Source of the DNA: Clostridia bacterium
Lineage (GTDB): Bacteria > Bacillota > Clostridia > Christensenellales > UBA1242
Length of the DNA stretch: 64,000 nucleotides
NCBI GenBank assembly: GCA_017467585.1
Contig: JAFUSR010000003.1
Span: 1-64,000 of the forward strand
Direction: 5' to 3'
The position numbers and the translations under genes were made by a program. Below, one piece after another: positions 1 to 64,000 of this stretch. Every line of letters starts with the position of its first letter. Positions within the stretch are counted from its first letter, which is position 1. Under the pieces are notes generated by a model, which ran no database searches, was not told where the DNA came from, and saw only the letters and a list, made by a program, of their open reading frames with translations.

Positions 1-2
1 AA

Positions 3-491
3 AAATCGTCAAACAAACTGTCAGAAGACATAAAAACATTGCTTAGAAAGCAAATGATTGAAGAGGGAGAAAAACTTATCTACCCACAAAGACAACAAGA
101 ATGGCAGAACTATGTTAATTCAGAAGAAGAATTCGGAGATGACTATTTAAAATATTGCACATTTGCACTTATAAAAGAAATTGAAACATCTGATAATTCT
201 AATTCAGCAACAGATTTGTTTTATAGAATGTTGCCAGATTTGGGGTATTTAGATTTTAATGTTTTATATAGCGTTGCAAAATTCTCAAAACAAGGTCCAG
301 CCTTTATGAGAAAAGTTGTTTTCAGCACCCCATATTATGTTGACCAAATAACAAGCCTCACTCAGGAGTCACCAGAAGATATCAAAAAGGCACAAGAGTT
401 GACTCGCACAATTCAAGAAAGGTTAGAAACAATTGAAGAACAAAACTCACAATTTGAATATGAACTTATGATAAATAAGATGAGTGACTAA
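3..491 (+). CDS. C-terminal part of an unknown protein (5' end outside window)
   Basis: The reading frame is open to the left edge, so the gene starts before the window; about 162 residues are visible. A TTG at 39 could be read as a start but has no ribosome binding site, so a partial gene is more likely. The visible part is hydrophilic, Glu/Gln-rich and mostly helical in look, with a C-terminal stretch (about the last 35 residues) likely to form a coiled coil. No membrane segment, signal peptide or known motif is seen. It ends just before a strong terminator. I do not recognise the family. Confidence 0.6.
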   Translation, partial: KSSNKLSEDIKTLLRKQMIEEGEKLIYPQRQQEWQNYVNSEEEFGDDYLKYCTFALIKEIETSDNSNSATDLFYRMLPDLGYLDFNVLYSVAKFSKQGPAFMRKVVFSTPYYVDQITSLTQESPEDIKKAQELTRTIQERLETIEEQNSQFEYELMINKMSD

Positions 492-492
492 C

Positions 493-524
493 AAAAAATC
501 TAGCATGCATGCTAGATTTTTTTT
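493..524. terminator. Rho-independent terminator, perfect palindrome
   Basis: A run of A, then the self-complementary core TCTAGCATGCATGCTAGA, then a run of T directly after the stop codon. Palindromic throughout, so the hairpin loop must come from its centre; could act in both directions. Confidence 0.85.
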
Positions 525-543
525 ATTTTGCCATTAATTTTTA

Positions 544-574
544 TTGCTCTAACAACGTGGTTTTATGTTATACT
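544..574 (+). promoter_or_regulatory. SigmaA-type promoter of the patatin-like gene
   Basis: TTGCTC at 544-549 and TATACT at 569-574 with a 19-nt spacer, followed by an AGGAG ribosome binding site and the ATG at 592. The spacer is slightly long, so the -35 assignment is tentative. Confidence 0.5.
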
Positions 575-591
575 AAATTAGGAGCAATATA

Positions 592-1437
592 ATGAAGGAA
601 AAACCTATCAAAATTTCAAAAAAACTGAAACTCGGTCTTGCGCTGTCTGGCGGAGGCGGACTTGGAGTTGCACACATCGGCGCAATAAAAGCATTTGAGG
701 AGCTTGGTGTTTCTTTTGATTATGTTGCAGGAACAAGTGCTGGCAGCATGGTTGGTGCACTATATGCAAGTGGCATGTCGAGCGAACAAATGTTAGAAAT
801 TGCTGAGAATTTAAAAGTTAGTGACATACGTTCGAGCATGTTCATTTTAAAACCTAGTTCTGCAGAAACAATAGAAAAATTGATGAACAAATTGTTTGGC
901 AAAGAACTTGTTTTTAGCGAACTTAAAAAGCCACTGACCATTGTTTCAACCGACATGAAAACAGGAAGAGAAATTCATTTAAATTCAGGCAGTGTTGCAA
1001 AGGCAGTTTCGGCAAGTTGCGCCGTGCCTGGAATTTTTAAGCCAGTTATTTACAACGACATGCATTTGGTTGATGGCGGACTAAAAAACAATCTTCCAAC
1101 CGATGTTGTAAGGCAGATGGGTGCCAATGTTGTTATTGCGGTTGAACTTAATTTCAGCCGTGGATTTGGAACTGAAAAGCTAGGAATGTTGGATATTTTA
1201 AAGAGTTCTGTCGGAATAATGATGGAAAGTAGTGTGGAATCTAAATTAGCACTTGCCGACATCGTTATTCAGCCCGACATGCGTGCTTTTGCAAAAACCA
1301 ACCTAAAAAGGTTGGAAGAGCGAATCGACTTGGGTTATCAAAGTGTTATGGCAAGCAAGAGTGAACTTTTAGAGATTTTTTCGTCGAAACCAGATAAACA
1401 AAAGGTGAAATATGCAAAGAAAATACAGAATAAGTAA
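592..1437 (+). CDS. Patatin-like phospholipase, RssA/YchK type
   Basis: A 281-residue protein with the full patatin signature: oxyanion-hole glycine run GGGGLG near residue 20-25, nucleophile elbow GTSAG (Ser near residue 50) and the catalytic Asp in DGG (near residue 162). The Ser-Asp dyad being intact, it is likely an active serine lipase or acyl hydrolase of the bacterial NTE/RssA group; the natural lipid substrate cannot be told. No signal peptide or membrane segment, so cytosolic. The ATG has an AGGAG site 8 nt upstream. Its 3' end overlaps the next gene by 26 nt, so the two are co-transcribed. Confidence 0.9.
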   Translation: MKEKPIKISKKLKLGLALSGGGGLGVAHIGAIKAFEELGVSFDYVAGTSAGSMVGALYASGMSSEQMLEIAENLKVSDIRSSMFILKPSSAETIEKLMNKLFGKELVFSELKKPLTIVSTDMKTGREIHLNSGSVAKAVSASCAVPGIFKPVIYNDMHLVDGGLKNNLPTDVVRQMGANVVIAVELNFSRGFGTEKLGMLDILKSSVGIMMESSVESKLALADIVIQPDMRAFAKTNLKRLEERIDLGYQSVMASKSELLEIFSSKPDKQKVKYAKKIQNK

Positions 1438-2869
1438 ACAGGGTTTAATGTATAGATTAATCGCGCTTGTTGTTATTGGTGTTTTGCTGGGAGTAAGCTG
1501 CATTTTTTCTGCTCAAATAGAATCGGCCCTCGGCATAGGCAAATCAGCTAGCAGCGGAAACCAGGTGAGCGTTTCAAAGCTTGAAGATGACAACTTTGTT
1601 GTTCACTACATAAATGTTGACCAAGCAGATTGCACATTTATTGAACTTCCTGATGGAACAAACATGGTAATTGATGCTGGAGACCTAGGAACAAGAAAAG
1701 ATGTTGTTAATTATATTCAAGCGGTTTTGGGTGAGGGAAACAACAAAATTAATCATTTGGTTTTGACTCATAGCGACCAAGACCACATTGGTGGCGCTGG
1801 TGGATCTGACCCAGATTCAGAGGTTGGTGCAGGGCTGTTTTATAATTTTGAAATAGAGAATATTTATCGTCCATTTGCAATTGCAGGAAACACTGAACAC
1901 GATGCTTTAAACGATTTGGCAGAGGATGCTGCAGACCCATTTGTGCCATATGCTTATGACGAACTTGGCAACTTTTATTTAGACATGTTAGATGAATCTA
2001 ATTATGGCACAAGAATTGCAGAAAACGCACTAAAATTGCCAAGAGTTAAGTCAACAACCTACAAAAATGTTGTAAGGCTTATGTATGAAGAAACATTTAA
2101 CGGAAACCCTTCTAACATTTTTGTTAACTACGAGGGACTTACCATAAATAGCAGAGACTCACATCATCCATATTCAATCAAGTGGTATGCTCCATTAACT
2201 GTTGAAGACAATGGTGACGATTTGGTTGAAATTCCAAACACTCTTCGAACAAAAGGTTATGTCACAAAGGGTTACACAGTTCCGGCTAAAACAGGAAAAA
2301 ACGCTGGCAAATATATGTCAACTCAACTTGGAACCGGAAAGAACGCAATCAGTCCAGTGATAAAACTTGAATATTTAGGCAAAAAGTTTGTGTTTACTGG
2401 TGATATCTATGAGGTGGCGGAAAGAGATGTTGCTCAGCACCTATCTTCAATTGAGAAAACAGAGTTATCTAACGTAACTGTTTATCAAGCCGGCCACCAT
2501 GGCGCAAAAAACAGCAGCACGGCAGAGTTTTTGGAAATAATAAATCCAACCTGGACGGTTGTTAGCTGTGGGCTTAACAACAGCTATAATCACCCAAACC
2601 CTGAATTCTTGGCGCGAATTGATGCGCTTGACCACACCGTTTCAGACTATTTGCTTAGAACGGATCTAAATGGAAACATAATTTTTGGGGTTTCAGACAC
2701 CGGACAAGTTGACTATAACCTAAACACAAAAGTAGAAAAGAAGGGCTTTGAAATTGAGTGGTGGCACATAGCAGTTGGAATTTTTGTTGTGTCTGGCGCA
2801 CTGATATTTGGAATTCAAATTAAATTTGTTGATGCAAACAAAAGGCGAAAAAATAACAGAAAAACATAA
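1412..2869 (+). CDS. Membrane-anchored ComEC/Rec2-type metallo-beta-lactamase-fold protein
   Basis: A 485-residue protein with an N-terminal membrane anchor (residues about 12-32), an extracytoplasmic metallo-beta-lactamase fold, and a second hydrophobic segment near residues 450-470 followed by a basic tail. The metal-binding motif HSDQDHIGG (near residue 120) and the later GHHG motif typical of ComEC C-terminal domains are present, so hydrolase activity, probably on nucleic acid, is plausible. Start chosen at the ATG preceded by AAAGGTG; it overlaps the patatin-like gene. The comEC gene at 58983 lacks this domain, so this protein may supply it in trans (inference). Between the metal motifs is a family-specific insertion of about 150 residues. 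Confidence 0.85.
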   Translation: MQRKYRISKQGLMYRLIALVVIGVLLGVSCIFSAQIESALGIGKSASSGNQVSVSKLEDDNFVVHYINVDQADCTFIELPDGTNMVIDAGDLGTRKDVVNYIQAVLGEGNNKINHLVLTHSDQDHIGGAGGSDPDSEVGAGLFYNFEIENIYRPFAIAGNTEHDALNDLAEDAADPFVPYAYDELGNFYLDMLDESNYGTRIAENALKLPRVKSTTYKNVVRLMYEETFNGNPSNIFVNYEGLTINSRDSHHPYSIKWYAPLTVEDNGDDLVEIPNTLRTKGYVTKGYTVPAKTGKNAGKYMSTQLGTGKNAISPVIKLEYLGKKFVFTGDIYEVAERDVAQHLSSIEKTELSNVTVYQAGHHGAKNSSTAEFLEIINPTWTVVSCGLNNSYNHPNPEFLARIDALDHTVSDYLLRTDLNGNIIFGVSDTGQVDYNLNTKVEKKGFEIEWWHIAVGIFVVSGALIFGIQIKFVDANKRRKNNRKT

Positions 2870-2875
2870 AATAAG

Positions 2876-2905
2876 TTGTTTTTTAAATTGTGCTAGTTAT
2901 ATAAT
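2876..2905 (+). promoter_or_regulatory. SigmaA-type promoter
   Basis: TTGTTT at 2876-2881, 18-nt spacer, TATAAT at 2900-2905, upstream of the AGGAGG site and ATG at 2925. Confidence 0.6.
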
Positions 2906-2924
2906 AAAAACAGGAGGAAAAACT

Positions 2925-3410
2925 ATGGCAAAAAAATCTAAAAAAGTTTCAATCGGAGTAGACAAACTTATTTATGGCTGCGCTGCAGTTTTAGGCCTTG
3001 TAGCATTGTTTTTAATCTTTGCGCCAGCTGCTCACATGGAATATGGACTGCTCGGTGGAACATTTAGCGGCACAGAACTTGTGTTTGGCTTAGAAGATTC
3101 ATTTGTATTTTCATTTATGAACTTCTTAACATACTTATTGCTTGTTGCTGGACTTGTTCTTGTTGTGTTGAGATTGTGCGGAGTTGTTAAAGGAAAATTA
3201 TTTGACTTGCTTGCAGCATGCTTGTTAATCGCAGCAGGTGTATTATTCTTCCTTGTGGCTACTTTATCTGTTCCAGTTAAAGATAGTTTAACAGCAACAG
3301 TAAAGGCAAACGGAACAATAAATTTGCTTGTGGGACCAATCTTGGCTGGCATTTTCAGCTTGCTTGGTGGTGCAGCAGTTCTTTGCTATTCACTTCTTGG
3401 CAGAAAATAA
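2925..3410 (+). CDS. Small four-helix membrane protein, unknown
   Basis: A 161-residue protein with a short basic N-terminus (KKSKKVS) and four hydrophobic segments (about residues 17-37, 58-82, 93-113 and 134-156), with the last one followed by a GRK tail. The start is fixed by AGGAGG 7 nt before the ATG; an in-frame upstream ATG at 2808 lies inside the preceding gene and lacks a site. It has its own promoter and a terminator, so it is a single-gene unit. No family recognised. Confidence 0.75.
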   Translation: MAKKSKKVSIGVDKLIYGCAAVLGLVALFLIFAPAAHMEYGLLGGTFSGTELVFGLEDSFVFSFMNFLTYLLLVAGLVLVVLRLCGVVKGKLFDLLAACLLIAAGVLFFLVATLSVPVKDSLTATVKANGTINLLVGPILAGIFSLLGGAAVLCYSLLGRK

Positions 3411-3421
3411 AACATAACAAA

Positions 3422-3452
3422 TAAAAACCACGGAACTTCCGTGGTTTTTTTG
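3422..3452. terminator. Bidirectional Rho-independent terminator
   Basis: Stem AACCACGG / CCGTGGTT with A run before and T run after; serves the plus-strand membrane protein and the convergent tmk. Confidence 0.85.
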
Positions 3453-3453
3453 T

Positions 3454-4086
3454 TTAATATTTTTTATGTCTGCTAATAAATTCTGCTTGTATTATTCTTT
3501 CAATTTGTTCTGGCGACTGACTTGCGTCAATCACAACAACACGATTAGGATTGTCTTTAGCTATGGTTAGATATCCATTTCGAACGCTGTCGTGATACTG
3601 CTTGTCTTTTTGTTCAATTCTGTCTAAGTTTTTAAGTGCTTCGTCTTTAGACTTTCGGTTCATTCCTTCTTCATAAGGCAGGTCAAGCAAAAATGTGACA
3701 TCAGGAACAGCCCCAGAAATTGCAAAATTGGTTATGGTTTTTATGTCTTCAATTCGCAGGTTTCCAGCATATCCTTGATATGTGTAAGACGAGTCATAAT
3801 ATCTGTCGAGAACAACAACTTTACCTTGGTCGAGTGCTGGTTTAACAACGTCTTCAATAAGTTTGTTTCTGCTTGCCGAAAACAGAAGAAATTCTGTTTT
3901 TGGCGAAAGATTATCTTTGCTATGAAGCAAAATGTTTCGAATTTCTTCACCAACTGGTGTTCCACCAGGTTCGCGCGTGCAGATGTATTCATGATTATTA
4001 TTTTCTAAATATTTGATAAAGCGTTTAATTTGTGTGCTTTTTCCGCAGCCTTCGCCGCCCTCAAAGCTAACTAAAAATCCCTTCAT
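3454..4086 (-). CDS. tmk: Thymidylate kinase
   Basis: A 210-residue protein that phosphorylates dTMP to dTDP. The P-loop GGEGCGKST is at residues 10-18, REPGGT at about 39-44 and the DRY motif (DRYYDSSYTYQGY) near residue 93, all standard for bacterial Tmk; length is normal. ATG preceded by GAGGAGA. In many Firmicutes tmk sits next to holB; here it stands alone, more than 42 kb from holB, with its own promoter and a shared terminator. Confidence 0.97.
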   Translation of the reverse strand: MKGFLVSFEGGEGCGKSTQIKRFIKYLENNNHEYICTREPGGTPVGEEIRNILLHSKDNLSPKTEFLLFSASRNKLIEDVVKPALDQGKVVVLDRYYDSSYTYQGYAGNLRIEDIKTITNFAISGAVPDVTFLLDLPYEEGMNRKSKDEALKNLDRIEQKDKQYHDSVRNGYLTIAKDNPNRVVVIDASQSPEQIERIIQAEFISRHKKY

Positions 4087-4103
4087 ATTGTTCTCCTCGA
4101 TTT

Positions 4104-4109
4104 ATTATA
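4104..4109 (-). promoter_or_regulatory. Extended -10 box of tmk
   Basis: On the minus strand TATAAT preceded by TGG (an extended -10, TGn); the -35 region (TTCTTT, 18-nt spacing) is weak. Confidence 0.55.
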
Positions 4110-4164
4110 CCATAGTCATGTAGCATAAAAGAAATAAATTCAACATGTTTTTCAAAAATGGATA

Positions 4165-4193
4165 TTGATTTATACATTAATTGATGATAGAAT
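4165..4193 (+). promoter_or_regulatory. SigmaA-type promoter
   Basis: TTGATT at 4165-4170, 17-nt spacer, TAGAAT at 4188-4193. Expected transcript start near 4200, giving a leader of only about 9 nt before the ATG at 4209. A minimal ORF ATG-GAA-TAA lies at 4198-4206. Confidence 0.7.
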
Positions 4194-4208
4194 GTCTATG
4201 GAATAATT

Positions 4209-5156
4209 ATGGCAAAAACACTAAAAGATTTAATGAACCAAAATTATGCAATCGACACATGTGGAACAAATAGTCTCATTTTGAAAAAATCTGACTATGC
4301 ATATAAAATCACACGTGAATTTTCGGTTGAAGAGGCTCGAGAGGCCATGAAAGAAATAAATTATCTGTCAGAAAGTCATGTGGCAATTCCACGTGTGTTT
4401 AGCGTTGAAGAAGTTGCGTTTGCAAATAATTCAGATTTCAACAATGCAATAAGTCGGGTTCTTTCAATGCCTGGCAGAAAGGCTAATTGGCAGGCCCTTG
4501 GTGACATCGCTAGTCACGACATAAACAAAAACCCATATATTTTACCAATGCTTCAAAGTCAGTATGTAGAAGGAATTAATTTGTTTAGCGACAAAAGACT
4601 TCGAGGAATTGAATTAATAAACAAAAACAAGTGCTTTCAAAATTGTGAGCAGCTGCATCCTAAAATAATGGCCATGTTAAAAGAGAGCCTAGTTCCAAAT
4701 CTTGAATTATTGGAAGAAATGAGTAACAGCGAAATCTACAAATTCTTAAAAGACGGCTTTGTAATTTTAAATTCTGGCAAATCGATTGATAACTTAACTT
4801 GTGAAAATTTTATTTATGGCAAAGTTGATGGAGTTAAGGCAATTTATTATATTGACATTGGTGGTCTTGAGGCAATGTCAAGCAGAGACGATTTTGGTGA
4901 AAAAAATTTGTTCAGGTTTACTGTTGACAACATGTGCAAAATGATTTATGTTAACACAATTGCTGATTTGGGAGACTTAAGACCTCGTCAAACAAGAATT
5001 TTAAACAGAATTTCCGAAACAGTTAAAACCTTTTTAGCTCAAAACGTTCAAAGTCAAGAGCAATTTGATGAATATATGAGAGGAAGCAATTATTTAAAAA
5101 AGTTGAGAACAAGTTTAATGAATGAGCCTGATCAAAGTCAAATTCAACCAAATTAA
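4209..5156 (+). CDS. Unknown protein with protein-kinase/APH-like fold signature, possibly a pseudokinase
   Basis: A 315-residue soluble protein that I cannot assign to a named family. Its order of motifs resembles a kinase or aminoglycoside-phosphotransferase fold: a beta-strand Lys (YAYKI, Lys33), a helix with a Glu 16 residues on (MKEINYL, Glu49), a catalytic-loop-like NLTCENFIY (residues 196-204) and DIG (217-219) in place of DFG. If aligned this way the metal-binding Asn201 and Asp217 are kept but the catalytic Asp of HRD is Asn196 and the His is Ile. The C-terminal 60 residues are helical and charged. No Shine-Dalgarno site; the leader is very short. Fold call is inference from motif order. 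Confidence 0.7.
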   Translation: MAKTLKDLMNQNYAIDTCGTNSLILKKSDYAYKITREFSVEEAREAMKEINYLSESHVAIPRVFSVEEVAFANNSDFNNAISRVLSMPGRKANWQALGDIASHDINKNPYILPMLQSQYVEGINLFSDKRLRGIELINKNKCFQNCEQLHPKIMAMLKESLVPNLELLEEMSNSEIYKFLKDGFVILNSGKSIDNLTCENFIYGKVDGVKAIYYIDIGGLEAMSSRDDFGEKNLFRFTVDNMCKMIYVNTIADLGDLRPRQTRILNRISETVKTFLAQNVQSQEQFDEYMRGSNYLKKLRTSLMNEPDQSQIQPN

Positions 5157-5180
5157 CGCTGATCTAGTCAGCGTTTTTTA
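5155..5180 (+). terminator. Rho-independent terminator
   Basis: Stem AACGCTGA / TCAGCGTT followed by T run, beginning in the stop codon. Confidence 0.8.
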
Positions 5181-5199
5181 TTAAAAATTTTTAACTTAG

Positions 5200-5229
5200 T
5201 TTACAACAACAGTTGTGTTATGCTATTAT
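5200..5229 (+). promoter_or_regulatory. SigmaA-type promoter of the CofE-like gene
   Basis: TTTACA at 5200-5205, 18-nt spacer, TATTAT at 5224-5229; leader of about 26 nt with AAAGGAGA before the ATG at 5262. The -35 box overlaps a small inverted repeat (ACAACAGTTGT). Confidence 0.65.
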
Positions 5230-5261
5230 TGTTATGGAATTTTTTGTTAAAGGAGAAAATT

Positions 5262-6458
5262 ATGCGCGCATTTGGCACATGTTGTTATGGTGTTAGAACA
5301 CCAGTTATTAAAAGCGGAGACAATCTTGCACAAATTGTTGTTGACTCTGTTTTAGAGGTTGCAAAACAAAGACAAATTGAACTCAAAGATAGAGACATTG
5401 TTGCAATAACCGAAGCTGTTGTTGGAATCTCTCAAGGAAACTACGCAACAACTGATCAAATTGGCAAGGATGTTGAAAAAAAGTTTGGTGGCAAAGAACA
5501 TTTGGGAGTTGTGTTTCCAACACCAGTAAGCAGAAATAGATTTTCGCTTATTCTAGAAGGTATTGCAAAAGGTGCAAAAAAAATCACCCTTCAGTTTGCT
5601 TACCCTGCAGATGAAGTCGGCAATGAACTTTTTGATGAGGAACTTCTTTATAAATATCATATTGACCCATGGGGCCAAATTTTAACCGAAGAAGAATATA
5701 ATAAATATTTTGGAAAAGAACTTCACATCTTTACCGGTGTTAACTACGTTAAATATTTTAGAGAATTAATTGAAGCACAGGGTGCAGAAGCAGAAATCAT
5801 TTTCTCTAACAATCCACTAAGCATTTTGAATTATACAAAAAATGTTGTTGTTGCAAACATCCATAAACGCGAGCGAACAAAAAAGCTGCTTGTCGAAGCT
5901 GGTGCTAAATTAGTTTTTAAAACAGATGAAATTTTGAGAAAAAGTATTGATGGAAGTGGATATAACTCAAAATATGGATTGCTTGGTTCAAACAAGGCAA
6001 CCGACCACAAAATGAAACTCTTCCCAGAGCATGGCGACAAAGTTGTTAACGAGGTTCAGAAAATGCTTAAAAAGGCCACTGGCAAAAACCTTGAGGTTTT
6101 GGTTTATGGCGATGGCGCATTTAAAGACCCAGTTGGCGGCATTTGGGAACTTGCAGACCCAGTTGTGAGTCCTGCTCACACAAAGGGCTTGGAAGGAACT
6201 CCAAATGAGCTTAAACTTAAATTTATTGCCGATAACACTCTTTCTGAATATAAGGGCGAAGAACTTGTTAACAAAATGAAAGAACAAATCAAAAACAAGT
6301 CTAGCAATCTTAAAGGAACAAATGCAACACTTGGAACAACCCCAAGAAGATACACCGACCTTATTGGTTCGCTATGCGATTTAACCTCTGGAAGCGGTGA
6401 CAAGGGAACACCAGTTGTTCTCATCACTGGTTATTTCGATAACTACGCAACAGAATAG
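5262..6458 (+). CDS. Coenzyme F420-0:L-glutamate ligase (CofE/COG1478) family protein
   Basis: A 398-residue protein whose N-terminal part (TPVIKSGDNL ... LKDRDIVAITEAVVGISQG) matches the F420 ligase family, which in archaea and actinobacteria adds gamma-linked glutamates to F420. It is longer than CofE (about 250 residues). No other F420 biosynthesis gene is visible, so the real substrate is probably another amino-acid ligation target; this is open. The start is fixed by AAAGGAGA; an upstream in-frame ATG at 5220 lies before it without a site. It is followed after 20 nt by an FAD oxidoreductase, likely the same operon. Confidence 0.8.
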   Translation: MRAFGTCCYGVRTPVIKSGDNLAQIVVDSVLEVAKQRQIELKDRDIVAITEAVVGISQGNYATTDQIGKDVEKKFGGKEHLGVVFPTPVSRNRFSLILEGIAKGAKKITLQFAYPADEVGNELFDEELLYKYHIDPWGQILTEEEYNKYFGKELHIFTGVNYVKYFRELIEAQGAEAEIIFSNNPLSILNYTKNVVVANIHKRERTKKLLVEAGAKLVFKTDEILRKSIDGSGYNSKYGLLGSNKATDHKMKLFPEHGDKVVNEVQKMLKKATGKNLEVLVYGDGAFKDPVGGIWELADPVVSPAHTKGLEGTPNELKLKFIADNTLSEYKGEELVNKMKEQIKNKSSNLKGTNATLGTTPRRYTDLIGSLCDLTSGSGDKGTPVVLITGYFDNYATE

Positions 6459-6478
6459 GCTGATTTTAGGAGTTTGCT

Positions 6479-7900
6479 ATGGCTACAAAAAAATATGATT
6501 GCATAATTGTTGGGGCAGGCCCAACGGGCATTTATTCTGCCTATGAATTTATGAAAAAGAGTCCAAAATCACATATATTGGTTGTGGACAAGGGGCATGA
6601 TATATATAATCGCAGATGCCCAATTTTAATGAAAAAACTAACAAAGTGTCCTTCAAATAAAGATGGTCACATTGGTTGCCAACCAAGTTGTTCAATAACA
6701 ACTGGTTTTGGTGGAAGCGGTGCATACTCTGATGGGAAATTTAACATTACCTCTGAATTTGGAGGTTGGATGTGTGACTATCTTCCAGAAGACGAGGTGT
6801 TGGACCTTATTAACTATGTTGACCAAATCAATTTGTCCCATGGTGCCCCTAACATAATAACAGATCCATATACACAAAAGGCTTTCGAAATAGAGAAGAG
6901 GGGCATGGCAGTTGGTTTAAAACTGCTGCACAGCAGGGTTAGACACCTCGGAACAGAAGTTAACCTAAAAGTTTTAGAATCTATTTATGAAGAAATGAAA
7001 AATAAAATAGATTTCATGTTTAAAACCGCTGTTAAAGATGTCTTAATTGAAAATCAAACTGTTAAGGGCATCATCCTTGAAAATGGTGAAGAAATAGTTG
7101 CCGATTATGTTATTCTTGGCGTAGGCCGAAATGGCTCTGAATGGCTGGCTAACGTTTTGTCTAAGCATGGTGTTGAATTTGAAAACAACCGTGTTGATTT
7201 AGGGGTTAGAGTAGAAACAAACAACATTATCATGGAAGAAATAAACAAAAATCTTTATGAAGGAAAGTTTATTTTTAACACAAGTGTTGGTTCAAGAGTT
7301 AGAACGTTTTGTTCAAACCCAAGTGGCCATGTTGTTGTAGAAAATCATCATGGCGTTGCGCTTTGCAATGGTCACTCATATAACGATTCAAGTCTTGGCA
7401 GCGACAACACAAACTTTGCGCTTCTTGTTAGCCAAACTTTTGACAAACCATTTAACGACCCAAATGAATATGCACTTGAACTCAGCAAACTCGCAAACAA
7501 ACTTGCTAATGGTGGAGTCATTGTTCAAAAATATGGCGACATAAAAAAAGGTCGCAGATCAACACAAAAGAGAATAGACGAAGGATTTGTCAGACCAACG
7601 CTAAAAGAGGCTGTGCCTGGCGATTTAGGGCTTGTTTTGCCTTATAATTTTATGAAATCATTAATTGAAATGATAGAGGCATTAGATCATGTTACTCCAG
7701 GAATTGCCAGCGAACACACACTTCTTTATGGAATTGAAGCAAAGTTTTATAGCGACAGACCAATTGTAACAAAAGAGTTTGAAACCAAAATTAAAAATCT
7801 TTATGTTGGTGGCGATGGGGCAGGCATAACTCGTGGGCTTGCTCAGGCCAGTGCAAACGGTGTAAAAATTGCACGCACAATAATTAAAAAACTAAATTAA
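6479..7900 (+). CDS. FAD-dependent oxidoreductase (COG2509-like)
   Basis: A 473-residue flavoprotein. The Rossmann FAD-binding motif VGAGPTG is at residues 11-17; a Cys-rich stretch (RRCP, KCPSNKDGHIGCQPSC, about 47-73) follows, and the C-terminal GGDGAGITRGLAQA closes the FAD site. This pattern fits the uncharacterised COG2509 FAD-dependent dehydrogenases; the electron donor and acceptor are unknown. The Cys cluster could bind metal or form disulfides (inference). Site TTAGGAG 7 nt before the ATG, and co-transcribed with the CofE-like gene. Cytosolic, no signal peptide. Confidence 0.85.
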   Translation: MATKKYDCIIVGAGPTGIYSAYEFMKKSPKSHILVVDKGHDIYNRRCPILMKKLTKCPSNKDGHIGCQPSCSITTGFGGSGAYSDGKFNITSEFGGWMCDYLPEDEVLDLINYVDQINLSHGAPNIITDPYTQKAFEIEKRGMAVGLKLLHSRVRHLGTEVNLKVLESIYEEMKNKIDFMFKTAVKDVLIENQTVKGIILENGEEIVADYVILGVGRNGSEWLANVLSKHGVEFENNRVDLGVRVETNNIIMEEINKNLYEGKFIFNTSVGSRVRTFCSNPSGHVVVENHHGVALCNGHSYNDSSLGSDNTNFALLVSQTFDKPFNDPNEYALELSKLANKLANGGVIVQKYGDIKKGRRSTQKRIDEGFVRPTLKEAVPGDLGLVLPYNFMKSLIEMIEALDHVTPGIASEHTLLYGIEAKFYSDRPIVTKEFETKIKNLYVGGDGAGITRGLAQASANGVKIARTIIKKLN

Positions 7901-7904
7901 AACA

Positions 7905-7940
7905 AAAAGACATCACAGTTTCTTGTGATGTTTTTCTTTT
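7905..7940 (+). terminator. Rho-independent terminator
   Basis: Stem ACATCACA / TGTGATGT with a T-rich tail. Confidence 0.85.
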
Positions 7941-7951
7941 GCCGCAAACAA

Positions 7952-7980
7952 TTGCAAAATAAAGGTTTACGTGTTATAAT
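7952..7980 (+). promoter_or_regulatory. SigmaA-type promoter of tRNA-Arg
   Basis: TTGCAA at 7952-7957, exact 17-nt spacer, consensus TATAAT at 7975-7980; transcript start expected near 7987, 7 nt before the mature tRNA. Confidence 0.8.
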
Positions 7981-7993
7981 CGAATAGAAATTT

Positions 7994-8070
7994 GTGGATA
8001 TAGCTCAGTTGGATAGAGCGGTCGCCTCCTAAGCGACAGGCCGGCAGTTCGAATCTGCCTATTCACACCA
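7994..8070 (+). tRNA. tRNA-Arg, anticodon CCT
   Basis: A 77-nt cloverleaf: acceptor GTGGATA / TATTCAC (one G-T pair), D-arm with AGCTCAGTTGGATAGAGC, anticodon stem GTCGC / GCGAC around loop CTCCTAA (CCT, reads AGG), T-arm GGCAG / CTGCC with TTCGAAT. The CCA end is encoded. Own promoter and terminator. Confidence 0.97.
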
Positions 8071-8071
8071 G

Positions 8072-8100
8072 AAAACAGATTGAAAAATCTGTTTTTTTAT
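8072..8100 (+). terminator. Rho-independent terminator of tRNA-Arg
   Basis: AAAACAGATT, short loop, AATCTGTTTT and T run, directly after the CCA end. Confidence 0.85.
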
Positions 8101-8144
8101 TGAAATATAATTTATTTGTTGTGCTGCAAAAATTAAAAGGCATA

Positions 8145-8173
8145 TAGACAACATTGTTTTTTTGTGATATAAT
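8145..8173 (+). promoter_or_regulatory. SigmaA-type promoter of the hydrolase-like pair
   Basis: TAGACA at 8145-8150, 17-nt spacer, TATAAT at 8168-8173, then a GAGG site before the ATG at 8205. Confidence 0.65.
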
Positions 8174-8204
8174 TCTACATAGAAAACTCTAAGTGAGGCG
8201 AGAT

Positions 8205-9215
8205 ATGGCAGAAAAACAATATGTGAAACTTGGCAAACTGCAATATATTTATGACAATCCAGACGACTTGGTTGCCTCTAGTTTTGGCGATGTTGAGTTA
8301 AACAAAAAAACAGTTTTGATCCTTGGCGGAAACATTACAAATTCAATAGGACATGCCGGAAGATACGCAAAGTATGTGGAGCGTTGGCTCAATAACAAAA
8401 ACAACGTTCACGACATAGATATTTATGCTGCATATTATGATTGTGAGAGCCCTCTTCAAAACAATTATTTGCCAAATCCCGCTTATAACTATGCAGAAAT
8501 GGCACAAACATTAATAGACCAGTGGTTTAAAAGTGGTGGAAAGCTCTTAACAAAACAAGAAATAATTAAAAAGTTAGATAATTTGACAATTTTTTGTCAT
8601 AGTGCCGGCGTAATGGTGTTAAATAACACTTTATATAACATAAAAAGTTTATTGGCGCAGAACAATTTTAGCAACGCCGACATAAAATCAATTTTCTCTC
8701 ACATATATTCAATATCATATGCTCCATTTGATATAGTGGATCAAAAGACAAAGGCGGTTTATATTTGTCCGGCATATGACTCACTTGGCAGTTCGATAAA
8801 ATTAATGCGCTATTTATATGGAAAAGGTGAATTAAAAACTACAGATAATTTTAGTTTCACACGCTTTAGAAAATTTTTGGGAGATAGCCCCATAAAAGCT
8901 CACGAATATTGCATAAAACAGTTAAAAAAAGATGCGATTTGTGTTTCAGACTTTTCAAACAATATAATTGTCATACCAGATTTGTTGTTTGATGCAGAAG
9001 ATCATATCTATGAAGACCATGGGCTTGCGGGAGTTATGCCATATAACGAAATAAACCCAAATCAAACATCAACAGGCAAAATCACATCTACAGTCATTGC
9101 AAAGCTCTTGCAAAATGGTGTATATTCTCCATCTGCACGTAGAAATATCAACGCACTCTTTGACGAAATAACAGAACTATATAAACAAAATTATACAACA
9201 ATTGGAAGGCAATAA
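8205..9215 (+). CDS. Unknown alpha/beta-hydrolase-like protein with Ser nucleophile elbow (pair member A)
   Basis: A 336-residue soluble protein, no signal peptide. It carries an N-terminal strand plus GGN turn (VLILGGNIT, 37-45), a nucleophile-elbow-like FCHSAG (Ser133), a conserved strand SYAP...KAVYICPAYDS (171-193), and NIIVIP followed by a DH pair (271-272), a fitting acid/His site. The next gene repeats this whole order, so they are paralogues. The elbow H-S-A-G at the end of a hydrophobic strand suggests an alpha/beta hydrolase, inferred from motif order only. Start chosen at ATG 8205 (GAGG 7 nt upstream) rather than GTG 8193. Family not recognised. Confidence 0.75.
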   Translation: MAEKQYVKLGKLQYIYDNPDDLVASSFGDVELNKKTVLILGGNITNSIGHAGRYAKYVERWLNNKNNVHDIDIYAAYYDCESPLQNNYLPNPAYNYAEMAQTLIDQWFKSGGKLLTKQEIIKKLDNLTIFCHSAGVMVLNNTLYNIKSLLAQNNFSNADIKSIFSHIYSISYAPFDIVDQKTKAVYICPAYDSLGSSIKLMRYLYGKGELKTTDNFSFTRFRKFLGDSPIKAHEYCIKQLKKDAICVSDFSNNIIVIPDLLFDAEDHIYEDHGLAGVMPYNEINPNQTSTGKITSTVIAKLLQNGVYSPSARRNINALFDEITELYKQNYTTIGRQ

Positions 9216-9218
9216 AAC

Positions 9219-10193
9219 ATGATAACACTAGGCAAACGTTCCATAGGAAAAGAAAATAACTGGGAACGCGTAGAAAAAATTAAAGGAAAAACCATCATAT
9301 TTTTTGGTGGAAACACAACAGACAGTGAACAAGCGGCAAACGGAAACATTAAAATGTTGCAAAGAATTGCAGATCTTGATCCACAAGACTATTCTTTGTT
9401 GTCCGTCAGCTATGGCTCAGAAGTAATCGGTGACAATCACAATGTTTTGAGAAGTGAAGTTTTTCCAGAGATAGAAGAATTCTTTGATAAATATTTTGAG
9501 CCACTGCTATATAACCAATATCACCAAATAAGAAGTGAACAGGGCCTTTGTAAATCTTTTCAAAGGATTGTTTTTTTTGCGCACTGCGCTGGTTGTGATG
9601 TTGTGGATTATCTCATATCACTTTTGCGCATAAGACTTGAATCATTAAAAGAAGAGGGCTACAAAATAACAAATGTAGATAACCTAATAAGAAAGATACA
9701 AGTAATAGCATATGCCCCTCATCAAATGCTTAGTCAGGAGGTTAGAGCGCTATATATTGCGCCACTCAACGACAGTCAACATACTTGGCACGTTGCTTTA
9801 AAATCCCTTGACGGCAAAAAAGATAGAGAATATCCACCATCGTTTACAACCAACTGCAAAAGGCATTGGTTGATGCCAGGAAATTATGTTACGAAAGTTG
9901 TAAAAGAGAATGGATTTGTGCTCATTCAAAAGGGACTAAATGTGGTGGTAATTCCAGGCAAGATTGGAAATGGAAACAACGACCATTCAATTGAATGTCT
10001 TATTCCTGAAACATTAAAAGAAGGTCAAGAAGAAAGCAAAATTGCATATATGATAAGACACTCACTCAGAAAGAGCATTCGCCTCTTTTTGGATGACTCT
10101 CGTTTGCTCTCAACAAATTGTCACGGAATAAATATGCGCGATATATACGACGTGTTTGATAGTTACAGAGCAAGGGAATGGGGTGAAGAATAA
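9219..10193 (+). CDS. Unknown alpha/beta-hydrolase-like protein with Cys in the elbow (pair member B)
   Basis: A 324-residue soluble paralogue of the preceding gene: IIFFGGNTT (26-34), FFAHCAG (Cys123 where member A has Ser133), IAYAPHQ...RALYIAPLNDS (163-186), NVVVIP then DH (255-256). The Ser-to-Cys change keeps a nucleophile, so it could be a thiol hydrolase or transferase rather than a dead copy (inference). Only 3 nt separate it from member A, so translation is probably coupled. The two have diverged over most of their length, so the duplication is old. Substrate and pathway unknown. A terminator follows, so the pair is a complete two-gene operon. Confidence 0.75.
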   Translation: MITLGKRSIGKENNWERVEKIKGKTIIFFGGNTTDSEQAANGNIKMLQRIADLDPQDYSLLSVSYGSEVIGDNHNVLRSEVFPEIEEFFDKYFEPLLYNQYHQIRSEQGLCKSFQRIVFFAHCAGCDVVDYLISLLRIRLESLKEEGYKITNVDNLIRKIQVIAYAPHQMLSQEVRALYIAPLNDSQHTWHVALKSLDGKKDREYPPSFTTNCKRHWLMPGNYVTKVVKENGFVLIQKGLNVVVIPGKIGNGNNDHSIECLIPETLKEGQEESKIAYMIRHSLRKSIRLFLDDSRLLSTNCHGINMRDIYDVFDSYRAREWGEE

Positions 10194-10199
10194 CAAAAT

Positions 10200-10232
10200 A
10201 AAAAGCTCAAACAAGAGAGCTTTTTATTTTTT
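10200..10232 (+). terminator. Rho-independent terminator
   Basis: AAAAAGCTC, 8-nt loop, GAGCTTTTT and further T. Confidence 0.8.
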
Positions 10233-10289
10233 GAAAAATTATTTTATATTTTGTAAAAAAATGTTTGCTTTATGTAATTTTTTACAAAT

Positions 10290-10730
10290 TTAATTATTAT
10301 TTAGTTTATTTAACAAATCTTCAAGGGTGTGCCAAGAAAGGGTTGCACACTTTGCGCGTGAAGGCATGTTAGAAACATTTTCAAAAACCCTTGCGTTCTT
10401 AAGCAGTTTCTTTTCTTCTTGAGTTACACTTTCTCTTTTTATCATTTTTAAAAAGATTTCAATTAACTGCTTTGCTTGGTCGACAGATTTTCCTTTTAAA
10501 AGGTCTATCATCATTGATGTTGAGCTTTGAGAGATAGCACATCCTTCGCCAGAAAATCCCATGTCAACAATTTTGCCGTTTTCAATTTTTGCTTCAAGGC
10601 TTATTTTGTCTCCGCAACTTGGGTTATGACCCAAACTAGAACAGGTTGGAGAGTTTATTCCTCTTTTGTTGTGGCTGTTCATGGCGTGTTCCATAATAAG
10701 TTCGCCATAAAGTTGTTCAAATTGGTCCAT
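10290..10730 (-). CDS. sufU: SufU, Fe-S assembly sulfur-acceptor protein
   Basis: A 146-residue IscU/SufU-type protein. The three Cys (Cys39 in NPSCGD with Asp41, Cys64 in GEGC, Cys128 in AKCATLSW) match the zinc/sulfur site of Firmicutes SufU, which takes sulfur from SufS. Last gene of the suf operon, 2 nt after the sufS stop. No clear terminator follows; a weak stem lies at about 10253-10285. Confidence 0.95.
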   Translation of the reverse strand: MDQFEQLYGELIMEHAMNSHNKRGINSPTCSSLGHNPSCGDKISLEAKIENGKIVDMGFSGEGCAISQSSTSMMIDLLKGKSVDQAKQLIEIFLKMIKRESVTQEEKKLLKNARVFENVSNMPSRAKCATLSWHTLEDLLNKLNNN

Positions 10731-10732
10731 TT

Positions 10733-11944
10733 TTACCTCAAATATTTTTTAAACTTGTCAAAAGTATACTCAATTGCCTCAACAAGTTTGTCGACATCTT
10801 CTTTTGTGTTATAAATTGCAAAACTTGCACGCACCGTGCTGTTTATGCCGAGATAGGAAAGTAGTGGTTGGGCGCAGTGATTTCCGCTTCTAACACAAAC
10901 GTTTTGTGTGTTTAAAACTGTTGCAACATCATGTGGATGAAGTCCAACTATGTTGAAAGAAAGAACGCCAGAGCGACTGTTTTTGTTTGGTGAGATATAT
11001 GCTTTAACATATGGCAGTTTGTTTATTTTAGACAGTGCATAATTAACAAGTTCACTTTCTATGGTCTCAATTTGTTTATATCCAATTTTATTCACATAGT
11101 CCAGGGCTGCGGCAAGGCCAACGGCGCCACCAACATTTTGAGTTCCCGCCTCAAACTTGTTAGGCAGTGGCGCAAATGTTGTAGATTGTTCATTAACATA
11201 TTCTATCATGTGGCCGCCAAACATATATGGGCGCATTTTTTCTAGCAACTGCTTTTTGCCAAAGAGCACGCCAATTCCAAGTGGGGCATAAATTTTATGA
11301 CCAGAAAATGCCAAAAAGTCTGCATCTAAATCTTTAACATCAATTTGTTTGTGAGCTATGGCTTGTGCCGCGTCTACAAGCACAACTGCGCCAACGCTGT
11401 GGGCTTTTTTGATGATGTTTTTCACGTCAACAACAGTGCCAAGAACGTTAGAAACCATTGTTATTGCAACAAACTTTGTGTTTTTGTCGATTTTGTTGAG
11501 CTCTTTTTTGTCGATTTCATAATTGTCATTTAAATAAAGATATTCAAGTGTTGCATGTTTTTGCTGTGCAATTTGTTGCCAAGGAACAAGATTGCTGTGG
11601 TGTTCCATTATTGAAATAACAATTTTGTCGCCATTTTTAATTAAGTCTTGAACAAAGCATGAAGCGACAAGGTTTGTAGACTCTGTTGTGCCTTTAGTAA
11701 AGATAATTTGACTTGGGTCGCCAGCGTTGATAAAGCTTGCCACCTTTTGTCTTGCGTCTTCATAGGCAGTTGTTGCCTTTTCGCTTATGGTGTAAACTCC
11801 GCTGTGAATATTTGAGTTGAACGACTTATAAAAGTTGTTGACGGCATCAATAACGCACTGTGGTTTTTGGGTTGTTGCTGCGCTGTCGAGATAAACAATA
11901 TCTTGGCTGGCAAGCAGTGGAAAATCTTTTTTAAAATTATTCAT
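10733..11944 (-). CDS. sufS: Cysteine desulfurase SufS
   Basis: A 403-residue class II cysteine desulfurase, which releases sulfur from cysteine as a persulfide for Fe-S cluster assembly. The PLP Lys is Lys217 in SGHKIYAP, the PLP-contact His in MEHHSN (about 114-118), and the active Cys is Cys357 in RSGNHCAQP. Length is normal. The start overlaps the end of sufD by 8 nt, so it is translationally coupled. Confidence 0.97.
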   Translation of the reverse strand: MNNFKKDFPLLASQDIVYLDSAATTQKPQCVIDAVNNFYKSFNSNIHSGVYTISEKATTAYEDARQKVASFINAGDPSQIIFTKGTTESTNLVASCFVQDLIKNGDKIVISIMEHHSNLVPWQQIAQQKHATLEYLYLNDNYEIDKKELNKIDKNTKFVAITMVSNVLGTVVDVKNIIKKAHSVGAVVLVDAAQAIAHKQIDVKDLDADFLAFSGHKIYAPLGIGVLFGKKQLLEKMRPYMFGGHMIEYVNEQSTTFAPLPNKFEAGTQNVGGAVGLAAALDYVNKIGYKQIETIESELVNYALSKINKLPYVKAYISPNKNSRSGVLSFNIVGLHPHDVATVLNTQNVCVRSGNHCAQPLLSYLGINSTVRASFAIYNTKEDVDKLVEAIEYTFDKFKKYLR

Positions 11945-12971
11945 TTTCTTCTAACTTCCTATCAATTTTATTTATTATATGATTTTGAATTTCAGGATTG
12001 ACATCTTGAAGAATTTTGTTGAATTTTGCCTTTACAATTAATTTTGTTGCGTCGGTTTTAGACAGACCTCTGCTCATCAAATAAAACAGGGCTTTTGTGT
12101 CGATTTTTCCAGTTGCGGTGCTGTGGCTACCTTCAACATCTTCTTCGTGGCAAAGAAGCATTGGCAGTGCTTTAACTTTTGCTTTTTGTGATAGCATCAA
12201 ACAAAGTTCATTTTCTGAGCCAAAGCTTTTTGTTGAGCCCTGCTTAAAGTCAATGGTTCCTCTAAAATTTTTAACTGCGTTGTTTGCGGCCGCACCAACT
12301 GCATTGATTGTTGTGTTGCAGTTTTTTGCAAGCAAGTTGTTTGATAGGTTAATGTCAAGCAGTCCGTCATTAGAAACAAAATACATCATTTTTATGTGTG
12401 CTTGGCTGTTTTCTCCAACAAGATTTGTTGTTGATTTAATTATTGACCTTGAGTCGCAAAAATCAACAATGTTAATATTGCACATGGCATTTTCGTTTGT
12501 TTCAACTTCAATTGTTTGATAGTTCTCGCATCCCGCAAGGTCATTTAATATGGTGATATTTGATGTAGAACCATTTTTGCACACAATGTGCAAAAAGTTG
12601 TTTAAATAGGCTGGCGTTTCAGACTCAAACAAAACAATTATATCTCTCTTTGTGTCTTCATTTAAAACCAATTCGAGTCTGCCAACCATTTGATTGTTGG
12701 TTGTGTCTAAATGCGACTTAATTATCAGTGGTTCGTCAGATGAATTTGCAACAACTTTAAGTGCAGTGTTGCTGCATTTTAGTTGTTCAAGAGACTCATT
12801 GCAGAGTGGGTCTTTAGGCAGAGCATCACACCTTTCAACCAAATAGTCCTTTGCAAAGGCGGCAGTGCCGGAAAATGGTTTAACTTTTTTGCTAAATGTG
12901 CCGTCTTCAACTGTTACAAAGTTAATTCCATAGTTTTGAGAGGTTAAAACTGGAGAAAAATTAATTTTCAT
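11937..12971 (-). CDS. sufD: SufD, Fe-S scaffold complex subunit
   Basis: A 344-residue SufB/SufD-family protein with the shared right-handed helix core and the C-terminal motif HEEDVEGSHSTATGKID followed by LFYLMSRGLS, as in SufD. It forms the SufBC2D scaffold. Shorter than typical SufD (about 430), lacking most of the N-terminal region. Start: ATG 12971 is used here; a TTG at 12980 overlapping the sufB end has a closer site (AGAGGGGG, about 4 nt) and is a real alternative. Confidence 0.93.
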   Translation of the reverse strand: MKINFSPVLTSQNYGINFVTVEDGTFSKKVKPFSGTAAFAKDYLVERCDALPKDPLCNESLEQLKCSNTALKVVANSSDEPLIIKSHLDTTNNQMVGRLELVLNEDTKRDIIVLFESETPAYLNNFLHIVCKNGSTSNITILNDLAGCENYQTIEVETNENAMCNINIVDFCDSRSIIKSTTNLVGENSQAHIKMMYFVSNDGLLDINLSNNLLAKNCNTTINAVGAAANNAVKNFRGTIDFKQGSTKSFGSENELCLMLSQKAKVKALPMLLCHEEDVEGSHSTATGKIDTKALFYLMSRGLSKTDATKLIVKAKFNKILQDVNPEIQNHIINKIDRKLEENE

Positions 12972-12972
12972 A

Positions 12973-14373
12973 TTATCCAATCGCCCCCTCTAATTCAAGA
13001 TTAATCAGTCTGTTCATTTCAACTGCATATTCAAGTGGCAATTCTTTAGAAACTGGGCTGGCAAATCCGCGAACAATCATGGCTTTTGCATCGTCTTCTG
13101 AAAGACCTCTGCTCATCAAATAGAAAATAGCTTTTTCGCTAATTTTGCCAACTTTTGCCTCGTGAGAAAACTCTGCATCGCTTGTTTGAACATCATTAAC
13201 AGGAATGGTGTCGCTTTTAGACAGGCTGTCGAGCATAAGTCCGTCGCAACTAACCGAGCACTTGCTGTTTGTTGCCTCTGGCAAAATTTTTACAAGCGCG
13301 CGATAGGTCGCAATTCCGCCATTTTTAGAAATGCTTCTAGAGTTAACAACGCTCGATGTGTTTTTTGCAGCGTGAACAACTTTAAAGCCAGTGTCTAGGT
13401 TTTGGTTTGCACCAGCAAAAGAGATGCCGGTGTATTCGGTTTTTGCGTTTTCACCTTTTAAAATACTCATAGGATAGAGCATAGAAATTTTGCTGCCGAA
13501 ACTTCCGCTAACCCAATCAACCTTGCCATTTTTTTCAATTATGGCTTTTTTTGTGTTGAGGTTGAGCATGTTTTTAGACCAGTTTTCAATTGTTGAATAT
13601 CTTAGGTATGCGCCTTCTTTAACAAAAAGTTCAACGCAACCAGCGTGAAGGTTAACCTTGTTATATTTTGGCGCGCTGCAGCCTTCAATGAAGTGCAGTT
13701 TTGCACCTTTGTCAACAATAATCAAAGTATGCTCAAATTGCCCACTTTCTGGTGAGTTAAGTCTGAAATAAGATTGCAGTGGTTGATCTAGTTCAACGCC
13801 ACTCGGAACATAAACAAAGCTGCCGCCGCTCCAAACGGCATAGTGAAGGGCAATGAACTTGTGTTCAAAAAGAGGAACGCACTTTGTAAAATACTCTCGC
13901 ACAAGGTCGGGATATTCGCGAACAGCGCTTTCCATGTCGGTGTAGATTACGCCTTTTTTAAGAAGGTCGGCTTTGATTGAGTGATAAACAACTTCGCTGT
14001 CATATTGCGCACCAACGCCTGCTAGATATTGCTTTTCAGCCTCGGGAATTCCAAGCTTATCGAAGGTGTTTTTAATCTCTGAGGGAACGTCTTCCCATTT
14101 ATCTTTCATTTCTGTTTTTGGTTGAACATAGGTTGAAATTTCATCCATATTTAGTTCCGACAGGTCTGGTCCCCAAGTTGGCAAGCTCAGTTTGTTATAA
14201 GTTTCAAGGGCTTTAAGGCGAATGTCTAGCATCCATTTTGGCTCGTTTTTCCTGCGAGAAATGTCTTCAACAATTTCACGAGAAAGGCCACCCTTTGCCT
14301 TAAAAGAGTAGTCATCTGGATTTTTAAAATCATAGATGTTTCTATTTAGTTCTTCAAGTTGTGTTTTTGCCAT
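12973..14373 (-). CDS. sufB: SufB, Fe-S scaffold subunit
   Basis: A 466-residue SufB with the family's conserved middle (YVPSGVELDQPLQSYFR, about residue 190-207; HFIEGCSAP, about 228-236) and the C-terminal SHEAKVGKISEKAIFYLMSRGLSEDDA. It receives sulfur and assembles the cluster with SufC and SufD. ATG overlaps the sufC stop by 1 nt (TAATG). Confidence 0.97.
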   Translation of the reverse strand: MAKTQLEELNRNIYDFKNPDDYSFKAKGGLSREIVEDISRRKNEPKWMLDIRLKALETYNKLSLPTWGPDLSELNMDEISTYVQPKTEMKDKWEDVPSEIKNTFDKLGIPEAEKQYLAGVGAQYDSEVVYHSIKADLLKKGVIYTDMESAVREYPDLVREYFTKCVPLFEHKFIALHYAVWSGGSFVYVPSGVELDQPLQSYFRLNSPESGQFEHTLIIVDKGAKLHFIEGCSAPKYNKVNLHAGCVELFVKEGAYLRYSTIENWSKNMLNLNTKKAIIEKNGKVDWVSGSFGSKISMLYPMSILKGENAKTEYTGISFAGANQNLDTGFKVVHAAKNTSSVVNSRSISKNGGIATYRALVKILPEATNSKCSVSCDGLMLDSLSKSDTIPVNDVQTSDAEFSHEAKVGKISEKAIFYLMSRGLSEDDAKAMIVRGFASPVSKELPLEYAVEMNRLINLELEGAIG

Positions 14374-15113
14374 TATTTTCCCTTAAATGTTGAATATCCG
14401 TGTTTGTCAATTTCGTCAGCAAGCGACTTGTCGCCTGTGTGAACAATTTTTCCATCAACTAAAACGTGAACGAAATAGTTGTCGAGTTTTTCGAGAATTT
14501 TTGTTGAGTGAGTGATTATAATAAGAGCTCTGTCGCTGTTTAAAAACATATTAATTCCGTTAGAAACGGTTTTAATTGCGTCAACGTCGAGTCCAGAATC
14601 GGTTTCGTCCAAAATGGCGAGTGTTGGTTTAAGTTCTAGCATTTGCAAAATCTCATTTTTCTTTTTTTCGCCACCAGAAAATCCCACGTTCAAGTCTCTA
14701 TTTTGCATGTTTTCTTGCATAGAAAGGGCATTCATGTTTTCTGCGATTTCATCTTTAAGCTCAAAAAAGTCAACCGGAGCACCGCTTAATTTGTTCTTTG
14801 CGGTTTTAATAAAGTTAAAAACAGAAATCCCAGCAATTTCTTCTGGTTGCTGAAAGCTCATAAAAATTCCGAGTTTTGCAATCTCATTTGTTTTTTTGTT
14901 GGTTATGTCTTGACCTTTAAAAACAATTGACCCCTTGGTTTTTTGATATTCTGGGTGAGAGAATATAACGTTTGCAAGAGTGCTTTTGCCAGCTCCATTT
15001 GGGCCCATGATAACATGAACTTCGCCAGGGTTAACCGAAAGATTAAGTCCTTTCAAAATTTCTTTGTCACCGACTTTTGCATGCAGATTTTTTATGTCTA
15101 AAAGTTTTTCCAT
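14373..15113 (-). CDS. sufC: SufC, Fe-S assembly ATPase
   Basis: A 246-residue ABC-type ATPase of the SUF system. Walker A GPNGAGKST (38-46), signature FSGGEKKKNE and Walker B LAILDETDSGLDVDA match SufC. First gene of sufCBDSU, with all junctions overlapping or within a few nt. No AGGAG before the ATG other than a weak TAGGAA. Confidence 0.97.
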   Translation of the reverse strand: MEKLLDIKNLHAKVGDKEILKGLNLSVNPGEVHVIMGPNGAGKSTLANVIFSHPEYQKTKGSIVFKGQDITNKKTNEIAKLGIFMSFQQPEEIAGISVFNFIKTAKNKLSGAPVDFFELKDEIAENMNALSMQENMQNRDLNVGFSGGEKKKNEILQMLELKPTLAILDETDSGLDVDAIKTVSNGINMFLNSDRALIIITHSTKILEKLDNYFVHVLVDGKIVHTGDKSLADEIDKHGYSTFKGK

Positions 15114-15143
15114 TTTTAATTCCTACCAAAATGATATGATTTG

Positions 15144-15149
15144 ATTATA
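15144..15149 (-). promoter_or_regulatory. Possible -10 box of the suf operon
   Basis: TATAAT on the minus strand about 31 nt upstream of sufC; no clear -35 at the right spacing and no IscR-type site seen. Confidence 0.35.
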
Positions 15150-15227
15150 TAATAAGCCTTTTAATCAAAAATTGCAACCATATTTTATGTAATAATTATC
15201 AATAAAGTTAAAGTTATAACTATATGT

Positions 15228-15257
15228 TTGACATTTTTCTTATGCATGGGGTATAAT
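15228..15257 (+). promoter_or_regulatory. Consensus SigmaA promoter, predicted leaderless
   Basis: TTGACA at 15228-15233, 18-nt spacer, TATAAT at 15252-15257; the ATG at 15264 begins 6 nt later, at the expected transcript start. In-frame ATGs at 15246 and upstream lie inside the promoter and cannot be used from this transcript. Confidence 0.85.
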
Positions 15258-15263
15258 CAAGGC

Positions 15264-16022
15264 ATGAAATTGGGACAAACAGAAGAGAAACAACAAGATT
15301 TTTCTTTAAAAGAAAAACCAAGTGCGGCGGAGACAAAAAAAGACTCCAATTCTTCTTTTGTTCAAAATTTAAGTGTAAACGGCGATGGTGGCGAACTTGT
15401 TGCTAGCATCAAAAAAACGCAAATTGATGCCCACGACGAGCTTGAATCTTACAAAAAACTCTTAAGAAAGCGCAAAAAAAAGCTCGCGCTTAGAATTTTG
15501 ATATTTGCAATTGTTATTATTTTACTGCCCATGTTTATTTTTATTGGTTCAATGATAATAGACAAAAATGGCAGACACGACTTTTTTGGATATACATTTT
15601 TTGCAATCGTTTCACCAAGCATGGAACCAGAAATAATGACAAACGACTGTGTTGTTTTAAAACATGTGAATTCTGCAGATGAACTTTCTGTTGGTGACGA
15701 CATTGGCTACATTGATTCAACAGGAAAGGTCATTGTTCACAGAATTATCGGAATGAACACAACAGCGTCGGGTGTTGAGTATACGACTAAGGGAATTAAC
15801 GTAGAAAACAGCGACCCAACCCCAATTAAATTCGATTCTATTGTTGGGAAAAGGGTTGCAACCTTACGAGTTCTTGGAAACGCTGTAATATTTTTTAGAT
15901 CGACGGCCGGAATAATTGTGTTTATACTTATATTCCTTTTAATTGCTGCTGGGTTTTATATTTCATTTAGACTAACTGAAAATATAACCTATATTGATGC
16001 AGCAAATCGCGAACAAAAATAA
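15264..16022 (+). CDS. SipW-type signal peptidase I
   Basis: A 252-residue membrane protease of the archaeal/ER (S26B) type. A cytosolic N-terminal region of about 75 residues, rich in Lys/Glu, leads to a membrane segment (76-98); the catalytic Ser119 lies in SPSM and the general base is His159 (VHRI) in place of Lys, as in Bacillus SipW. A second membrane segment is at about 215-240. The start is set by the promoter, so the transcript is leaderless. The gene just downstream encodes a secreted protein that may be its dedicated substrate, as for SipW and TasA (inference). Confidence 0.9.
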   Translation: MKLGQTEEKQQDFSLKEKPSAAETKKDSNSSFVQNLSVNGDGGELVASIKKTQIDAHDELESYKKLLRKRKKKLALRILIFAIVIILLPMFIFIGSMIIDKNGRHDFFGYTFFAIVSPSMEPEIMTNDCVVLKHVNSADELSVGDDIGYIDSTGKVIVHRIIGMNTTASGVEYTTKGINVENSDPTPIKFDSIVGKRVATLRVLGNAVIFFRSTAGIIVFILIFLLIAAGFYISFRLTENITYIDAANREQK

Positions 16023-16131
16023 AAAATCCGCAAAAATTTAATAAATTTAATCAAAAATTATACATTTTAAATGCAATTTTGCAATAATGTATAATTTTTA
16101 TTTTGTTGGCAACAATTTTATTGAGGTTTTT

Positions 16132-16722
16132 ATGGATAGAAAAAATGTTGCCACAACAATGATTTTAATTCTCTGCACGCTGATTTTTGCCAGTGTTGGA
16201 GCAAGCTTTATGACATATAAATATGAAAAAAATAAGATTTTGGTTGAAAATCCTAAAATCTTTGCCACCAATGTATCAGTTTGGAGCAAAGAAGATGACA
16301 CAAAATCACAAATTCAAGAACTAAAACTAAGCAGCAGTTCTCTTGGCCTTAAGCCGGTTACTGGAAAAGCAGATTCAGACACAAAAATTCCAAGCACGGT
16401 AACAAACAAAAATGGCAGTGAAGGTCTCTATGGTTCTTTTGTCGTGACCGCAGCTGCGGGGCTCACAATAAAAGTTGAAAACATCAAAATTGAAAGCTCT
16501 GAAGATGCAGAAAAAATAGAAAAACAACGAGAAAACATTTTTGTTGCAATTATGGACCAAACTGATGGCGCAAAATCACTTAAAGATGATGAAGTTATTT
16601 TAATTTCGGAGCCTCTTGCGGTGGAAGAAAAAGAATATACATTTTTATTTTGGCTAGATTCTAAGGCGGGCGAAGAACTTAAGGGTTCTAAAATATCTTT
16701 TGACTTAATCTTTGAAATTTAA
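16132..16722 (+). CDS. Secreted or membrane-anchored protein, possible signal-peptidase partner
   Basis: A 196-residue protein with an N-terminal hydrophobic segment (about 7-26) ending in GASFMT, then an exported domain of mixed beta strands with no Cys. The start is fixed by a GAGG site 6 nt before the ATG; an in-frame ATG at 16087 lies upstream of the likely transcript start (TATAAT at 16090-16095). Position after a SipW-type peptidase and size recall TasA/camelysin-type fibre proteins, but I see no firm family motif. A single-gene unit ending at a terminator. Confidence 0.7.
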   Translation: MDRKNVATTMILILCTLIFASVGASFMTYKYEKNKILVENPKIFATNVSVWSKEDDTKSQIQELKLSSSSLGLKPVTGKADSDTKIPSTVTNKNGSEGLYGSFVVTAAAGLTIKVENIKIESSEDAEKIEKQRENIFVAIMDQTDGAKSLKDDEVILISEPLAVEEKEYTFLFWLDSKAGEELKGSKISFDLIFEI

Positions 16723-16754
16723 TGCGGTTTTTTATTAAAAACACTAAAAAAATG

Positions 16755-16780
16755 CGGTTTTTAGCCGCTTTTTTTTATAA
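16755..16780 (+). terminator. Rho-independent terminator
   Basis: Stem TGCGG / CCGC around a short T-rich loop, followed by eight or more T. Confidence 0.65.
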
Positions 16781-16809
16781 ATAACCCCAAAAAAGCAAAT
16801 ACTATAACT

Positions 16810-18369
16810 ATGAAAAATGGATTATACAAGGGTGCGCTTTTATTAACTGTTTGTGCGCTGGTCGGAAAGCTTGTCGGTGCATTTTATCGAATTCCTTTTG
16901 CTATGATAGTTGGTGGCGAAGGGGTTGGCCTTTATCAACTTGTATATCCACTTTATGCGCTTATGTTAACCATAAGCACGAGTGGCCTGCCGAGTAGTAT
17001 AAGCAAACTTTTGAGTCAAAGCTATGCGGCTGGAGAGCATGGACTTGCGAAACGATATTTTAGATATTCACTTGCAATAATTATTACATTGTCTTCAATT
17101 GCTTTTGTTTTAGTTTTGTCACTGTCTGGCGTGCTAGCAGAGTGGCAGGGAAACCCTGACGCTAGTCTGTGCTACGCCGTGATAAGTCCGGCACTGGTTT
17201 TTGCAGGAGTTGTGGCAGGAATTCGTGGCTATTTTCAAGCTCAAGAAAATATGTTGCCGACTGCAATTTCTGGCCTTGTTGAGCAGATTGTTAAAGTTGC
17301 TGTAGGGCTTTTGCTTGCATTTATGTTAAAAGACTATGGAATTGTTTATGCAACAGCGGGCGCCATGCTGGGGGTGACGGCAAGCGAACTTGTTGCTAGC
17401 ATTTATATGATTATCTCTCTTAAAGTTTTTCAAAAAAAGAGGCCGACAATTCTTCTGCAAGAAAGTGAGCATTATTCGCGCAAACAAATTGTGTCTAACA
17501 TTTTGAAGATAAGCGTGCCAATAGCTTTTGGCGGTTTAATTATGCCAATCACACTTATTGTTGATAGCACACTAATTGTTAAAATTCTCTCAAGCACAAT
17601 GGACGTTTCGAGGGCAACAATGCTGTTTGGATTGCAAAGTGGTGTGGTTGGTTCACTTGTTAATTTGCCTGTGGTGGCAAGCATTGCGGTTCAGACTGTG
17701 GTTTTGCCAAGGCTGACTAGGGAAAAAACGCAAAAAAATGCAAAAGATGCGCAAAAAACAATAAAAAATGCGCTATTTTTTACGCTAATAATAACAATTC
17801 CATGCGCTTTTTGCTATTATTTTTTCTCAAACAACATAATCAATTTGTTATATAGCAAGTCATTTAATGCAGAGCAAATTGAAATTGCGAGCAGGCTTCT
17901 TAGGTTTGGAAGTTTAAACATAATAATGCTTTCGCTTGCGCAAGTAACAGCTGGAATACTTCAGGGGCTCGGAAAAGTTAAAATTCCGGTTTTTAGCATG
18001 CTTATTGCAAGCATTGTGAAAGTTATCAGCGTTTATCTGCTAGTTAACAATGCAAACATCGGAATATACGGTGCTGAAATTTCTGATGTCATTTGCTATT
18101 TGCTTGTGAGCGTGATTAATTTGTTTGTTATTCACAAAAGTGTCAAATTTAATGCGGCAAAAGAATTAATTGAGGTTGCTATTGTTTCGGTTATTGTGGC
18201 TCTCGCCAGTTATTTCAGCAAAAGTTTGCTGTCAAATGTTTTGTCAAGTTCGCTTGTGTTGCTAGTTGGTGGATCAGCAACTGTTTTAATTTATTTTGTA
18301 ACATTGACTGCAGTTATAAAATTAAATAGGCACAAAAATGCGGATGCAATAGAGGTAAATTTTAAATGA
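16810..18369 (+). CDS. SpoVB/MurJ-like polysaccharide flippase (MOP superfamily)
   Basis: A 519-residue protein with about 14 hydrophobic segments; the N-terminus (LLLTVCALVGKLVGAFYRIPFAMIVGGEGVGLYQ) and TSGLPSSISKL are typical of the SpoVB group of the MurJ/Wzx superfamily, which flips lipid-linked cell-wall or spore-cortex precursors. Length is normal. No Shine-Dalgarno site is seen; a TACTAT box ends 4 nt before the ATG, so it may be leaderless too. A role in spore cortex is inferred from the family only, and several such paralogues exist per genome. Confidence 0.88.
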   Translation: MKNGLYKGALLLTVCALVGKLVGAFYRIPFAMIVGGEGVGLYQLVYPLYALMLTISTSGLPSSISKLLSQSYAAGEHGLAKRYFRYSLAIIITLSSIAFVLVLSLSGVLAEWQGNPDASLCYAVISPALVFAGVVAGIRGYFQAQENMLPTAISGLVEQIVKVAVGLLLAFMLKDYGIVYATAGAMLGVTASELVASIYMIISLKVFQKKRPTILLQESEHYSRKQIVSNILKISVPIAFGGLIMPITLIVDSTLIVKILSSTMDVSRATMLFGLQSGVVGSLVNLPVVASIAVQTVVLPRLTREKTQKNAKDAQKTIKNALFFTLIITIPCAFCYYFFSNNIINLLYSKSFNAEQIEIASRLLRFGSLNIIMLSLAQVTAGILQGLGKVKIPVFSMLIASIVKVISVYLLVNNANIGIYGAEISDVICYLLVSVINLFVIHKSVKFNAAKELIEVAIVSVIVALASYFSKSLLSNVLSSSLVLLVGGSATVLIYFVTLTAVIKLNRHKNADAIEVNFK

Positions 18370-18432
18370 TTTCAATTTTTTTGCGGAATTATTTTATTTT
18401 TTTTGATTTATTTTTTTATTTGCTCAAAATAT

Positions 18433-18461
18433 TTGCAAAATAAGCGAAAAAATTATATAAT
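18433..18461 (+). promoter_or_regulatory. SigmaA promoter of dusB, predicted leaderless
   Basis: TTGCAA at 18433-18438, 17-nt spacer, TATAAT at 18456-18461, then TTAGCC and ATG at 18468: 6 nt between -10 and start codon, no Shine-Dalgarno. Confidence 0.85.
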
Positions 18462-18467
18462 TTAGCC

Positions 18468-19400
18468 ATGAAACCGTTTAAAATTGCTGATGTAGAAATT
18501 AAAAATAATGCCGTTCTTGCTCCAATGGCAGGCTTTTCAGATATGGCACTTCGAAAATTTGCTCACACTTACGGAGCAGGGCTGACTTACACTGAAATGG
18601 TGTCGGCCAAGGCTTTAGAATTTAACAACAAAAAGACAGAGGTTTTGCTTGAAACCGAAAGTGGAGACACTCCAGTTGCAGTTCAGCTCTTTGGTCATGA
18701 TCCTGATGTTATGGCAAAGGCATGCAGAAATCCGCTTCTTCAAAAGTTCGACATTGTTGATATTAACATGGGTTGTCCAACTCCCAAAATAACATCAAAT
18801 GGAGATGGCAGTGCACTACTTAACAATTTTGAACTTGCAGAAAAAATAATCAGGGCGTGTGTTGCGGCAACAAAAAAACCAATCACGGTTAAGTTTCGAA
18901 TTGGCAAAGATAAAAACCACATCGTTGCAGTTGAATTTGCAAAAATGTGTGAAAGAGCAGGTGCCAGTGCAATAACTGTTCATGGCAGAACAGTTGAACA
19001 GGGTTATTCAGGAGCAGTAAATTTAGACATAGTTAAAGATGTCGTAAACTCAGTATCGATTCCGGTTATTGCCAGTGGAGACTGCACAAGCCAAGAAACT
19101 TTTGAACATATTTTGTCTTACACTGGTTGTGCGGCAGTAATGATTGGAAGAGCAGCAATAGGCAGACCAGAAATTTTTGCAAATGTGCAAGGGATTAATC
19201 CAAAAATAGATAAAAAGCAACAAATTTTAGAACACGCTGCAATTTTAAGTAAATATTATCCAGAGCGTGCAGTTGTTCTCGCCATGAGGGGAATTGCACC
19301 ACAATATTTAAAGACAATTCCAAATGTCACCGACATAAAAATTGCTCTTTCAAAGATTCAGTCAATCGCCGAGTTAAAAGAGCTTTTGAAAAAATTCTAA
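18468..19400 (+). CDS. dusB: tRNA-dihydrouridine synthase (DusB-type)
   Basis: A 310-residue FMN-dependent enzyme reducing uridine in tRNA. APMAGFSD (18-25), the active-Cys motif NMGCPTPKITSNGDGSAL (Cys near 102), TVHGRT and the FMN phosphate site MIGRAAIGRP are all present. Monocistronic with a terminator. The predicted mRNA is leaderless. Confidence 0.95.
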   Translation: MKPFKIADVEIKNNAVLAPMAGFSDMALRKFAHTYGAGLTYTEMVSAKALEFNNKKTEVLLETESGDTPVAVQLFGHDPDVMAKACRNPLLQKFDIVDINMGCPTPKITSNGDGSALLNNFELAEKIIRACVAATKKPITVKFRIGKDKNHIVAVEFAKMCERAGASAITVHGRTVEQGYSGAVNLDIVKDVVNSVSIPVIASGDCTSQETFEHILSYTGCAAVMIGRAAIGRPEIFANVQGINPKIDKKQQILEHAAILSKYYPERAVVLAMRGIAPQYLKTIPNVTDIKIALSKIQSIAELKELLKKF

Positions 19401-19408
19401 AACTTAGT

Positions 19409-19440
19409 AAAAAAATCCACGTTTTGGCGTGGTTTTTCTG
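19409..19440 (+). terminator. Rho-independent terminator
   Basis: AAATCCACG, loop, CGTGGTTTTT. Confidence 0.8.
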
Positions 19441-19457
19441 TATTTACACTCATTTAT

Positions 19458-19487
19458 TTGACAAAAGCGTCAGGTTCAATATATAAT
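19458..19487 (+). promoter_or_regulatory. SigmaA promoter of pgk
   Basis: TTGACA at 19458-19463, 18-nt spacer, TATAAT at 19482-19487; transcript start near 19494. Confidence 0.85.
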
Positions 19488-19495
19488 ACCCATGT

Positions 19496-19513
19496 TATAC
19501 AACAAGTTGTATA
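19496..19513. promoter_or_regulatory. Perfect inverted repeat at the start of the pgk leader
   Basis: TATACAACAAGTTGTATA: 8-nt arms around AA, sitting at about +3 to +20 of the predicted pgk transcript. Either an operator for a dimeric repressor or a 5' hairpin; no T run follows, so it is not a terminator. Confidence 0.6.
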
Positions 19514-19539
19514 GCCTCAAAATTTAGGAAATTCTAGCT

Positions 19540-20730
19540 ATGAACAAAAGAACTTTTAAAGATATCGACGTCGCCGGCAAGCGTGTGCTTGTTCGCGTTG
19601 ACTATAACGTTCCATTTAACGAAGATGGCGAAATTTCAGACGACACCAGAATTCGCGGAACAATTCCAACACTCAACTATTTGCTTAAACAAAAGGCTAA
19701 AATAATTTTGTGTTCTCATCTTGGCAGACCAAAAGGAATGCAAAATCCAAAATTTTCGCTTGCACCGGTTGCGAAAAGACTATCTAACATTTTGGGTGTT
19801 CCTGTTAAAATGGCCAAAGATGCTGTTGGAGAGAGCGCAAAAACCTTAGTTGGCGAAATGCAACCAGGCGACATTGTTATGCTCGAAAACGTTAGATTTT
19901 ATGCTCAAGAAGAAGAAAACGACGATGATTTTGCAAAAGAACTTGCAAGTCTTGCCGATGTGTTTGTAAATGATGCGTTTGGAACAGCCCACAGAGCCCA
20001 TGCATCAACCGCTGGCGTTGCAAAATATTTGCCATCGGTTGCTGGCTTTTTAATGAGCAGCGAAATTATGGCGCTTGGCGACTATGTTGAAAACGCTGAA
20101 AAGCCATTTGTTCTTATTTTGGGTGGTGCAAAAGTGACCGACAAAATTGGGGTTATATCTGCGCTGCTTCCAAAAGTTAACACCGTTTTAATTGGTGGAG
20201 CAATGGCCAACACATTTATTGCTTGCAATGGTGGAAAACTTGGCTATAGCCGCTTTGAAAAAGACAAACTAGAAGTTGCAAAAAAGATATTAGACGAGGC
20301 CGAAAGACTCAATGTTAAAGTTCTTTTGCCTATCGATGTTGTTGCAAGCACAGAATTTGCAGAAAACGCTCCATGCAAGCGCATGAAAGCTGATGACATT
20401 CGCGATGGCTATCAGGCAATGGATATTGGTCCAAAAACATGCAGGCTGTTTGCAAAAGAAATTAAACATGCAAAAACAATTGTTTGGAACGGACCAATGG
20501 GCGTGTTTGAATTTAAAAAGTTTCAAAAGGGAACAAGGGCAGTTGCAAAGGCAGTGGCCAAAGCTAATTGTGTTTCAATTGTTGGCGGTGGCGACAGTGC
20601 ATCTGCCATCAACTCAATGGGATACGCCGGAAAAATCACTCACATTTCAACCGGTGGTGGAGCATCTCTTAAATTTTTGGAAGGTGCAAACTTGCCAGGA
20701 ATTTCTATGCTCTTAGATAAAGATAAATAA
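19540..20730 (+). CDS. pgk: Phosphoglycerate kinase
   Basis: A 396-residue glycolytic enzyme making ATP from 1,3-bisphosphoglycerate. The N-terminal RVDYNVPF, SHLGRP (about 59-64) and the C-terminal GGGDSASA nucleotide-binding loop are conserved; length is standard. Unusually it is not in a gap-pgk-tpi-eno cluster but stands alone with its own promoter and an operator-like repeat in its leader. TAGGAA is the ribosome binding site. Confidence 0.98.
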   Translation: MNKRTFKDIDVAGKRVLVRVDYNVPFNEDGEISDDTRIRGTIPTLNYLLKQKAKIILCSHLGRPKGMQNPKFSLAPVAKRLSNILGVPVKMAKDAVGESAKTLVGEMQPGDIVMLENVRFYAQEEENDDDFAKELASLADVFVNDAFGTAHRAHASTAGVAKYLPSVAGFLMSSEIMALGDYVENAEKPFVLILGGAKVTDKIGVISALLPKVNTVLIGGAMANTFIACNGGKLGYSRFEKDKLEVAKKILDEAERLNVKVLLPIDVVASTEFAENAPCKRMKADDIRDGYQAMDIGPKTCRLFAKEIKHAKTIVWNGPMGVFEFKKFQKGTRAVAKAVAKANCVSIVGGGDSASAINSMGYAGKITHISTGGGASLKFLEGANLPGISMLLDKDK

Positions 20731-20737
20731 TTTGCTA

Positions 20738-20766
20738 TTGACACAACTCTTGGCAAATGCTAAAAT
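20738..20766 (+). promoter_or_regulatory. SigmaA promoter
   Basis: TTGACA at 20738-20743, 17-nt spacer, TAAAAT at 20761-20766; AGGAGA before the ATG at 20785. Confidence 0.8.
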
Positions 20767-20784
20767 AGTGGCAGGAGAATTAAC

Positions 20785-21009
20785 ATGAATTTTAATTCAA
20801 TGCTTTATCTCTTAGAGCAGACTGCTCAAGAAAAGCAACTCACAATTTTATATGTCAGCCTGTTCGTTTTGGTTATTGGCATGCTGGTTTTAGATTCGCT
20901 TGCCATGAACAAATGGGGCTCGAAAAAAGTAAAAATTTTGTTGTTCGTTATTTTGGCTGTTGTTTTGGTCGCTTTAATCTTGCTTGTTGTAACAAAATTT
21001 GCACGATAA
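20785..21009 (+). CDS. Small two-helix membrane protein, unknown
   Basis: A 74-residue protein with two hydrophobic segments (about 20-39 and 50-71) separated by a KWGSKKVK turn. Good CAGGAGA site. Own promoter. Lies just before secG; no family recognised. Confidence 0.7.
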   Translation: MNFNSMLYLLEQTAQEKQLTILYVSLFVLVIGMLVLDSLAMNKWGSKKVKILLFVILAVVLVALILLVVTKFAR

Positions 21010-21013
21010 TCAC

Positions 21014-21043
21014 TTGATTTTAAAACAATTGCTATGATATAAT
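21014..21043 (+). promoter_or_regulatory. SigmaA promoter of secG
   Basis: TTGATT at 21014-21019, 18-nt spacer, TATAAT at 21038-21043; GGAGG before the ATG. Confidence 0.75.
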
Positions 21044-21064
21044 CACTTATGTTTTGGAGGAAAT

Positions 21065-21391
21065 ATGAATTACTTTAATAACTTGTCAAACTTAGTTGCT
21101 GCAGCAGGAGAAGTTCCTGAGTGGGTTGCTAACAGCTTTCCAACAATAAAAACAGTTCTTGCAATCATCATCACATTATGTTCGTTATTCATGATTGTTG
21201 CTGTAATTTCTCAAAAATCAGAATCTAATGGTTCTTCTGCAATCACAGGAAAAGCTGACACATATTATAACAGAAACAAAAACACATCACTTCAAGGAAC
21301 AATCAAAAAATTAATTATGATTGTTGCAATTGTTATTTTGGTTTTAAGCATTGCATTCTTGGTTTTAAACACAATTTACCCAGCGCAATAA
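21065..21391 (+). CDS. secG: Preprotein translocase subunit SecG
   Basis: A 108-residue protein with two membrane segments (about 27-47 and 84-104) and, between them, QKSESNGSSAITGKADTYY, matching the Q-S-GLSG-IGG loop of SecG. It carries an extra 25 or so residues at the N-terminus compared with most SecG. It stabilises the SecYEG export channel. Here it is not followed by rnr, its usual neighbour in Firmicutes. Confidence 0.85.
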   Translation: MNYFNNLSNLVAAAGEVPEWVANSFPTIKTVLAIIITLCSLFMIVAVISQKSESNGSSAITGKADTYYNRNKNTSLQGTIKKLIMIVAIVILVLSIAFLVLNTIYPAQ

Positions 21392-21395
21392 AAAA

Positions 21396-21430
21396 ACAAA
21401 AAAACCAGCTTCCAGCTGGTCTTTTTTATA
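21396..21430. terminator. Bidirectional Rho-independent terminator
   Basis: ACCAGCT / AGCTGGT stem with A run and T run on either side, between convergent secG and the minus-strand gene. Confidence 0.85.
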
Positions 21431-21445
21431 CCTTTTTTGGCATAA

Positions 21446-21673
21446 TTACATGTTGTTTGTGTCTTTATATCTGCCAAACAATTTGGTTCTTCTTATGCAA
21501 AGTTGAATAAGAAGCCAAATTCCTGCAAGTCCAACAATGGCATAGAGAATTCTGGTGAAAACCCCAATCCCAAAAATCCATGTGAGAATGTTAAAACTAA
21601 ACACACCCACACAAAACCAGTTGATGCAGCCCAAAATGGCAACACAAAGAGCAATGATATTTGCAATAATCAT
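21446..21673 (-). CDS. DUF378 family membrane protein (YuzA-like)
   Basis: A 75-residue protein with two hydrophobic segments (2-20 with ALCVAILGCINW, and about 40-60) and a basic C-terminal tail. The INW...G pattern and RILYAIVGLAGIW are typical of DUF378, a small membrane protein family of unknown role. AAGGAG site 8 nt before the ATG; divergent from pepF. Confidence 0.8.
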   Translation of the reverse strand: MIIANIIALCVAILGCINWFCVGVFSFNILTWIFGIGVFTRILYAIVGLAGIWLLIQLCIRRTKLFGRYKDTNNM

Positions 21674-21738
21674 AATCTTTCACTCCTTGCAACTAGTATT
21701 TGCAAGAAATAAGAGAATATTCATAAATAGGAGAAAAC

Positions 21739-23481
21739 ATGGAATATAGTTGGAATTTGTCGCAGATTTTCGAGTCGGAACAAGCTTTTGAAAAAGCATT
21801 TGATGAATTTAAAAAAGATTCACAACAAATAATGAATTTTAAGGGCAAACTAAACAACCCAAAGGACGTTTATAATTATCTTAAATTAGATGAAAGACTA
21901 TCGCTTGTTGCAGACAAACTTGGTTCATATTTATATTTGCGCAAAAGTTTAAACGGCAAAGATGTTTGGGCTTTAACAAAAATGTCTGAACTTGAAAATT
22001 TCGACTCAGAATTTAGCAAAAATACAATTTTTGTTGGTCAAGAACTTAAAAAGAACAAAACAGAAGAGCTTTTAAAGTGGAAAAATTTGCCCGAGTTTGC
22101 TGACTACGACATTTGGTTAGATGATTTAATTAAGAGCAAAAAGCACAACATTGCTGCAACTCAAGAAAAATTGATGATTGGGGCAAGCGACGCATATGCT
22201 GCGAGCAAACTTTTTGATGTTCTCGACAATGTTGAACTAAAATTTGGAAAAATTAGAGACGAAAATGGAAAATCCGTTGTTCTGACTCAAGGAAATTATG
22301 CGAAATATTCAAGAAGCACCAACAGAGAAGTTAGAAAGCAAGTTTCAAAAAAATTAAATAACGCTTATGGCGCGCTCAATCAGACAATTGCCACAAACTA
22401 TATCAGCCACCTCAAGTTTGTTGACTTTTTTGCAAAAACCTATAAATATAAAAGCACTCTTGCAAGAAAACTAGAAGCCAGTGATTTGCCAGCAAATTTG
22501 CCACAAAACGTCGTTGCAAACATCAACAAATTTTTGCCACTGCTGCACTCATATTATGCTTGGCGAAAAAAATATATGCGCTTAGACAAAATGTATGGCT
22601 ACGACTTAAGTTGTCCTATTGTTGAGTCGGCAGACAATCAATATTCTCTTGAAGACGGAACCAAAATCATCAAAAAGGCACTTTTGCCTCTTGGCGAAGA
22701 CTATGTTGAAAATTTAGATGTGGCAATAAAAGATCATTGGTTCGACACACGAATTTTGCCAGCAAAAGAGAGTGGTGGATATTGTTTAGATGTGTATGAT
22801 GTTCATCCATTTATTTTGACAAATTTCAACGGCACAAAAGACTGCGTAAGCACCATAGCTCACGAGTTCGGACATGCTATGCACAATTATTACACCAATA
22901 AATCGCAGCCATTTTCAAAGGCAGGTTTTGACATTTTTGTCGCCGAAATAGCAAGCACAGTCAACGAAGTTTTGCTTGCGAGATACATGATTGATCACTC
23001 AAAAACAAAACAGGAGAAAGTGTCTAACATTGTAAGCTTTTTAACCACATTTATTGGCACGGTGTTCACACAGTCAAGATATACAGAGTTTGAACTTTTT
23101 GTTCACGAAAAAATAGACAAAAATCAACCTCTAACACACGAAGAAATGAATGAGTTTTATAAGGGAATTATTAACAAATATAACGGTCAAAGTGTAGAGA
23201 AGACAAAAAGTGGCATAAGTTGGTCAATGATTCCTCACTTTTATAGCGACTTTTATGTGTTTAAATATGTAACCGGATTTATTTCGGCTTGTGCAATTGC
23301 CGAAAAATTGCTTTCAGACAAAAACTACTATAAAACTTATCGTAAATTTCTTTCTGGGGGTTCAAGCAAAAAACCATGCGATTTGCTTAAAGATGCTGGG
23401 GTTGACATTTTAAACTACAAGACTTATGAAAGTGCATTTAAAATGTTCGAACAATATTTAAATATTTTAAAAGAAGACTAA
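21739..23481 (+). CDS. pepF: Oligoendopeptidase F (M3B)
   Basis: A 580-residue cytosolic zinc peptidase that cleaves short peptides. The zinc site HEFGHAMHN (near residue 376) is intact, with the third ligand Glu in VAEIASTVNE about 25 residues on. Length is slightly under the usual 600. AGGAGA site before the ATG. Own terminator. Confidence 0.95.
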   Translation: MEYSWNLSQIFESEQAFEKAFDEFKKDSQQIMNFKGKLNNPKDVYNYLKLDERLSLVADKLGSYLYLRKSLNGKDVWALTKMSELENFDSEFSKNTIFVGQELKKNKTEELLKWKNLPEFADYDIWLDDLIKSKKHNIAATQEKLMIGASDAYAASKLFDVLDNVELKFGKIRDENGKSVVLTQGNYAKYSRSTNREVRKQVSKKLNNAYGALNQTIATNYISHLKFVDFFAKTYKYKSTLARKLEASDLPANLPQNVVANINKFLPLLHSYYAWRKKYMRLDKMYGYDLSCPIVESADNQYSLEDGTKIIKKALLPLGEDYVENLDVAIKDHWFDTRILPAKESGGYCLDVYDVHPFILTNFNGTKDCVSTIAHEFGHAMHNYYTNKSQPFSKAGFDIFVAEIASTVNEVLLARYMIDHSKTKQEKVSNIVSFLTTFIGTVFTQSRYTEFELFVHEKIDKNQPLTHEEMNEFYKGIINKYNGQSVEKTKSGISWSMIPHFYSDFYVFKYVTGFISACAIAEKLLSDKNYYKTYRKFLSGGSSKKPCDLLKDAGVDILNYKTYESAFKMFEQYLNILKED

Positions 23482-23500
23482 AAAGTCTTCTTTTTTTGTG
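23470..23500 (+). terminator. Rho-independent terminator overlapping the pepF stop
   Basis: AAGAAGACT / AGTCTTCTT stem; the 5' arm is the end of pepF coding sequence, then a T run. Confidence 0.85.
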
Positions 23501-23525
23501 GTTTTTTGCTAATGGTCGTTTTTTG

Positions 23526-23554
23526 TTGAAATAAAAACCAAATAGTGCTATAAT
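23526..23554 (+). promoter_or_regulatory. SigmaA promoter of trkH, predicted leaderless
   Basis: TTGAAA at 23526-23531, 17-nt spacer, TATAAT at 23549-23554, GCTTCT, ATG at 23561: 6-nt gap and no Shine-Dalgarno. Confidence 0.85.
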
Positions 23555-23560
23555 GCTTCT

Positions 23561-24934
23561 ATGAAATATAGAAAGGCTAGATTGAATGCACCACTTAAAG
23601 TAATAACAAGTTTTGTTGTTTTGATTCTTGTTGGTTCGCTCCTGTTGAGCTTGCCAATTGCATCAAAAGACGGAACTTGGCTACCTTATATCGATGCACT
23701 ATTTACAAGCACAAGCGCCGTTTGTGTAACTGGGCTGGTTGTGGTTGACACAGCTGTTCATTTTTCACTTTTTGGTCAAATTGTTATAATGCTTTTGATT
23801 CAAATAGGTGGAATCGGCTTTATTTCGCTGTCTGCATTATTTATGCTTGCAGCTGGCAAACGCCTGAGTTACAAAAACCGTGTTATGCTTCAAGAGAGTT
23901 TAAATCAAGACACATCTCAAGGCATGGTTGTTTTAATCAAAAAAATTGCCATTATTGTGTTCATTATTGAAGGAATTGGCTTCGTTTGTCTGCTTCCTAG
24001 CATGATAATTTCATATGGCTGGGGCGGAGGAGTGTTCAATGCGCTGTTTTTGTCCATCTCTGCATTCTGTAACGCTGGGTTTGATGTTCTTGGCACAGTT
24101 GGAATGGAATTTACAAACCTTGCGCCATTTGCAAAAGCCGCATATGTTTTGCTTCCTATAATGTTTTTGATTGTGCTTGGTGGAATTGGCTATGCAACAA
24201 TTGTTGAAATTGCTGGCAAGTTTAAAAAAGACAAAGCAAAAGGCTTAACCTCTCAAACAAAAATAATTTTGGGAGTAACTGGATTTTTGATTGTTGGTGG
24301 AACAATTTTGTTTGCAATTTTTGAGTGGAACAACCCACTTACAATCGGAAACATGTCGGTCTTCGACAAAATAATAAACTGCTTGTTTCAAAGCGTTGCC
24401 CCAAGAACTGCGGGCTTTTCAACGTTTAGTCAGGCAAACCTTACGTCTTCGAGCAAAGTTATAACCGACATTTTGATGTTCATCGGAGGAAGCCCTGGCT
24501 CTATTGCTGGCGGTGTTAAAACAACAACCGTGTTTGTCTTGTTTGTAGCAGCATTTAGGTCTGCAGGAGAACATGGCGACGTAATTATCAATCGCAAGAG
24601 AATTAAAAACCAAACAATTTTGAAGGCTCTTCGAATTGTTGCTCTTGCAATAATTTTAACTGCAATTGCAACAATATCTCTTTGCCTGATTGAAAAAGAT
24701 AATCCACTTGCAACATCTGGAACAATAATTTTTGAGGTCATTTCAGCAATAAGCACAGTTGGGCTTTCGCTTGGGCTAACCCCAACGCTTGCAATTTCCT
24801 CTAAAATAATTTTGATTATTTTGATGTTTGTTGGAAGAGTTGGAACAATAACAATTGCATATGCAATTCAAAAGAAATCGCCAGACGCACACGGCGAAAT
24901 AGAATATGGCGACAGTCAAATAACTGTTGGTTAA
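23561..24934 (+). CDS. TrkH/KtrB family potassium uptake channel subunit
   Basis: A 457-residue membrane protein with four pseudo-repeats of M1-P-M2. Selectivity-loop sequences are visible: TSTSAVCVTGL (about 47-57), SISAFCNAGFD, SVAPRTAGFSTF and SAISTVGLSLGL. The size (about 457) fits KtrB of Gram-positives. The downstream RCK protein, 10 nt away, is its regulatory partner. Predicted leaderless mRNA. Confidence 0.93.
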   Translation: MKYRKARLNAPLKVITSFVVLILVGSLLLSLPIASKDGTWLPYIDALFTSTSAVCVTGLVVVDTAVHFSLFGQIVIMLLIQIGGIGFISLSALFMLAAGKRLSYKNRVMLQESLNQDTSQGMVVLIKKIAIIVFIIEGIGFVCLLPSMIISYGWGGGVFNALFLSISAFCNAGFDVLGTVGMEFTNLAPFAKAAYVLLPIMFLIVLGGIGYATIVEIAGKFKKDKAKGLTSQTKIILGVTGFLIVGGTILFAIFEWNNPLTIGNMSVFDKIINCLFQSVAPRTAGFSTFSQANLTSSSKVITDILMFIGGSPGSIAGGVKTTTVFVLFVAAFRSAGEHGDVIINRKRIKNQTILKALRIVALAIILTAIATISLCLIEKDNPLATSGTIIFEVISAISTVGLSLGLTPTLAISSKIILIILMFVGRVGTITIAYAIQKKSPDAHGEIEYGDSQITVG

Positions 24935-24944
24935 GGAGAAAAAT

Positions 24945-25751
24945 ATGAAAAAAGAAGAAAAACAATTGGAAAACAACGAGGCTGTTGTAGACAAAATTAA
25001 GAACAAGGCCGAAAAAAATAGCAAAGATGCAGCCGTTAAACTCAAAAAGAAAATGGATGGTTTTTGCGTTATCGGTCTTGGACGATTTGGCAGAACCGTT
25101 GCGCTTGCGCTTTCAAACGAGGGTCACGAGGTTTTGGCAATAGATAACAACGAAAAAAATGTTCACTCAATTGAAAAATATGTCGAGGGAACGGCAATTG
25201 CCGATTCAACTGCGCCAGAAGTTTTGCATAATTTGGGTGTTCAAAATTTTGATTGTGTTGTTATTTGTATTGGTCAAGATTTGCAGGCGAGTGTTGTCAC
25301 AACTCTGATTTGCAAAAAACTTGGTGTTAAGCTTATTGTTGCAAGAGCAAGCACAGAAGAACAGAAAGAGATTCTTGAGAGGGTTGGTGCCGACGTTGTT
25401 GTGTTCCCAGAAGACTACACGGCTCACAAGGTTGCTAAAATGCTTTCTAACCCAAGCATGAACGATGTTATTAGCTTAACAGAAAAGTTTAAGATTGTAG
25501 AAATGGCAACACCAGACGATTGGACAGACAAATCACTTTTGGAACTTGACACCAGAAAAAAATTCCACATAACAATAATTGTTATAAAGCGCCAAGACTT
25601 TATCATTTATCCAGAGCCAGAAACCGAACTGAAAAAGGGAGACACACTTATTGTCGCTGGCGATAAGAAAAAACTCGCCGAACTTAGCGGAAAGTCTAGT
25701 GATGTTATTGACGTTCTTCATGCTCTTTCAAGTGGCTTAAGATTTGATTAA
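24945..25751 (+). CDS. TrkA/KtrA-type RCK regulatory subunit
   Basis: A 268-residue cytosolic protein: a charged Lys/Glu-rich N-terminal extension (1-40), an RCK-N Rossmann domain starting at FCVIGLGRFG (nucleotide-binding GxGxFG), then RCK-C (about 175-260). It gates the channel encoded just upstream by binding nucleotide. The start is fixed by TAAGGAGA; an in-frame codon at 24927 overlaps the trkH stop and is not used. The extension is absent from typical KtrA (about 220 residues). Confidence 0.93.
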   Translation: MKKEEKQLENNEAVVDKIKNKAEKNSKDAAVKLKKKMDGFCVIGLGRFGRTVALALSNEGHEVLAIDNNEKNVHSIEKYVEGTAIADSTAPEVLHNLGVQNFDCVVICIGQDLQASVVTTLICKKLGVKLIVARASTEEQKEILERVGADVVVFPEDYTAHKVAKMLSNPSMNDVISLTEKFKIVEMATPDDWTDKSLLELDTRKKFHITIIVIKRQDFIIYPEPETELKKGDTLIVAGDKKKLAELSGKSSDVIDVLHALSSGLRFD

Positions 25752-25756
25752 AAATA

Positions 25757-25784
25757 GAAAAAGCAGGCAATAGCCTGTTTTTTT
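25757..25784 (+). terminator. Rho-independent terminator
   Basis: AGCAGGC / GCCTGTT stem and T run. Confidence 0.85.
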
Positions 25785-25812
25785 AACGCAGAAAATTTGT
25801 GACGCATATATT
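25783..25812 (+). promoter_or_regulatory. SigmaA-like promoter of murC, predicted leaderless
   Basis: TTAACG at 25783-25788, 18-nt spacer, TATATT at 25807-25812, ATTAGC, ATG at 25819: 6-nt gap and no Shine-Dalgarno. The -35 begins in the T tract of the preceding terminator. Confidence 0.65.
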
Positions 25813-25818
25813 ATTAGC

Positions 25819-27159
25819 ATGAAACATATTCACATTATTGGCATTGGTGGCATATCGCTGAGCGGACTTGCCACAATTTTAATAAACAAAGGTTATGTTG
25901 TGAGCGGCTCAGATGCTCACAAAAGCGACCTTACACAAAAACTTGAAAAACTGGGCGCAAAAATATTTGTGGGGCACTCTGCGACCAATGTTGACGGCGC
26001 AGAACTTGTGGTGCGTTCGGCCGCCATAAAAGATGATAATCCCGAAATTGTTGAGGCACAAAGGCAAGGAATAAAAATTATCGACAGGGCAGAGCTTTTA
26101 GGGCAAATTGCAAGCGAATATCAAACTGTCATTTCGGTTGCGGGCACTCACGGAAAAACCACCACAACAGGCATGCTCGCAAGCATTTTTATTGCAGCAA
26201 ACAAAAACCCAACCGTGCATATTGGCGGAGAACTTCCGATAATTGGCGGAAATGTTTTCATTGGCGGCAAAAAATATTTCATAACCGAGGCCTGCGAATA
26301 TTATGACAGCTTTTTGAAACTTTCTAGCGATTATGGAGTTATCACAAACATCCAAAAAGACCATTTAGATTATTTCAAAAATTTAGATAATTTGCAAAAA
26401 TCGTTTGAAAAATTTGCAAAAAATACAAAATACAACGGTTTGTGCGTAACTAATTTAGATGATGAAAATTGCGCAAAAATAAAAACTAAAAACATGATTA
26501 AATTTTCAGTTTTGTCAAATGCGGACTACTGTGCAACTAACATAACAGAGCAAGACCAAAATTATTCATTTAATGTTGTTGAGTTTGGCAAAAATCTTGG
26601 TAGAATCAGTTTGAGTGTTCCTGGCATTCACAATGTTTCAAACGCAATGGCGGCAATCGCTGTTGCAAGACAAGAATGCATCGAATTTGAAACAATAAAA
26701 AATGCGCTTGAAACTTTTTGTCAAAGCAAGCGCAGATATCAACAACTCACTCACCAAAGCGGTGCGGTTGTTGTTCATGACTATGCTCATCATCCAACAG
26801 AAATTGCGGCAACTCTTGCCGTTGCAAGGGCAAGAACAAGGGGCAAATTGATTGTTGTTTTTGAACCACACACATTTTCACGAACACAATATTTGTGGAA
26901 AGAGTTTTGCGAGTGTTTTGTTGGCGCTGACCAAGTTATTTTTGCTCCAATTTATCCAGCCAGAGAAGAGCCAATAAACGGCGTAACAAGCAAGAACTTG
27001 GCGGTGGCGGTTTCTGAAAGTGGACAAAATGCTATTGCCGCTGAGTCGTTAGATCAAGCGCACGACATGCTTTTGCCATATCTTCAAAAAGATAACACAA
27101 TTTTGCTTCTCGGTGCAGGCACAATCGTTAATCTTGCACAAAAGTTCGGCATAGATTAA
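25819..27159 (+). CDS. murC: UDP-N-acetylmuramate-L-alanine ligase
   Basis: A 446-residue Mur ligase adding L-Ala to UDP-MurNAc. The N-terminal Rossmann GIGGISLSGLA, the ATP loop GTHGKTTTTGM (about 110-120) and HDYAHHPTEIAATL in the C-terminal domain are all there. Length is normal. It stands alone, about 3 kb from murB. Confidence 0.97.
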   Translation: MKHIHIIGIGGISLSGLATILINKGYVVSGSDAHKSDLTQKLEKLGAKIFVGHSATNVDGAELVVRSAAIKDDNPEIVEAQRQGIKIIDRAELLGQIASEYQTVISVAGTHGKTTTTGMLASIFIAANKNPTVHIGGELPIIGGNVFIGGKKYFITEACEYYDSFLKLSSDYGVITNIQKDHLDYFKNLDNLQKSFEKFAKNTKYNGLCVTNLDDENCAKIKTKNMIKFSVLSNADYCATNITEQDQNYSFNVVEFGKNLGRISLSVPGIHNVSNAMAAIAVARQECIEFETIKNALETFCQSKRRYQQLTHQSGAVVVHDYAHHPTEIAATLAVARARTRGKLIVVFEPHTFSRTQYLWKEFCECFVGADQVIFAPIYPAREEPINGVTSKNLAVAVSESGQNAIAAESLDQAHDMLLPYLQKDNTILLLGAGTIVNLAQKFGID

Positions 27160-27197
27160 AATTTTTTTGCATAATTATTTTTATTTTTTTGAGAGTG

Positions 27198-27206
27198 TGT
27201 TATAAT
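27198..27206 (+). promoter_or_regulatory. Extended -10 promoter of uvrC, predicted leaderless
   Basis: TG-T-TATAAT (27198-27206), then TAACAC and ATG at 27213. No good -35 box, so recognition would rely on the TGn extension. No Shine-Dalgarno. Confidence 0.75.
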
Positions 27207-27212
27207 TAACAC

Positions 27213-29042
27213 ATGAATATTCTTGAATTAAGAGAAAAAGTTAAATTGCTTCCAGCAAAACCAGGGTGCTACATAATGAAAAATGAGAGTGGCACTGTCA
27301 TTTATGTTGGAAAGGCAAAAAAGCTTAGAAACCGCGTTAAAAGTTACTTTGACAATTCATCAAAAACACAAAAGACTTATGCTCTTGTTAAAAACATTGT
27401 CGACTTTGAATATATTATCACACCAAGCGAGCTTGACGCTTTTAGTTTAGAGAACAACCTAATCAAAAAATATAAGCCAAAATATAACATTTTGCTTAAA
27501 GACGACAAGTCTTTTCCATACATCAAAATTGACATGGCTGAAAAATTTCCACGAATTCAAATTGTGAGAAGGCCTAAAAAAGATGGCAGCATGTTATTTG
27601 GACCATATGTCACCGGTGTTCCAATTTCAGAACTGATGAACATAATCAAGTCTGCCTTTCCAGTCAGGTGGTGCAACAAAGACTTTTCAAAAGCCAAATT
27701 TCCATGCAAAGCGTGTTTGCATGGCGAACTAGGGCAGTGCATGGCGCCATGTGCCGACGAGTCAAGAGAAAAAGAATATAAAAAAGTGGTTTTAAAGGTT
27801 GTTGATTTTTTAAACGGCGACACAAAACAAGTTAGGGCAAACTTAACCGCAAAAATGAATGCCTATGCAAAAACAGAAAACTTTGAAGAGGCCTTAAAAT
27901 GTCGCAATCACCTGGAGATGATAGATAGGCTAGAAGGCAAAATTATAACCAGCCTCACCACAAGCAAAAATATTGACGTGTTTGCATATTACGACAGTCA
28001 AACAAGCGGACTGTCTGCAATAAATGCAATGACCATCAGAGCCGGTCAAACCATTGGCGAAACCAACTATATTCAAGAAGATGTGGTGGGAAGCACAGAA
28101 GAAATTTTAACCAGCTTTTTGGTTGAATATTATCGAGGAATTGAGAATTTGCCAAACGAAATTGTTTGCAAACAGCTAACCGAAGAGAGTGCCGAACTGA
28201 TTAGTTTATATTTCTTGAACACCTATCAAAAGGTTGTCAAGGTAACAATTCCGCAAAAGGCCATTAAAAATGAACTTTTTGAGCAGGCGTATGCCAACGC
28301 AAAAGAATATTGCGAGCGCTCATCAGACAGCTTTGCGAGAAAACAAAAACTCACAAGCGGTGCGCTTGAGTCGCTAGCCAAACTTTTGGGGCTAAACAGT
28401 GTTTATCGAATTGAAGGTTACGACATTTCGGACATCAGCGGAACAAACAATGTGGCTAGCATGGTGGTTTTTGAGGGTGGCGAACCAAACAAAAAATTAT
28501 ATCGAAAATTTAAAATAAAAACCGTTGAAGGGGCCAACGACTTTGCCTGCATGAAAGAGGCTCTTTCGCGCAGACTTTCTCGCCTTGCCTCCGGCGACAC
28601 AGAATTTGGAGAAAAGCCAGACGTCATTTTGATTGATGGCGGCCTAGGGCAACTTAACAGCGTAAAAGACTTGGCCAGCCAAATGGGGCTAAACATTACC
28701 TTTATTAGCCTGGCAAAACAAGATGAAGAAATCTACACAACAACTTCAAATGCTCCAATTCGCTTGCCACGCACAGACTATGCTCTAAGGCTTTTGCAAC
28801 GTGTTCGTGATGAGAGCCACAGATTTGCAGTTCTCTATCACCGAAATGTTCGCGGAAACACAGAACTTGCTAGCCAACTTGCAGAAATTGAAGGGGTGGG
28901 CAAGCATCGTCAACAAATTTTGTATAAGCACTTCAAAACAATAGACGCCATTGCTGATGCTTCGGTTGAAGAACTTGCCAAAGTTGAAGGAATTGGCGCT
29001 AAAAATGCAATAAACATCTACAATTATTTTCATAAAAATTAA
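27213..29042 (+). CDS. uvrC: Excinuclease ABC subunit C
   Basis: A 609-residue nuclease that makes both cuts in nucleotide excision repair. GIY-YIG domain at the start (PGCYIMK...VIYVGKAKKLRNR), a Cys-rich stretch (CKACLHGELGQCMAPC, about 168-183), UVR motif (about 200-235), the RNase H-like UvrC domain with GYDISDISGT, and C-terminal helix-hairpin-helix. Full length. The predicted mRNA is leaderless. Confidence 0.97.
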   Translation: MNILELREKVKLLPAKPGCYIMKNESGTVIYVGKAKKLRNRVKSYFDNSSKTQKTYALVKNIVDFEYIITPSELDAFSLENNLIKKYKPKYNILLKDDKSFPYIKIDMAEKFPRIQIVRRPKKDGSMLFGPYVTGVPISELMNIIKSAFPVRWCNKDFSKAKFPCKACLHGELGQCMAPCADESREKEYKKVVLKVVDFLNGDTKQVRANLTAKMNAYAKTENFEEALKCRNHLEMIDRLEGKIITSLTTSKNIDVFAYYDSQTSGLSAINAMTIRAGQTIGETNYIQEDVVGSTEEILTSFLVEYYRGIENLPNEIVCKQLTEESAELISLYFLNTYQKVVKVTIPQKAIKNELFEQAYANAKEYCERSSDSFARKQKLTSGALESLAKLLGLNSVYRIEGYDISDISGTNNVASMVVFEGGEPNKKLYRKFKIKTVEGANDFACMKEALSRRLSRLASGDTEFGEKPDVILIDGGLGQLNSVKDLASQMGLNITFISLAKQDEEIYTTTSNAPIRLPRTDYALRLLQRVRDESHRFAVLYHRNVRGNTELASQLAEIEGVGKHRQQILYKHFKTIDAIADASVEELAKVEGIGAKNAINIYNYFHKN

Positions 29043-29067
29043 GCCGACACAAGTTCGGCTTTTTTCA
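29040..29067 (+). terminator. Rho-independent terminator
   Basis: AAGCCGA / TTCGGCTT stem and T run at the uvrC stop. Confidence 0.85.
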
Positions 29068-29093
29068 TATTTGATCGCAGGCTCAAATATATT
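29064..29093 (+). promoter_or_regulatory. SigmaA-like promoter, predicted leaderless
   Basis: TTCATA at 29064-29069, 18-nt spacer, TATATT at 29088-29093, TTTATT, ATG at 29100: again a 6-nt gap and no Shine-Dalgarno. Confidence 0.6.
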
Positions 29094-29099
29094 TTTATT

Positions 29100-30164
29100 A
29101 TGAAAAAAACAATCGACAAAAAGAAAATCAGCAAAATTTTTATAAAAATTGCCATTTCTGTTTTGGTGTGTGCTCTTGCCATGGTTGTTCCAACTGCCAT
29201 AATTTCAATCAAAGCTCCAATAGAAGAAAAGTTCAGCCCCAAAAGTGATTATCAAGGAGTTGTTGAAGTTTGGAATATCGACACATTTGAGGGTGGCAGC
29301 GCAAGCAAAACGAGCTTTCTTTCTGCCACAGCGCTAAGTTTTCAAAACTCAAATAAGGGCACTTATTTGCTCATAAAAAACATGACTCCAAGCGAATGTG
29401 CTTTGGCACTAGAACAAGGGCAACACCCACAGCTTTTTAGCTTTGGTTCAGCATTTGCAAATGCGTTAAAAAACGAGCTTGCTGAGGTCTCTGCAAATGA
29501 GTCAGTCTGCGTGCAAATTGCAAATAGTGCCACCATTGACCAAAAAACTTATGCAATTGGCTATGCAAAGAGTGCCTATGTTTTAATTTCACTCCAAGAA
29601 AATCTTGCTGACAGCCAGTCTTCAATCAGCTCGCAGGCCTTTGTTTGCGGAAACAAAAAACAACTAAGAAATGGCAAGGAAAAAATAACTTATTCTCTTG
29701 TGTTTGGCGGTGCTAGCACAAGTCCAAGCGTGGCATTTGAAAACAAGTTTTATCTACTTGTGGCTGGCGAAACAACTTTCGACAAAACCGATTTTAGCAA
29801 GACAAGTTATCAGGCATATTGCGACTTTGTTGAAGGAAAATCAAAGATTTTGCTTGGCACAATTCGCGATGTTTTTAGAGTTAAAAATAGAGAAAATCAG
29901 GGCAAACTTTCAAACGTGGTTTATGAGCCAGTGGGTGAGTGTGCAGACCTTGTTCAATATTTTGGAATAGACAAAACCGCAACCGAAAAACAAAAACTGG
30001 TGTGTGAAAAGTTTATCAATTTTGTTTTGAGTGAACCAATTCAACAAAAGTTAAACGAAGTTGGCTTGCTTTCGGCAAGGGATGGGTTAAAACTTTACGA
30101 CACAGGCGTTATGAGCGACATAGAGCGTTCAGTTGTGGGAGCGCAAATTAGTTCAATATTTTGA
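29100..30164 (+). CDS. Membrane-anchored protein resembling extracellular solute-binding proteins
   Basis: A 354-residue protein with a basic N-terminus, a membrane anchor (about 17-37, no lipobox Cys) and an extracytoplasmic domain. VEVWNIDTFEGGSASKTSFL (about 51-70) and the C-terminal CEKFINFVLSEPIQQKLNEVGLLSARDG resemble family 1 (sugar-type) binding proteins. No permease or ATPase genes are next to it, so it may not serve transport; it is upstream of murB and overlaps its start (TGATG), hinting at a cell-surface role. Function not known. Confidence 0.7.
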   Translation: MKKTIDKKKISKIFIKIAISVLVCALAMVVPTAIISIKAPIEEKFSPKSDYQGVVEVWNIDTFEGGSASKTSFLSATALSFQNSNKGTYLLIKNMTPSECALALEQGQHPQLFSFGSAFANALKNELAEVSANESVCVQIANSATIDQKTYAIGYAKSAYVLISLQENLADSQSSISSQAFVCGNKKQLRNGKEKITYSLVFGGASTSPSVAFENKFYLLVAGETTFDKTDFSKTSYQAYCDFVEGKSKILLGTIRDVFRVKNRENQGKLSNVVYEPVGECADLVQYFGIDKTATEKQKLVCEKFINFVLSEPIQQKLNEVGLLSARDGLKLYDTGVMSDIERSVVGAQISSIF

Positions 30165-31090
30165 TGGAGAGAGCAGTGAATTTTGAAGAAATTTTCGAAA
30201 AAGATATTTTGCACTATGCCGACAGTTCAAAGTTTTGTTCTGTTGGTTTTGGTGGTCAGTTTGAGTGGCTGATTTTGCCAAAAACAAGTCAAGACTTTTG
30301 TGAATATATCAGCTTTTTGAACAACAAACAAACACCCTATAAAGTGCTCGGAAACATGACTAACATAATCCCTCAAGACGGACTTATGAAGGGCATTTTT
30401 GTTTCGACAAAGTTGATTAAAGAGCCCCCAAAAGTTGTGGGAAACAGAATTATTGCAAATGCCGGGGCGAGCCTTTTTGAAGTATGCAAAGTGGCACTCG
30501 AACACGAACTTGGCGGAATTGAAAAATTGTGTGGAATTCCTGGCACTGTTGGTGGGGCCATCTTTAACAATGCTGGTGCATTTGGAACCGAAATAGCAAA
30601 TGTTCTCGAGAGCGTTTTGGTGATAGATGGCCTAGAAATGAAAAGCCTGCCAGTGGCAGACCTTGGACTAAACTATAGAACTAGCAATTTCAAAACAAAC
30701 AAACAAATTATTTTGTCTGCAACATTTATGTTGCATAGCTCAAACAAAAATGATATAATAAGCACCATGAGAGAGTGCGCAAAAAAGCGCAGTCAAACAC
30801 AACCACAAGCGGCGAGTGCAGGCAGTGTGTTTAAAAGAACAGCACTTGGTGCGGCCGGCATGTTATTAGATAAGTGTGGGCTTAAAGGCAAAACTTGTGG
30901 TGGAGCAGAAATAAGCAAAAAACACGCCAATTTTGTTATAAATAATGGCGGAGCGACATGCCAAGACTATAAAACCCTTGTCAAACTTGCCACCGACACC
31001 GTCTGGCAGAATTTTGGAATAGAACTCGAAAGAGAAGTCGAATATTTAGGAGAAAACAATGAGAGTAACAGCCGATTATCACACACATAG
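30164..31090 (+). CDS. murB: UDP-N-acetylenolpyruvoylglucosamine reductase
   Basis: A 308-residue FAD enzyme making UDP-MurNAc. GNMTNII (FAD-site GxGSN-like, but with Met/Thr), CGIPGTVGGAIFNNAGAFG (about 123-141), LNYRTSNF and SAGSVFKR (active Ser) fit MurB. Start: ATG 30164 overlaps the upstream stop as TGATG; a GTG at 30176 with GGAGAG 4-5 nt upstream is the alternative. Followed by the PHP gene and whiA, a usual Clostridia neighbourhood although rapZ and yvcK are missing here. Confidence 0.94.
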   Translation: MERAVNFEEIFEKDILHYADSSKFCSVGFGGQFEWLILPKTSQDFCEYISFLNNKQTPYKVLGNMTNIIPQDGLMKGIFVSTKLIKEPPKVVGNRIIANAGASLFEVCKVALEHELGGIEKLCGIPGTVGGAIFNNAGAFGTEIANVLESVLVIDGLEMKSLPVADLGLNYRTSNFKTNKQIILSATFMLHSSNKNDIISTMRECAKKRSQTQPQAASAGSVFKRTALGAAGMLLDKCGLKGKTCGGAEISKKHANFVINNGGATCQDYKTLVKLATDTVWQNFGIELEREVEYLGENNESNSRLSHT

Positions 31091-31790
31091 CAGATATTCA
31101 AAATGGTATCACGCAAAACACACAATCGACCAAATGGCACAGCGCGCAAAAGAACTTGGACTAGAAGAAATTGCCATAACCGATCATGGCCCAAAACACT
31201 TGTTTTATGGAATTAAGCCAAGTCAACTTGCTCGCGCAAAACAAGACACTCGCGCCGCAAGCAAAAAACACGGAATCAAGGTTTTTATGGGTGTCGAAGC
31301 AAACTTGCTTGGGGCAGATGGACAAATTGATTTAACTGATGACCAAATTAAAGATTTGGACATTTTGCTTGTTGGTTTTCACAAGGGCACAAAACCAAAT
31401 TTCATTAATTATTTCGACAAAAAGCAGAGAAACTCACAAGAGCAAATAGAGAAAAACACACAGGCATATATTAACGCCATTAACAGATATCCAATCGACA
31501 TAATAACACACTTGAACGAATATATCAGGGTGGACACAAAACGCGTTGCAGAGGCCTGTGCAAAACGCGGCACAATTCTTGAATTCAACTCAAAACACAT
31601 GAAGTTCACCGACGAGGACATTGAAATTTTAAAAGAAAGCGGTGTAAATTTTGTTGTTAGCAGCGACGCGCACAACAAAAAGAGAATTCGTGATGTTGAC
31701 TCGTGTTTAGAACTGATAAAATCTCACAATATTCCACTAGACAGGGTTAAAAACATAAACCAAACTCTAAAGTTTTTGCCAAAAGTTTAA
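31059..31790 (+). CDS. PHP-domain phosphoesterase (YcdX-like)
   Basis: A 243-residue PHP protein with the metal-binding motifs DYHTHSRYS (6-14), ITDHGPKH (about 41-48), GVEANLL (about 73-79), HLNEYI and SSDAHNK near the C-terminus. Probably a trinuclear metal phosphatase; substrate unknown. Starts inside the end of murB (32-nt overlap) with AGGAGA before the ATG, so translationally coupled. A PHP gene between murB and whiA is common in Clostridia. Confidence 0.9.
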   Translation: MRVTADYHTHSRYSKWYHAKHTIDQMAQRAKELGLEEIAITDHGPKHLFYGIKPSQLARAKQDTRAASKKHGIKVFMGVEANLLGADGQIDLTDDQIKDLDILLVGFHKGTKPNFINYFDKKQRNSQEQIEKNTQAYINAINRYPIDIITHLNEYIRVDTKRVAEACAKRGTILEFNSKHMKFTDEDIEILKESGVNFVVSSDAHNKKRIRDVDSCLELIKSHNIPLDRVKNINQTLKFLPKV

Positions 31791-31806
31791 AATTTTATTT
31801 TAAATA

Positions 31807-31834
31807 TTGAAAAATTTGAGGGTGATGATAAAAT
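31807..31834 (+). promoter_or_regulatory. SigmaA-type promoter of whiA-dnaE
   Basis: TTGAAA at 31807-31812, 16-nt spacer, TAAAAT at 31829-31834; AAGGGG before the ATG at 31853. Confidence 0.65.
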
Positions 31835-31852
31835 AAAAATAAGGGGCAAAAG

Positions 31853-32800
31853 ATGACATTTTCTAGCAGAGTAAAAAAAGAAATACTTTCTAGCAATCTT
31901 GCAGATGGCAACGAACTTGCCATGATTTGTGGTGTCATTTTGTCTGCAGGAACAATTGTTATTTCAAACAAACAAATGTCATTTAACATCACAAGCGAAA
32001 ACTATGATCTTTTGAAATATGTCAAAAGACTGATAAAAAAAATGTTTCCAAGGGCAGAGGTTTTGTTGCCTGTTGTTAAGGGAGAGGGCAAACGCACAAC
32101 CCTTTCTCTCGACCCAGAGAGTGCAAACGAAATTCTTTTTGACTGTGGAATTTTAAGTCACGACGAGCTTGGCAGAACCAACATAAGTTTGGTTGGAGAT
32201 GGTCACCTTTTGATAGAACGAGAGGGCAAACTAGCATATCTCGCTGGCAGTTTTTTGGGTGGCGGAAGCATTAGTGTTCCCGACTCAAAAAAAGAGCATA
32301 GCGGTTATCACATGGAATGGAGCTTTTCCAGCAGCAACCAGGCGAGCGCAATTTGTGAAATTCTTGCAACATTTGATGTTTTTGCAAAAATGGTTGCGCG
32401 TGGCGACAACTATGTTGTTTACATTAAAGGCAGCGAACAAATCGGAACAGTTTTGGTTTTGCTTGGCGCAAGTTCTGCTTATCTTGCTCTCGAGAGCGAA
32501 CTTGTTTCAAGAGAAATGAGAAACATGGTCAACAGACAGAGCAATTGCATAAATGCAAACATAGACAAAGCGGTTAGTGCCGGAATTCGTCAAATAGAAG
32601 CCATTCGCCAAATAGATAGCACGATTGGCGTTGAAAACCTGCCAAATTCCCTTAAAGAAATTGCTAAACTGCGTCTTGAAAACCGCGAGGCAACACTTTC
32701 AGAGATTGCTGAAATATTGCACATTAGCAAGTCGGCAGTCAACTTACGATTTAGAAAATTAATAAGTCTTGCAAACGAACTAGGAGAAACAAATGACTAA
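31853..32800 (+). CDS. whiA: WhiA, DNA-binding division regulator
   Basis: A 315-residue WhiA: N-terminal SSRVKKEILS, two degenerate LAGLIDADG halves (AYLAGSFLGGGSISVP at about 122-137), and a C-terminal helix-turn-helix (LSEIAEILHISKSAVNLRFRKL). In Bacillus it links to division and chromosome segregation. It overlaps dnaE by 8 nt. Confidence 0.95.
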   Translation: MTFSSRVKKEILSSNLADGNELAMICGVILSAGTIVISNKQMSFNITSENYDLLKYVKRLIKKMFPRAEVLLPVVKGEGKRTTLSLDPESANEILFDCGILSHDELGRTNISLVGDGHLLIEREGKLAYLAGSFLGGGSISVPDSKKEHSGYHMEWSFSSSNQASAICEILATFDVFAKMVARGDNYVVYIKGSEQIGTVLVLLGASSAYLALESELVSREMRNMVNRQSNCINANIDKAVSAGIRQIEAIRQIDSTIGVENLPNSLKEIAKLRLENREATLSEIAEILHISKSAVNLRFRKLISLANELGETND

Positions 32801-35800
32801 ATTGCAATTTGAATATAAACAGCATGGTGGAAAAAAGTTTGAAACAAACGCATTTGGCAAGTTTGTAAATTGTTTGCGCGTGAAAAATTCTGGTCTTCAT
32901 AAAACCAAAATTGCCATGCACACAGTTATGGATAAAAGCAGCTTTGTTCACTTGCATTTGCACACTGAATATAGCCTTCTAGATGGCTGCGCGAGAATTG
33001 AAAAAGTTGTCAAAGTTGCAAAACAAATGGGAATGCCCGCAATTGCCATAACTGACCACGGAAACATGTATGGTGCAATCACATTTTTTGATGCTTGCCG
33101 CAAAGCAGGAATCAGACCAATTATCGGCTGCGAGATGTATGTTGCCGAAGACTTGTGGAACAAAAATGGAAAACAAAAATTAGAGCACCTGATTTTGCTT
33201 GCAAAAGACGAAGAAGGTTATCTCAACTTAAGCAAACTCAACTCAATCTCTTTTCGCGATGGATTTTATTATAAGCCACGCATAGACTACAAAACTTTAA
33301 AAGAACATAGTCGTGGTCTTATTTGCACCTCAGCGTGCATTGCAGGAACTGTTCCTCAACTTATTTTGAAAGATCAAATCGAAGATGCTGAAAAGCAGGT
33401 TCAATGGTTTAAAGATGTGTTTGGCGACGACTTTTATCTTGAAATTCAAATGCATCGTCCATCTAGTCCAGACGAAATGACAGAGGAATATAGATTTTTT
33501 GTTGAAGAGCAAACAAAGGTCAACAAATATCTTCATCAGTTTGCAAAAAAATTCAATATAAAAATGGTTGCCACAAACGACGTTCACTATATCTACAAAG
33601 AAGATGCGCTTTTGCAAGATGTTTTGGTTTGCATAAGCACAGGCCGAACGCTCGAAGAAACCGACCGTTTTAAAATGACGGGCAGTGATTATTATTTTAA
33701 AACCAGAAAAGAGATGGAAGAATCTCTTCCAGACGATGTTGAAGCAATTGAAAACACAATAGAAATTGCCTGCAAGTGCAATTTTGATTTTACCATGGCT
33801 CCAACTCAAAACATGGATAAAAACATTTATCACTTTCCAAACTATCAGCCACCAACAGGGCAGAGTTGCAAAGAATATTTGATTGACCTTGTTAATAAAG
33901 GAATTATTGAAAGATATGGCAAAGAAACGCCAGAAATTCGCGAACGTGCCGACAGCGAACTTGCAATTATTAACAAACTTGGCTATGCGCAATATTTTTT
34001 GACAGTTCGCGACTATATTATGGCAGCTCACGAAATGGGTGTGCCTGTTGGTCAGGGTCGTGGTTCAGGTGCTGGAAGCATTGTTGCTTACACAATTAGA
34101 ATAACCGATATCGACCCACTTAAATATGACTTGCTCTTTGAAAGATTTTTGCATTTGGAGCGTGTGTCTGCTCCCGATTTTGATATTGACTTTTCAGATG
34201 ATGGAAGAGAAAAAGTCATCGAATATGTTAAGAAAAAATATGGCGAAGACAAGGTTGTTAACATTTTGACTTTTGGAACAATGGCTGCCAAAATGGCCAT
34301 CAAAGACGTTGGAAGAGTTCTTAAGGTTCCTTATGCTGAAACTGACAAAATCACCAAGCTTATTCCAATGATGGACGGCAAACACCACGACGTTTTAAAA
34401 AAGTGCTTCGGGCAATATCACAACCCAGACGACCCAACACAATATGCAATTCCAGAACTCGTTGAAATTTATAACACAAACCCAGAACTTCGCCGCGTTG
34501 TTGACATTGCCATGCGCCTAGAGGGCATGCCACGAAACTGTGGAACGCACGCCTGCGGAATTTTGATTGGCTTTGACACTCTTGAAAATTATATTCCACT
34601 TGGCAGAAATGGAGACAACTTAACAACACAATATAACATGGTTGATATTGAGCGACTGGGCCACTTAAAAATGGACTTTTTGGGTCTGCGCAACCTCAAC
34701 GATATTAAAACCTGTCAAGAGCTCGTGTTTGAAAATTATGGCAAAGACAGAGTTCTCGACTTTAACGTGCTTGGCTATGAAGATCCAAAGGTCTATGAAC
34801 TAATTTCTTCAGGCAACACAACAGCCATTTTCCAACTAGAAAGTGGTGGATTTCAAAAGTTTTTGAAAGAACTAAAACCTAGCAGCCTAGAAGATATCAT
34901 CGCGGCCGTTTCGCTCTATCGTCCTGGCCCAATGGATAGCATTCCTCGTTATGTTCACAACAAACACAATCCAGAAGACGTAACTTATTTGCATCCACTT
35001 TTGAAAGATATTTTGGACGTAACCTATGGTTGCATAGTCTATCAAGAGCAGGTTCAAAGAATTGTTCAAAAGATGGCGGGATATTCTCTTGCGCAGGCCG
35101 ACATGGTCCGCAGAATGATGGGAAAGAAAAAGGTTGACGCCATGAAGGCAGAAAAACAAGTCTTCTTGTATGGCAAACCAGCCGAAAACGGCAAGCCACC
35201 AATTCCGGGTGCCATTAAAAACGGCGTAAAAAAAGAAATTGCAGAGCAGGTTTGGCACGAAATGGAAAACTTTGCAAAATATGCCTTTAACAAATCTCAC
35301 TCTGCGTGCTATGCGGCGCTGGCATACAAAACAGCATATCTAAAAACTTATTATGAGCCAGAATTTTTGACTGCCGTCATAAATAACAGAATAACCAATG
35401 CTCCAGAAGTATCTCACTATGTAACATATTCTCGTTCTGAGGGAATTGAAGTTTTGCCACCAGACATCAATCTCAGCAAAACCAGATTTACCGTAAAGGG
35501 CAGACAAATGAGATTTGGCCTTTGCGCAATCAAGGGAATTGGTGAGGGCGTTTGCGACGGAATTGTTGCAGAAAGAGAAAAGAACGGACCATATAAAAAC
35601 CTTGCAAACTTTCTTTCTAGAAATGTTGAACTTAACATTAACAAACGTGTTATCGAGGGCATGATTTATAGCGGTGCATTTGATTGCTTTGGAAAAAAGC
35701 GAAGCCAACTTATTTCGGTTTATGAAAATGCAATGGCGTGTGCAGCCAAAGAAAAACAGAGCAAAATGAGTGGGCAGTTTAGTTTGTTTACAGACATTTT

Positions 35801-36584
35801 GTCTGAAGAAGAAAGCATAAAAATTGAATATCCAGACATTCCTGAATATGACCTAAAAACCAAGCTTTCTCACGAAAAAGAGGCGCTTGGCATATATATT
35901 TCTGGCCACCCAATGGAGGAACATCTCGACCTTGTTAAAAGCTTCAATTTTAACAGCAGCATGCTTGAAGAGGGACCAACCGATGTCGACATCATTGAAA
36001 GCCAAGAAGAGGGCGAAGAGACGGCAAACAATTTCGCAAGTTATGGCCTAGAAGATGGCAGCAAGGTTACTTGTGGCGGTGTTGTGGACGCCATAAAGCG
36101 CAAGACCTCTCGTGACGGAAAAACAATTGCTATTGTCGACATTGAAGACATGTATGGAATTTTCTCTGTTATGATATTCGGAAAACTTTATGACCAAATC
36201 AGACTTCGCCTTGCTGAAGACAAAATTGTGTCAATTTCGGGCAGACTCAGCATCAGAGTTGGAATGAGCCCAATAATTATTGTTGAATCGATTAATTTTG
36301 TTGGTGAAGATGAGCCTCTGCGCAACACAACACAAGTTAAGAGAACAATTGTTGGAGAGAGCACAGAAAAATCTAACAAAACACTTTATCTGCAATTCGA
36401 TATAAACAACATTAAAATTCGAAATGTCGTCACCGACATTTTATCAAGTTATCCAGGTGCCACCCCAGTCAAAGTTCAGTGGGAGCGCAAACTATACACA
36501 CTTGATCAGAGCGTAGACATTAGTGAGGCCCTAAAGAGTGAACTTGGGGTTATGCTTGGTGAAAACAACATAAAAGTTTTATAA
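32793..36584 (+). CDS. dnaE: DNA polymerase III alpha subunit DnaE
   Basis: A replicative C-family polymerase. PHP domain starts at SFVHLHLHTEYSLLDG; the catalytic PDFDIDFSDDGR is near residue 470; helix-hairpin-helix and a C-terminal OB domain (TCGGVVDAIKRKTSRDG...) follow. From ATG 32793 (AGGAGA site, overlaps whiA) it has 1263 residues, including a 45-residue N-terminal extension before the usual start; the ATG at 32928 gives the standard 1218 residues but has no visible ribosome binding site. Confidence 0.96.
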   Translation: MTKLQFEYKQHGGKKFETNAFGKFVNCLRVKNSGLHKTKIAMHTVMDKSSFVHLHLHTEYSLLDGCARIEKVVKVAKQMGMPAIAITDHGNMYGAITFFDACRKAGIRPIIGCEMYVAEDLWNKNGKQKLEHLILLAKDEEGYLNLSKLNSISFRDGFYYKPRIDYKTLKEHSRGLICTSACIAGTVPQLILKDQIEDAEKQVQWFKDVFGDDFYLEIQMHRPSSPDEMTEEYRFFVEEQTKVNKYLHQFAKKFNIKMVATNDVHYIYKEDALLQDVLVCISTGRTLEETDRFKMTGSDYYFKTRKEMEESLPDDVEAIENTIEIACKCNFDFTMAPTQNMDKNIYHFPNYQPPTGQSCKEYLIDLVNKGIIERYGKETPEIRERADSELAIINKLGYAQYFLTVRDYIMAAHEMGVPVGQGRGSGAGSIVAYTIRITDIDPLKYDLLFERFLHLERVSAPDFDIDFSDDGREKVIEYVKKKYGEDKVVNILTFGTMAAKMAIKDVGRVLKVPYAETDKITKLIPMMDGKHHDVLKKCFGQYHNPDDPTQYAIPELVEIYNTNPELRRVVDIAMRLEGMPRNCGTHACGILIGFDTLENYIPLGRNGDNLTTQYNMVDIERLGHLKMDFLGLRNLNDIKTCQELVFENYGKDRVLDFNVLGYEDPKVYELISSGNTTAIFQLESGGFQKFLKELKPSSLEDIIAAVSLYRPGPMDSIPRYVHNKHNPEDVTYLHPLLKDILDVTYGCIVYQEQVQRIVQKMAGYSLAQADMVRRMMGKKKVDAMKAEKQVFLYGKPAENGKPPIPGAIKNGVKKEIAEQVWHEMENFAKYAFNKSHSACYAALAYKTAYLKTYYEPEFLTAVINNRITNAPEVSHYVTYSRSEGIEVLPPDINLSKTRFTVKGRQMRFGLCAIKGIGEGVCDGIVAEREKNGPYKNLANFLSRNVELNINKRVIEGMIYSGAFDCFGKKRSQLISVYENAMACAAKEKQSKMSGQFSLFTDILSEEESIKIEYPDIPEYDLKTKLSHEKEALGIYISGHPMEEHLDLVKSFNFNSSMLEEGPTDVDIIESQEEGEETANNFASYGLEDGSKVTCGGVVDAIKRKTSRDGKTIAIVDIEDMYGIFSVMIFGKLYDQIRLRLAEDKIVSISGRLSIRVGMSPIIIVESINFVGEDEPLRNTTQVKRTIVGESTEKSNKTLYLQFDINNIKIRNVVTDILSSYPGATPVKVQWERKLYTLDQSVDISEALKSELGVMLGENNIKVL

Positions 36585-36614
36585 CAAAAAAGCCCACCAA
36601 ATGGTGGACTTTTT
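36585..36614. terminator. Bidirectional Rho-independent terminator
   Basis: AAAAGCCCACC / GGTGGACTTTT stem with one mismatch, A and T runs at the ends; between convergent dnaE and the ABC permease. Confidence 0.8.
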
Positions 36615-37417
36615 TATTTGCGTTTTTTGTTGACATACATTTCAAGAAGGGCAATTATCATATACATCAGCCCTGCAAGAACACACAGTAGAACAATTGT
36701 TGTCATAACAAGGTCTAGTTGAAAAACCTGACCGCCATAGACAAGCAAATATCCAAGTCCTGCTTTTGAAGAAAGATATTCACCCATAATAACGCCAACC
36801 CAAGCCATGCCGACATTTATTTTTAAAACAGAAATAAAGTTTGGCAAACTTGCTGGCAAAATAAGCTTAAATAAAATTTGAAACTTGTTTGCGCCCATGC
36901 TTTTGAGAAGCATAATTTTTTCGTTTTCTATTTCCAAAAAGCCGTTTAGCATGCTTATTGTGGTTATCACAATGCAAATAAGCACGCCCATTGTTACAAT
37001 TGCCGATGTTCCAACACCCATCCAAATGATAATGAGTGGTCCAAGTGCAATTTTAGGCAGGCTGTTGAGCACAACCAGATATGGCTCCAAAATGCGCTTC
37101 AGTGGCAAGCACATAAAGAGCAAAATGGCAACAAGGCTTCCGAGAATGGTGCTGATTAAAAATGCGAGAAGAGTTTCATAGAGCGTAACGGAAATATGTT
37201 GCCAAATAGAGCCCGACGAAAACATTTCTGTCAGTTTGCTAATAATTCTAGACGGACTGCTTGTGATAAATGGGTCAACAAGCCCACTAGAGGCCATTAG
37301 TTCCCAAAGGCCAACAATTAGCGCTAGCAAAAGAATTCTAGCAATGTGAGTAAGTGCGGTCTGAGTTTTTAATTTGTTTAAATATTTTTTGTGTTCGGCA
37401 GAGAAATTTTGCTTCAT
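36614..37417 (-). CDS. ABC transporter permease (SsuC/TauC/ThiX type)
   Basis: A 267-residue membrane protein with about six helices and the EAA-like loop (ENEKIMLLKSMGANKFQILFKLILPAS, given here by key residues E, G, P). It belongs to the BPD-transporter permeases of the sulfonate/nitrate/hydroxymethylpyrimidine class. The start overlaps the ATPase stop as ATGA; GGAGGG is 9 nt upstream. Third gene of the importer operon. Confidence 0.9.
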   Translation of the reverse strand: MKQNFSAEHKKYLNKLKTQTALTHIARILLLALIVGLWELMASSGLVDPFITSSPSRIISKLTEMFSSGSIWQHISVTLYETLLAFLISTILGSLVAILLFMCLPLKRILEPYLVVLNSLPKIALGPLIIIWMGVGTSAIVTMGVLICIVITTISMLNGFLEIENEKIMLLKSMGANKFQILFKLILPASLPNFISVLKINVGMAWVGVIMGEYLSSKAGLGYLLVYGGQVFQLDLVMTTIVLLCVLAGLMYMIIALLEMYVNKKRK

Positions 37418-38166
37418 ATAAGTTCCCTCCAAACCATGTCAAAATATTTAGAAAACTCTGGCTGTTTGCGTCTTTCAAATGGCGACAAACTTTTGTCAAA
37501 ATTCAAGTCGATTATGGTTTTAACTCTGCCAGGGCGACTAGTTAAAACAATAATTTTGTCGCTCATGCTAATGGCTTCTGAAATGTCGTGCGTAACAAGA
37601 AGTGCAGTCTTTTTTTCTTGCCGAATGATAGACCAAATGTCTTCTTGAACAACAAGCCTCGTTTGATAGTCAAGCGCACTGCAAGGCTCGTCTAAGAGCA
37701 AAATTTCAGGCCTGCTTGCAAGAGTTCGAATAAGGGCAACACGCTGTCGCATTCCGCCAGATAGTTCTGCTGGATAATGCTTTTCAAAACTATTTAGGCC
37801 ATATTTTTTTATAAGTTCATAGGCGTATGCTTCTGTTTGCTTATTTTTTTTGTGCAAAATTTCAAGCCCCAAAAGCACATTTTTTTGAATGGTAAGCCAT
37901 TCAAACAAGTTGTCACGTTGAAACATATATCCAATTTTGCTGCTTGGCCTGGTTACTTTTGTGTCTGCAACAAAAATTTCTCCAGATGTTGGCTTAATAA
38001 GACCAGATGCTAGTGACAAAATTGTGGTTTTGCCGCAGCCACTGGGGCCAACAATAGAAACAAATTCGCCGTCTTTAACGTCAAAAGAAAGGTTGTCAAG
38101 AGCAAGTGTTTCATTTGTTTTAGAGTGATATGTCAAACTAACGCCAGAAATTGTTAGCAAATTCAT
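37414..38166 (-). CDS. ABC transporter ATPase (SsuB/TauB/ThiZ type)
   Basis: A 250-residue ATPase with Walker A GPSGCGKTT (about 40-48), Q-loop YMFQRDNL, signature LSGGMRQRVAL, Walker B ILLLDEPCSALD and switch His VTHDISEA. It powers the importer with the permease and lipoprotein beside it. Starts 12 nt after the lipoprotein stop without a good ribosome binding site, so probably coupled. Confidence 0.93.
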   Translation of the reverse strand: MNLLTISGVSLTYHSKTNETLALDNLSFDVKDGEFVSIVGPSGCGKTTILSLASGLIKPTSGEIFVADTKVTRPSSKIGYMFQRDNLFEWLTIQKNVLLGLEILHKKNKQTEAYAYELIKKYGLNSFEKHYPAELSGGMRQRVALIRTLASRPEILLLDEPCSALDYQTRLVVQEDIWSIIRQEKKTALLVTHDISEAISMSDKIIVLTSRPGRVKTIIDLNFDKSLSPFERRKQPEFSKYFDMVWRELI

Positions 38167-38178
38167 ATCGCTTATGTT

Positions 38179-39174
38179 TTAAATTTGTTTTGCGTAGGTG
38201 TTGTCAACAACATCGCCAAAGGCAACATTTTTTGTTATTTCGCCAGCGTTAGACATAACTTGAAGAAGTCTAATATAGCTGTCTTCGGTCATTGCTGGAG
38301 AACTTGTCCAGGCGTCGATAGACTTATAACTTTCAACTGCGCTAGCAAGGCTTTCGAGAGATGTTGTTTCAAATGATGGTTTCAAGCTTTTTGCAACTTC
38401 GCTAGAAGGACTTTCCATAATGAAGTTATATGCTTTTTTGATTGATTTTAAGAAGTTCAAAATTAGTTCACTGTTAGAAGAAATATAGTTTGGTTTTGCC
38501 ATAAAGCAAGTGTAAGGAATTTCGCCACTATATTCTCCAACACTTCCAACCAAATAGCCTTTTCCGCTTTTAACAAATTCGCTTGCGGTTGGCTCAAACA
38601 TTGTGCAGAATTCTGCAGATGTGCTTTCAAAAACAGGAACCATCATGTTGAATGCTGTGCTGGTGTCAAGCGTTAGGTTAACCCCATTATAAAGCTTGTT
38701 GGAATTGCAAACCCACTCAAATGTCATTGCGGGAAGTCCGCCTTTTCGGCCGGCGATAACCGTTTTGTTTTCTAAGTCTGTTTTCCAGTCAAAATTAGTA
38801 TATTTAGTTTTAGAAATCAAAAACGAGCCATCACGTTTGGTGAGCTGTCCAAACACTTTAGGATAAGCAGTGCTGCCGCCAGATGCAACATATACAACGG
38901 TTTCAGGTCCCATAAGTGCAATGTCTGCTTGCCCCGAGAGCAGGGCTGTCATGCTACTGTCGCTTCCGCCACCATTAGTCAGTTCAACGTCTATTCCATT
39001 TTCTTTAAGATAGCCGTTGTTTATGGCGACATAAAGTGGTGCATAAAACACACTGTGGGTAACCTCGTTTATTCGAACTTTCCCAGTTTGCTCACCACTT
39101 TTGCACCCAACAAAGGTGAGTCCCGAAACCAAAACGAGCATAAGTGCACACGCAAAACATAAAAATTTTTTCAA
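38179..39174 (-). CDS. Substrate-binding lipoprotein (NMT1/SsuA-like)
   Basis: A 331-residue lipoprotein: signal peptide with lipobox LTFVGC (Cys24), then a two-lobe periplasmic-binding fold starting VRINEVTHSVFYAPLYVAINNGYL, the NMT1/THI5-like class. Substrates of this class include sulfonates, nitrate, thiamin precursors; no TPP riboswitch or other diagnostic leader is seen, so the substrate stays open. It starts with TTG, supported by AAGGAGG 8 nt upstream. Confidence 0.92.
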   Translation of the reverse strand: MKKFLCFACALMLVLVSGLTFVGCKSGEQTGKVRINEVTHSVFYAPLYVAINNGYLKENGIDVELTNGGGSDSSMTALLSGQADIALMGPETVVYVASGGSTAYPKVFGQLTKRDGSFLISKTKYTNFDWKTDLENKTVIAGRKGGLPAMTFEWVCNSNKLYNGVNLTLDTSTAFNMMVPVFESTSAEFCTMFEPTASEFVKSGKGYLVGSVGEYSGEIPYTCFMAKPNYISSNSELILNFLKSIKKAYNFIMESPSSEVAKSLKPSFETTSLESLASAVESYKSIDAWTSSPAMTEDSYIRLLQVMSNAGEITKNVAFGDVVDNTYAKQI

Positions 39175-39295
39175 AACTTTATCCTCCTTAATTTATTTTT
39201 GGCTTTCAGATTATTTTTGTAGATAATTTAAGCCATAATTTATACTATTCTAGGCATATCTGTTTTGTTAATATCAGATAAAAGCTGCAACATGC

Positions 39296-39325
39296 TTGCA
39301 TATTTCAGCGTTGTTGTGCTAAAAT
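39296..39325 (+). promoter_or_regulatory. SigmaA-type promoter of the 39350 gene and valS
   Basis: TTGCAT at 39296-39301, 18-nt spacer, TAAAAT at 39320-39325; GGAG before the ATG at 39350. The rest of the intergenic region shows no T-box, riboswitch or clear minus-strand promoter. Confidence 0.65.
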
Positions 39326-39349
39326 AACCTAGTATTATGGAGAAAAGTA

Positions 39350-39550
39350 ATGGCTCTTACTGTTTTTAAAATAATTTTTCTCGTCGTGTTTTTTGTGGGA
39401 ATTGCCGTCATTTTTGCGGCACCACTATTCACCCCAAAAGCCGAAAGGGAAACAAAGAGTGGTCATCACCACACAACAAAAATTAGATTAATCGGAATGA
39501 TAATCGCTTCGTCAGGCATTTTGGTTGTGCTAATACTCGGAGCATTTTAA
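39350..39550 (+). CDS. Small two-helix membrane protein, unknown
   Basis: A 66-residue protein with two hydrophobic segments (about 4-27 and 45-65) joined by a polar loop containing a HHH run. TTATGGAG precedes the ATG. Only 18 nt before valS, so likely in its operon. No family recognised. Confidence 0.7.
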   Translation: MALTVFKIIFLVVFFVGIAVIFAAPLFTPKAERETKSGHHHTTKIRLIGMIIASSGILVVLILGAF

Positions 39551-39568
39551 TTTTTTAGAGGTAAACAA

Positions 39569-42160
39569 ATGAACAACAAACAATCATATAACCCAATAGA
39601 GTGGGAAGAACAAATATATAAATTGTGGGAAGATGCAAACGCTTTTCACGCAGAAGATAACAGCAAAAAACCACCATTTTCAATAATCATGCCACCACCA
39701 AATGTAACAAGCCAAGCTCACATTGGTCACGCAATGGACATGACCTTTCAAGATGTCTTAATCCGTTACAAAAGAATGCAGGGCTTTAACTGCTTGTGGC
39801 AACCAGGAACCGACCATGCGGCTCTTGCAACCGAACACAAACTTGTTGAAAAACTTGCAAAAGAGGGAAAGACAAAAGAGCAGATTGGCCGCAGCGAATT
39901 TGATAAACTCGCTTGGGAGTGGTATGACTATTATGGCGACAGAATTTTAAAACAATTTCACCGCTTGGGTTTTTCTGCCGACTGGCAGCGTTATCACTTC
40001 ACCATGGATGAACAATCAACCAAGGCAGTTTTAACCGCCTTTATAAACCTTTATAACAAGGGTCTAATTTATCGTGGAAAGCGTCAAACAAACTGGTGCG
40101 TTCATTGCAAATCAGTTATTTCAGACGACGAAGTTGAATATGCCGACGAGGCTGGCCACATGTGGCATATCCGCTATCCTTATGCAGATGGCAGCGGACA
40201 TATTGTTGTTGCAACAACACGTCCAGAAACACTTTTTGGAGACACAGCTGTTGCTGTTAACCCAAAAGATAAGCGCTACACAAAAATTGTTGGAAAGATG
40301 TTAAATCTTCCGCTAACTGACAGACAAATTCCAATTATTGCTGACGATTATGTTGAAAAAGAATTTGGAACAGGAATGGTTAAAATAACACCAGCTCACG
40401 ACCCTAACGACTACGAAGTTGGAAAGCGCCATAACCTCGAAGTTTTGACTGTCATTAACAAAGAGGGCAAACTAACCGAAATTGCCGGCAAATTTGCCGG
40501 TCTTGACCTTCTTGAAGGAAGGAAACAAGCTGTTGAGGAGTTGGACAAACTTGGTCTTCTTGAAAAGGTTGAACCATACAAACACAACGTTGGTCATTGT
40601 GCACGTTGCCACACAGCAATTGAACCAATGATAACAGAACAGTGGTTTGTTGCAATGAAAGAACTTGTTAAACCTGCCATTAACGCAGTAAAAACAGGCG
40701 AACTTCAAATTCACCCTAAACGTTTTGAAAACAACTATTTTAGATGGCTCGAAAACATTCAAGACTGGTGCATCAGTCGTCAAATTTGGACTGGCCACAG
40801 AATTCCTATTTATTATTGCGACAAGTGCGGTCATGCGGTTGCCGAAAGGCAAACTCCAAAAGAGTGTCCAAAGTGTCACTCAACAAGTTTCACACAAGAC
40901 CCAGACGTGCTCGACACATGGTTTTCTAGCAGCTTGTGGCCATTTTCAACTCTTGGCTGGCCAGAACAAACTCAAACACTCAAACAGTTTTATCCAACAG
41001 ACTGCCTAGTAACAGCTTACGACATTCTCACCCAATGGCTTACAAAAATGGTCTATATGGGCTATGAATGTGTTGGTAAAACCCCATTTAAGCATGCACT
41101 CATCCATGGTCTTGTGCGCGACGAAAAAGGCCGCAAAATGAGCAAGAGTCTCGGAAATGGCGTAGACCCATTAGAGATTTGTGAAAAATATGGCGCTGAC
41201 TGTTTGCGCTTGGCTTTGATTAAAGACATGAGCATGGGCATGGACACACGCTATAGCGACACAAAAATAGACACAAGCAGAGGCTTTATCAACAAACTTT
41301 GGAACGCCAGCAAGTTTGTTTCAATGCACTCAGAGGGCCTAGAACTTTTGCCAATTGAAAAGGTTAAACTTCAGGCAAAAGATGAGTGGCTTCTCACAAA
41401 ACTATCTAACATCGCTAAAAATGCTCAAACAAATATCGATAATTTTGAACTTGGCGTAGCACTTTCTAACATTTGCAGCTTTGTTCTCGACGACTTCTGC
41501 GATTATTATGTTGAATTTTCAAAACCATCGATTTTCGCTGGTGGCGATGCAAAAAGAAACACAGTCAGTGTTTTAAACTATGCGCTTGTTGAAATTTTGA
41601 AACTGCTTCATCCTTTTATTCCATATGTAACAGAATATATCTATCAAAACAGCAAGCAAATTAACGCAAATGGACAACTTTTGATGCTCTTGCCTTACGC
41701 ACAACCACATAGCATATCAAAATTAGTTGCTGGCTTTAAGTCAACAGAAAATGTAATAGATGCAATAAAGGCTCTTCGCGCATTAAAGGTTGAAAATAAC
41801 ATTGCTCTAAATGTTAAACCAAAAATTGTTGCTCCACAAGATGCAAAACCATTTGAAGACATAATTAATAAACTTGCAACTGTTGAGCTTGTGTTTGATG
41901 AGCAAGATGGAAAAGTCATCATGACAAACTTAGGAAAGTTCACTCTTGTTGCTGAAAAGGTAGACAGAGCAGAGCTTGAAAAACAACTTCGTGAACAAAT
42001 TTCTAAACTAGAATTTGAAATCAAGCGTTCAAGCGGAATGCTCTCTAATCCTAACTTTGTTGCAAAAGCGCCAGAAAAATTGGTTGCTGCTGAAAAACAA
42101 AAGTTAGAAGACAACAAAAACAAAAAAGCCGAGCTTGAACAAAAGCTCTCAGCTTTATAA
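39569..42160 (+). CDS. valS: Valyl-tRNA synthetase
   Basis: An 863-residue class I synthetase. PPPNVTSQAHIGHA (HIGH motif, about 43-56), editing-domain ATTRPETLFGDTAV, KMSKS (GRKMSKSLGNGVDP) and the C-terminal coiled coil are present, plus a zinc-type CxxC pair (YYCDKCGH ... CPKCHS, about 412-430). No T-box leader, unlike many Firmicutes valS genes. AGAGG precedes the ATG. Confidence 0.97.
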   Translation: MNNKQSYNPIEWEEQIYKLWEDANAFHAEDNSKKPPFSIIMPPPNVTSQAHIGHAMDMTFQDVLIRYKRMQGFNCLWQPGTDHAALATEHKLVEKLAKEGKTKEQIGRSEFDKLAWEWYDYYGDRILKQFHRLGFSADWQRYHFTMDEQSTKAVLTAFINLYNKGLIYRGKRQTNWCVHCKSVISDDEVEYADEAGHMWHIRYPYADGSGHIVVATTRPETLFGDTAVAVNPKDKRYTKIVGKMLNLPLTDRQIPIIADDYVEKEFGTGMVKITPAHDPNDYEVGKRHNLEVLTVINKEGKLTEIAGKFAGLDLLEGRKQAVEELDKLGLLEKVEPYKHNVGHCARCHTAIEPMITEQWFVAMKELVKPAINAVKTGELQIHPKRFENNYFRWLENIQDWCISRQIWTGHRIPIYYCDKCGHAVAERQTPKECPKCHSTSFTQDPDVLDTWFSSSLWPFSTLGWPEQTQTLKQFYPTDCLVTAYDILTQWLTKMVYMGYECVGKTPFKHALIHGLVRDEKGRKMSKSLGNGVDPLEICEKYGADCLRLALIKDMSMGMDTRYSDTKIDTSRGFINKLWNASKFVSMHSEGLELLPIEKVKLQAKDEWLLTKLSNIAKNAQTNIDNFELGVALSNICSFVLDDFCDYYVEFSKPSIFAGGDAKRNTVSVLNYALVEILKLLHPFIPYVTEYIYQNSKQINANGQLLMLLPYAQPHSISKLVAGFKSTENVIDAIKALRALKVENNIALNVKPKIVAPQDAKPFEDIINKLATVELVFDEQDGKVIMTNLGKFTLVAEKVDRAELEKQLREQISKLEFEIKRSSGMLSNPNFVAKAPEKLVAAEKQKLEDNKNKKAELEQKLSAL

Positions 42161-42168
42161 AACAGAAA

Positions 42169-42201
42169 CAAAAAAGTGCAACAACTGTTGCACTTTTTTT
42201 T
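42169..42201. terminator. Bidirectional Rho-independent terminator
   Basis: AAAAAGTGCAACA / TGTTGCACTTTTT stem between convergent valS and the minus-strand gene. Confidence 0.9.
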
Positions 42202-42202
42202 G

Positions 42203-42571
42203 TTAGTTTTCTTTTTGTTGCTCTGAAGAATTTTCAGGCGCTTTTGTTGTTTTTTCAACAACAACTTGTGGTTCAGGTTTGGCTAATTCTTCGGCAGGTT
42301 CTTCTTGATCATCAGGGAGTTTTTCAATTTCTTCAAGTTCTTTAGAAAACTTTTTGTTGTTTTTCATTCCAATTGCAGTAAACACTCCACCACTAACGGC
42401 AAAAATTCCAGCTGCACCAAAGAGAATAGCTTTAATCATAACACTTGACATAAACAGAGCAACAATTAGTGCTGAAATCCCTGCAAGGCCTGCAATAACA
42501 GCGGCTACAATATTGCTCGAATTTTGTTTCATTTTATCAGACAAAACATTGATTCTTTCTTGTTTTTTCAT
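42203..42571 (-). CDS. Two-helix membrane protein with acidic tail, unknown
   Basis: A 122-residue protein: basic N-terminus, two closely spaced hydrophobic segments (about 20-42 and 46-68) and a Glu/Pro/Lys-rich cytosolic tail from about residue 75. GAGG site 7 nt before the ATG and a consensus promoter. No family recognised. Confidence 0.75.
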   Translation of the reverse strand: MKKQERINVLSDKMKQNSSNIVAAVIAGLAGISALIVALFMSSVMIKAILFGAAGIFAVSGGVFTAIGMKNNKKFSKELEEIEKLPDDQEEPAEELAKPEPQVVVEKTTKAPENSSEQQKEN

Positions 42572-42593
42572 TTTATACCTCGTTTATGATTCA

Positions 42594-42622
42594 ATTATAA
42601 ATTTAAAACCACAAATTGTCAA
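42594..42622 (-). promoter_or_regulatory. Consensus SigmaA promoter
   Basis: On the minus strand TTGACA (42622-42617), 17-nt spacer, TATAAT (42599-42594). Confidence 0.85.
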
Positions 42623-42667
42623 TATCAAATTTAAAATCAATGTTGACAGAGGCTAAAAGTAATTAGA

Positions 42668-42700
42668 CAAAAAAACGGTTAGCAAATGCTAGCCGTTTAT
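42668..42700 (-). terminator. Rho-independent terminator of veg
   Basis: AAACGGCTAGCA / TGCTAACCGTTT stem; the 5' arm overlaps the last codons of veg; the T run on the minus strand follows. Confidence 0.85.
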
Positions 42701-42934
42701 TTTTTGCACCTTAACATCGCCGCAAAGAACCTCGGAGTGCGAAAAAGAGTAGTGCTTTTCGCCATCTGGGTCAAACACAAGAACGGTAAAAATGCTGGGG
42801 TAAACGCTCTCGATAATCCCCTCGTATTTTTCCATGCGTTTTCGACCTTTGTTAACTTGCATTTTAACCGTTTCACCCTTTAGCTGTGTGATTTGTTTTA
42901 TAACTTCTTTAATGTCACCAGTAACTTTTCTCAT
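42689..42934 (-). CDS. veg: Veg family protein
   Basis: An 81-residue small protein. DIKEVIKQITQLKGETVKMQVNKGRKRMEKYEGIIESVYPSIFTV (by key residues: DIK, GRK, G.., YPSIF) matches Bacillus Veg, linked to biofilm control and highly expressed. AGGAGA before the ATG. Divergent from the SipL-like gene. Confidence 0.93.
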   Translation of the reverse strand: MRKVTGDIKEVIKQITQLKGETVKMQVNKGRKRMEKYEGIIESVYPSIFTVLVFDPDGEKHYSFSHSEVLCGDVKVQKING

Positions 42935-43054
42935 AAAATTCTCCTAAAAAAAATATTGCCAAAAGCGCAAAAAAATATTCAGCAATTTTGTTAATTGTTG
43001 TCATAAATATGCAATGTGGCAAATAAATTAGTAGCACGAACAGGAGGATTTATA

Positions 43055-44530
43055 ATGGCGTTTGAAGTAAAAAGTATCGATTTTCAAACCAAAAAAGTGG
43101 TTGGAACAAGCGAATTTGCCACAACAGGATTAATTTCTTTTCCACAAGACAAACCACTTAAAAAAGTGCTTAACATTTCCGCCTATGTAAGTTCAGTTAG
43201 TGGCGAGGTTATTGACACAGACTACAACTTTCAAGGTAAAGCAAACTTAAGCGTTTTATATTTGTCAGAAGACAACAAAACAGAAAGACTTTTAACTGAA
43301 ATTCAATTTCAACATGGAGTTCATGCTGTTGCAGAAGAAGAATTTGTTCAAGTAAACGTGGTTGAGTGCCACATTGAAGAGAGTGATGCTGTTTATGCAA
43401 AGGTAAGTGTTTTAATGCTTGCTGAAGTTGTTGGAAAGGTTAATGGCAGTCTTTCAGTTCTTTCTGGTGAAGAGGAAAATTATGTTACAGACAAGGCAAA
43501 CACAACCCACACAGCATATGTTTCTGGCTCAAAAACCAATTTTGAACTGTCTGGAACTGTCGAAACAGACAAAGCTTCAACAGTTTTGTTTGCAGACACG
43601 GTTGTTGACATTAAAAATGTTGTTGCTGGCTTAGACCAAGTAACTGTTTCTGGCGAAGCAAGAACAAAAATTGGCTATTTGCTAGAAGGTGAGTTGACCG
43701 AAGAAACAAAGGTTATCGAATTCAGCAGGGAACTTTCTGTAGATGGAGTAAACCCAGAATCACTAGTGAGCGTTGTGGTAACTGCAGAAGAGACCACCTT
43801 TGCGAGTGAAACTGACGAAAAAACAAAAGCGAACTATTCTGTTGCAATTGGGGCGCTGGTTTCGGCTTATGCCAACAAAACAGAATCTATAATGAGAGAT
43901 ATTTTTAGCACAAACAGAGAAGTTGAGGTAACCTATGGTTGCTCAAATTATTTAAAATATCAAGGAAGCGATAGTTTTAAAGAAAATATAACCGAAAATG
44001 CAGAAATTGATGCGCAAGATGGAGTAGTTTTGACTTCATGCTATGCAAAAATCGCAAAATTTGAAATTTTAAACAAGAAAGTATGTGCAGAAGGCGTGAT
44101 TTTTGCAACGGCAATTTACAAAAATCAAGAAGAACTATGTTCAAAACAAATCAGTGTTCCATTTTTAATCAATCACTTAACAACGCTTCAAGGAAATGCT
44201 AATTTAAATAGTGTTCAAGTTGAAGGTTTAAATGTAACCAAAGGAACAACTGAAAATGCACAAGTGTCATTTAACTTAATTTTCAATTTTTCAACTGAAA
44301 CCGAACAATATGTTGAATATGTAGAGGCAATTAAAGATTTGGGCGAGAGCAGACAAGTGCCAAGCGCAATAACAATTTATGTTGCAAAACCAAATGACAC
44401 ACTCTTTAGTGTGGCGCGCAGTTTAAGAGTGTTACCAGAACAAATTCTATCACAAAATCAAGTGGTTGATGGCAAATTCGAAGCAGGACAGCGCATTTTT
44501 GTATATTCTCCGCTAGTTGCAGAGTTTTAA
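43055..44530 (+). CDS. SipL-like protein with DUF3794 repeats and C-terminal LysM
   Basis: A 491-residue soluble protein. Repeated beta-rich DUF3794 segments fill the first 430 residues, and a LysM domain ends the protein (IYVAKPNDTLFSVARSLRV...GQRIFVYSP). This layout is that of SipL of Clostridioides difficile, which binds SpoIVA in spore-coat building. Start fixed by AGGAGG 7 nt before ATG 43055; the upstream ATG at 43016 has no site. A coat role is inferred by homology of layout. Confidence 0.85.
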   Translation: MAFEVKSIDFQTKKVVGTSEFATTGLISFPQDKPLKKVLNISAYVSSVSGEVIDTDYNFQGKANLSVLYLSEDNKTERLLTEIQFQHGVHAVAEEEFVQVNVVECHIEESDAVYAKVSVLMLAEVVGKVNGSLSVLSGEEENYVTDKANTTHTAYVSGSKTNFELSGTVETDKASTVLFADTVVDIKNVVAGLDQVTVSGEARTKIGYLLEGELTEETKVIEFSRELSVDGVNPESLVSVVVTAEETTFASETDEKTKANYSVAIGALVSAYANKTESIMRDIFSTNREVEVTYGCSNYLKYQGSDSFKENITENAEIDAQDGVVLTSCYAKIAKFEILNKKVCAEGVIFATAIYKNQEELCSKQISVPFLINHLTTLQGNANLNSVQVEGLNVTKGTTENAQVSFNLIFNFSTETEQYVEYVEAIKDLGESRQVPSAITIYVAKPNDTLFSVARSLRVLPEQILSQNQVVDGKFEAGQRIFVYSPLVAEF

Positions 44531-44545
44531 ATGGTGTCAAACGCC

Positions 44546-44583
44546 AAAAAAACGCAGAAAACACTCTTTTTCTGCGTTTTTTG
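44546..44583 (+). terminator. Rho-independent terminator
   Basis: AAACGCAGAAAA / TTTTTCTGCGTTT with 5-nt loop and T run. Confidence 0.85.
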
Positions 44584-44620
44584 ATGCAATTTTTTAATAA
44601 ATTCTGCTAAAAATTGCTGC

Positions 44621-44740
44621 ATGAAATACTTTTTGCCCTTGTTTTTATTGATTGTTGGAATAATTTCTATTGTTTTAACCGTAATTTTTGTTCCAAGTGT
44701 TAACTCCAGTGGAATAGAATCGTTTTTTGTAAAATTTTGA
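44621..44740 (+). CDS. Possible 39-residue single-pass membrane peptide
   Basis: An ATG-to-TGA frame encoding a short basic start (MKYF), one hydrophobic segment of about 20 residues and a polar C-terminus (SVNSSGIESFFVKF). It lies alone between a terminator and the next promoter. No Shine-Dalgarno; a weak TAAAAA box ends 7 nt before the ATG, similar to the leaderless genes here. Could be chance. Confidence 0.4.
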   Translation: MKYFLPLFLLIVGIISIVLTVIFVPSVNSSGIESFFVKF

Positions 44741-44759
44741 ATAATTTTGAAAAATTATG

Positions 44760-44788
44760 TTTACTTTTGTCGTTTTATTTGTTAAAAT
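44760..44788 (+). promoter_or_regulatory. SigmaA-type promoter
   Basis: TTTACT at 44760-44765, 17-nt spacer, TAAAAT at 44783-44788; AAAGGGG before the ATG at 44810. Confidence 0.7.
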
Positions 44789-44809
44789 GTCGTCAAAGGG
44801 GTCAAACTA

Positions 44810-45721
44810 ATGGCGTTTTATGATTTTTCTAAAAGGGAACTTCAACAGTCAGATATTCACGCGTTAAGACAAATAGCACGAAGTGTTGGTGTTTCTAGCC
44901 CAACTTCAAAAAAGAAACAGGTTCTCGTTGACGAAATCTTGGCGATTGTTGCAGGAGATTTAGAACCTGAGTTTAAAAATGCAAATCGTGGCAGGCCGGC
45001 GAAGCAAGAAAATATTTATTTTTATCCAACAGAAAAATTTGCTTTTGGTGCTGCAGCTGCTTCGCCAGATAATTTTTCAGATGGAAAATCTGGAATTGTT
45101 GTCTTTGAAAATGGAAAAGTTTTTATCAAAAAATTGAGGTTTATGCCTTCTGCATCCGACGTTGAAATTTCAAATAACATTGCCCAAAAGTATAATCTTA
45201 AAGACAATGACGTTGTTTCTTACGAAAATGTTGGTGGAGAGATAAAAATAACAAAAATCAACGGGGCGGCAGTGCTGCGCGATGTTAAAGCAATTGCTGA
45301 GCACAAGCTGGCGTTTGGCCAAATGAATTTACTTATAGAAAAAAATGCAACTGAGTTTGCAAAGACCCTTTCAAACGAGTGTCTTGTTTTGTTTTTGCCA
45401 TCGAGCAGTCTAGAAAAAGTGAGCGGAGAGAATATTTTATCTTTGCCTTATTCAGTTGCCGACGATACTGAAATTGCAAACAACTTTTTAGCGGCAATCA
45501 GTCTTGCAACCTTTTATCAAAAGAGTGGAAAACCAACAGCCCTTGTTGTGTCTAACATTTTGAACATTGAATCGAGTTTTAAGAACCTGTCTATTTTAGA
45601 TTTGTTTACTGAGACTTTTGATTATTTAAACCGATACATTTCAAGCGGCGGAACGGTTGTGGCTCTTTCGAGGGAAAGAACTAAAGAAAAATTTCTGTTC
45701 AAATATGATGTTATCGAATAA
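44810..45721 (+). CDS. Rho-like protein lacking the ATPase P-loop
   Basis: A 303-residue protein with the domain order of transcription termination factor Rho but shorter. Residues about 10-47 look like Rho_N (ELQQSDIHALRQIARSVGV), 50-66 a basic linker (NRGRPAKQ), 94-150 a Rho-type OB fold (GIVVFENGKVFIKKL...DVEISNNIAQKYNLKDNDVV, like DDVYVSPSQIRRFNLRTGD in Rho), and 165-303 a shrunken RecA-like half. In the last part LVLFLPSSS and TALVVSNILNI sit where Rho has LIVLLIDERP and VVVLLDSITRL, but no GxxxxGKT is present. Likely RNA-binding without helicase activity (inference). Confidence 0.7.
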   Translation: MAFYDFSKRELQQSDIHALRQIARSVGVSSPTSKKKQVLVDEILAIVAGDLEPEFKNANRGRPAKQENIYFYPTEKFAFGAAAASPDNFSDGKSGIVVFENGKVFIKKLRFMPSASDVEISNNIAQKYNLKDNDVVSYENVGGEIKITKINGAAVLRDVKAIAEHKLAFGQMNLLIEKNATEFAKTLSNECLVLFLPSSSLEKVSGENILSLPYSVADDTEIANNFLAAISLATFYQKSGKPTALVVSNILNIESSFKNLSILDLFTETFDYLNRYISSGGTVVALSRERTKEKFLFKYDVIE

Positions 45722-45752
45722 AAAAACGAACCAGTTCGGTTCGTTTTTTAGT
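45722..45752. terminator. Bidirectional Rho-independent terminator
   Basis: AAACGAACC / GGTTCGTTT stem with A and T runs between convergent genes. Confidence 0.85.
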
Positions 45753-46011
45753 TTTGTCTAAAATTTTCTAAATTCAATTTTTCAAAATTAACACTTTCAA
45801 CAAAATCCCTTGGCTTAAATGTTGTGTTGTTATAAAAAATAAAGTGTTTGATGTGTGCTGGCAGAACAATTGGGGTTGGAAGGTCTAGCTTGTGACAAAT
45901 TTCTGCAACATGAAGGTGAAAAGTTTCTGGAGAAAAGTTGTCTATGCTCTCATAGACCAGTTGGTCAACAATTTTTTCTTTTGTCATAACTTTTGCCCAA
46001 ATTTTAATCAT
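45748..46011 (-). CDS. Small conserved-looking protein, unknown
   Basis: An 87-residue soluble protein beginning MIKIWAKVM. The start is chosen at 46011 because TTGGAGC is 8 nt upstream; an ATG at 46050 in frame has no site. It reads as a compact alpha/beta domain with two His pairs (FHLHVAEICHK, PAHIKHF). Sequences like this are common as unnamed proteins in Clostridia as far as I recall, with no function given. Confidence 0.75.
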   Translation of the reverse strand: MIKIWAKVMTKEKIVDQLVYESIDNFSPETFHLHVAEICHKLDLPTPIVLPAHIKHFIFYNNTTFKPRDFVESVNFEKLNLENFRQN

Positions 46012-46090
46012 TTTTTTTGCTCCAAGATAATAAAATGTTATCATACTCAAAATAAATTTGCTAGCAAAAGAGAATATTTTTTCAAAATAA

Positions 46091-46119
46091 TTGACAAAAT
46101 TATTTTTCGCATATATAAT
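46091..46119 (+). promoter_or_regulatory. Consensus SigmaA promoter of greA with palindrome over the -10
   Basis: TTGACA at 46091-46096, 17-nt spacer, TATAAT at 46114-46119. The -10 is centred in the inverted repeat CGCATATATAATATGCG (46108-46124), a possible operator. Confidence 0.85.
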
Positions 46120-46142
46120 ATGCGCTATTCGGAGGCAAAACT

Positions 46143-46610
46143 ATGGCAGAATTAGTTATAACAGCTCAAGGAAAAAAAGAACTCGAAGAAAGACTCAGAT
46201 ATTTAAAAGTAGAACGCAGACCAATCGTTGCAGAGCATATTAAAATAGCTAGAGATTATGGCGACCTTTCAGAAAACAGTGAATACGACGCAGCAAGAAA
46301 AGAACAAACTCAACTAGAGCAAGAGATTTTGACAATCGAAGAAACACTCAGAAACGCAAGAGTTGTTGAAGACAAACAATTAAGCAAAGATGTTATTGGC
46401 GTTGGAAACACAATCACTCTTTATGACATTGAATTTGACGAAGAACTTACATACAAACTTGTTGGAAGCATCGAAAGCGATCCAGACAAAGGCTACGTTT
46501 CTAACGAATCTCCAATCGGAAAGGCTCTGGTTGGCAAAAAGGTTGGCGAAATTGTTACAATTCAAACTCCTGGTGGCGAAGTTCAGATGAAAGTTCTAAA
46601 AATTTCTTAA
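46143..46610 (+). CDS. greA: Transcription elongation factor GreA
   Basis: A 155-residue GreA: N-terminal coiled coil (1-75) with the catalytic tip DYGDLSENSEYDAARKEQ (Asp/Glu pair kept) and a C-terminal FKBP-like domain ending in GGEVQMKVLKI. It rescues backtracked RNA polymerase. CGGAGG precedes the ATG. Confidence 0.97.
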   Translation: MAELVITAQGKKELEERLRYLKVERRPIVAEHIKIARDYGDLSENSEYDAARKEQTQLEQEILTIEETLRNARVVEDKQLSKDVIGVGNTITLYDIEFDEELTYKLVGSIESDPDKGYVSNESPIGKALVGKKVGEIVTIQTPGGEVQMKVLKIS

Positions 46611-46616
46611 TTAGAG

Positions 46617-46650
46617 CTAAAAAGTGTGCAGAACTGCACACTTTTTTTAT
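46617..46650 (+). terminator. Rho-independent terminator
   Basis: AAAAGTGTGCAG / CTGCACACTTTT stem and T run. Confidence 0.9.
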
Positions 46651-46675
46651 TTTTATAATAAAAAATTGAATATAA

Positions 46676-46705
46676 TTGACTTTTTGAGTCTCGGTGTGAT
46701 AGTTT
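46676..46705 (+). promoter_or_regulatory. Extended -10 promoter of holB, predicted leaderless
   Basis: TTGACT at 46676-46681, 18-nt spacer ending in TGA, TAGTTT at 46700-46705, TTTGTT, ATG at 46712: 6-nt gap and no Shine-Dalgarno. Confidence 0.65.
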
Positions 46706-46711
46706 TTTGTT

Positions 46712-47659
46712 ATGGACTATAGCAATTTTGTAAAAACAAATCGACAATATAATCTCTTGCTTGAACAGTTCTCTGCCGGCAAGATGAACCATGTTTGCCT
46801 GCTTAAAAGTCCAGACTCAAACTTTTCAAAAGAGATTGTGCTGTCTCTTGCTGCAAAAATTGTGGATTGCCCACTTGCTCAAGTTCAAAAAAAAATTCAC
46901 CCAGACGTTTTTGTTTATGGCGAGGACGGAAAAATTGATGTGTCTTGTGCTGGAGAAATAATAGACAGCTTGCTTACTCGTCCTTATTCTGCCAAACACA
47001 AAGTCTATTGCTTGCTCGGGATTGAAAACATGAACGAAGCCAGCCAAAACAAACTCTTGAAAAGTTTAGAAGAGCCACCAAAAGACGTAATCTTTTTGCT
47101 TACAACTGCAAACACAAAAAAGGTTTTATCAACAATTTTGAGTCGTGCAGTATCTATCGAATTAGACAACCTTTCAAGTGAACAAATTTTAGAGCTTTTA
47201 ACAAGTGGCGGGGCCACCAAACAAGCGGCTGAAATTGCCGTAAGTTGCTGTGGCAACAACAGCACACTTGCTCAAAAATTAACAAGTGAACAATTTGTAA
47301 GCCTTTATAACTTAACACTTGAAATGTTAGAGAGCGTAAATGGCAGTAGAGATTGCTTAAAATATGTCAGTCTGCTAGATTCAAAGCAGTTTTCAAAAAC
47401 AGACATTTTAGACGTTTGCACACTTTTTGTCAGAGATGTCGCAATGATAAATGCTGGCGAGAGAAAACTTGTGATAAATTCTCACCATATAGACAATTTA
47501 TCAAGAATTGCAGCCTGCATGAATCTCGTTGCCGCAGGAAACATACTTTCAAAGATTAACCAACTAAAACAAAATCTATTTTTTAACGCAAACGCGTCGG
47601 CAGTGTTAGATAATTTAATCTTGACAATTGCTGAGGAGAAAACTAAATGCAGAAAATAA
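46712..47659 (+). CDS. holB: DNA polymerase III delta-prime subunit
   Basis: A 315-residue clamp-loader subunit. GRIRTS-like P-loop is absent; ENMNEASQNKLLKSLEEPP (about 106-124) and TTANTKKVLSTILSRA (sensor/SRC-like) are the delta-prime hallmarks. First gene of an operon with ricT, a ferredoxin, a methyltransferase and a membrane protein; the holB-yaaT-yabB order is the usual Firmicutes one. Overlaps ricT by 13 nt. Confidence 0.93.
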   Translation: MDYSNFVKTNRQYNLLLEQFSAGKMNHVCLLKSPDSNFSKEIVLSLAAKIVDCPLAQVQKKIHPDVFVYGEDGKIDVSCAGEIIDSLLTRPYSAKHKVYCLLGIENMNEASQNKLLKSLEEPPKDVIFLLTTANTKKVLSTILSRAVSIELDNLSSEQILELLTSGGATKQAAEIAVSCCGNNSTLAQKLTSEQFVSLYNLTLEMLESVNGSRDCLKYVSLLDSKQFSKTDILDVCTLFVRDVAMINAGERKLVINSHHIDNLSRIAACMNLVAAGNILSKINQLKQNLFFNANASAVLDNLILTIAEEKTKCRK

Positions 47660-48507
47660 TAGGAGTAAAGCTTAACCAGTCAGGCAAAATATCATACTTT
47701 TTGCCTAGCGGAATAGAATATAATATCGGCGATGTTGTTATTGTTGAAGACGACAAAAGCCAACTTGCAGGCAAGGTTTGCTTTGGAGAAAAACTTGTTG
47801 ACGAAACCGAATTAGATCACGAAATTCCAAAAGTTCTTCGCAGGGCTACCAAGGCCGATCTTGAAAAAATTGCAGAGAATTCTGCAAAAGCAGAGAAGGC
47901 AGTAAAAACAACTCGCCAAAAAACAAAAGAACTTGGGCTTTCAATGAAGGTTGTCAGTGCTGAATATTCACTCGATGGCAGCAAGGTTATAATTTCATTT
48001 ACTGCAGATGATAGAGTAGATTTTAGAGACCTTTTAAAAGAGCTTGCAAGTGCTCTGCACTCTAGAATTGAACTTAAACAAATTGGTCAGAGAGATGAAG
48101 TAAAAATAAAGGGCGGAATTGGACCATGCGGCGAAGAGTGCTGCTGCAAAAGATTTTTAAAGGACTTTGAGCACGTAACCATAAAAATGGCAAAAACCCA
48201 AAACCTTTCACTTTCACCAACAAAAATCAGCGGCCTTTGCGGCAGACTTATGTGTTGCCTCGGCTATGAAAACCCAACCTACGAAGAAATTCAAAAGAAA
48301 ATGCCCAAGGTTGGCTTAACCGTTTCAACTCCAGACGGCATTGGTCAAGTTATTTATAACGACCTTTTGCGTGAGCAGGTGTCTGTTAAGTTCACTGCAA
48401 ACGACGACACAACAACAATTAGTGTTTATCCGCTAGAAAAAATTAAAGTAGAACAAAAAAAGGAGAGAGAAAATGGCTTTCAAAATAAACCAAAACAAGT
48501 GCATTAA
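47647..48507 (+). CDS. ricT: PSP1/YaaT (RicT) family protein
   Basis: A 286-residue PSP1-domain protein. The Cys cluster CGEECCCKRFL and CGRLMCCLGYE (about 159-198) is that of YaaT/RicT, which in Bacillus forms an Fe-S complex with YmcA and YlbF that controls RNase Y and development. AGGAGA before the ATG, which lies within holB. Its C-terminal tail overlaps the ferredoxin gene by 35 nt. Confidence 0.95.
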   Translation: MQKIIGVKLNQSGKISYFLPSGIEYNIGDVVIVEDDKSQLAGKVCFGEKLVDETELDHEIPKVLRRATKADLEKIAENSAKAEKAVKTTRQKTKELGLSMKVVSAEYSLDGSKVIISFTADDRVDFRDLLKELASALHSRIELKQIGQRDEVKIKGGIGPCGEECCCKRFLKDFEHVTIKMAKTQNLSLSPTKISGLCGRLMCCLGYENPTYEEIQKKMPKVGLTVSTPDGIGQVIYNDLLREQVSVKFTANDDTTTISVYPLEKIKVEQKKERENGFQNKPKQVH

Positions 48508-48649
48508 ATGTGGAACTTGCGTTGCTAGTTGCCCAGTTGGTGCAATTTCGTTTGACTCAAACGGAAATGCTGTGATAGACAAAACAAAGTGCATAAGCTG
48601 TGGAACATGCTATGCGGTTTGTCCGGTAGAGGCTCCAGAAGTTGAATAG
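48473..48649 (+). CDS. Small 2[4Fe-4S] ferredoxin
   Basis: A 58-residue protein with two clostridial-type cluster motifs, CIKCGTCVASCP and CISCGTCYAVCP, related by internal twofold repeat. A low-potential electron carrier. AGGAGAGAG lies just before the ATG. Nested between and overlapping ricT (35 nt) and the methyltransferase (8 nt), so translation is coupled with an Fe-S-containing neighbour. Confidence 0.93.
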   Translation: MAFKINQNKCIKCGTCVASCPVGAISFDSNGNAVIDKTKCISCGTCYAVCPVEAPEVE

Positions 48650-49322
48650 AACAATAGAAGACCTTCAGTGCGGAGGACTGGTTATCGTTCAAGATAAAGA
48701 CCTTTATCGCTTTACCAGTGATTCTGTTCTTCTTGCCAATTTTTTTAAGGCAAAAGCCGGCGAAACGGTGGTTGAACTTTGCTCAGGGAGCTCAGTTATA
48801 AGCATTCTCGGAACAAAAAAGACAAGGGCAAAACAATTTTATTGTTTTGAACTTCAAAAAGAGATGTGTGAACTGGCCGAAGAGAGCATAAAGCTGAACA
48901 ACATCAAAAACATTTCGGTCATCGAGGCAGACCTTTCTGATGCGTATAAAATTTTAAACAGAAAGGTAGATGTTGTTGTGGTTAATCCACCATATTATCA
49001 AACGGGAAAGCCGAGCGATAATCCAGTTGTTGCAAAGGCAACTCACGAGCTTTCTACAAACCTTGCAAAAATTGCAAAGTCTGCAGGCGAGCTTCTGAAA
49101 TTTGGCGGAAAATTGTTTATGGTTCATTTGGCGGAGCGATTTGCTGATGTTTGTTACCAGCTTATTGCAAACGACATTCAGCCAAAACAGGCGGTGTTTG
49201 TTTACCCAACAAAAGACAAACAGCCAAACGTGGTTTTGATTGAAGCCATAAAAAACGGCAAGAGCGGAATAAAAATAAAAAATATAACACAAAAAGGAGA
49301 ACACAATTATGCCACTATTTGA
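48642..49322 (+). CDS. tRNA1(Val) adenine-N6-methyltransferase-like protein (TrmN6/YabB)
   Basis: A 226-residue SAM-dependent methyltransferase. Motif I is VVELCSGSSVISIL (about 43-56) and the amino-methylating NPPYY (near residue 114) fits the YfiC/YabB group acting on tRNA. Start is TTG, overlapping the ferredoxin stop by 8 nt; no other start fits the family N-terminus. The usual YabB neighbour of holB-yaaT. Confidence 0.9.
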   Translation: MNRTIEDLQCGGLVIVQDKDLYRFTSDSVLLANFFKAKAGETVVELCSGSSVISILGTKKTRAKQFYCFELQKEMCELAEESIKLNNIKNISVIEADLSDAYKILNRKVDVVVVNPPYYQTGKPSDNPVVAKATHELSTNLAKIAKSAGELLKFGGKLFMVHLAERFADVCYQLIANDIQPKQAVFVYPTKDKQPNVVLIEAIKNGKSGIKIKNITQKGEHNYATI

Positions 49323-50112
49323 AGGAATTGAACAATTTAAAAATGTTAGCCCAGTGGTTCAATGGGCAATCTTTATTGTTGGCGCACTTATTGCTGTTGT
49401 TGCAGCATTTTCGCTGTGTGTGTCAATTTATCTCATGATAAAATACATAAAATTTAACAGAAGACAAAACAGCATCAAAAAATCTGGTGGAGAAGTTGCC
49501 AGAACGCTTCTAGACAAAAATGGACTTAAAAACATCAAGGTTTCTACTTGGGGTTCATTTCTTTTTGGAAACAGCTATTCACACTATTTTCATAAGGTTC
49601 GTTTAAGAAGGCTCACAAAAGATAAAGACAGTGTAACCTCACTTGCCATGGCTGCTCAAAAAACATCACTTGCAGTTATGGATAAACAGGGCGATCCAGA
49701 CATGAAGGCTCGTGTTAGAATGACACCATTCATTTATTTTGGACCAGCCATGTTTATTCCTATTGTTGCAGTTGGTATTGCCATTGACTTTATACTTTAT
49801 AATTTCACTGGTGTTGCAACAATAATTAGTGCTGCAGTTGGATTGCTTTTGTATGTAATTTCGTTTGTAATGTCAATCAAGGTTTTAGTAACCGAAAAGA
49901 AGGCTCAAAAAATGGCAGTTGAAATGCTCAAAAAAGAAAATATGGCAACTGGCGAAGAACTTGACATGATGGACGAACTCTTTCGACTTTATAACATTGA
50001 ATACATAAACGACATAATCTTGGCGTTCTTAGAAATGGTTTTAAGAGTGCTCAGCATCATCGCCAATGTTCAAAATGGAAATATGCAGGTTGGTAACAAC
50101 TCAAACAACTAA
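49309..50112 (+). CDS. YugP-like membrane protein without the zinc-peptidase motif
   Basis: A 267-residue membrane protein that aligns in order with the YugP/Zn_peptidase_2 family: GEVARTLLDKNGLKNIKV (61-78), SHYFHKVRLRRLTKDKDSVTSLAMAAQ (by key residues HY, LRL, SV, AA), then membrane segments (about 140-160, 170-190). In the family the stretch AAHEAGHA supplies the zinc site; here it reads AAQKTSLA (115-122), with both His and the Glu gone. So likely a pseudoprotease. AAAGGAGA before the ATG, overlapping the methyltransferase by 14 nt. Confidence 0.7.
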   Translation: MPLFEGIEQFKNVSPVVQWAIFIVGALIAVVAAFSLCVSIYLMIKYIKFNRRQNSIKKSGGEVARTLLDKNGLKNIKVSTWGSFLFGNSYSHYFHKVRLRRLTKDKDSVTSLAMAAQKTSLAVMDKQGDPDMKARVRMTPFIYFGPAMFIPIVAVGIAIDFILYNFTGVATIISAAVGLLLYVISFVMSIKVLVTEKKAQKMAVEMLKKENMATGEELDMMDELFRLYNIEYINDIILAFLEMVLRVLSIIANVQNGNMQVGNNSNN

Positions 50113-50121
50113 CAAAGCAAA

Positions 50122-50152
50122 CAAAAACCGCTATTTTTGGCGGTTTTTTTTG
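50122..50152. terminator. Bidirectional Rho-independent terminator
   Basis: AAAAACCGC / GCGGTTTTT stem between the convergent YugP-like gene and spmB. Confidence 0.85.
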
Positions 50153-50154
50153 TG

Positions 50155-50661
50155 CTAGATTATTCTGCAAACAAGGCAGGCAATAACGCTGCCAACAAAT
50201 GTGGCAAGCAGGCAAACGGGAATGGTGTAGCGCAGTTTCTTTATTTTTGTTGTTGAAAAATAGATTGCCACAATATAAAATGTGGTTTCTGAACAACTCA
50301 TAATAACGCACGCACACTTAGAAACAAAACTATCAACCCCAAAAGTGGAGAAAATTTCACTCAAATATGCCAAACTTCCCGAGCCCGAAAATGGGCGCAA
50401 GACCATAAACTCAGCAAGTTCGGCGGGCATTCCAAAAAATTGCAAAATTGGAGCAAACAACTTAGATAATTCTCCGGCGAGCCCACTCAGTTTAAACAGT
50501 TCAACCGCAACAAAAATTGCGCAGAGATAGGGAAAAGTATTGATGCAAAGATTAACGCTTTCTTTTGCGCCACCAGCAAAGGCTTCATAGGCGTTAATGT
50601 TTTTTGCATAGGCATAGATAAGAAGCACAAACAAAAATATGGGAACAATATAGTTAGCCAT
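50155..50661 (-). CDS. spmB: Spore maturation protein B
   Basis: A 168-residue membrane protein of the nucleoside-recognition (Gate) class with the SpmB signature MVLRPFSGSGSLAYL (about 87-101) and SCSETTFYIVAIYF. Together with SpmA it is involved in spore core dehydration in Bacillus. The start overlaps the end of spmA by 8 nt. Confidence 0.95.
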   Translation of the reverse strand: MANYIVPIFLFVLLIYAYAKNINAYEAFAGGAKESVNLCINTFPYLCAIFVAVELFKLSGLAGELSKLFAPILQFFGMPAELAEFMVLRPFSGSGSLAYLSEIFSTFGVDSFVSKCACVIMSCSETTFYIVAIYFSTTKIKKLRYTIPVCLLATFVGSVIACLVCRII

Positions 50662-51253
50662 TTTTCTTTTTCCTAAATTTTATTTTTTTGTCAAAAAAGT
50701 TAAAGAGTTTCACAAACAAAACACCAACAACTGTGCTGATAAGTCCGGCAACAATGCTCGGAATAATAATGGCCGAAGGATTTGTGCTTCCCGCCGACGA
50801 GAGCATTCCCACAATTGTTCCCGGAAAAAGTTGAAGGCTGGTGCAACAGAGCACAATTAGCATAATCATGGGATAGGTCGCCTTGCCGGTTTTGTTGTCT
50901 TTGTTCATAGCCTCAATTGCCTTAATTCCAAGAGGGGTGGCGGCCCCATTCATGCCCAAAATGTTGGCGCTCATGTTCATAGAAACATAGTTTCTGCTTT
51001 CGTCAGAAAGAGTGTTTTTGCCAAAGATAAGAGTAATTATTGGCGACAAAACTTTTTCTATCCACTTGCTTAATTTGGTTTGATGGAGTATATTGAATAT
51101 GCCTGTCCAAATGGCATAGATGGCCATAAGTTCAAAGCAGAGTTTAACTGCCTTGTGACCAGCAGAAGAAAGGCCAAGCAAAACACCCATTGGGTTAGAT
51201 ATTGACAGGGCAACCAAACTAGACAGAATCAAAATTATCCAAAGTTTATTCAT
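50654..51253 (-). CDS. spmA: Spore maturation protein A
   Basis: A 199-residue membrane protein: WTGIFNILHQTKLSKWIEKVLSPII, NMSANILGMNGAATPLGIKAIEAM (by key residues) are SpmA hallmarks. Operon spmA-spmB. No ribosome binding site, and a possible SigmaE-like promoter ends 6 nt before the ATG. Confidence 0.95.
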   Translation of the reverse strand: MNKLWIILILSSLVALSISNPMGVLLGLSSAGHKAVKLCFELMAIYAIWTGIFNILHQTKLSKWIEKVLSPIITLIFGKNTLSDESRNYVSMNMSANILGMNGAATPLGIKAIEAMNKDNKTGKATYPMIMLIVLCCTSLQLFPGTIVGMLSSAGSTNPSAIIIPSIVAGLISTVVGVLFVKLFNFFDKKIKFRKKKNG

Positions 51254-51259
51254 CTATAT

Positions 51260-51289
51260 AATTTATGAGGGAACAATAATCATTATGAT
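51260..51289 (-). promoter_or_regulatory. Possible SigmaE-like sporulation promoter of spmAB
   Basis: On the minus strand ATCATAAT (51289-51282), 14 nt, CATAAATT (51267-51260), close to SigmaE boxes (KMATATT / CATAnAnT). The ATG follows after 6 nt. A SigmaA-type TATAAT for tatD lies on the other strand at 51257-51262, so the region is ambiguous. Confidence 0.4.
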
Positions 51290-52043
51290 AGACGCACACG
51301 CACATTTGCTCAATGAAAAATTTAATGCCAGCGACATTATTTCTTCAATGAGGGACGACAGACTAGACAAAATTGTTAACATTGGCACAGATGTTGCCGA
51401 CAGCAGACAGGGCATAGTTCTTGCAAAAAACAACAAAAATGTTTTTTGCACAGTTGGAATTCACCCAGAATATGCTGACAACACCACTGACGCCGATGTT
51501 GCAATTATTGATGAGTTGGCTTCTAGCAAAAAAGTTGTTGCAATTGGAGAAATCGGCCTAGATTATCACTTTGGAGCAACTGAAGAACAAAAGCAAAAAC
51601 AAAAAGAGCTCTTTGTTCGCCAAATAAAAATTGCAAGTCGCCACAACCTTCCAATTGTCATTCACTGCAGAGACGCAGCCGATGACGTTCTTGAAATTTT
51701 AAAAGAACACAGGCATTTGCTCTTGCGTGTTGTTATGCACTGCTACAGTGAGGGTGGAGCATACATGCCAAAATTCCGCGAACTAGATTGTTATTTTAGT
51801 TTTACTGGAAACATAACATTTAAAAAGGTTGATAGAACATTTTTGAAAGATATTCCACAAAACCGAATTATGGTCGAAACCGATGCTCCATGGCTAAGTC
51901 CTGAGCCACTTAGGGGAACAACTAACTATCCAAAAAATGTTTGGCTCACCGCCCAAAAAATTGCCGACACTCTTGAAATGTCTTTAGAAAAGTTCGACAC
52001 ACTTTCTTCAGACAACACAAAGACATTTTATAACTTGCCATAA
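51285..52043 (+). CDS. tatD: TatD family metal-dependent hydrolase/DNase
   Basis: A 252-residue TIM-barrel nuclease with DAHAHL (3-8), GIHPEYA, GEIGLDYH (metal Glu), PIVIHCRDA, HCYSEGG and ETDAPWLSPEPLRG. All metal ligands are kept. Divergent from spmA with a 31-nt gap; a GAGGG site is 13 nt from the ATG, rather far. Confidence 0.95.
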   Translation: MIDAHAHLLNEKFNASDIISSMRDDRLDKIVNIGTDVADSRQGIVLAKNNKNVFCTVGIHPEYADNTTDADVAIIDELASSKKVVAIGEIGLDYHFGATEEQKQKQKELFVRQIKIASRHNLPIVIHCRDAADDVLEILKEHRHLLLRVVMHCYSEGGAYMPKFRELDCYFSFTGNITFKKVDRTFLKDIPQNRIMVETDAPWLSPEPLRGTTNYPKNVWLTAQKIADTLEMSLEKFDTLSSDNTKTFYNLP

Positions 52044-52063
52044 CACAAGCAAAAAAATGCAAC

Positions 52064-52096
52064 AAAAAAACACGTCGATTCGGCGTGTTTTTTTGT
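52064..52096. terminator. Bidirectional Rho-independent terminator
   Basis: AAAACACG / CGTGTTTT stem with long A and T runs between convergent genes. Confidence 0.85.
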
Positions 52097-52097
52097 T

Positions 52098-53066
52098 TTA
52101 ATTATATTTATAAAATCCTTCACCAGAAGCCTTTCCAAGTTTGCCAGCGTTTACATATTTATCTAACACACGAAGCATTCCATCAAAATTATATGGCATC
52201 ATCATCTTTTTCAGAAGAGGGTCAAACAAGTTAGGAACTTTTTGATATTGCAAAACAATGTTTTTTGCAGTAACAAGACCAACAGTGTCTAAAATTTGAA
52301 ATGGCCCGTGGGGTGCGCCTGTTCCAAGAGTCCATGCTTTGTCGATTGTTTCAGGATCTGCAACGCCATTAGCAACAAGGTCCATAGCACAGAGCAAAAA
52401 TGGAACAAGCATTGAGTTTAACAGATATCCCGCTTTTTCTTCTCTAGCCTCTAGAGGTATCATTCTAATTGCGTCTGCAAATTTAACAACTCTGTCAAAA
52501 TTGTCAGCGGCAGTTTTGTCGTGCCCCATAATTTCTGCAATGTTGTTTTTCCAAATAACATTTGCAAAGTGCATGGCTAAAAACTTTTCTGGCCTGCCTG
52601 TTGCCTTTGCCATTTTAGAAGGCAAAATTGTTGAAGAGTTTGTAACAACAATGGTTTTGTCAGCAAGCAGTGGGGCAATTTGTTTATAAAATGCATTTTT
52701 AATGTCTAGGTTTTCTGTTATTGATTCAATAACAAGGTCTGCATTGGCAAGCGCAATAGGTTGTTCATTAATTATTTTAATATTTTTTGCTGCCAAGTTA
52801 ACCCTTTTTAAACATGCTTCTTTGTTAAAGCCCTTTGCGTCTGAAATTCCACGAGCCCAAGATGCGTCATTTGGCTTTTTGGGATTCATCTCGTCAATAG
52901 TCTTTTCATAAGATTTTTGCAAGTTTTTAATTTTTTTCTTTACATCAGCTTCGGAATCTTCTTTTCTGATTAAAATTGTAACATCAAAACCACAATAGGC
53001 ACTTTGAAAAGCAATTTGACTTCCGAGAATTCCACCGCCGCATACAACAATTTTTTTAAATTCCAT
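52098..53066 (-). CDS. 3-hydroxyacyl-CoA dehydrogenase
   Basis: A 322-residue NAD-dependent enzyme. The NAD site is CGGGILGSQIA (9-19), the catalytic region LAMHFANVIWKNNIAEI (His near residue 160) and the substrate-gating ... GYLLNSMLVPFL are visible. Slightly longer than the 282-residue clostridial Hbd, with an insert near 45-75. It stands alone here, not in a butyrate operon. GGAGA before the ATG. Confidence 0.9.
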   Translation of the reverse strand: MEFKKIVVCGGGILGSQIAFQSAYCGFDVTILIRKEDSEADVKKKIKNLQKSYEKTIDEMNPKKPNDASWARGISDAKGFNKEACLKRVNLAAKNIKIINEQPIALANADLVIESITENLDIKNAFYKQIAPLLADKTIVVTNSSTILPSKMAKATGRPEKFLAMHFANVIWKNNIAEIMGHDKTAADNFDRVVKFADAIRMIPLEAREEKAGYLLNSMLVPFLLCAMDLVANGVADPETIDKAWTLGTGAPHGPFQILDTVGLVTAKNIVLQYQKVPNLFDPLLKKMMMPYNFDGMLRVLDKYVNAGKLGKASGEGFYKYN

Positions 53067-53155
53067 ATGATTTTCTCCGTTTAAATTTACATTTATATAT
53101 TAAATTATTTTTTTAAAAAAGTCTATGAATTTGAGTGCGTTTTAATATTATTTGC

Positions 53156-53185
53156 TTGAAAAAGTGATTTTTTGTGTGCTACACT
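53156..53185 (+). promoter_or_regulatory. SigmaA promoter of rsmA, predicted leaderless
   Basis: TTGAAA at 53156-53161, 18-nt spacer ending in TGC, TACACT at 53180-53185, AAATTT, ATG at 53192: 6-nt gap and no Shine-Dalgarno. Confidence 0.8.
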
Positions 53186-53191
53186 AAATTT

Positions 53192-53992
53192 ATGAAAATT
53201 GAATTTAAGAAAAAATTTGGTCAAAACTTTTTGACCGACACAAACCTGCTTGCCGCAATTGCAAAAGACAGCGAAATTGACAGTCAAACAACAGTTGTTG
53301 AAGTTGGCCCTGGCGCTGGCGCACTCACACGCGAGCTTGCAAAAGTTTCTAAGTGTGTTTATGCGTTTGAAATTGACACCGATTTAAAAGAAATTTTAGA
53401 TGAAAATTTAAAAGGATATAATAATGTAAAAGTTGTCTTTCGTGACTTTTTGAAGATGCCAAACGAAGACTTAAAAGCTGTTGCCGGAACGGGTTTTGCC
53501 GTTGTTGCAAACTTGCCATACTATATCACCAGTCCGCTAATCACCAAGTTTTTGACTTGTGGGCTAGAGCCAAAGAGTTTAACTGTTATGGTTCAAAAAG
53601 AGGTTGGAGAGCGAATTGTTGCAAAGCCTGCAACAAAAGATTATGGCGTTTTGTCGGTTATGGTTCAGCTTTGTGGAATTCCTGAAATAAAAAGGTTTGT
53701 CGGAAGGCAAATGTTCACGCCTGCACCAAACGTAGATAGTTGCATTGTTCATTTGAGCTCTATTAAAACTCCAAAAAACTACGAAAGAATTGTTGAATTT
53801 GTTAAGGGATGTTTTGCTTCAAGACGAAAGACACTTTCAAACAATTTGTCAAAAATGTTCGAAAAAGACGATGTTGCCGACGTTCTTGCTGAGGCAGAAA
53901 TAGATCCAAGTGTCAGGGCAGAAACACTTTCTGCAAAAGAGTTTGAAAAGCTTTTTCAATTATTTGATAAAATCTGTCAAAATCGCTTATAA
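53192..53992 (+). CDS. rsmA: 16S rRNA dimethyladenosine transferase (KsgA)
   Basis: A 266-residue enzyme that dimethylates two adenines near the 3' end of 16S rRNA. KKFGQNFLTD (family start), SAM site VEVGPGAGALTREL, and NLPYYITSP (catalytic) are intact. Start set at 53192; the in-frame upstream ATG at 53174 lies within the promoter. Confidence 0.97.
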   Translation: MKIEFKKKFGQNFLTDTNLLAAIAKDSEIDSQTTVVEVGPGAGALTRELAKVSKCVYAFEIDTDLKEILDENLKGYNNVKVVFRDFLKMPNEDLKAVAGTGFAVVANLPYYITSPLITKFLTCGLEPKSLTVMVQKEVGERIVAKPATKDYGVLSVMVQLCGIPEIKRFVGRQMFTPAPNVDSCIVHLSSIKTPKNYERIVEFVKGCFASRRKTLSNNLSKMFEKDDVADVLAEAEIDPSVRAETLSAKEFEKLFQLFDKICQNRL

Positions 53993-54045
53993 ACTTAATT
54001 TAAAACGCAAAAGATAAAAATTTAAACTTTGATATATTATGCCAT

Positions 54046-54735
54046 ATGGAATATCAAAGTTTTTTTATGATTTTAAAAGAATATAAAGTTGAAGGTGGAA
54101 AGTTTTTAAGCATAAATCCACTTTCTGCAAAGGGCTATGTTATGGTCAAAAAAGAAGGAACAAACTATTTTTTGGTTGTGCAACTTCAGACTGCAGCAAA
54201 AACAGCGTTTGCTGTTTGTGGTGAACACATAACAAAAATAGAACTCTCAGGTTCGACCACAAAAGTGGGGCTAGACTATGAGGTTGACATTTCAAAATTA
54301 GTGATAATTGTGCCAGAATTATCGCTGTTTGCAACCAAAACCAACACAGACAATTGTGACAGGGCAATAAAGATGATAAATTCTAACACAAGTTCGCAAA
54401 AGACCATGTTTCAAAAAGTGTTTGGCGAGGTATATGATACTTATTTTTATGACACAATAAAGCAAAAACTCTCAAAACTTTTCGAACTCGGAACACGTGC
54501 TTCAGAGTTTGAAATTTTTGGAGGAAAGTGGGTTAAAATTTGTTATAAAGGTCAACAAAAAATATTTGGGGTAATATTTAAAAACCATTTTGCTTATGCT
54601 GTTGCAGTGGGCGAAGAGAGTGACGAATTTTCTCAAGAAAATGGCTATGTTGTTGGTGGCAAGACTTATAACATTGTGTTTATGAGTGCCGCCGATGGCA
54701 AAAACATGGGTAAAATTGATAGTAATTTGTGTTAA
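54046..54735 (+). CDS. Unknown soluble protein
   Basis: A 229-residue protein of beta-strand and helix mix with no membrane segment or known motif. Conserved-looking features: a C-terminal GYVVGGKTYNIVFMSAAD and several KxFG turns. No Shine-Dalgarno before the ATG; a TATATT box ends 7 nt upstream, so it may also be leaderless, though without a clear -35. Family not recognised. Confidence 0.65.
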   Translation: MEYQSFFMILKEYKVEGGKFLSINPLSAKGYVMVKKEGTNYFLVVQLQTAAKTAFAVCGEHITKIELSGSTTKVGLDYEVDISKLVIIVPELSLFATKTNTDNCDRAIKMINSNTSSQKTMFQKVFGEVYDTYFYDTIKQKLSKLFELGTRASEFEIFGGKWVKICYKGQQKIFGVIFKNHFAYAVAVGEESDEFSQENGYVVGGKTYNIVFMSAADGKNMGKIDSNLC

Positions 54736-54738
54736 CTG

Positions 54739-54768
54739 TTGACAAAATCGAAGACGATATTGTATATT
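54739..54768 (+). promoter_or_regulatory. SigmaA-type promoter of the lipoprotein gene
   Basis: TTGACA at 54739-54744, 18-nt spacer, TATATT at 54763-54768. The leader then holds an AT-only hairpin before the TAGGAA site. Confidence 0.75.
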
Positions 54769-54812
54769 ATTATTTGTTAAAATAATATTAAAAGCATAAA
54801 TAGGAAACATTC

Positions 54813-56303
54813 ATGAAAAAATTTTTACTTAGCATATTTAGCATTTGCCTTTGCGCAGTTTGTGCGTTTGGTCTTGTTGCGTGCGGTCAAAAGCCAGCAA
54901 GCGCAACTTCAACCGACACCACAAAAGTTGTAGCAAACGGCGGAATTTCAACAATCTACAACGGAGAACTTTATTTCACAAACGGAACTGCCGAAAACAA
55001 TGGCACTCACAATGGGGGAACCCTTGGAAGTGTCTATAAAGTTGCCATTTCAGAAGACGGCACAATTGCGTCAGACGCCAAATACACAAAAGTTGTTGAC
55101 GCACTTGTCGGTCAAAAAAATGGTTCAATCTTTATCTTTGGTGACTATCTTTACTACACAGCTCCAAGCACTGGCAAAAACAAAAATGGCGAAGTTCAAT
55201 ATAACCGCACAAAGTTTTTGAGAAAAGACCTTGTTAATGGTGGCACGCAAGAACTTTATGCAACAGCACTTAGCGATTCTAGCGAAACAATTTCTTACGC
55301 TTATTATAAGTTTGGAACAGATAATTCTCGTTTGGCACTTGTTGTATATGAAAAAACAAGTGCAACACTTAAGAGCTTTGAAATTACAACTGGAGCAAGT
55401 TTGCTATTCTCTAAATCAAATGTAACATCAGCTGTTATGAGTGAAAAATATGGCGTTTCTGAAACAGATTCAGCTGAAAGATATATTTTCTATACTATGG
55501 CTGCTGAAGAAAATGCTCTTGACACAAACACAAACAGAGTGTTTAGAATAGACGCAGAAGGCTTAAGAAATGATGTTATCAGTGATTCTGCAAGTTTGAG
55601 TTTGCTTGCAATTCGAGGCCAAAAATTGCTCTTAACCGCAACATTTGACAGTGCAACATATGTTTATGCTTATCCAGTTACTGCAACCACAACAAAAGCA
55701 GATATTCAAGTTGCTGATGCAAACAACAGCAAAAACCCAAACCCACTTGCATATAAATATTTAATTAGTTACAAAACCTACGAAGATGTTATCTTTGTGG
55801 AAGATGGTGATAACATTTCACTTTTGTTCTTAGACGGAACCAACATTAGATATATCACTTACGCAAACGGAACACTTCAAAAAGATATTGTTATTTATAG
55901 CTTTGCTTCAACGCCAACCGCTGAATTCGTTGGCCTATACACAGAAGATGGTGTAGATGGCAACACATATTTGACTTATCTTCAAACAGAGAGCAGCAAG
56001 AACTATTTGTATCGTCTTCGTGTTAACTTTGCAGACCAAGCAGAAGTTGACGCTGAAAGACCAGAACCAACAAAACTTTCAACAACTTCTTTTGAACTTG
56101 CATCAAACTTGCTTGCACCAGAACTTGTTGGAGATTATGTTTATGCCTTTGCTAAAGATGACGACAGCAACACACTTATGTATCGCGCAAATATTTACAC
56201 ACCAAAAGAACTCAACGATAAAAAGCCTGCAGAAGAACAAGAAACCGACGAAAGCAAGCTTAAAATAACAACCGCCGAACTTGTTGGTGGAACAAAAATT
56301 TAA
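54813..56303 (+). CDS. Lipoprotein with beta-propeller-like repeats (DUF5050-like)
   Basis: A 496-residue lipoprotein: signal peptide and lipobox GLVACG (Cys24), followed by repeated YFTNG / YLYYTAP / YIFYTMA-type strands typical of propeller or DUF5050 surface proteins. The C-terminus is acidic (EEQETDESK). Function unknown; extracytoplasmic sensing or binding is possible. Own promoter and terminator, so a single-gene unit. Confidence 0.8.
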   Translation: MKKFLLSIFSICLCAVCAFGLVACGQKPASATSTDTTKVVANGGISTIYNGELYFTNGTAENNGTHNGGTLGSVYKVAISEDGTIASDAKYTKVVDALVGQKNGSIFIFGDYLYYTAPSTGKNKNGEVQYNRTKFLRKDLVNGGTQELYATALSDSSETISYAYYKFGTDNSRLALVVYEKTSATLKSFEITTGASLLFSKSNVTSAVMSEKYGVSETDSAERYIFYTMAAEENALDTNTNRVFRIDAEGLRNDVISDSASLSLLAIRGQKLLLTATFDSATYVYAYPVTATTTKADIQVADANNSKNPNPLAYKYLISYKTYEDVIFVEDGDNISLLFLDGTNIRYITYANGTLQKDIVIYSFASTPTAEFVGLYTEDGVDGNTYLTYLQTESSKNYLYRLRVNFADQAEVDAERPEPTKLSTTSFELASNLLAPELVGDYVYAFAKDDDSNTLMYRANIYTPKELNDKKPAEEQETDESKLKITTAELVGGTKI

Positions 56304-56310
56304 AAATAAA

Positions 56311-56340
56311 AAACCATGCGAATTGCATGGTTTTTTTTGA
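56311..56340. terminator. Bidirectional Rho-independent terminator
   Basis: AAACCATGC / GCATGGTTT stem between convergent genes. Confidence 0.85.
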
Positions 56341-56349
56341 TTGGTTTTT

Positions 56350-56877
56350 TTAGTCTATCAAAATGTCATAAATGCTGGCGTAAACCTCGCTTGCTTTTTC
56401 TTCCCAGCGCTTGTTAATTTGCTTGGCAACAGCGCGGTTTGCAACATTTAGTTTTAGTTCAAGTTTAGAGCCAAGAGGGTCTACAATTTTAACAACAACG
56501 GTGTAGGTTCCGTCGGCATTTTTGTAATAGTCTTTGTCATATTCTTGACGGCGGCGATAGTTGAGTCTGTTTTCTTTGATAAACGCCAAAATTTCTTCTC
56601 TTAAGCTGGTTGGAATTTTAGTGAAGAAATAGCTTAGGCAAGACCTGCCATCGGCGGTTATAGAATAATATTTTTCCTTTTCGTTTCCAGTTTCAAGAAC
56701 AAATCCGGTTTCAATGAGGTCTGCCAAAACTTCTTTGCAGGTGATATAACTTATCCAGTTTCTATCTTCTCTGCAACAGATGTCGATTATAGACTTTTCT
56801 GTAAGCGGAATTTCCATGTTGTCGAATATGTAAAGCAAAACAAGTTTGCTAATGGTTGTGTTGTTAGATGTGTCCAT
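56350..56877 (-). CDS. DUF4364 family protein, winged-helix-like regulator
   Basis: A 175-residue protein with an N-terminal winged-helix pattern (KLVLLYIFDNMEIPLTEKSIIDICC) and the later YYSITADGRSCLSYF typical of DUF4364, a Firmicutes family of putative transcription regulators. Start at ATG 56877 (AAGGAG 7 nt upstream); a TTG one codon earlier is too close to the site. Confidence 0.85.
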   Translation of the reverse strand: MDTSNNTTISKLVLLYIFDNMEIPLTEKSIIDICCREDRNWISYITCKEVLADLIETGFVLETGNEKEKYYSITADGRSCLSYFFTKIPTSLREEILAFIKENRLNYRRRQEYDKDYYKNADGTYTVVVKIVDPLGSKLELKLNVANRAVAKQINKRWEEKASEVYASIYDILID

Positions 56878-56906
56878 CAAAAAGCTCCTTTTTGTTTACA
56901 TTTTTA

Positions 56907-56935
56907 AGTATATCATATAAACACATAAAAGTGAA
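56907..56935 (-). promoter_or_regulatory. SigmaA-type promoter with extended -10
   Basis: On the minus strand TTCACT, 17-nt spacer ending in TGA, TATACT. Confidence 0.6.
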
Positions 56936-56998
56936 TAATTTTATGGCATAATTTGTCTTAATTTTTGCAAAAAACGAAAAACAATAGGCTGTTTTTGT

Positions 56999-57027
56999 TT
57001 GCGACTTTAGTGGCCATGTGCTAAAAT
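56999..57027 (+). promoter_or_regulatory. SigmaA-type promoter
   Basis: TTGCGA at 56999-57004, 17-nt spacer, TAAAAT at 57022-57027; ATAGGAGA follows before the ATG at 57050. Confidence 0.65.
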
Positions 57028-57049
57028 TATTGCATAGGAGAATCCCTAT

Positions 57050-57757
57050 ATGTACGCAAAAGAAGATATAGAAGAATTTATTGTTGCATGCGACAATATG
57101 ATTAACAGCAAATTTATTTTGGTAGACAAGCGCATAGGTGAGGTGCTAAAGTCTGTTGCAACAACAAAACCTGTCTATAATGCAATTGCTGAAAACATGA
57201 TTAATTTTAATTTTAATGGTGCGTGGACGGCAGCAACAAGCAAAAATGGCGAGATTTATGTTCCAGAAGACAAATTAATTGGCTTCGTTTTTTGCATGCT
57301 TAAGGCAATAAACGATGGCAAAATTAACATAAATGAGCTTCTTGTTAAACACTTTCCATCTGGAGACGAAAAGAGAAGCAGTTATGCCATTTTTTGCGAA
57401 ACAACAATTTTGCCTTTCAAACAGCAACTGATAGAAAAATTATGTTCAGAACAAAAGCTTGCAAAACCTGAAAAGAAATCAGAACAAAAAACAGAAAACT
57501 TAGACCTGCAAATATCAGAAAGACTTTTGTTTTTAGCTAAGGACGCAAAAACTTATGCGGCCGGACTAAGAAGAATAAAGGCATGCCCAATAACAAAACA
57601 AGAATATTTAGACCTTTTGAATTTGCTAATTTTGGCAATTGACAGTGGAGACCACAAATATATTAAAGTTTTAACACAAACATTAATTGCTTTATCTGGC
57701 AAAGACAAAGAATTAAAGCAGAGACTTGGCGGAATAATTGAATTGATAAAGGAGTAG
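57050..57757 (+). CDS. Unknown helical protein
   Basis: A 235-residue soluble protein, mostly helical, in two halves joined by a Lys/Glu-rich linker (about 143-155). The N-terminal half has a compact FIVACDNMINSKFILVDKRI start. No motif recognised. AGGAGA site; 4 nt before the next gene, with which it forms a two-gene unit upstream of tRNA-Glu. Confidence 0.7.
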   Translation: MYAKEDIEEFIVACDNMINSKFILVDKRIGEVLKSVATTKPVYNAIAENMINFNFNGAWTAATSKNGEIYVPEDKLIGFVFCMLKAINDGKININELLVKHFPSGDEKRSSYAIFCETTILPFKQQLIEKLCSEQKLAKPEKKSEQKTENLDLQISERLLFLAKDAKTYAAGLRRIKACPITKQEYLDLLNLLILAIDSGDHKYIKVLTQTLIALSGKDKELKQRLGGIIELIKE

Positions 57758-57761
57758 GCAT

Positions 57762-58124
57762 ATGGCAGATTTAGACTTTGCTGAAAAAATACGCGAACTC
57801 GACAAGCAATATGATTTTGTCAACGAGTGCTGGGGAAAAGAAGTTGCCGATTTGATTGGCACGGGAATTGACGTCAACTCTAAAAAGTATGAAAAAGAAT
57901 TGAAGAAAATCAACAAAAAATATGCCGATTTAGCTTCAGACATTTTGCTGATTCGAGATGAATATTATGAAAAGCTGGTTAAGCAACGAACAGAAGAAAT
58001 GGAGCAAGAATTTCAAGAGCCAGAGGAAAAAAAGAAAAAGAAGGGCGAACTGGACGAAAACGGCAGACCAATCGGAAAAAAATGGGTTAATGGCGAGTGG
58101 GTTGATGTTGATATTAAAGATTAA
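57762..58124 (+). CDS. Small coiled-coil protein with KKWVNGEWV tail, unknown
   Basis: A 120-residue hydrophilic protein. Residues 1-90 are charged helix (KKYEKELKKINKKYADLASDIL); then a Glu/Lys tract and a C-terminal GRPIGKKWVNGEWVDV. AAAGGAG before the ATG, only 4 nt after the previous stop. No family recognised. Confidence 0.7.
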   Translation: MADLDFAEKIRELDKQYDFVNECWGKEVADLIGTGIDVNSKKYEKELKKINKKYADLASDILLIRDEYYEKLVKQRTEEMEQEFQEPEEKKKKKGELDENGRPIGKKWVNGEWVDVDIKD

Positions 58125-58132
58125 AATAATGC

Positions 58133-58161
58133 TTGCAAAAACCAAATAGTTGTGTTACAAT
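58133..58161 (+). promoter_or_regulatory. SigmaA-type promoter of tRNA-Glu
   Basis: TTGCAA at 58133-58138, 17-nt spacer, TACAAT at 58156-58161, upstream of the tRNA at 58179. Confidence 0.8.
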
Positions 58162-58178
58162 ATGCAAGCATGGTTCAT

Positions 58179-58253
58179 GGCACCATAGTCTAGCGGCTAG
58201 GACATTCGCCTCTCACGTGAAAGACCGGAGTTCGATTCTCCGTGGTGCTACCA
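58179..58253 (+). tRNA. tRNA-Glu, anticodon CTC
   Basis: A 75-nt cloverleaf: acceptor GGCACCA / TGGTGCT (first pair G-T), anticodon stem TTCGC / GTGAA around CTCTCAC (CTC, reads GAG), T-arm CGGAG / CTCCG with TTCGATT, encoded CCA. Its 3' 19 nt are repeated 152 nt downstream. Confidence 0.95.
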
Positions 58254-58289
58254 AAACAAAAAAGGCCCTTGCGGTCTTTTTTTGTTTTG
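58250..58289 (+). terminator. Terminator after tRNA-Glu, copy 1
   Basis: CAAAACAAAAAAGGCC / GGTCTTTTTTTGTTTTG hairpin. Confidence 0.75.
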
Positions 58290-58401
58290 AAAGAACTAGG
58301 CAAGAGAACCAAACTGGAGCGCAGAGACGAGTTCGTTCAGCCGAGGCACGGCATGTGCCGAACGCCACGCAGTGCAAAGCACAAGTATTCTCCGTGGTGC
58401 T

Positions 58402-58440
58402 ACCAAAACAAAAAAGGCCCTTGCGGTCTTTTTTGTTTTG
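58402..58440 (+). terminator. Terminator, copy 2
   Basis: Same hairpin as copy 1 with one T fewer; no complete tRNA precedes it. Confidence 0.65.
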
Positions 58441-58501
58441 AAAGAACTAGGTAAGAGAACCAAACTGGAGCGTAGAGACGAGTTCGCTCAGCCGAGGCAC
58501 G

Positions 58502-58626
58502 CAAACCGGACTTCACACGTTAATGCTAAAATGTATAAAAATGGAATTTTTTAGTCAATTTTTACAAAGCCGTTAATTAAATTAACAAAAAAAATAAAAA
58601 TTTTGCCAAAACTTTTAGTAAACTTA
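58502..58626. other. AT-rich gene-free stretch with an inverted repeat
   Basis: The gene-free region 58254-58695 holds the duplication, this AT-rich part, a promoter and an operator-like site. Here only the palindrome GTTAATTAAATTAAC (58572-58586) is notable, about 40 nt upstream of the -35 box; nothing coding is seen. Confidence 0.5.
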
Positions 58627-58655
58627 TTGACAAATTAACATTATGGTTATATATT
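58627..58655 (+). promoter_or_regulatory. SigmaA promoter of the csoR-like gene and comEC
   Basis: TTGACA at 58627-58632, 17-nt spacer, TATATT at 58650-58655; transcript start near 58662. Confidence 0.8.
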
Positions 58656-58668
58656 ATATGCAATGGGA

Positions 58669-58686
58669 AATACCTGTCAGGGTATT
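58669..58686. promoter_or_regulatory. CsoR-type operator-like inverted repeat
   Basis: AATACCTGTCAGGGTATT: arms AATACC and GGTATT around 6 nt, just downstream of the predicted transcript start. TACC-N6-GGTA resembles operators of CsoR-family repressors; the next gene encodes such a protein, so autoregulation is likely (inference). Confidence 0.6.
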
Positions 58687-58695
58687 AAGGAAATT

Positions 58696-58983
58696 ATGAC
58701 TAAAAAAAATCAAACAAAAATTGCAGAAACAACACCAGAAAAAAAGGCTATGCTTAACCGTTTAAGCAGAATCGTTGGTCAAATTAATGGTGTCAAAAAA
58801 ATGATAGAAGAAGACAGAGATTGTGGTGATGTTTTAATTCAAATGATGGCTATATCAAGTTCAATAAAATCAACACAACGCTCTATTTTTGAAAATAATT
58901 TTTCAAACGATTTAGTTGAAAGAATTAAAAACGGAGATAAGTCTGCAGTTGACGAATTGTCAGAACTTTTAAAGAGAATTTAA
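58696..58983 (+). CDS. CsoR/FrmR-family (DUF156) transcription repressor with reduced metal site
   Basis: A 95-residue four-helix regulator. LNRLSRIVGQINGVKKMIEEDRDCGDVLIQ is the family signature. Of the Cys-His-Cys copper ligands only Cys43 is kept; at the +25 and +29 positions stand Asn68 and Asp72. Start chosen at 58696 (AAGGAA site), since the in-frame ATG at 58663 would place the operator inside the gene. The stop overlaps the comEC start (TAATG). Confidence 0.9.
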   Translation: MTKKNQTKIAETTPEKKAMLNRLSRIVGQINGVKKMIEEDRDCGDVLIQMMAISSSIKSTQRSIFENNFSNDLVERIKNGDKSAVDELSELLKRI

Positions 58984-60542
58984 TGAAATTTTTTAACAAG
59001 AGACCACTATTATTGTTCGCATTAGTTATGATGATTGCAATGGTTGTTGCAATTTATCATAACTTTTTTGCTTTATGGCTTAGTTTTTTAATATGTGGTG
59101 CGTCTCTTGCTGTTGTCTGTTTGGTCTTGTGGCTTGCTCTAAAAAACTCAACAGCCAAATATGTTTTCAGCAGGCTGTTTATTGTTGGGTTTGCGGTGTT
59201 GCTTGCTGTGGGCGTTTTAAAAATTGATGGCTTTTTATATGAACGTGATTATAGCGACTACTCAGGAAATGCTGTGGTTTCTGCACGTGTTGCCGAAGTG
59301 GGTGAACTTGAAACAAACACAAGAAGAAAATTGGTTTTAAGCAACGCACATATAGAGGGTGAGGGTTTCAGCAAAGATCTTCACTATAATGTTTTGCTCA
59401 CAATTTTGGTTGAAGATGACGACCAGTCTCATTTTGTTGTCGGTTCAAGCGTTGACATTTATGCAAAAATAAGCTTTGCATCACTTTATTATTATGGTGA
59501 AAACGGGCTCACTTTTTATTTTAAAACAAAGGGAATCAGCTGTTATGGCTATGCGCTAGAGAGCGCCATAACCGTTCATGAGGGCGAGCTTAAACTCTCG
59601 CTTGCAGACAGAATCAAAGCCAAGGTAACAGAGGTGTTAAACAACAATTTAGACCAAGAATATGCAGGCCTTGCTCGTGGCATGTTGTTTGGTGATTCTT
59701 CTGCGGTTGACAGTGAAATTTATTCAGATTTCTCGAATGCAGGAATTGCACATTTGCTTGCGGTCAGCGGACTTCACGTTGGGTTTGTTGTTGCCATTTT
59801 TATGTTTATTTGCAAACTGTTAAAAGCCAGAGGTTACATAAGGTTTATTATTATCGCTGCTGTGCTTGCGTTATATTGTTATATCTGCGGATTTGCCGTC
59901 AGTGTTCTGCGTGCAACCATAATGGCTTTGTGTATGCTTCTCGCTGGGTGTTTAAGGCAAAAATATGACATGCTCAATGCTCTTAGCCTGGCATTTATTT
60001 TGATTGCAAGCATATTCCCTTATTCAATAACAACAATTGGTTTTCAATTGTCCTTTGTTTCGGTGCTTTCAATTTGTTTGCTCGCAAAACCAATAACAAA
60101 CTTGCTGTCAAAAATAATGATAAAGGGTCTTGCAAGAACAATTGCAACACTTATTTCTGTTCAAATTGGAACAACAATTATTATGCTTCGTGCCTTTAAG
60201 CGAATAACGCTTGTTGCAGTTCTTTCCAACTTTATTTGTTTGCCTATTGCAACAGTGGCTTACATGGTTTTGTTTGTATCAGTAATAATTGCACTTATTT
60301 GTCCACCAATTGCCATAAATGTTTACATGTTTCAGTTTGTCATGCAGGCAGTTGTTAAGTTTGTCCATCTTGTTGCTAGGGCTGGGTCAATCAGCCTCGC
60401 CGCATGGAAGGGCACAGTTTTGGCGTTCACAATGTTGCCGGCGATGTTTTCTTCAAGCGAATATTATGTTGCCGACTGGCTGAAAAAACTGATTCCTGCT
60501 GGGGTTTTGTGGACGGCGAGTCTAATCATTCTGCTGTGTTAA
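58983..60542 (+). CDS. comEC: ComEC/Rec2 DNA-uptake channel, without C-terminal nuclease domain
   Basis: A 519-residue membrane protein: N-terminal helices, a DUF4131-type exported domain (about 80-205) and the Competence domain with LARGMLFGDSS, HLLAVSGLHVG and FAVSVLRATIMA. It moves single-stranded DNA into the cell. Full-length ComEC (about 750 residues) ends with a metallo-beta-lactamase domain, missing here; the protein at 1412 has a matching domain. Coupled to the regulator by a 1-nt overlap. Confidence 0.92.
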   Translation: MKFFNKRPLLLFALVMMIAMVVAIYHNFFALWLSFLICGASLAVVCLVLWLALKNSTAKYVFSRLFIVGFAVLLAVGVLKIDGFLYERDYSDYSGNAVVSARVAEVGELETNTRRKLVLSNAHIEGEGFSKDLHYNVLLTILVEDDDQSHFVVGSSVDIYAKISFASLYYYGENGLTFYFKTKGISCYGYALESAITVHEGELKLSLADRIKAKVTEVLNNNLDQEYAGLARGMLFGDSSAVDSEIYSDFSNAGIAHLLAVSGLHVGFVVAIFMFICKLLKARGYIRFIIIAAVLALYCYICGFAVSVLRATIMALCMLLAGCLRQKYDMLNALSLAFILIASIFPYSITTIGFQLSFVSVLSICLLAKPITNLLSKIMIKGLARTIATLISVQIGTTIIMLRAFKRITLVAVLSNFICLPIATVAYMVLFVSVIIALICPPIAINVYMFQFVMQAVVKFVHLVARAGSISLAAWKGTVLAFTMLPAMFSSSEYYVADWLKKLIPAGVLWTASLIILLC

Positions 60543-60579
60543 AAAAATATTCATATTTTTTAATTATTGTCTAACTTTG

Positions 60580-60608
60580 TGGACAAATTTGACAATATTT
60601 GATAAAAT
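60580..60608 (+). promoter_or_regulatory. SigmaA-type promoter of holA
   Basis: TGGACA at 60580-60585, 17-nt spacer ending in TGA, TAAAAT at 60603-60608; AGGAGA before the start. Confidence 0.6.
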
Positions 60609-60632
60609 TAACACATAATATAGGAGAGCATG

Positions 60633-61604
60633 ATGAAATTTGTCGATTTAAAGAAATCACTATCAAGCCTGTCTAATGTTTATCTCATCAGTGGTGATGA
60701 CAGATTTTTGTGCTATAATGCTCTTGAACAAATTGTTGAAGCGGCAAGTGTTAACATGAAAGATATGAACATGGTTGACATGAACAGCCCAACAGCTAGC
60801 GATATTGTTGCGAGCGCCAACATTTATCCTTTTGGCGACGAGCGCAGAGTGGTTGTTGTTCACGATTATGCCCCAAAATCGGGAGATAAAGAAAAAAAAG
60901 AGATAGAGGCTTATTTATTAAGTCCAATGCCATCAACGGTTTTAATATTTTTTAATCTTTCAGACGACACGTTTATCTCTAAATTTAAAGACAAATTAAC
61001 TTATGTTGATTGCAACAAACTCGACGCGGGTTCCATTTCTAAATATATTTCAAAAAGTCTAGAATCTGTTGGAGTTTCTGCCGATCAAAGCGCAATAAAC
61101 TTGCTCGCACTTTACTGCCTATATGACATGCAGAGAATCTCTGGAGAGATTAACAAACTAACAAGCTATCTGGGTGGCGAGGGAAGGCTTACTGACGACA
61201 TTGTTAAACAGATGGTCGTTCAAGACAAAGAATATCAGGTGTTTTCGCTTGCGGAATATATCAGTCGTGGCGATGCATCGAGAGCACTAGACCTTGTTAA
61301 CTCACTTTACGACAAAAGTGGTGGATTTGGCCTTTTGGGTGCGCTTTATAATAACTATCGAAGGCTTTTATATGTGGCAGTCACAAAGGCGAGCGATCAA
61401 GAACTTGCAAAAGCACTTGGCACAAAAGAATTTGCGGTCAAAATGCTTAAAAACCAGCTTGGAGTGTTCTCCCCAAGAAAGATAAAAACCATCGTTGATT
61501 ATTTAGGAGAACTCGATAGCAACATAAAACAGGGCAAAATTAAAGAAGAAATAGCCATTAAAACGGCAGTGGTTAAAATTTTAAAAATAAGGAATTCAAA
61601 ATGA
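60633..61604 (+). CDS. holA: DNA polymerase III delta subunit
   Basis: A 323-residue clamp-loader wrench subunit: VYLISGDDRFLCYNAL near the start, IYPFGDERRVVVV (about 70-82), DMQRISGEINKL and the C-terminal FSPRKIKTIVDYLGELDSNIKQGK are HolA hallmarks. Of two adjacent ATGs the second (60633) has the better spacing from AGGAG. comEC-holA-rpsT is the usual Firmicutes order. Overlaps the next gene as ATGA. Confidence 0.94.
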   Translation: MKFVDLKKSLSSLSNVYLISGDDRFLCYNALEQIVEAASVNMKDMNMVDMNSPTASDIVASANIYPFGDERRVVVVHDYAPKSGDKEKKEIEAYLLSPMPSTVLIFFNLSDDTFISKFKDKLTYVDCNKLDAGSISKYISKSLESVGVSADQSAINLLALYCLYDMQRISGEINKLTSYLGGEGRLTDDIVKQMVVQDKEYQVFSLAEYISRGDASRALDLVNSLYDKSGGFGLLGALYNNYRRLLYVAVTKASDQELAKALGTKEFAVKMLKNQLGVFSPRKIKTIVDYLGELDSNIKQGKIKEEIAIKTAVVKILKIRNSK

Positions 61605-62176
61605 GCGAAATTGCCAAGATAAATCTAAAAAAAGAGCAGCTTATGGCGCAGCAACCTCCAACACTTGTTGGAAGGGCTTTGCCAGTGCTTCTCATTTTAA
61701 GTTTTGCTTTTTCTTCGCTCTATAATGTTGCGCGCAGTGTTTCAGCAACAGAACTATCATATTTTAGCAATGTTCGCTTGTTTTTTGCGGTCGATTTGCT
61801 TTTAGTTGCGGTTGTTCAATACCTTGTTTATTTGCTTGTTTTGTGGGTATATAAGTCAATTTTAAAAACAAGACCATATTTTGCGCTGCTTTCTGAGCGC
61901 GATTTTAAAGATGCATTCGGTGTTAGCTATGTGCTTCGAAATGTTTTTATCGGCCTTATTTCGCTTTGCCAATTTTGGTTTCCATATCTTTCTACCTACA
62001 TGGCAAGCATTAGTCTTATTGTATCTTATTTAATGATTACAGCAACATATTTGTTGCTCTCAAAAAAGATGAACATTATGTTCAAACATTTCTATTATAG
62101 ATTGTTTATGATTCCTTGGTTCATTTGGGAGGCAATAACAATTTTGTTTACACTAATTTTTGGAGGGCTAATCTAA
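61601..62176 (+). CDS. Five-helix membrane protein, unknown
   Basis: A 191-residue membrane protein with about five hydrophobic segments (25-45, 62-90, 112-130, 135-155, 165-190). Overlaps holA by 4 nt and the next gene by 1 nt (TAATG), so the three are translated together. No family recognised; probably works with the M28-like protein that follows (inference from coupling). Confidence 0.75.
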   Translation: MSEIAKINLKKEQLMAQQPPTLVGRALPVLLILSFAFSSLYNVARSVSATELSYFSNVRLFFAVDLLLVAVVQYLVYLLVLWVYKSILKTRPYFALLSERDFKDAFGVSYVLRNVFIGLISLCQFWFPYLSTYMASISLIVSYLMITATYLLLSKKMNIMFKHFYYRLFMIPWFIWEAITILFTLIFGGLI

Positions 62177-63483
62177 TGAAAAAGTTCTTTAAATTTTTAG
62201 TTGTTGCTCTTGCCGTTATGCTTCCAGCATTGTTTGTTGTTATTCCGGTTCATCACGCAAATGCTATAAGCATTGAAGACAGTTTAAAATTTTCAGCATA
62301 TAGTCACTTGCTGTCATTTGTTGATGATGGCTTAACTGAAAGAAGAATAGCGAGAATGGCTGGCAGCGATGGTGAACACGACGCAAAAGACAGAATTCAA
62401 GATGCGCTAGAGGTTATTGGAACAAACGTGACTGCTGTTAACAACGCAACAACAATCGACGGAATTCAACGCTTTGGCTTTTATAACTACACAAACGACA
62501 GAAAAGAAGTCTCTTATAACATTATTTATAAAATTGCTGGCCGTTCTAGTCAAAAAAAGATTGTGCTCACTTGCAACTATGATAATTATTATGCACCATA
62601 TGTTGAGCACTACAAAAAAGATACAAACCCACTTACAAACATTTATGTTAAAGAAAGTGAACAAAAGTCTGAGGGCATAAACGCCAGCGCAGCAAGTGTT
62701 GGAATAATGCTGGCTCTTGCAGATTTTGTTGAAGAGGGAACACTAGATTTCGATGTTGAACTTGTGTTCTTTGGCGCGGGCTATCAAGGCAATGCGGGCG
62801 CTAAACATTATGTTCAAACATTGTCAAAGGCCGACAGAGAGGCAACACTCTTGCTTGTTGACATTTCTAGAATTGCATTTGGAAGTGAAATTTATTATTA
62901 TTCTGGAGAATTTGGTTCAAATGCAGACAAATTCTTTGATAACAATTTATCAACCCTTAAAAGGTTTAAAAGTGGCTTCTATGGCTCATCTGTTAATGCA
63001 GGCACTCCACTTGGCTACACAAATGCGGGCTACAGCGATTCAACAATTGCTTTTGCAGATTCTGGATTAAACTTTTTGCATATTTTTGCCGGCTCTTATG
63101 GCAGTGGAGTTGTTGGTGGAAATTGCGAATATTATGGCAAGCAAAACGTTATTAACACATCAAAAGATAGTCTGAGCTACATTTCAGACCAAGAACTTGT
63201 TTCTAACCTTGGCAAGGCATCGGCCGCAGTTTATAATTTCTTAAACTCAGAAAACATGGTTCAAAATCTCTCAACAAATCCAAACATGACTGCATATAAT
63301 GTTTTCACAAACACCTATGTTGCAACTTGGCTTCCTGTGTTCATTTTAATCGTGTTGCTTTTGATAACTGTTATCGTTCACTATTTAATTGCAAGCAAAA
63401 CTTTTAAATATGCAACCGACCACAACATAACAGGCGTTATGATAACAATTGATCAAGACGACGAAGACGACACAGAAGAATAA
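62176..63483 (+). CDS. M28-peptidase-like membrane protein without metal ligands
   Basis: A 435-residue protein: signal peptide (1-30, HANA cleavage site), an extracytoplasmic M28-like domain and a C-terminal membrane segment (about 385-408) with an acidic tail. Its strands follow M28: IVLTCNYDN (129-137), GINASAASVGIMLALADF (167-184), VELVFFGAGYQGNAGAKHYV (194-213), SDSTIAFADSGLN. But the zinc His is Asn134, the catalytic Glu pair is GY, and the SDH His is Ser. So probably a non-catalytic relative. Start set by GGAGGG and the TAATG overlap. Confidence 0.7.
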   Translation: MKKFFKFLVVALAVMLPALFVVIPVHHANAISIEDSLKFSAYSHLLSFVDDGLTERRIARMAGSDGEHDAKDRIQDALEVIGTNVTAVNNATTIDGIQRFGFYNYTNDRKEVSYNIIYKIAGRSSQKKIVLTCNYDNYYAPYVEHYKKDTNPLTNIYVKESEQKSEGINASAASVGIMLALADFVEEGTLDFDVELVFFGAGYQGNAGAKHYVQTLSKADREATLLLVDISRIAFGSEIYYYSGEFGSNADKFFDNNLSTLKRFKSGFYGSSVNAGTPLGYTNAGYSDSTIAFADSGLNFLHIFAGSYGSGVVGGNCEYYGKQNVINTSKDSLSYISDQELVSNLGKASAAVYNFLNSENMVQNLSTNPNMTAYNVFTNTYVATWLPVFILIVLLLITVIVHYLIASKTFKYATDHNITGVMITIDQDDEDDTEE

Positions 63484-63487
63484 AAAC

Positions 63488-63518
63488 AAAAAAACACTCA
63501 AAAATGAGTGTTTTTTTA
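63488..63518 (+). terminator. Rho-independent terminator
   Basis: AAAACACTCA / TGAGTGTTTT stem and T run. Confidence 0.85.
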
Positions 63519-63520
63519 AT

Positions 63521-63550
63521 AAAAAAATGGGGCAAGCCCCATATTTTTTT
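63521..63550 (-). terminator. Rho-independent terminator of rpsT
   Basis: Minus-strand stem ATGGGGC / GCCCCAT and T run. Confidence 0.85.
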
Positions 63551-63554
63551 TGTG

Positions 63555-63821
63555 TTATTTAGACAATTTTGCAAGTTTTGAAGAAAGATTTGCTTTTTGT
63601 CTGTCCGCCTTATTTTTGTGAATGATGCCCTTAGTAACCATTTCGTCAAGAATAGCGAAAGTTGCTGGCAAAGCTTTTTCACAAGCTGCTACATCACCAC
63701 TAGCGATAAGTGCGTTATATTTTTTAAGTGCAGTTGCAAGTTCAGATCTTTGGCCCTTGTTGCGAGCCTTATCTCTAAGTTCTGTTTCTTGTCTTTTCTT
63801 TGCTGATTTAATATTTGGCAT
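63555..63821 (-). CDS. rpsT: 30S ribosomal protein S20
   Basis: An 88-residue basic helical protein with the S20 start PNIKSAKKRQ and the C-terminal GIIHKNKADRQKANLSSKL. AAGGAGAG precedes the ATG. Convergent with the comEC-holA unit, as in other Firmicutes. Confidence 0.97.
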   Translation of the reverse strand: MPNIKSAKKRQETELRDKARNKGQRSELATALKKYNALIASGDVAACEKALPATFAILDEMVTKGIIHKNKADRQKANLSSKLAKLSK

Positions 63822-63862
63822 TAACTTGAACTCTCCTTATATAATCATATTTTGCAAGTGCA

Positions 63863-63891
63863 ATTCTATCATACATCTGTCAATTTTGCAA
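63863..63891 (-). promoter_or_regulatory. SigmaA-type promoter of rpsT
   Basis: On the minus strand TTGCAA (63891-63886), 17-nt spacer, TAGAAT (63868-63863). It overlaps the end of the partial gene entering from the right edge. Confidence 0.7.
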
Positions 63892-64000
63892 GTGTTTGCA
63901 AAAAAATTATTTGATATTTTTTGACAAGTTCTTTGTTTTTTGCCGACGAAACAAACTTGTGATTGGGGTGTTCACTCAAATTAGAGAGTGTAATATGCTT
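63869..64000 (-). CDS. C-terminal end of an unknown gene entering from the right edge
   Basis: The minus-strand frame is open from the window edge to a TGA at 63869-63871, giving 43 residues (ending TLAKLTDV). Composition fits coding, but the piece is too short to name. It could also be chance. Confidence 0.4.
   Translation of the reverse strand, partial: KHITLSNLSEHPNHKFVSSAKNKELVKKYQIIFLQTLAKLTDV

Follow-up and report, generated by a model that had tools for sequence, protein, structure and literature searches.

The locus raises the question of what is made by two adjacent, widely diverged genes of which the first product (P1) has Ser and the second (P2) Cys at an equivalent position, and what the two might do together. 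They lie in a stretch of 64,000 nt, hereafter the window (Table 1). The earlier note had read the genes as a tandem pair with its own promoter and terminator, and this description holds: both open reading frames are intact, on the same strand and separated by 3 nt (P1 stop at 9213-9215, P2 ATG at 9219), with a promoter-like site 5' and a terminator-like hairpin 3' of the unit. The start of P1 was placed at the ATG at 8205 rather than at the GTG at 8193 because a Shine-Dalgarno-like GAGG is found at 8195-8198; the corresponding sequence of P2, GGAAGG, is near 9204-9209, within the 3' end of P1. The GC contents of P1 (0.34) and P2 (0.37) are close to that of the window (0.373). A tRNA-targeting element was rejected as the source of the pair, as no duplicated tRNA 3' end was found flanking it or downstream of it. 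The downstream genes, which we take from reading their sequences to be SUF genes, are also present as a cluster in the congener G002, where the pair is not beside them; in a profile search neither G002 nor G001 had a detectable member of the family described below.

Table 1. Features of the hydrolase locus and its surroundings (window positions unless a contig or locus handle is given).
Feature	Position	Strand	Remarks
P1, gene 1, 336 aa	8205..9215	+	Ser-type alpha/beta hydrolase (predicted); Ser133 (8601-8603), Asp192 (8778-8780), His272 (9018-9020)
P2, gene 2, 324 aa	9219..10193	+	Cys-type alpha/beta hydrolase (predicted); Cys123 (9585-9587), Asp185 (9771-9773), His256 (9984-9986)
Sigma-70-like promoter, TAGACA-17-TATAAT, TG before -10 (extended -10)	8145..8173	+	11/12 consensus positions, the best site of the stretch; identified by consensus only
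Terminator-like palindromic hairpin, perfect 14-bp arms, T-rich on both strands	10195..10230	.	directly 3' of the P2 stop
tRNA-Arg(CCT), upstream of the pair	7994..8070	+	context
SUF iron-sulphur cluster genes (presumed), convergent, downstream of the pair	10290..15113	-	context
Chromosomal T4SS gene set, right of the window	G000:C1 about 66660-91490 (L160 3160-18854, L161 9-8489)		same contig as the window

The two proteins are paralogues, as had been proposed, and they have indeed diverged widely: BLASTP aligns them with 53.5 bits (E 1e-12) at 22% identity over 258 aa, and a search of its own genome with P1 gave P1 and P2 and nothing else. The motifs on which the proposal was based could all be located. 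GGN is at 41-43 in P1 and 30-32 in P2, the elbow reads C-H-S-A-G around Ser133 and A-H-C-A-G around Cys123, and both proteins contain the YAP...YI.P..DS and DH motifs. These likenesses are not due to chance, since the nucleophile, Asp and His columns are conserved across 103 homologues. The DH motif, which had been singled out as a pair, supplies the catalytic His; its Asp, on the other hand, is probably not the catalytic acid, a role most likely taken by Asp192 in P1 and Asp185 in P2, which belong to the 'DS' motif and come after a beta strand.

Structures predicted singly by AlphaFold2 from 63-member alignments gave a pLDDT of 85 and a pTM of 0.88 for P1, with low confidence in the region ~200-255, and 92.6 and 0.92 for P2. 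In the P1 model, strand 127-132 leads through Ser133 into helix 135-152, the Asp follows strand 183-187 and the His follows the last strand (253-257); in P2 the corresponding elements are strand 117-122, Cys123, helix 125-145, strand 176-180 and last strand 241-246. The nucleophile thus sits in a strand-turn-helix elbow with a small-X-Nuc-X-small motif, as judged from the AlphaFold2 secondary structure, and the acid and His come after late strands in the order Nuc-acid-His, an arrangement that is conserved in the homologues. The predicted triads, Ser133-Asp192-His272 and Cys123-Asp185-His256, are in canonical alpha/beta-hydrolase order. When the models were compared with the PDB using Foldseek, Obc1 (5iky) was the top match for both P1 (E 1.7e-5) and P2 (E 8.4e-5), followed mostly by esterases, lipases and cutinases. 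Probabilities reached 1.00 against Obc1, esterases and lipases, with TM-scores of only ~0.25-0.46, the low values against solved hydrolases being due to long insertions; the esterases, lipases and cutinases have the core fold in common with P1 and P2 at ~10% identity. The modelling therefore agrees with the fold suspected from the motifs, and predicts for both proteins an alpha/beta-hydrolase-like fold with Ser or Cys at the nucleophile elbow.

The suggestion that the pair matches no known system also stands, in that neither protein had more than chance-level matches in Pfam, NCBIfam or PHROGs, and profiles run against PDB sequences likewise gave chance-level matches only. The nearest structural match is the C-terminal domain of Obc1 (Pfam PF21498, Obc1_C; PDB 5iky/5ikz), from Burkholderia oxalate biosynthesis. 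PF21498 matches 14 of 63 relatives in the nucleophile region (best E 3.6e-7), its curated cut-off of 27 bits being passed in one of 307 genomes over a 77-position stretch; neither of the window proteins is matched by it. Unlike Obc1, they are stand-alone reading frames of 336 and 324 aa from which the N-terminal condensing (ObcA-like) part is absent, most nucleophiles of their family are Cys, and nothing links the pair to oxalate.

Cys takes the place of Ser at the elbow, together with His and Asp, in other alpha/beta hydrolases, namely dienelactone hydrolase, PHA synthase and intracellular PHB depolymerase. The Pfam families of such Cys-nucleophile enzymes gave no credible match to the pair. 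A mechanistic parallel is offered by the mammalian BAAT/Acnat/ACOT type-1 enzymes, which have the same Cys/Ser-Asp-His triad and in which Cys and Ser have been exchanged repeatedly between paralogues (PMC6934887). In human BAAT, replacing Cys235 by Ser reduces glycine conjugation, and the enzyme gains hydrolase activity (PMC6934887), so the exchange in itself is not new. The parallel is one of mechanism only, as there is no sequence match: the BAAT/ACOT type-1 Pfam model gave no match in P1 or P2, and the families listed for 63 relatives did not include it. The fold, then, is already known; what is new is the hydrolase family and its setting.

This is a large, undescribed and fast-diverging family, so far found only in one GTDB family, a poorly understood group of gut Christensenellales, probably UBA1242, with reduced genomes of ~1 Mb. 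A profile search found members in 76 of 309 genomes of that group, spread over 17 of 42 genera, and a local search brought the total to 103 reading frames, with one to four copies per genome and tandem expansions. All matches in a sample of genomes from the order fell inside the one GTDB family, and in a sample from the phylum the query genome alone was matched. A single-protein scan of genome contigs gave no match, and nor did searches of phages, plasmids and viral contigs with the members tried. Identity between members is ~20%, the nearest homologue of the window genes is only 32% identical, and the family genes often evolve faster than those next to them; a pattern search could not be based on the broad alignment, so far had its sequences diverged. 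The triad is largely retained, with Asp in 97 of 99 and His in 99 of 100 members at the acid and base columns, and with Cys (83) or Ser (16) in 99 of 101 at the nucleophile column, the remainder being one Asn and one Thr, the latter in a decayed copy. Between close homologues of the family, relatives of P1 and P2 rather than the two themselves, dN/dS is ~0.04-0.3, and the family genes therefore look functional.

Several kinds of C-terminal extension are seen, and in one case (L105 5356-7146) the family domain follows an N-terminal region matching the Phage_YunG-like model PF24591 (E 1.3e-6). A subgroup of 484-488 aa (L122, L125, L126 and L127) has a common C-terminal part of ~213 aa; it keeps the Cys and lacks the usual Gly two residues on (YCDS/FCNS/YCAA). 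Nearly all family proteins are without a hydrophobic N-terminus, and no signal peptide was found; the hydrophobic N-termini of five reading frames were discounted, being mostly the result of over-long start calls.

The earlier note had asked whether the pair and its Ser/Cys split are conserved in relatives. They do recur: in G228, of a second genus, an HSAG gene precedes an HCGG gene with a gap of 19 nt (L089), the same order as in the window. P1 and the first L089 gene form a P1-type clade with 99% support, while monophyly of P2 and the second L089 gene was neither supported nor rejected (p-AU 0.27). In L085 an HC..G gene is preceded by a decayed HS..G copy, perhaps the remains of a Ser-then-Cys tandem in a third genus, and the single Ser-type genes of g39 and g40, two further genera, are closely related to the pair. 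Most members, on the other hand, are single Cys enzymes outside tandems, and several tandems are Cys/Cys (L060, L102 and L111/L113) and one is Asn/Cys (L114). The split is thus recurrent and not the rule, so that neither the obligate heterodimer nor the two-step pathway that had been suggested is implied by it. About six Ser/Cys changes are needed on a quick tree of the family; such repeated swaps, even within one operon, provide a natural set for asking how Ser or Cys affects acyl chemistry. Two of the Cys/Cys tandems, L060 and L102, come directly after a gene that we take to be recF, and L102 lies between this gene and a presumed gyrB.

We consider it probable that the pair consists of two catalytically competent alpha/beta-hydrolase acyl-enzymes from an old tandem duplication, belonging to this lineage-specific family. 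The reading is built on homology, the predicted fold, conservation of the triad, purifying selection in the family and recurrence of the Ser/Cys tandem, and from these we infer an acyl-enzyme mechanism and a division of labour. Both proteins would be made in the cytosol. A covalent acyl-enzyme would form on Ser133 of P1 or Cys123 of P2, with His272 or His256 as the general base and Asp192 or Asp185 as the acid, the oxyanion hole probably being provided by the GGN loop, and the acyl group would then be passed to water or to another acceptor. A Cys nucleophile, the family norm, would fit thioester chemistry or acyl transfer, and the Ser form would fit hydrolysis; the paralogues would therefore bring about different outcomes with one acyl substrate or with two related ones. 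It counts against this reading that in most tandems Ser-type and Cys-type are not paired.

No conserved pathway partner that would point to a substrate was found: in 92 loci searched, no neighbouring gene was consistent apart from the paralogues. The neighbours that do recur look to us, on reading their sequences, like housekeeping genes (gyrA/B, mnmE, recF, EF-P), and most likely recur by position rather than by function.

What acyl-enzymes of this kind are for can be answered in several ways. A role in cytosolic metabolism, such as Obc1_C-like cleavage of acyl-CoA adducts, or thioesterase or acyltransferase activity, by which a scavenging bacterium would process lipids or carboxylates, is quite conceivable, if short of an even chance. 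Obc1 as the top structural match of both proteins, the Obc1_C matches in 14 of 63 members, the intact triad, purifying selection and the absence of a signal peptide all agree with it, yet the Obc1_C cut-off was passed by one genome only, through ~75 residues round the nucleophile, neither a partner domain nor a metabolic operon has been kept, and a patchy presence with ~20% identity would be unusual for core metabolism. It seems improbable to us that the two form an obligate heteromer in which P1 has a regulatory or structural role towards the Cys enzyme P2. All the tight tandem loci found have a Cys-type gene in second place, two genera have kept the Ser/Cys order, and the first gene of L114 is without the whole triad, as would be expected of a pseudoenzyme partner; with Cys as the norm in the family, however, a Cys-type gene in that place would be expected anyway, most members are single genes, and P1 keeps a full triad. 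The L114 protein itself (6053-7762, 570 aa) has lost the triad fully, with HNFG at the elbow, Ser for Asp and Gln for His, and, its gene being immediately followed by an intact Cys-type copy, is a candidate pseudoenzyme partner. Anti-phage defence or an association with restriction is a very remote prospect: the family is patchy, divergent and multi-copy, and L113 adjoins an HNH endonuclease and a D12 methyltransferase, but PADLOC found no credible match among 63 members (a stray REase_II in one, E 0.0028) and the recurring neighbours are housekeeping-like.

Delivery of the proteins as effectors, by a chromosomal type IV secretion system (T4SS), into partner gut microbes, where they would act on lipids or acylated molecules, is a tentative alternative that we hold to be about as conceivable as the metabolic role and likewise short of an even chance. 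UBA1242, probably the group in question, has been described as symbiont- or parasite-like (PMC12306168), and the bacterial family that carries the hydrolases is suspected of depending on other cells for its living. Confinement to this group of ~1-Mb genomes, the patchy distribution and tandem expansions, the varied C-terminal extensions and the one N-terminal fusion would suit effectors, as would the lack of a signal peptide, which is expected of T4SS substrates. At one locus in two draft genomes, G276 and G277, the hydrolase pair is 61-81% identical between flanks that are 93-100% identical, resembling allele replacement. Fast divergence, varied extensions, a swapped allele and a conserved T4SS together lend the effector role some plausibility. 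Against it, no recognised translocation signal or common C-terminal tail was seen, the hydrolases are 57 kb from the T4SS genes in the genome of the window (G000), the coupling protein also occurs in genomes without hydrolases, and purifying selection is strong. A more specific version, in which diversifying Cys/Ser hydrolases are injected by a domesticated, possibly relaxase-less T4SS and the pair couples acyl transfer to hydrolysis on the partner's molecules, we regard as doubtful. Were the proteins delivered by the conserved T4SS, they would offer an initial molecular entry to the question of how these presumed symbionts or parasites exploit other cells.

The tandem in question belongs to two species (L111 1-2089 and L113 3646-5941). 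Between them DNA identity falls sharply, from 97-100% in the EF-P gene to 61-81% in the hydrolase tandem next to it, the other flanks being 93-94% identical; this may reflect either the replacement of an allele or hyperdivergence confined to the locus.

A type VII route was also considered and rejected, all matches to the EssC model being below cut-off; the main one in each genome we take from its sequence to be FtsK. The T4SS coupling protein VirD4 was found in 15 of 16 genomes of the GTDB family and a relaxase, searched for with the PF03432 model only, in none of the 16. In G000, VirD4 (CD1115 family) and VirB4 (Mbov_0397 family) are over cut-off and are accompanied by small pilin-like proteins and large VirB6-like genes, in a set that lies between what we presume to be housekeeping genes. 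The products of the large genes range from 850 to 2787 aa; those of 2787 and 1966 aa have no Pfam match, and that of 850 aa resembles mycoplasma ICE transmembrane proteins.

Follow-up and report, generated by a model that had tools for sequence, protein, structure and literature searches.

A predicted minority class of leaderless genes with a 6-nt spacing between the -10 box and ATG in a Clostridia genome, with the arrangement conserved at uvrC

The window, a 64,000-nt stretch of a Clostridia bacterium contig (JAFUSR010000003.1, positions 1 to 64,000), contains eight genes in which a -10-like hexamer ends exactly 6 nt before the ATG (Table 1). All eight ATGs and gaps, which an earlier note had read as a set of leaderless genes, were verified in the sequence. 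The hexamer matches TATAAT at 6/6 positions in four cases (15264, 18468, 23561, and 27213) and at 5/6 in two (TATATT at 25819 and 29100); 53192 has TACACT (4/6) and 46712 has TAGTTT (3/6), which is weak taken alone. The good -35 boxes claimed for five genes, spaced by 17 or 18 nt, are likewise in place (15264, dusB, trkH, holB, and ksgA), and uvrC carries an extended -10 in place of a -35 box. As claimed, none of the eight has a Shine-Dalgarno (SD) site, six by scan and 46712 and 53192 by eye, and the leadered examples secG and greA have TATAAT 21 and 23 nt upstream plus GGAGG. Between the upstream stop codon and the ATG, no in-frame start codon is found in six of the eight; alternatives lie upstream at 15264 and 53192.

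Table 1. Genes of the window with a -10-like box ending 6 nt before the ATG, and their upstream elements
Feature	Positions	Strand	Remark
Promoter of 15264, TTGACA-18-TATAAT	15228..15257	+	ends 6 nt before ATG
Signal peptidase I, SipW-like, leaderless candidate	15264..16022	+	without SD
Promoter of dusB, TTGCAA-17-TATAAT	18433..18461	+	6-nt gap
dusB, tRNA dihydrouridine synthase B, predicted leaderless	18468..19400	+	
Promoter of trkH, TTGAAA-17-TATAAT, TG extended	23526..23554	+	6-nt gap
TrkH-type potassium uptake protein, leaderless candidate	23561..24934	+	
CATATATT box, CATATAT-type rather than TATAAT	25805..25812	+	6 nt before murC ATG
murC, leaderless candidate, possibly another promoter type	25819..27159	+	box kept in several family orthologues
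Extended -10 (TGTTATAAT) of uvrC	27198..27206	+	6-nt gap; conserved in relatives
uvrC, predicted leaderless, best-supported case	27213..29042	+	
AATATATT box	29086..29093	+	6 nt before ATG; CATATAT in several orthologues
354-aa protein, leaderless candidate	29100..30164	+	no Pfam or NCBIfam match at cut-offs used
Promoter of holB, TTGACT-18-TAGTTT, weak -10	46676..46705	+	like layout in two relatives by eye
holB-like (DNA polymerase III delta'), leaderless candidate	46712..47659	+	
Promoter of ksgA, TTGAAA-18-TACACT	53156..53185	+	6-nt gap; relatives without it
ksgA/rsmA, leaderless candidate	53192..53992	+	among the genomes examined, in this one only

The spacing stands out well beyond the window. 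Gaps were counted as the nucleotides between the end of TATAAT and the start codon, over 464 kb of the 974-kb genome. A mechanical count of TATAAT-to-ATG pairs, independent of gene calls, gave 24 sites at gap 6, 15 at gap 7, and 6 to 12 at each remaining gap from 0 to 16. Upstream of 335 genes predicted with a simple purpose-made gene caller, exact TATAAT was found 11 times at gap 6, 3 times at gap 7, and never at gaps 8 to 16, beyond which a broad leadered class appears; the 11 compare with 3 summed over 14 background gaps (p 3e-11). Matches of at least 5/6 numbered 20 at gap 6 versus a mean of 3.9 (p 7e-8), and promoters with a score of at least 9 gave 22 counts at gaps 5 to 7 versus 1 at gaps 8 to 14. 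In the same gene sample, exact TATAAT did not occur at gap 6 upstream of candidate starts with GTG or TTG (0 and 0 versus 11 for ATG). Genome-wide, there are 41 TATAAT-6-ATG sites versus 3 for the reversed pattern, and a TTG -35 element at 17 to 19 nt accompanies 16 of the 41 and none of the reversed sites. Sigma-A features are thus present, as a TTGACA-like -35 box or as a TG-extended -10 of the kind seen at uvrC. The earlier note had named the lack of a 6-nt excess across the genome as grounds for refutation; the test was run, and the excess was found genome-wide, in the 335 genes, in the mechanical count, and in the congeneric genome G002. Altogether, 24 of the 335 sampled genes, about 1 in 14 (~7%), were counted as putatively leaderless. 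A pyrimidine at -1 was considered as independent proof (20/20 at gap 6 versus 93/161 for SD-led genes) and was dropped because 19/22 decoy gaps carry one as well.

In G002 (283 genes), exact TATAAT occurs 9 times at gap 6, with 4 exact sites each at gaps 14 and 16, and matches of at least 5/6 number 19 at gap 6 versus a mean of 5.7 at gaps 8 to 16 (p 4e-5). Control genes from the phylum gave 0/297 at gap 6 and 3 at gap 7, and no promoter of score 9 at gaps 0 to 12. Only 5 of the 20 control stretches (81 genes) have a GC content up to 0.42; this AT-rich subset had none at gap 6 and two matches of at least 5/6 at gap 7. Because the controls are mostly GC-richer, they could not alone settle the question of AT-richness. 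A gap-6 excess of the genome's own at p<0.01 was absent from 22 of 35 family genomes (the present one counted) and from 19 of 24 further genomes in the order. The pooled family histogram was rejected as proof of many leaderless genes: leaving out genes with a UvrC-like motif lowers gap 6 from 12 to 2 in 20 family stretches, no higher than the neighboring gaps. In order stretches without uvrC, gap 6 had 4 and gap 10 had 3.

The arrangement is conserved at uvrC. A branch with full support divides the uvrC genes into a side where 47 of 79 have the -10 box at this distance from the ATG and a side where 0 of 31 do, and the upstream DNA is otherwise divergent where the arrangement is kept. With starts picked blind to the -10 box, matches of at least 5/6 at gap 6 were found in 18 of 30 genomes, this one included. 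The TG of the extended -10 lies at -15/-14. That the arrangement is kept across such deep divergence argues for selection.

At some other genes the spacing is retained in part. For dusB, a lax rule flagged 16 of 30 orthologues and blind-chosen starts gave 9 of 30 at gap 6 (this genome included); for holB, whose start is GTG in some relatives, a lax rule flagged 13 of 30 family loci at gap 6 to 7. The uvrB gene is predicted to be leaderless in some relatives and is SD-led in others. Such conservation, at uvrC and partly at dusB, uvrB, and holB, supports a function. The ksgA arrangement was found in 1 of 30 loci, the one being the window itself, and in 0 of 27 with blind starts. The eight genes are not a uniform group: ksgA does not share its arrangement with relatives, and murC and the 29100 gene seem to have a different box.

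In these two, a box of the CATATAT type seems to stand at roughly this distance from the start, which raises the question of whether two things share one distance: leaderless genes under sigma-A, and a CATATAT box that would be a different promoter of the sporulation-sigma type (sigma-E/sigma-K like) or a regulator site. The -10 consensus of sigma-E/K is CATAnnnT, and the genome has genes resembling sigma E, F, G, K, and H. By eye, CATATAT can be made out ~6 nt upstream of an ATG or GTG in several orthologues of both murC and the 29100 gene within the family, and in some of these a TCATATT- or AC-like element lies a further ~13 to 17 nt upstream. Cases are few, however (5 gap-6 CATA sites among 251 family genes), some murC orthologues (L169) are without the box, and TATATT fits sigma-A too, at 5/6. 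We give this two-box reading somewhat less than an even chance.

A different doubt is that the -10-like boxes at gap 6 arose by chance in an AT-rich genome and were singled out as a set once a reader had noticed eight. A+T makes up about 63% of the window, and the two poorest hexamers match TATAAT at just 3 to 4 of 6 positions; for individual genes, 46712 or 53192 for example, chance may still be the explanation. For the whole set, AT-richness is ruled out by the gap controls, the reversed pattern, and the mechanical count, and the peak at both match levels and the conservation at uvrC render the chance explanation extremely unlikely. The promoters could also be real and the ATG not the start, with transcripts beginning nearby and translation proceeding from a downstream SD-led codon. 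Of 30 leaderless candidates, four (two in contig 2, plus 58663 and 54046 in the window) contain within the next ~60 codons an in-frame start that carries an SD match of 5+, but the other 26 have none. Since the first invariant residue of UvrC is already at position 14, there is little room for a downstream start in that protein, and the restriction of exact TATAAT at gap 6 to ATG in the gene sample also speaks against this reading, which we hold to be very unlikely. SD sites are absent from the start of 29 of the 30 candidates, an absence partly forced by geometry because a -10 box at -12 to -7 occupies the SD position.

The best explanation overall, and in our judgment a very probable one, is a leaderless minority mode in which transcripts begin at the A of the ATG. 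The position of the promoter would make RNA polymerase initiate at this A, predicted 7 nt after the -10 end; the resulting mRNA would have neither a leader nor an SD site, and translation would begin on the 5'-terminal AUG, like in known leaderless mRNAs. About half of the other starts in the genome have SD sites, and the 16S rRNAs of relatives, used because no 16S match was found in the assembly itself, have a normal anti-SD, which points to leaderless initiation as a second, minority mode alongside normal SD-led initiation. The suggestion of a genome-wide second mode of initiation thus stands with regard to the gap-6 excess and the conserved uvrC spacing, but as a mode of a minority of genes. 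Selection would hold the arrangement at particular genes, uvrC foremost, across a large uncultured gut Clostridia clade, probably Christensenellales; the genome itself probably belongs to family UBA1242 of that order.

There is a hint of a DNA-repair bias among the leaderless genes. Repair genes make up 5 of the 24 leaderless genes and 2 of 72 leadered ones (Fisher p 0.010, or 0.011 on 70 leadered), a post hoc comparison from which 3 more leadered genes, interrupted by the edge of a stretch, were left out. The two leadered repair genes include uvrA, which directly follows uvrB and whose promoter could have been called in error. It is tempting, if rather improbable, to imagine an old clade trait, lost and regained gene by gene and retained chiefly at genes of DNA repair (uvrB, uvrC, ogg, AlkD-like, recD2), which with two promoter types (sigma-A and sporulation-sigma-like) would keep repair and envelope genes of tiny-genome symbionts retaining sporulation sigma factors translatable when ordinary initiation falls, e.g., in dormancy or outgrowth. 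Start-codon annotation in these gut metagenome-assembled genomes would be affected, since SD-based start calling is without a signal at such genes, and uvrB offers natural gene pairs, SD-led and putatively leaderless relatives, for asking why the mode switches.

Leaderless genes have been described before in other bacteria, Streptococcus and Mycoplasma among them, and GeneMarkS-2 is quoted as predicting leaderless transcription, beside SD-led genes, in 21.6% of 4,769 bacterial genomes (PMC9581028). A search of open-licence PMC full text found no paper with "leaderless" together with "Christensenellales." In Streptococcus pneumoniae D39, 70 of 768 operons are reported as leaderless, ribosome-binding sites are present at 69% of coding sequences, and a reporter was translated efficiently without one (PMC6212727); that case is a member of the Bacilli proven by 5'-end sequencing, whereas ours is a Clostridia lineage and rests on sequence evidence. 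A survey of 953 bacterial genomes gives leaderless genes in 56 of 209 Firmicutes, with a mean of 4.2% (PMC3160421). Its TA-like class shares with this genome the TAtAAT just before the start codon and the low-GC Firmicutes background but is concentrated in Lactobacillales and Mycoplasma, and the string "clostridi" is absent from its main text. The Actinobacteria and Deinococcus-Thermus of the same survey also have mixed genomes with a -10 just before the start codon, but at ~20% and ~40% of genes, respectively, and with TAnnnT boxes, compared with the lower share and mostly TATAAT-like boxes here (PMC3160421). The earlier statement that leaderless mRNAs are uncommon in Firmicutes accordingly agrees with what is reported for mapped Clostridia (PMC7438776, PMC9045289, PMC5171806) but not for S. 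pneumoniae D39 (PMC6212727) or Lactobacillales and Mycoplasma (PMC3160421). Fifteen potentially leaderless genes are listed for Clostridioides difficile (PMC7438776), about 2 to 3% for three solventogenic clostridia (PMC9045289), and 4% of such transcription start sites for Clostridium phytofermentans, generally with another upstream start site and a ribosome-binding site (PMC5171806). These species, Clostridia in the NCBI sense like the present one, thus have few and rare leaderless transcripts as reported in those sources, and the predicted use of leaderless initiation would here extend to a large uncultured Clostridia clade, in the form of a discrete class with a 6-nt spacing, without SD sites, and conserved at uvrC.

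The earlier note had claimed that a −10 hexamer ends 6 nt ahead of the ATG in eight genes of the window, and reading the sequence directly bore this out for all eight (TATAAT in four, TATATT in two, TACACT and TAGTTT in one each). A −35-like box at a spacing of 17 to 18 nt precedes five of them, as claimed, uvrC (27213) has a TG-extended −10 in place of such a box, and a Shine-Dalgarno (SD) sequence is absent from all eight (six scanned, two judged by eye). The products include a SipW-like signal peptidase I, DusB, a TrkH-type protein, MurC, UvrC, a holB-like DNA polymerase III delta′ subunit, and KsgA. The remaining 354-aa open reading frame (29100 to 30164) matched neither a Pfam nor an NCBIfam family at the thresholds applied; it sits between uvrC and murB, and its protein shares 37 to 45% identity with counterparts in two congeneric genomes.

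The proposal that 6-nt gaps would be in excess beyond the window also held when it was put to the count. In the source genome (973,583 bases in 4 contigs, 93% complete), TATAAT-6-ATG occurs 41 times versus 3 times for the reversed form, and 16 versus 0 times when a TTG −35 at 17 to 19 nt is required; by density of the latter arrangement per Mb, this genome tops the 199 genomes listed, the next having 8 in 1.2 Mb. We sampled 464 kb (the window and 400 kb of contig 2) with 335 predicted genes. Without gene calling, TATAAT-to-ATG distances in this sample number 24 at gap 6, 15 at gap 7, and 6 to 12 at every remaining gap in the range 0 to 16. At candidate ATG starts of the predicted genes, exact TATAAT is found 11 times at gap 6, 3 times at gap 7, and never at gaps 8 to 16 (p 3e-11 for the gap-6 peak), with a broad class at gaps of at least 17 nt. 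Promoters scored on the −10 plus the −35 and TG, with a threshold of 9, gave 1, 12, and 3 sites at gaps 5, 6, and 7 in contig 2 and 1, 4, and 1 in the window, with one and zero sites, respectively, at gaps 8 to 14. This near-empty zone between a gap of about 7 and the long gaps indicates that a gene in this genome has either next to no leader or one with enough room for an SD. Leaderless candidates make up 24 of the 335 genes at a score of 8, and 75 genes have a leadered promoter scoring at least 9.

SD matches of at least 5 letters mark 42% of the 335 predicted starts versus 2% of 1982 internal ATGs (60% versus 14% for at least 4 letters), and GGATCACCTCCTT is present in all 11 16S loci of relatives that extend to the 3′ end (a twelfth locus is a fragment); thus, normal SD initiation exists. 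Among 30 candidates with at least 5 of 6 TATAAT positions at gaps 5 to 7, 29 are without an SD, an absence that is partly forced because the −10 occupies the SD position. More telling is that in 26 of the 30 no SD-bearing in-frame start was found within the next ~60 codons and that, in UvrC, invariant residues begin at position 14.

In a congeneric genome (360 kb, 283 genes, uvrC contig left out), exact TATAAT occurs 9 times at gap 6, 3 times at gap 7, and 11 times over gaps 8 to 16 together (4 each at gaps 14 and 16); at least 5 of 6 positions match at 19 sites at gap 6 versus a mean of 5.7 over gaps 8 to 16. Gaps 8 to 16 are thus not empty there, whereas in the source genome they are nearly promoter-free, as if leaders of ~2 to 10 nt were avoided. 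From these sequence counts, a minority class of predicted leaderless genes is real in the source genome and its genus. Phylum controls (20 stretches from other genomes, 297 genes) gave no gap-6 site, exact or with at least 5 of 6 matches, and 3 of the latter at gap 7, a weak comparison because their GC content spans 0.33 to 0.59 versus 0.37 in the source genome; the 5 stretches with GC of at most 0.42 (81 genes) likewise had none at gap 6. Across 35 genomes of the family, source genome included, there are 1655 gap-6 sites versus 1260.5 per gap over gaps 9 to 14 (reversed control, 695 versus 877.5), with 13 of 35 significant singly (p<0.01). The corresponding counts in 24 other genomes of the order are 845 versus 708 (reversed, 464 versus 520), with 5 of 24 significant. 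Relatives thus do have a genuine excess, though a smaller one, and 20 family stretches around uvrC had none at gap 6 once uvrC was dropped (2 sites).

Conservation is clearest at uvrC. When the start may be picked to suit the −10, 22 of 30 genomes (source genome included) have a −10 at gap 5 to 7; with starts picked blind to it, 18 of 30 have at least 5 of 6 matches at gap 6. The upstream DNA is otherwise divergent, and its best-kept columns include T-G-T-G (−17 to −14), TATAAT (−12 to −7), and the base preceding ATG. We placed the leaderless state (at least 5 of 6 at gap 5 to 7, blind starts) on a protein tree of 110 sequences, 30 from these same genomes and 80 named, one pair being identical. 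A fully supported branch separates 47 of 79 leaderless from 0 of 31. The state requires 18 changes, against a mean of 36 after shuffling, and has therefore been gained and lost repeatedly. Among the named members on the leaderless side are Candidatus Coproplasma, Scatosoma, and Caccalectryoclostridium, along with two MAGs labelled Christensenellaceae; within this group the arrangement at uvrC is confined to Caccalectryoclostridium and one of the two MAGs. Lachnospiraceae, Halanaerobium, and others fall on the other side together with Candidatus Pullichristensenella and G055, a comparison genome listed in the same order, so the trait need not span the whole order.

At dusB, 16 of 30 genomes have the arrangement under the permissive start rule and 9 of 30 at gap 6 with blind starts. 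The 30 uvrB orthologues (L277 to L306, blind starts) have a −10 at gaps 6, 7, and 8 at 6, 3, and 5 sites (14 in all), and an SD was seen by eye in several other relatives; uvrB thus seems to switch initiation mode between relatives. For holB, the permissive rule flagged 13 of 30 family loci, several starting with GTG, and by eye TTGACA-17/18-TAnnnT-6-ATG is kept in two relatives, lending weight to the poorly matching hexamer at 46712. The holB orthologues L314, L315, L321, L322, L332, and L335 have TAAAAT or TACAAT 6 nt before GTG and are apparent leaderless GTG genes. The ksgA arrangement was found in 1 of 30 loci, the window's own copy.

Two window genes carry a different box.

CATATAT-type boxes ahead of two window genes
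Gene	Positions	Strand	Sequence
murC	25805-25812	+	CATATATT
29100 gene	29086-29093	+	AATATATT

Orthologues of both have CATATAT ~6 nt ahead of the start in several family members. CATAnnnT is the −10 of sigma-E/K. Contig 2 of this 0.97-Mb genome carries six sigma-70-family genes (L199 to L204), which by sequence apparently correspond to A, F, G, E, K, and H and include a sporulation sigma set; two small genes lie upstream of the sigma F-like gene, as in spoIIA, and a spoIIGA-sized gene lies upstream of the sigma E-like gene. The CATATAT-type box is possibly an alternative-sigma promoter that would also be leaderless, which suggests that different sigma factors may share the zero-leader layout. 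The family's ~1-Mb genomes, the sporulation sigma set, and the presence of Christensenellaceae-labelled MAGs in the clade point to UBA1242 (Christensenellales) as the probable family; PMC12306168 describes its members as gut bacteria that have reduced genomes and, unexpectedly, sporulation genes.

Among the leaderless candidates sampled are uvrB, uvrC, ogg, an AlkD-like gene, recD2, folD, lgt, dusB, trkH, and an ABC exporter, and leadered genes include secA, secG, pgk, greA, dnaB, and those for ribosomal proteins S20 and L9. DNA-repair genes seem overrepresented in the leaderless set (5 of 24 versus 2 of 72 leadered; p 0.010, post hoc).

A full-text search of open-licence PMC for “leaderless” with “Christensenellales” returned no paper. 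Leaderless genes are reported for 56 of the 209 Firmicutes surveyed, among Lactobacillales and Mycoplasma (PMC3160421), for 70 of 768 operons of S. pneumoniae (PMC6212727), and for Clostridia as 15 genes (PMC7438776), 2 to 3% (PMC9045289), or 4% (PMC5171806); a GeneMarkS-2 survey, as quoted in PMC9581028, predicted that 21.6% of bacterial genomes have leaderless transcription. The predicted leaderless genes described here are of a known kind; the lineage is new, and the conservation at uvrC is unusual.
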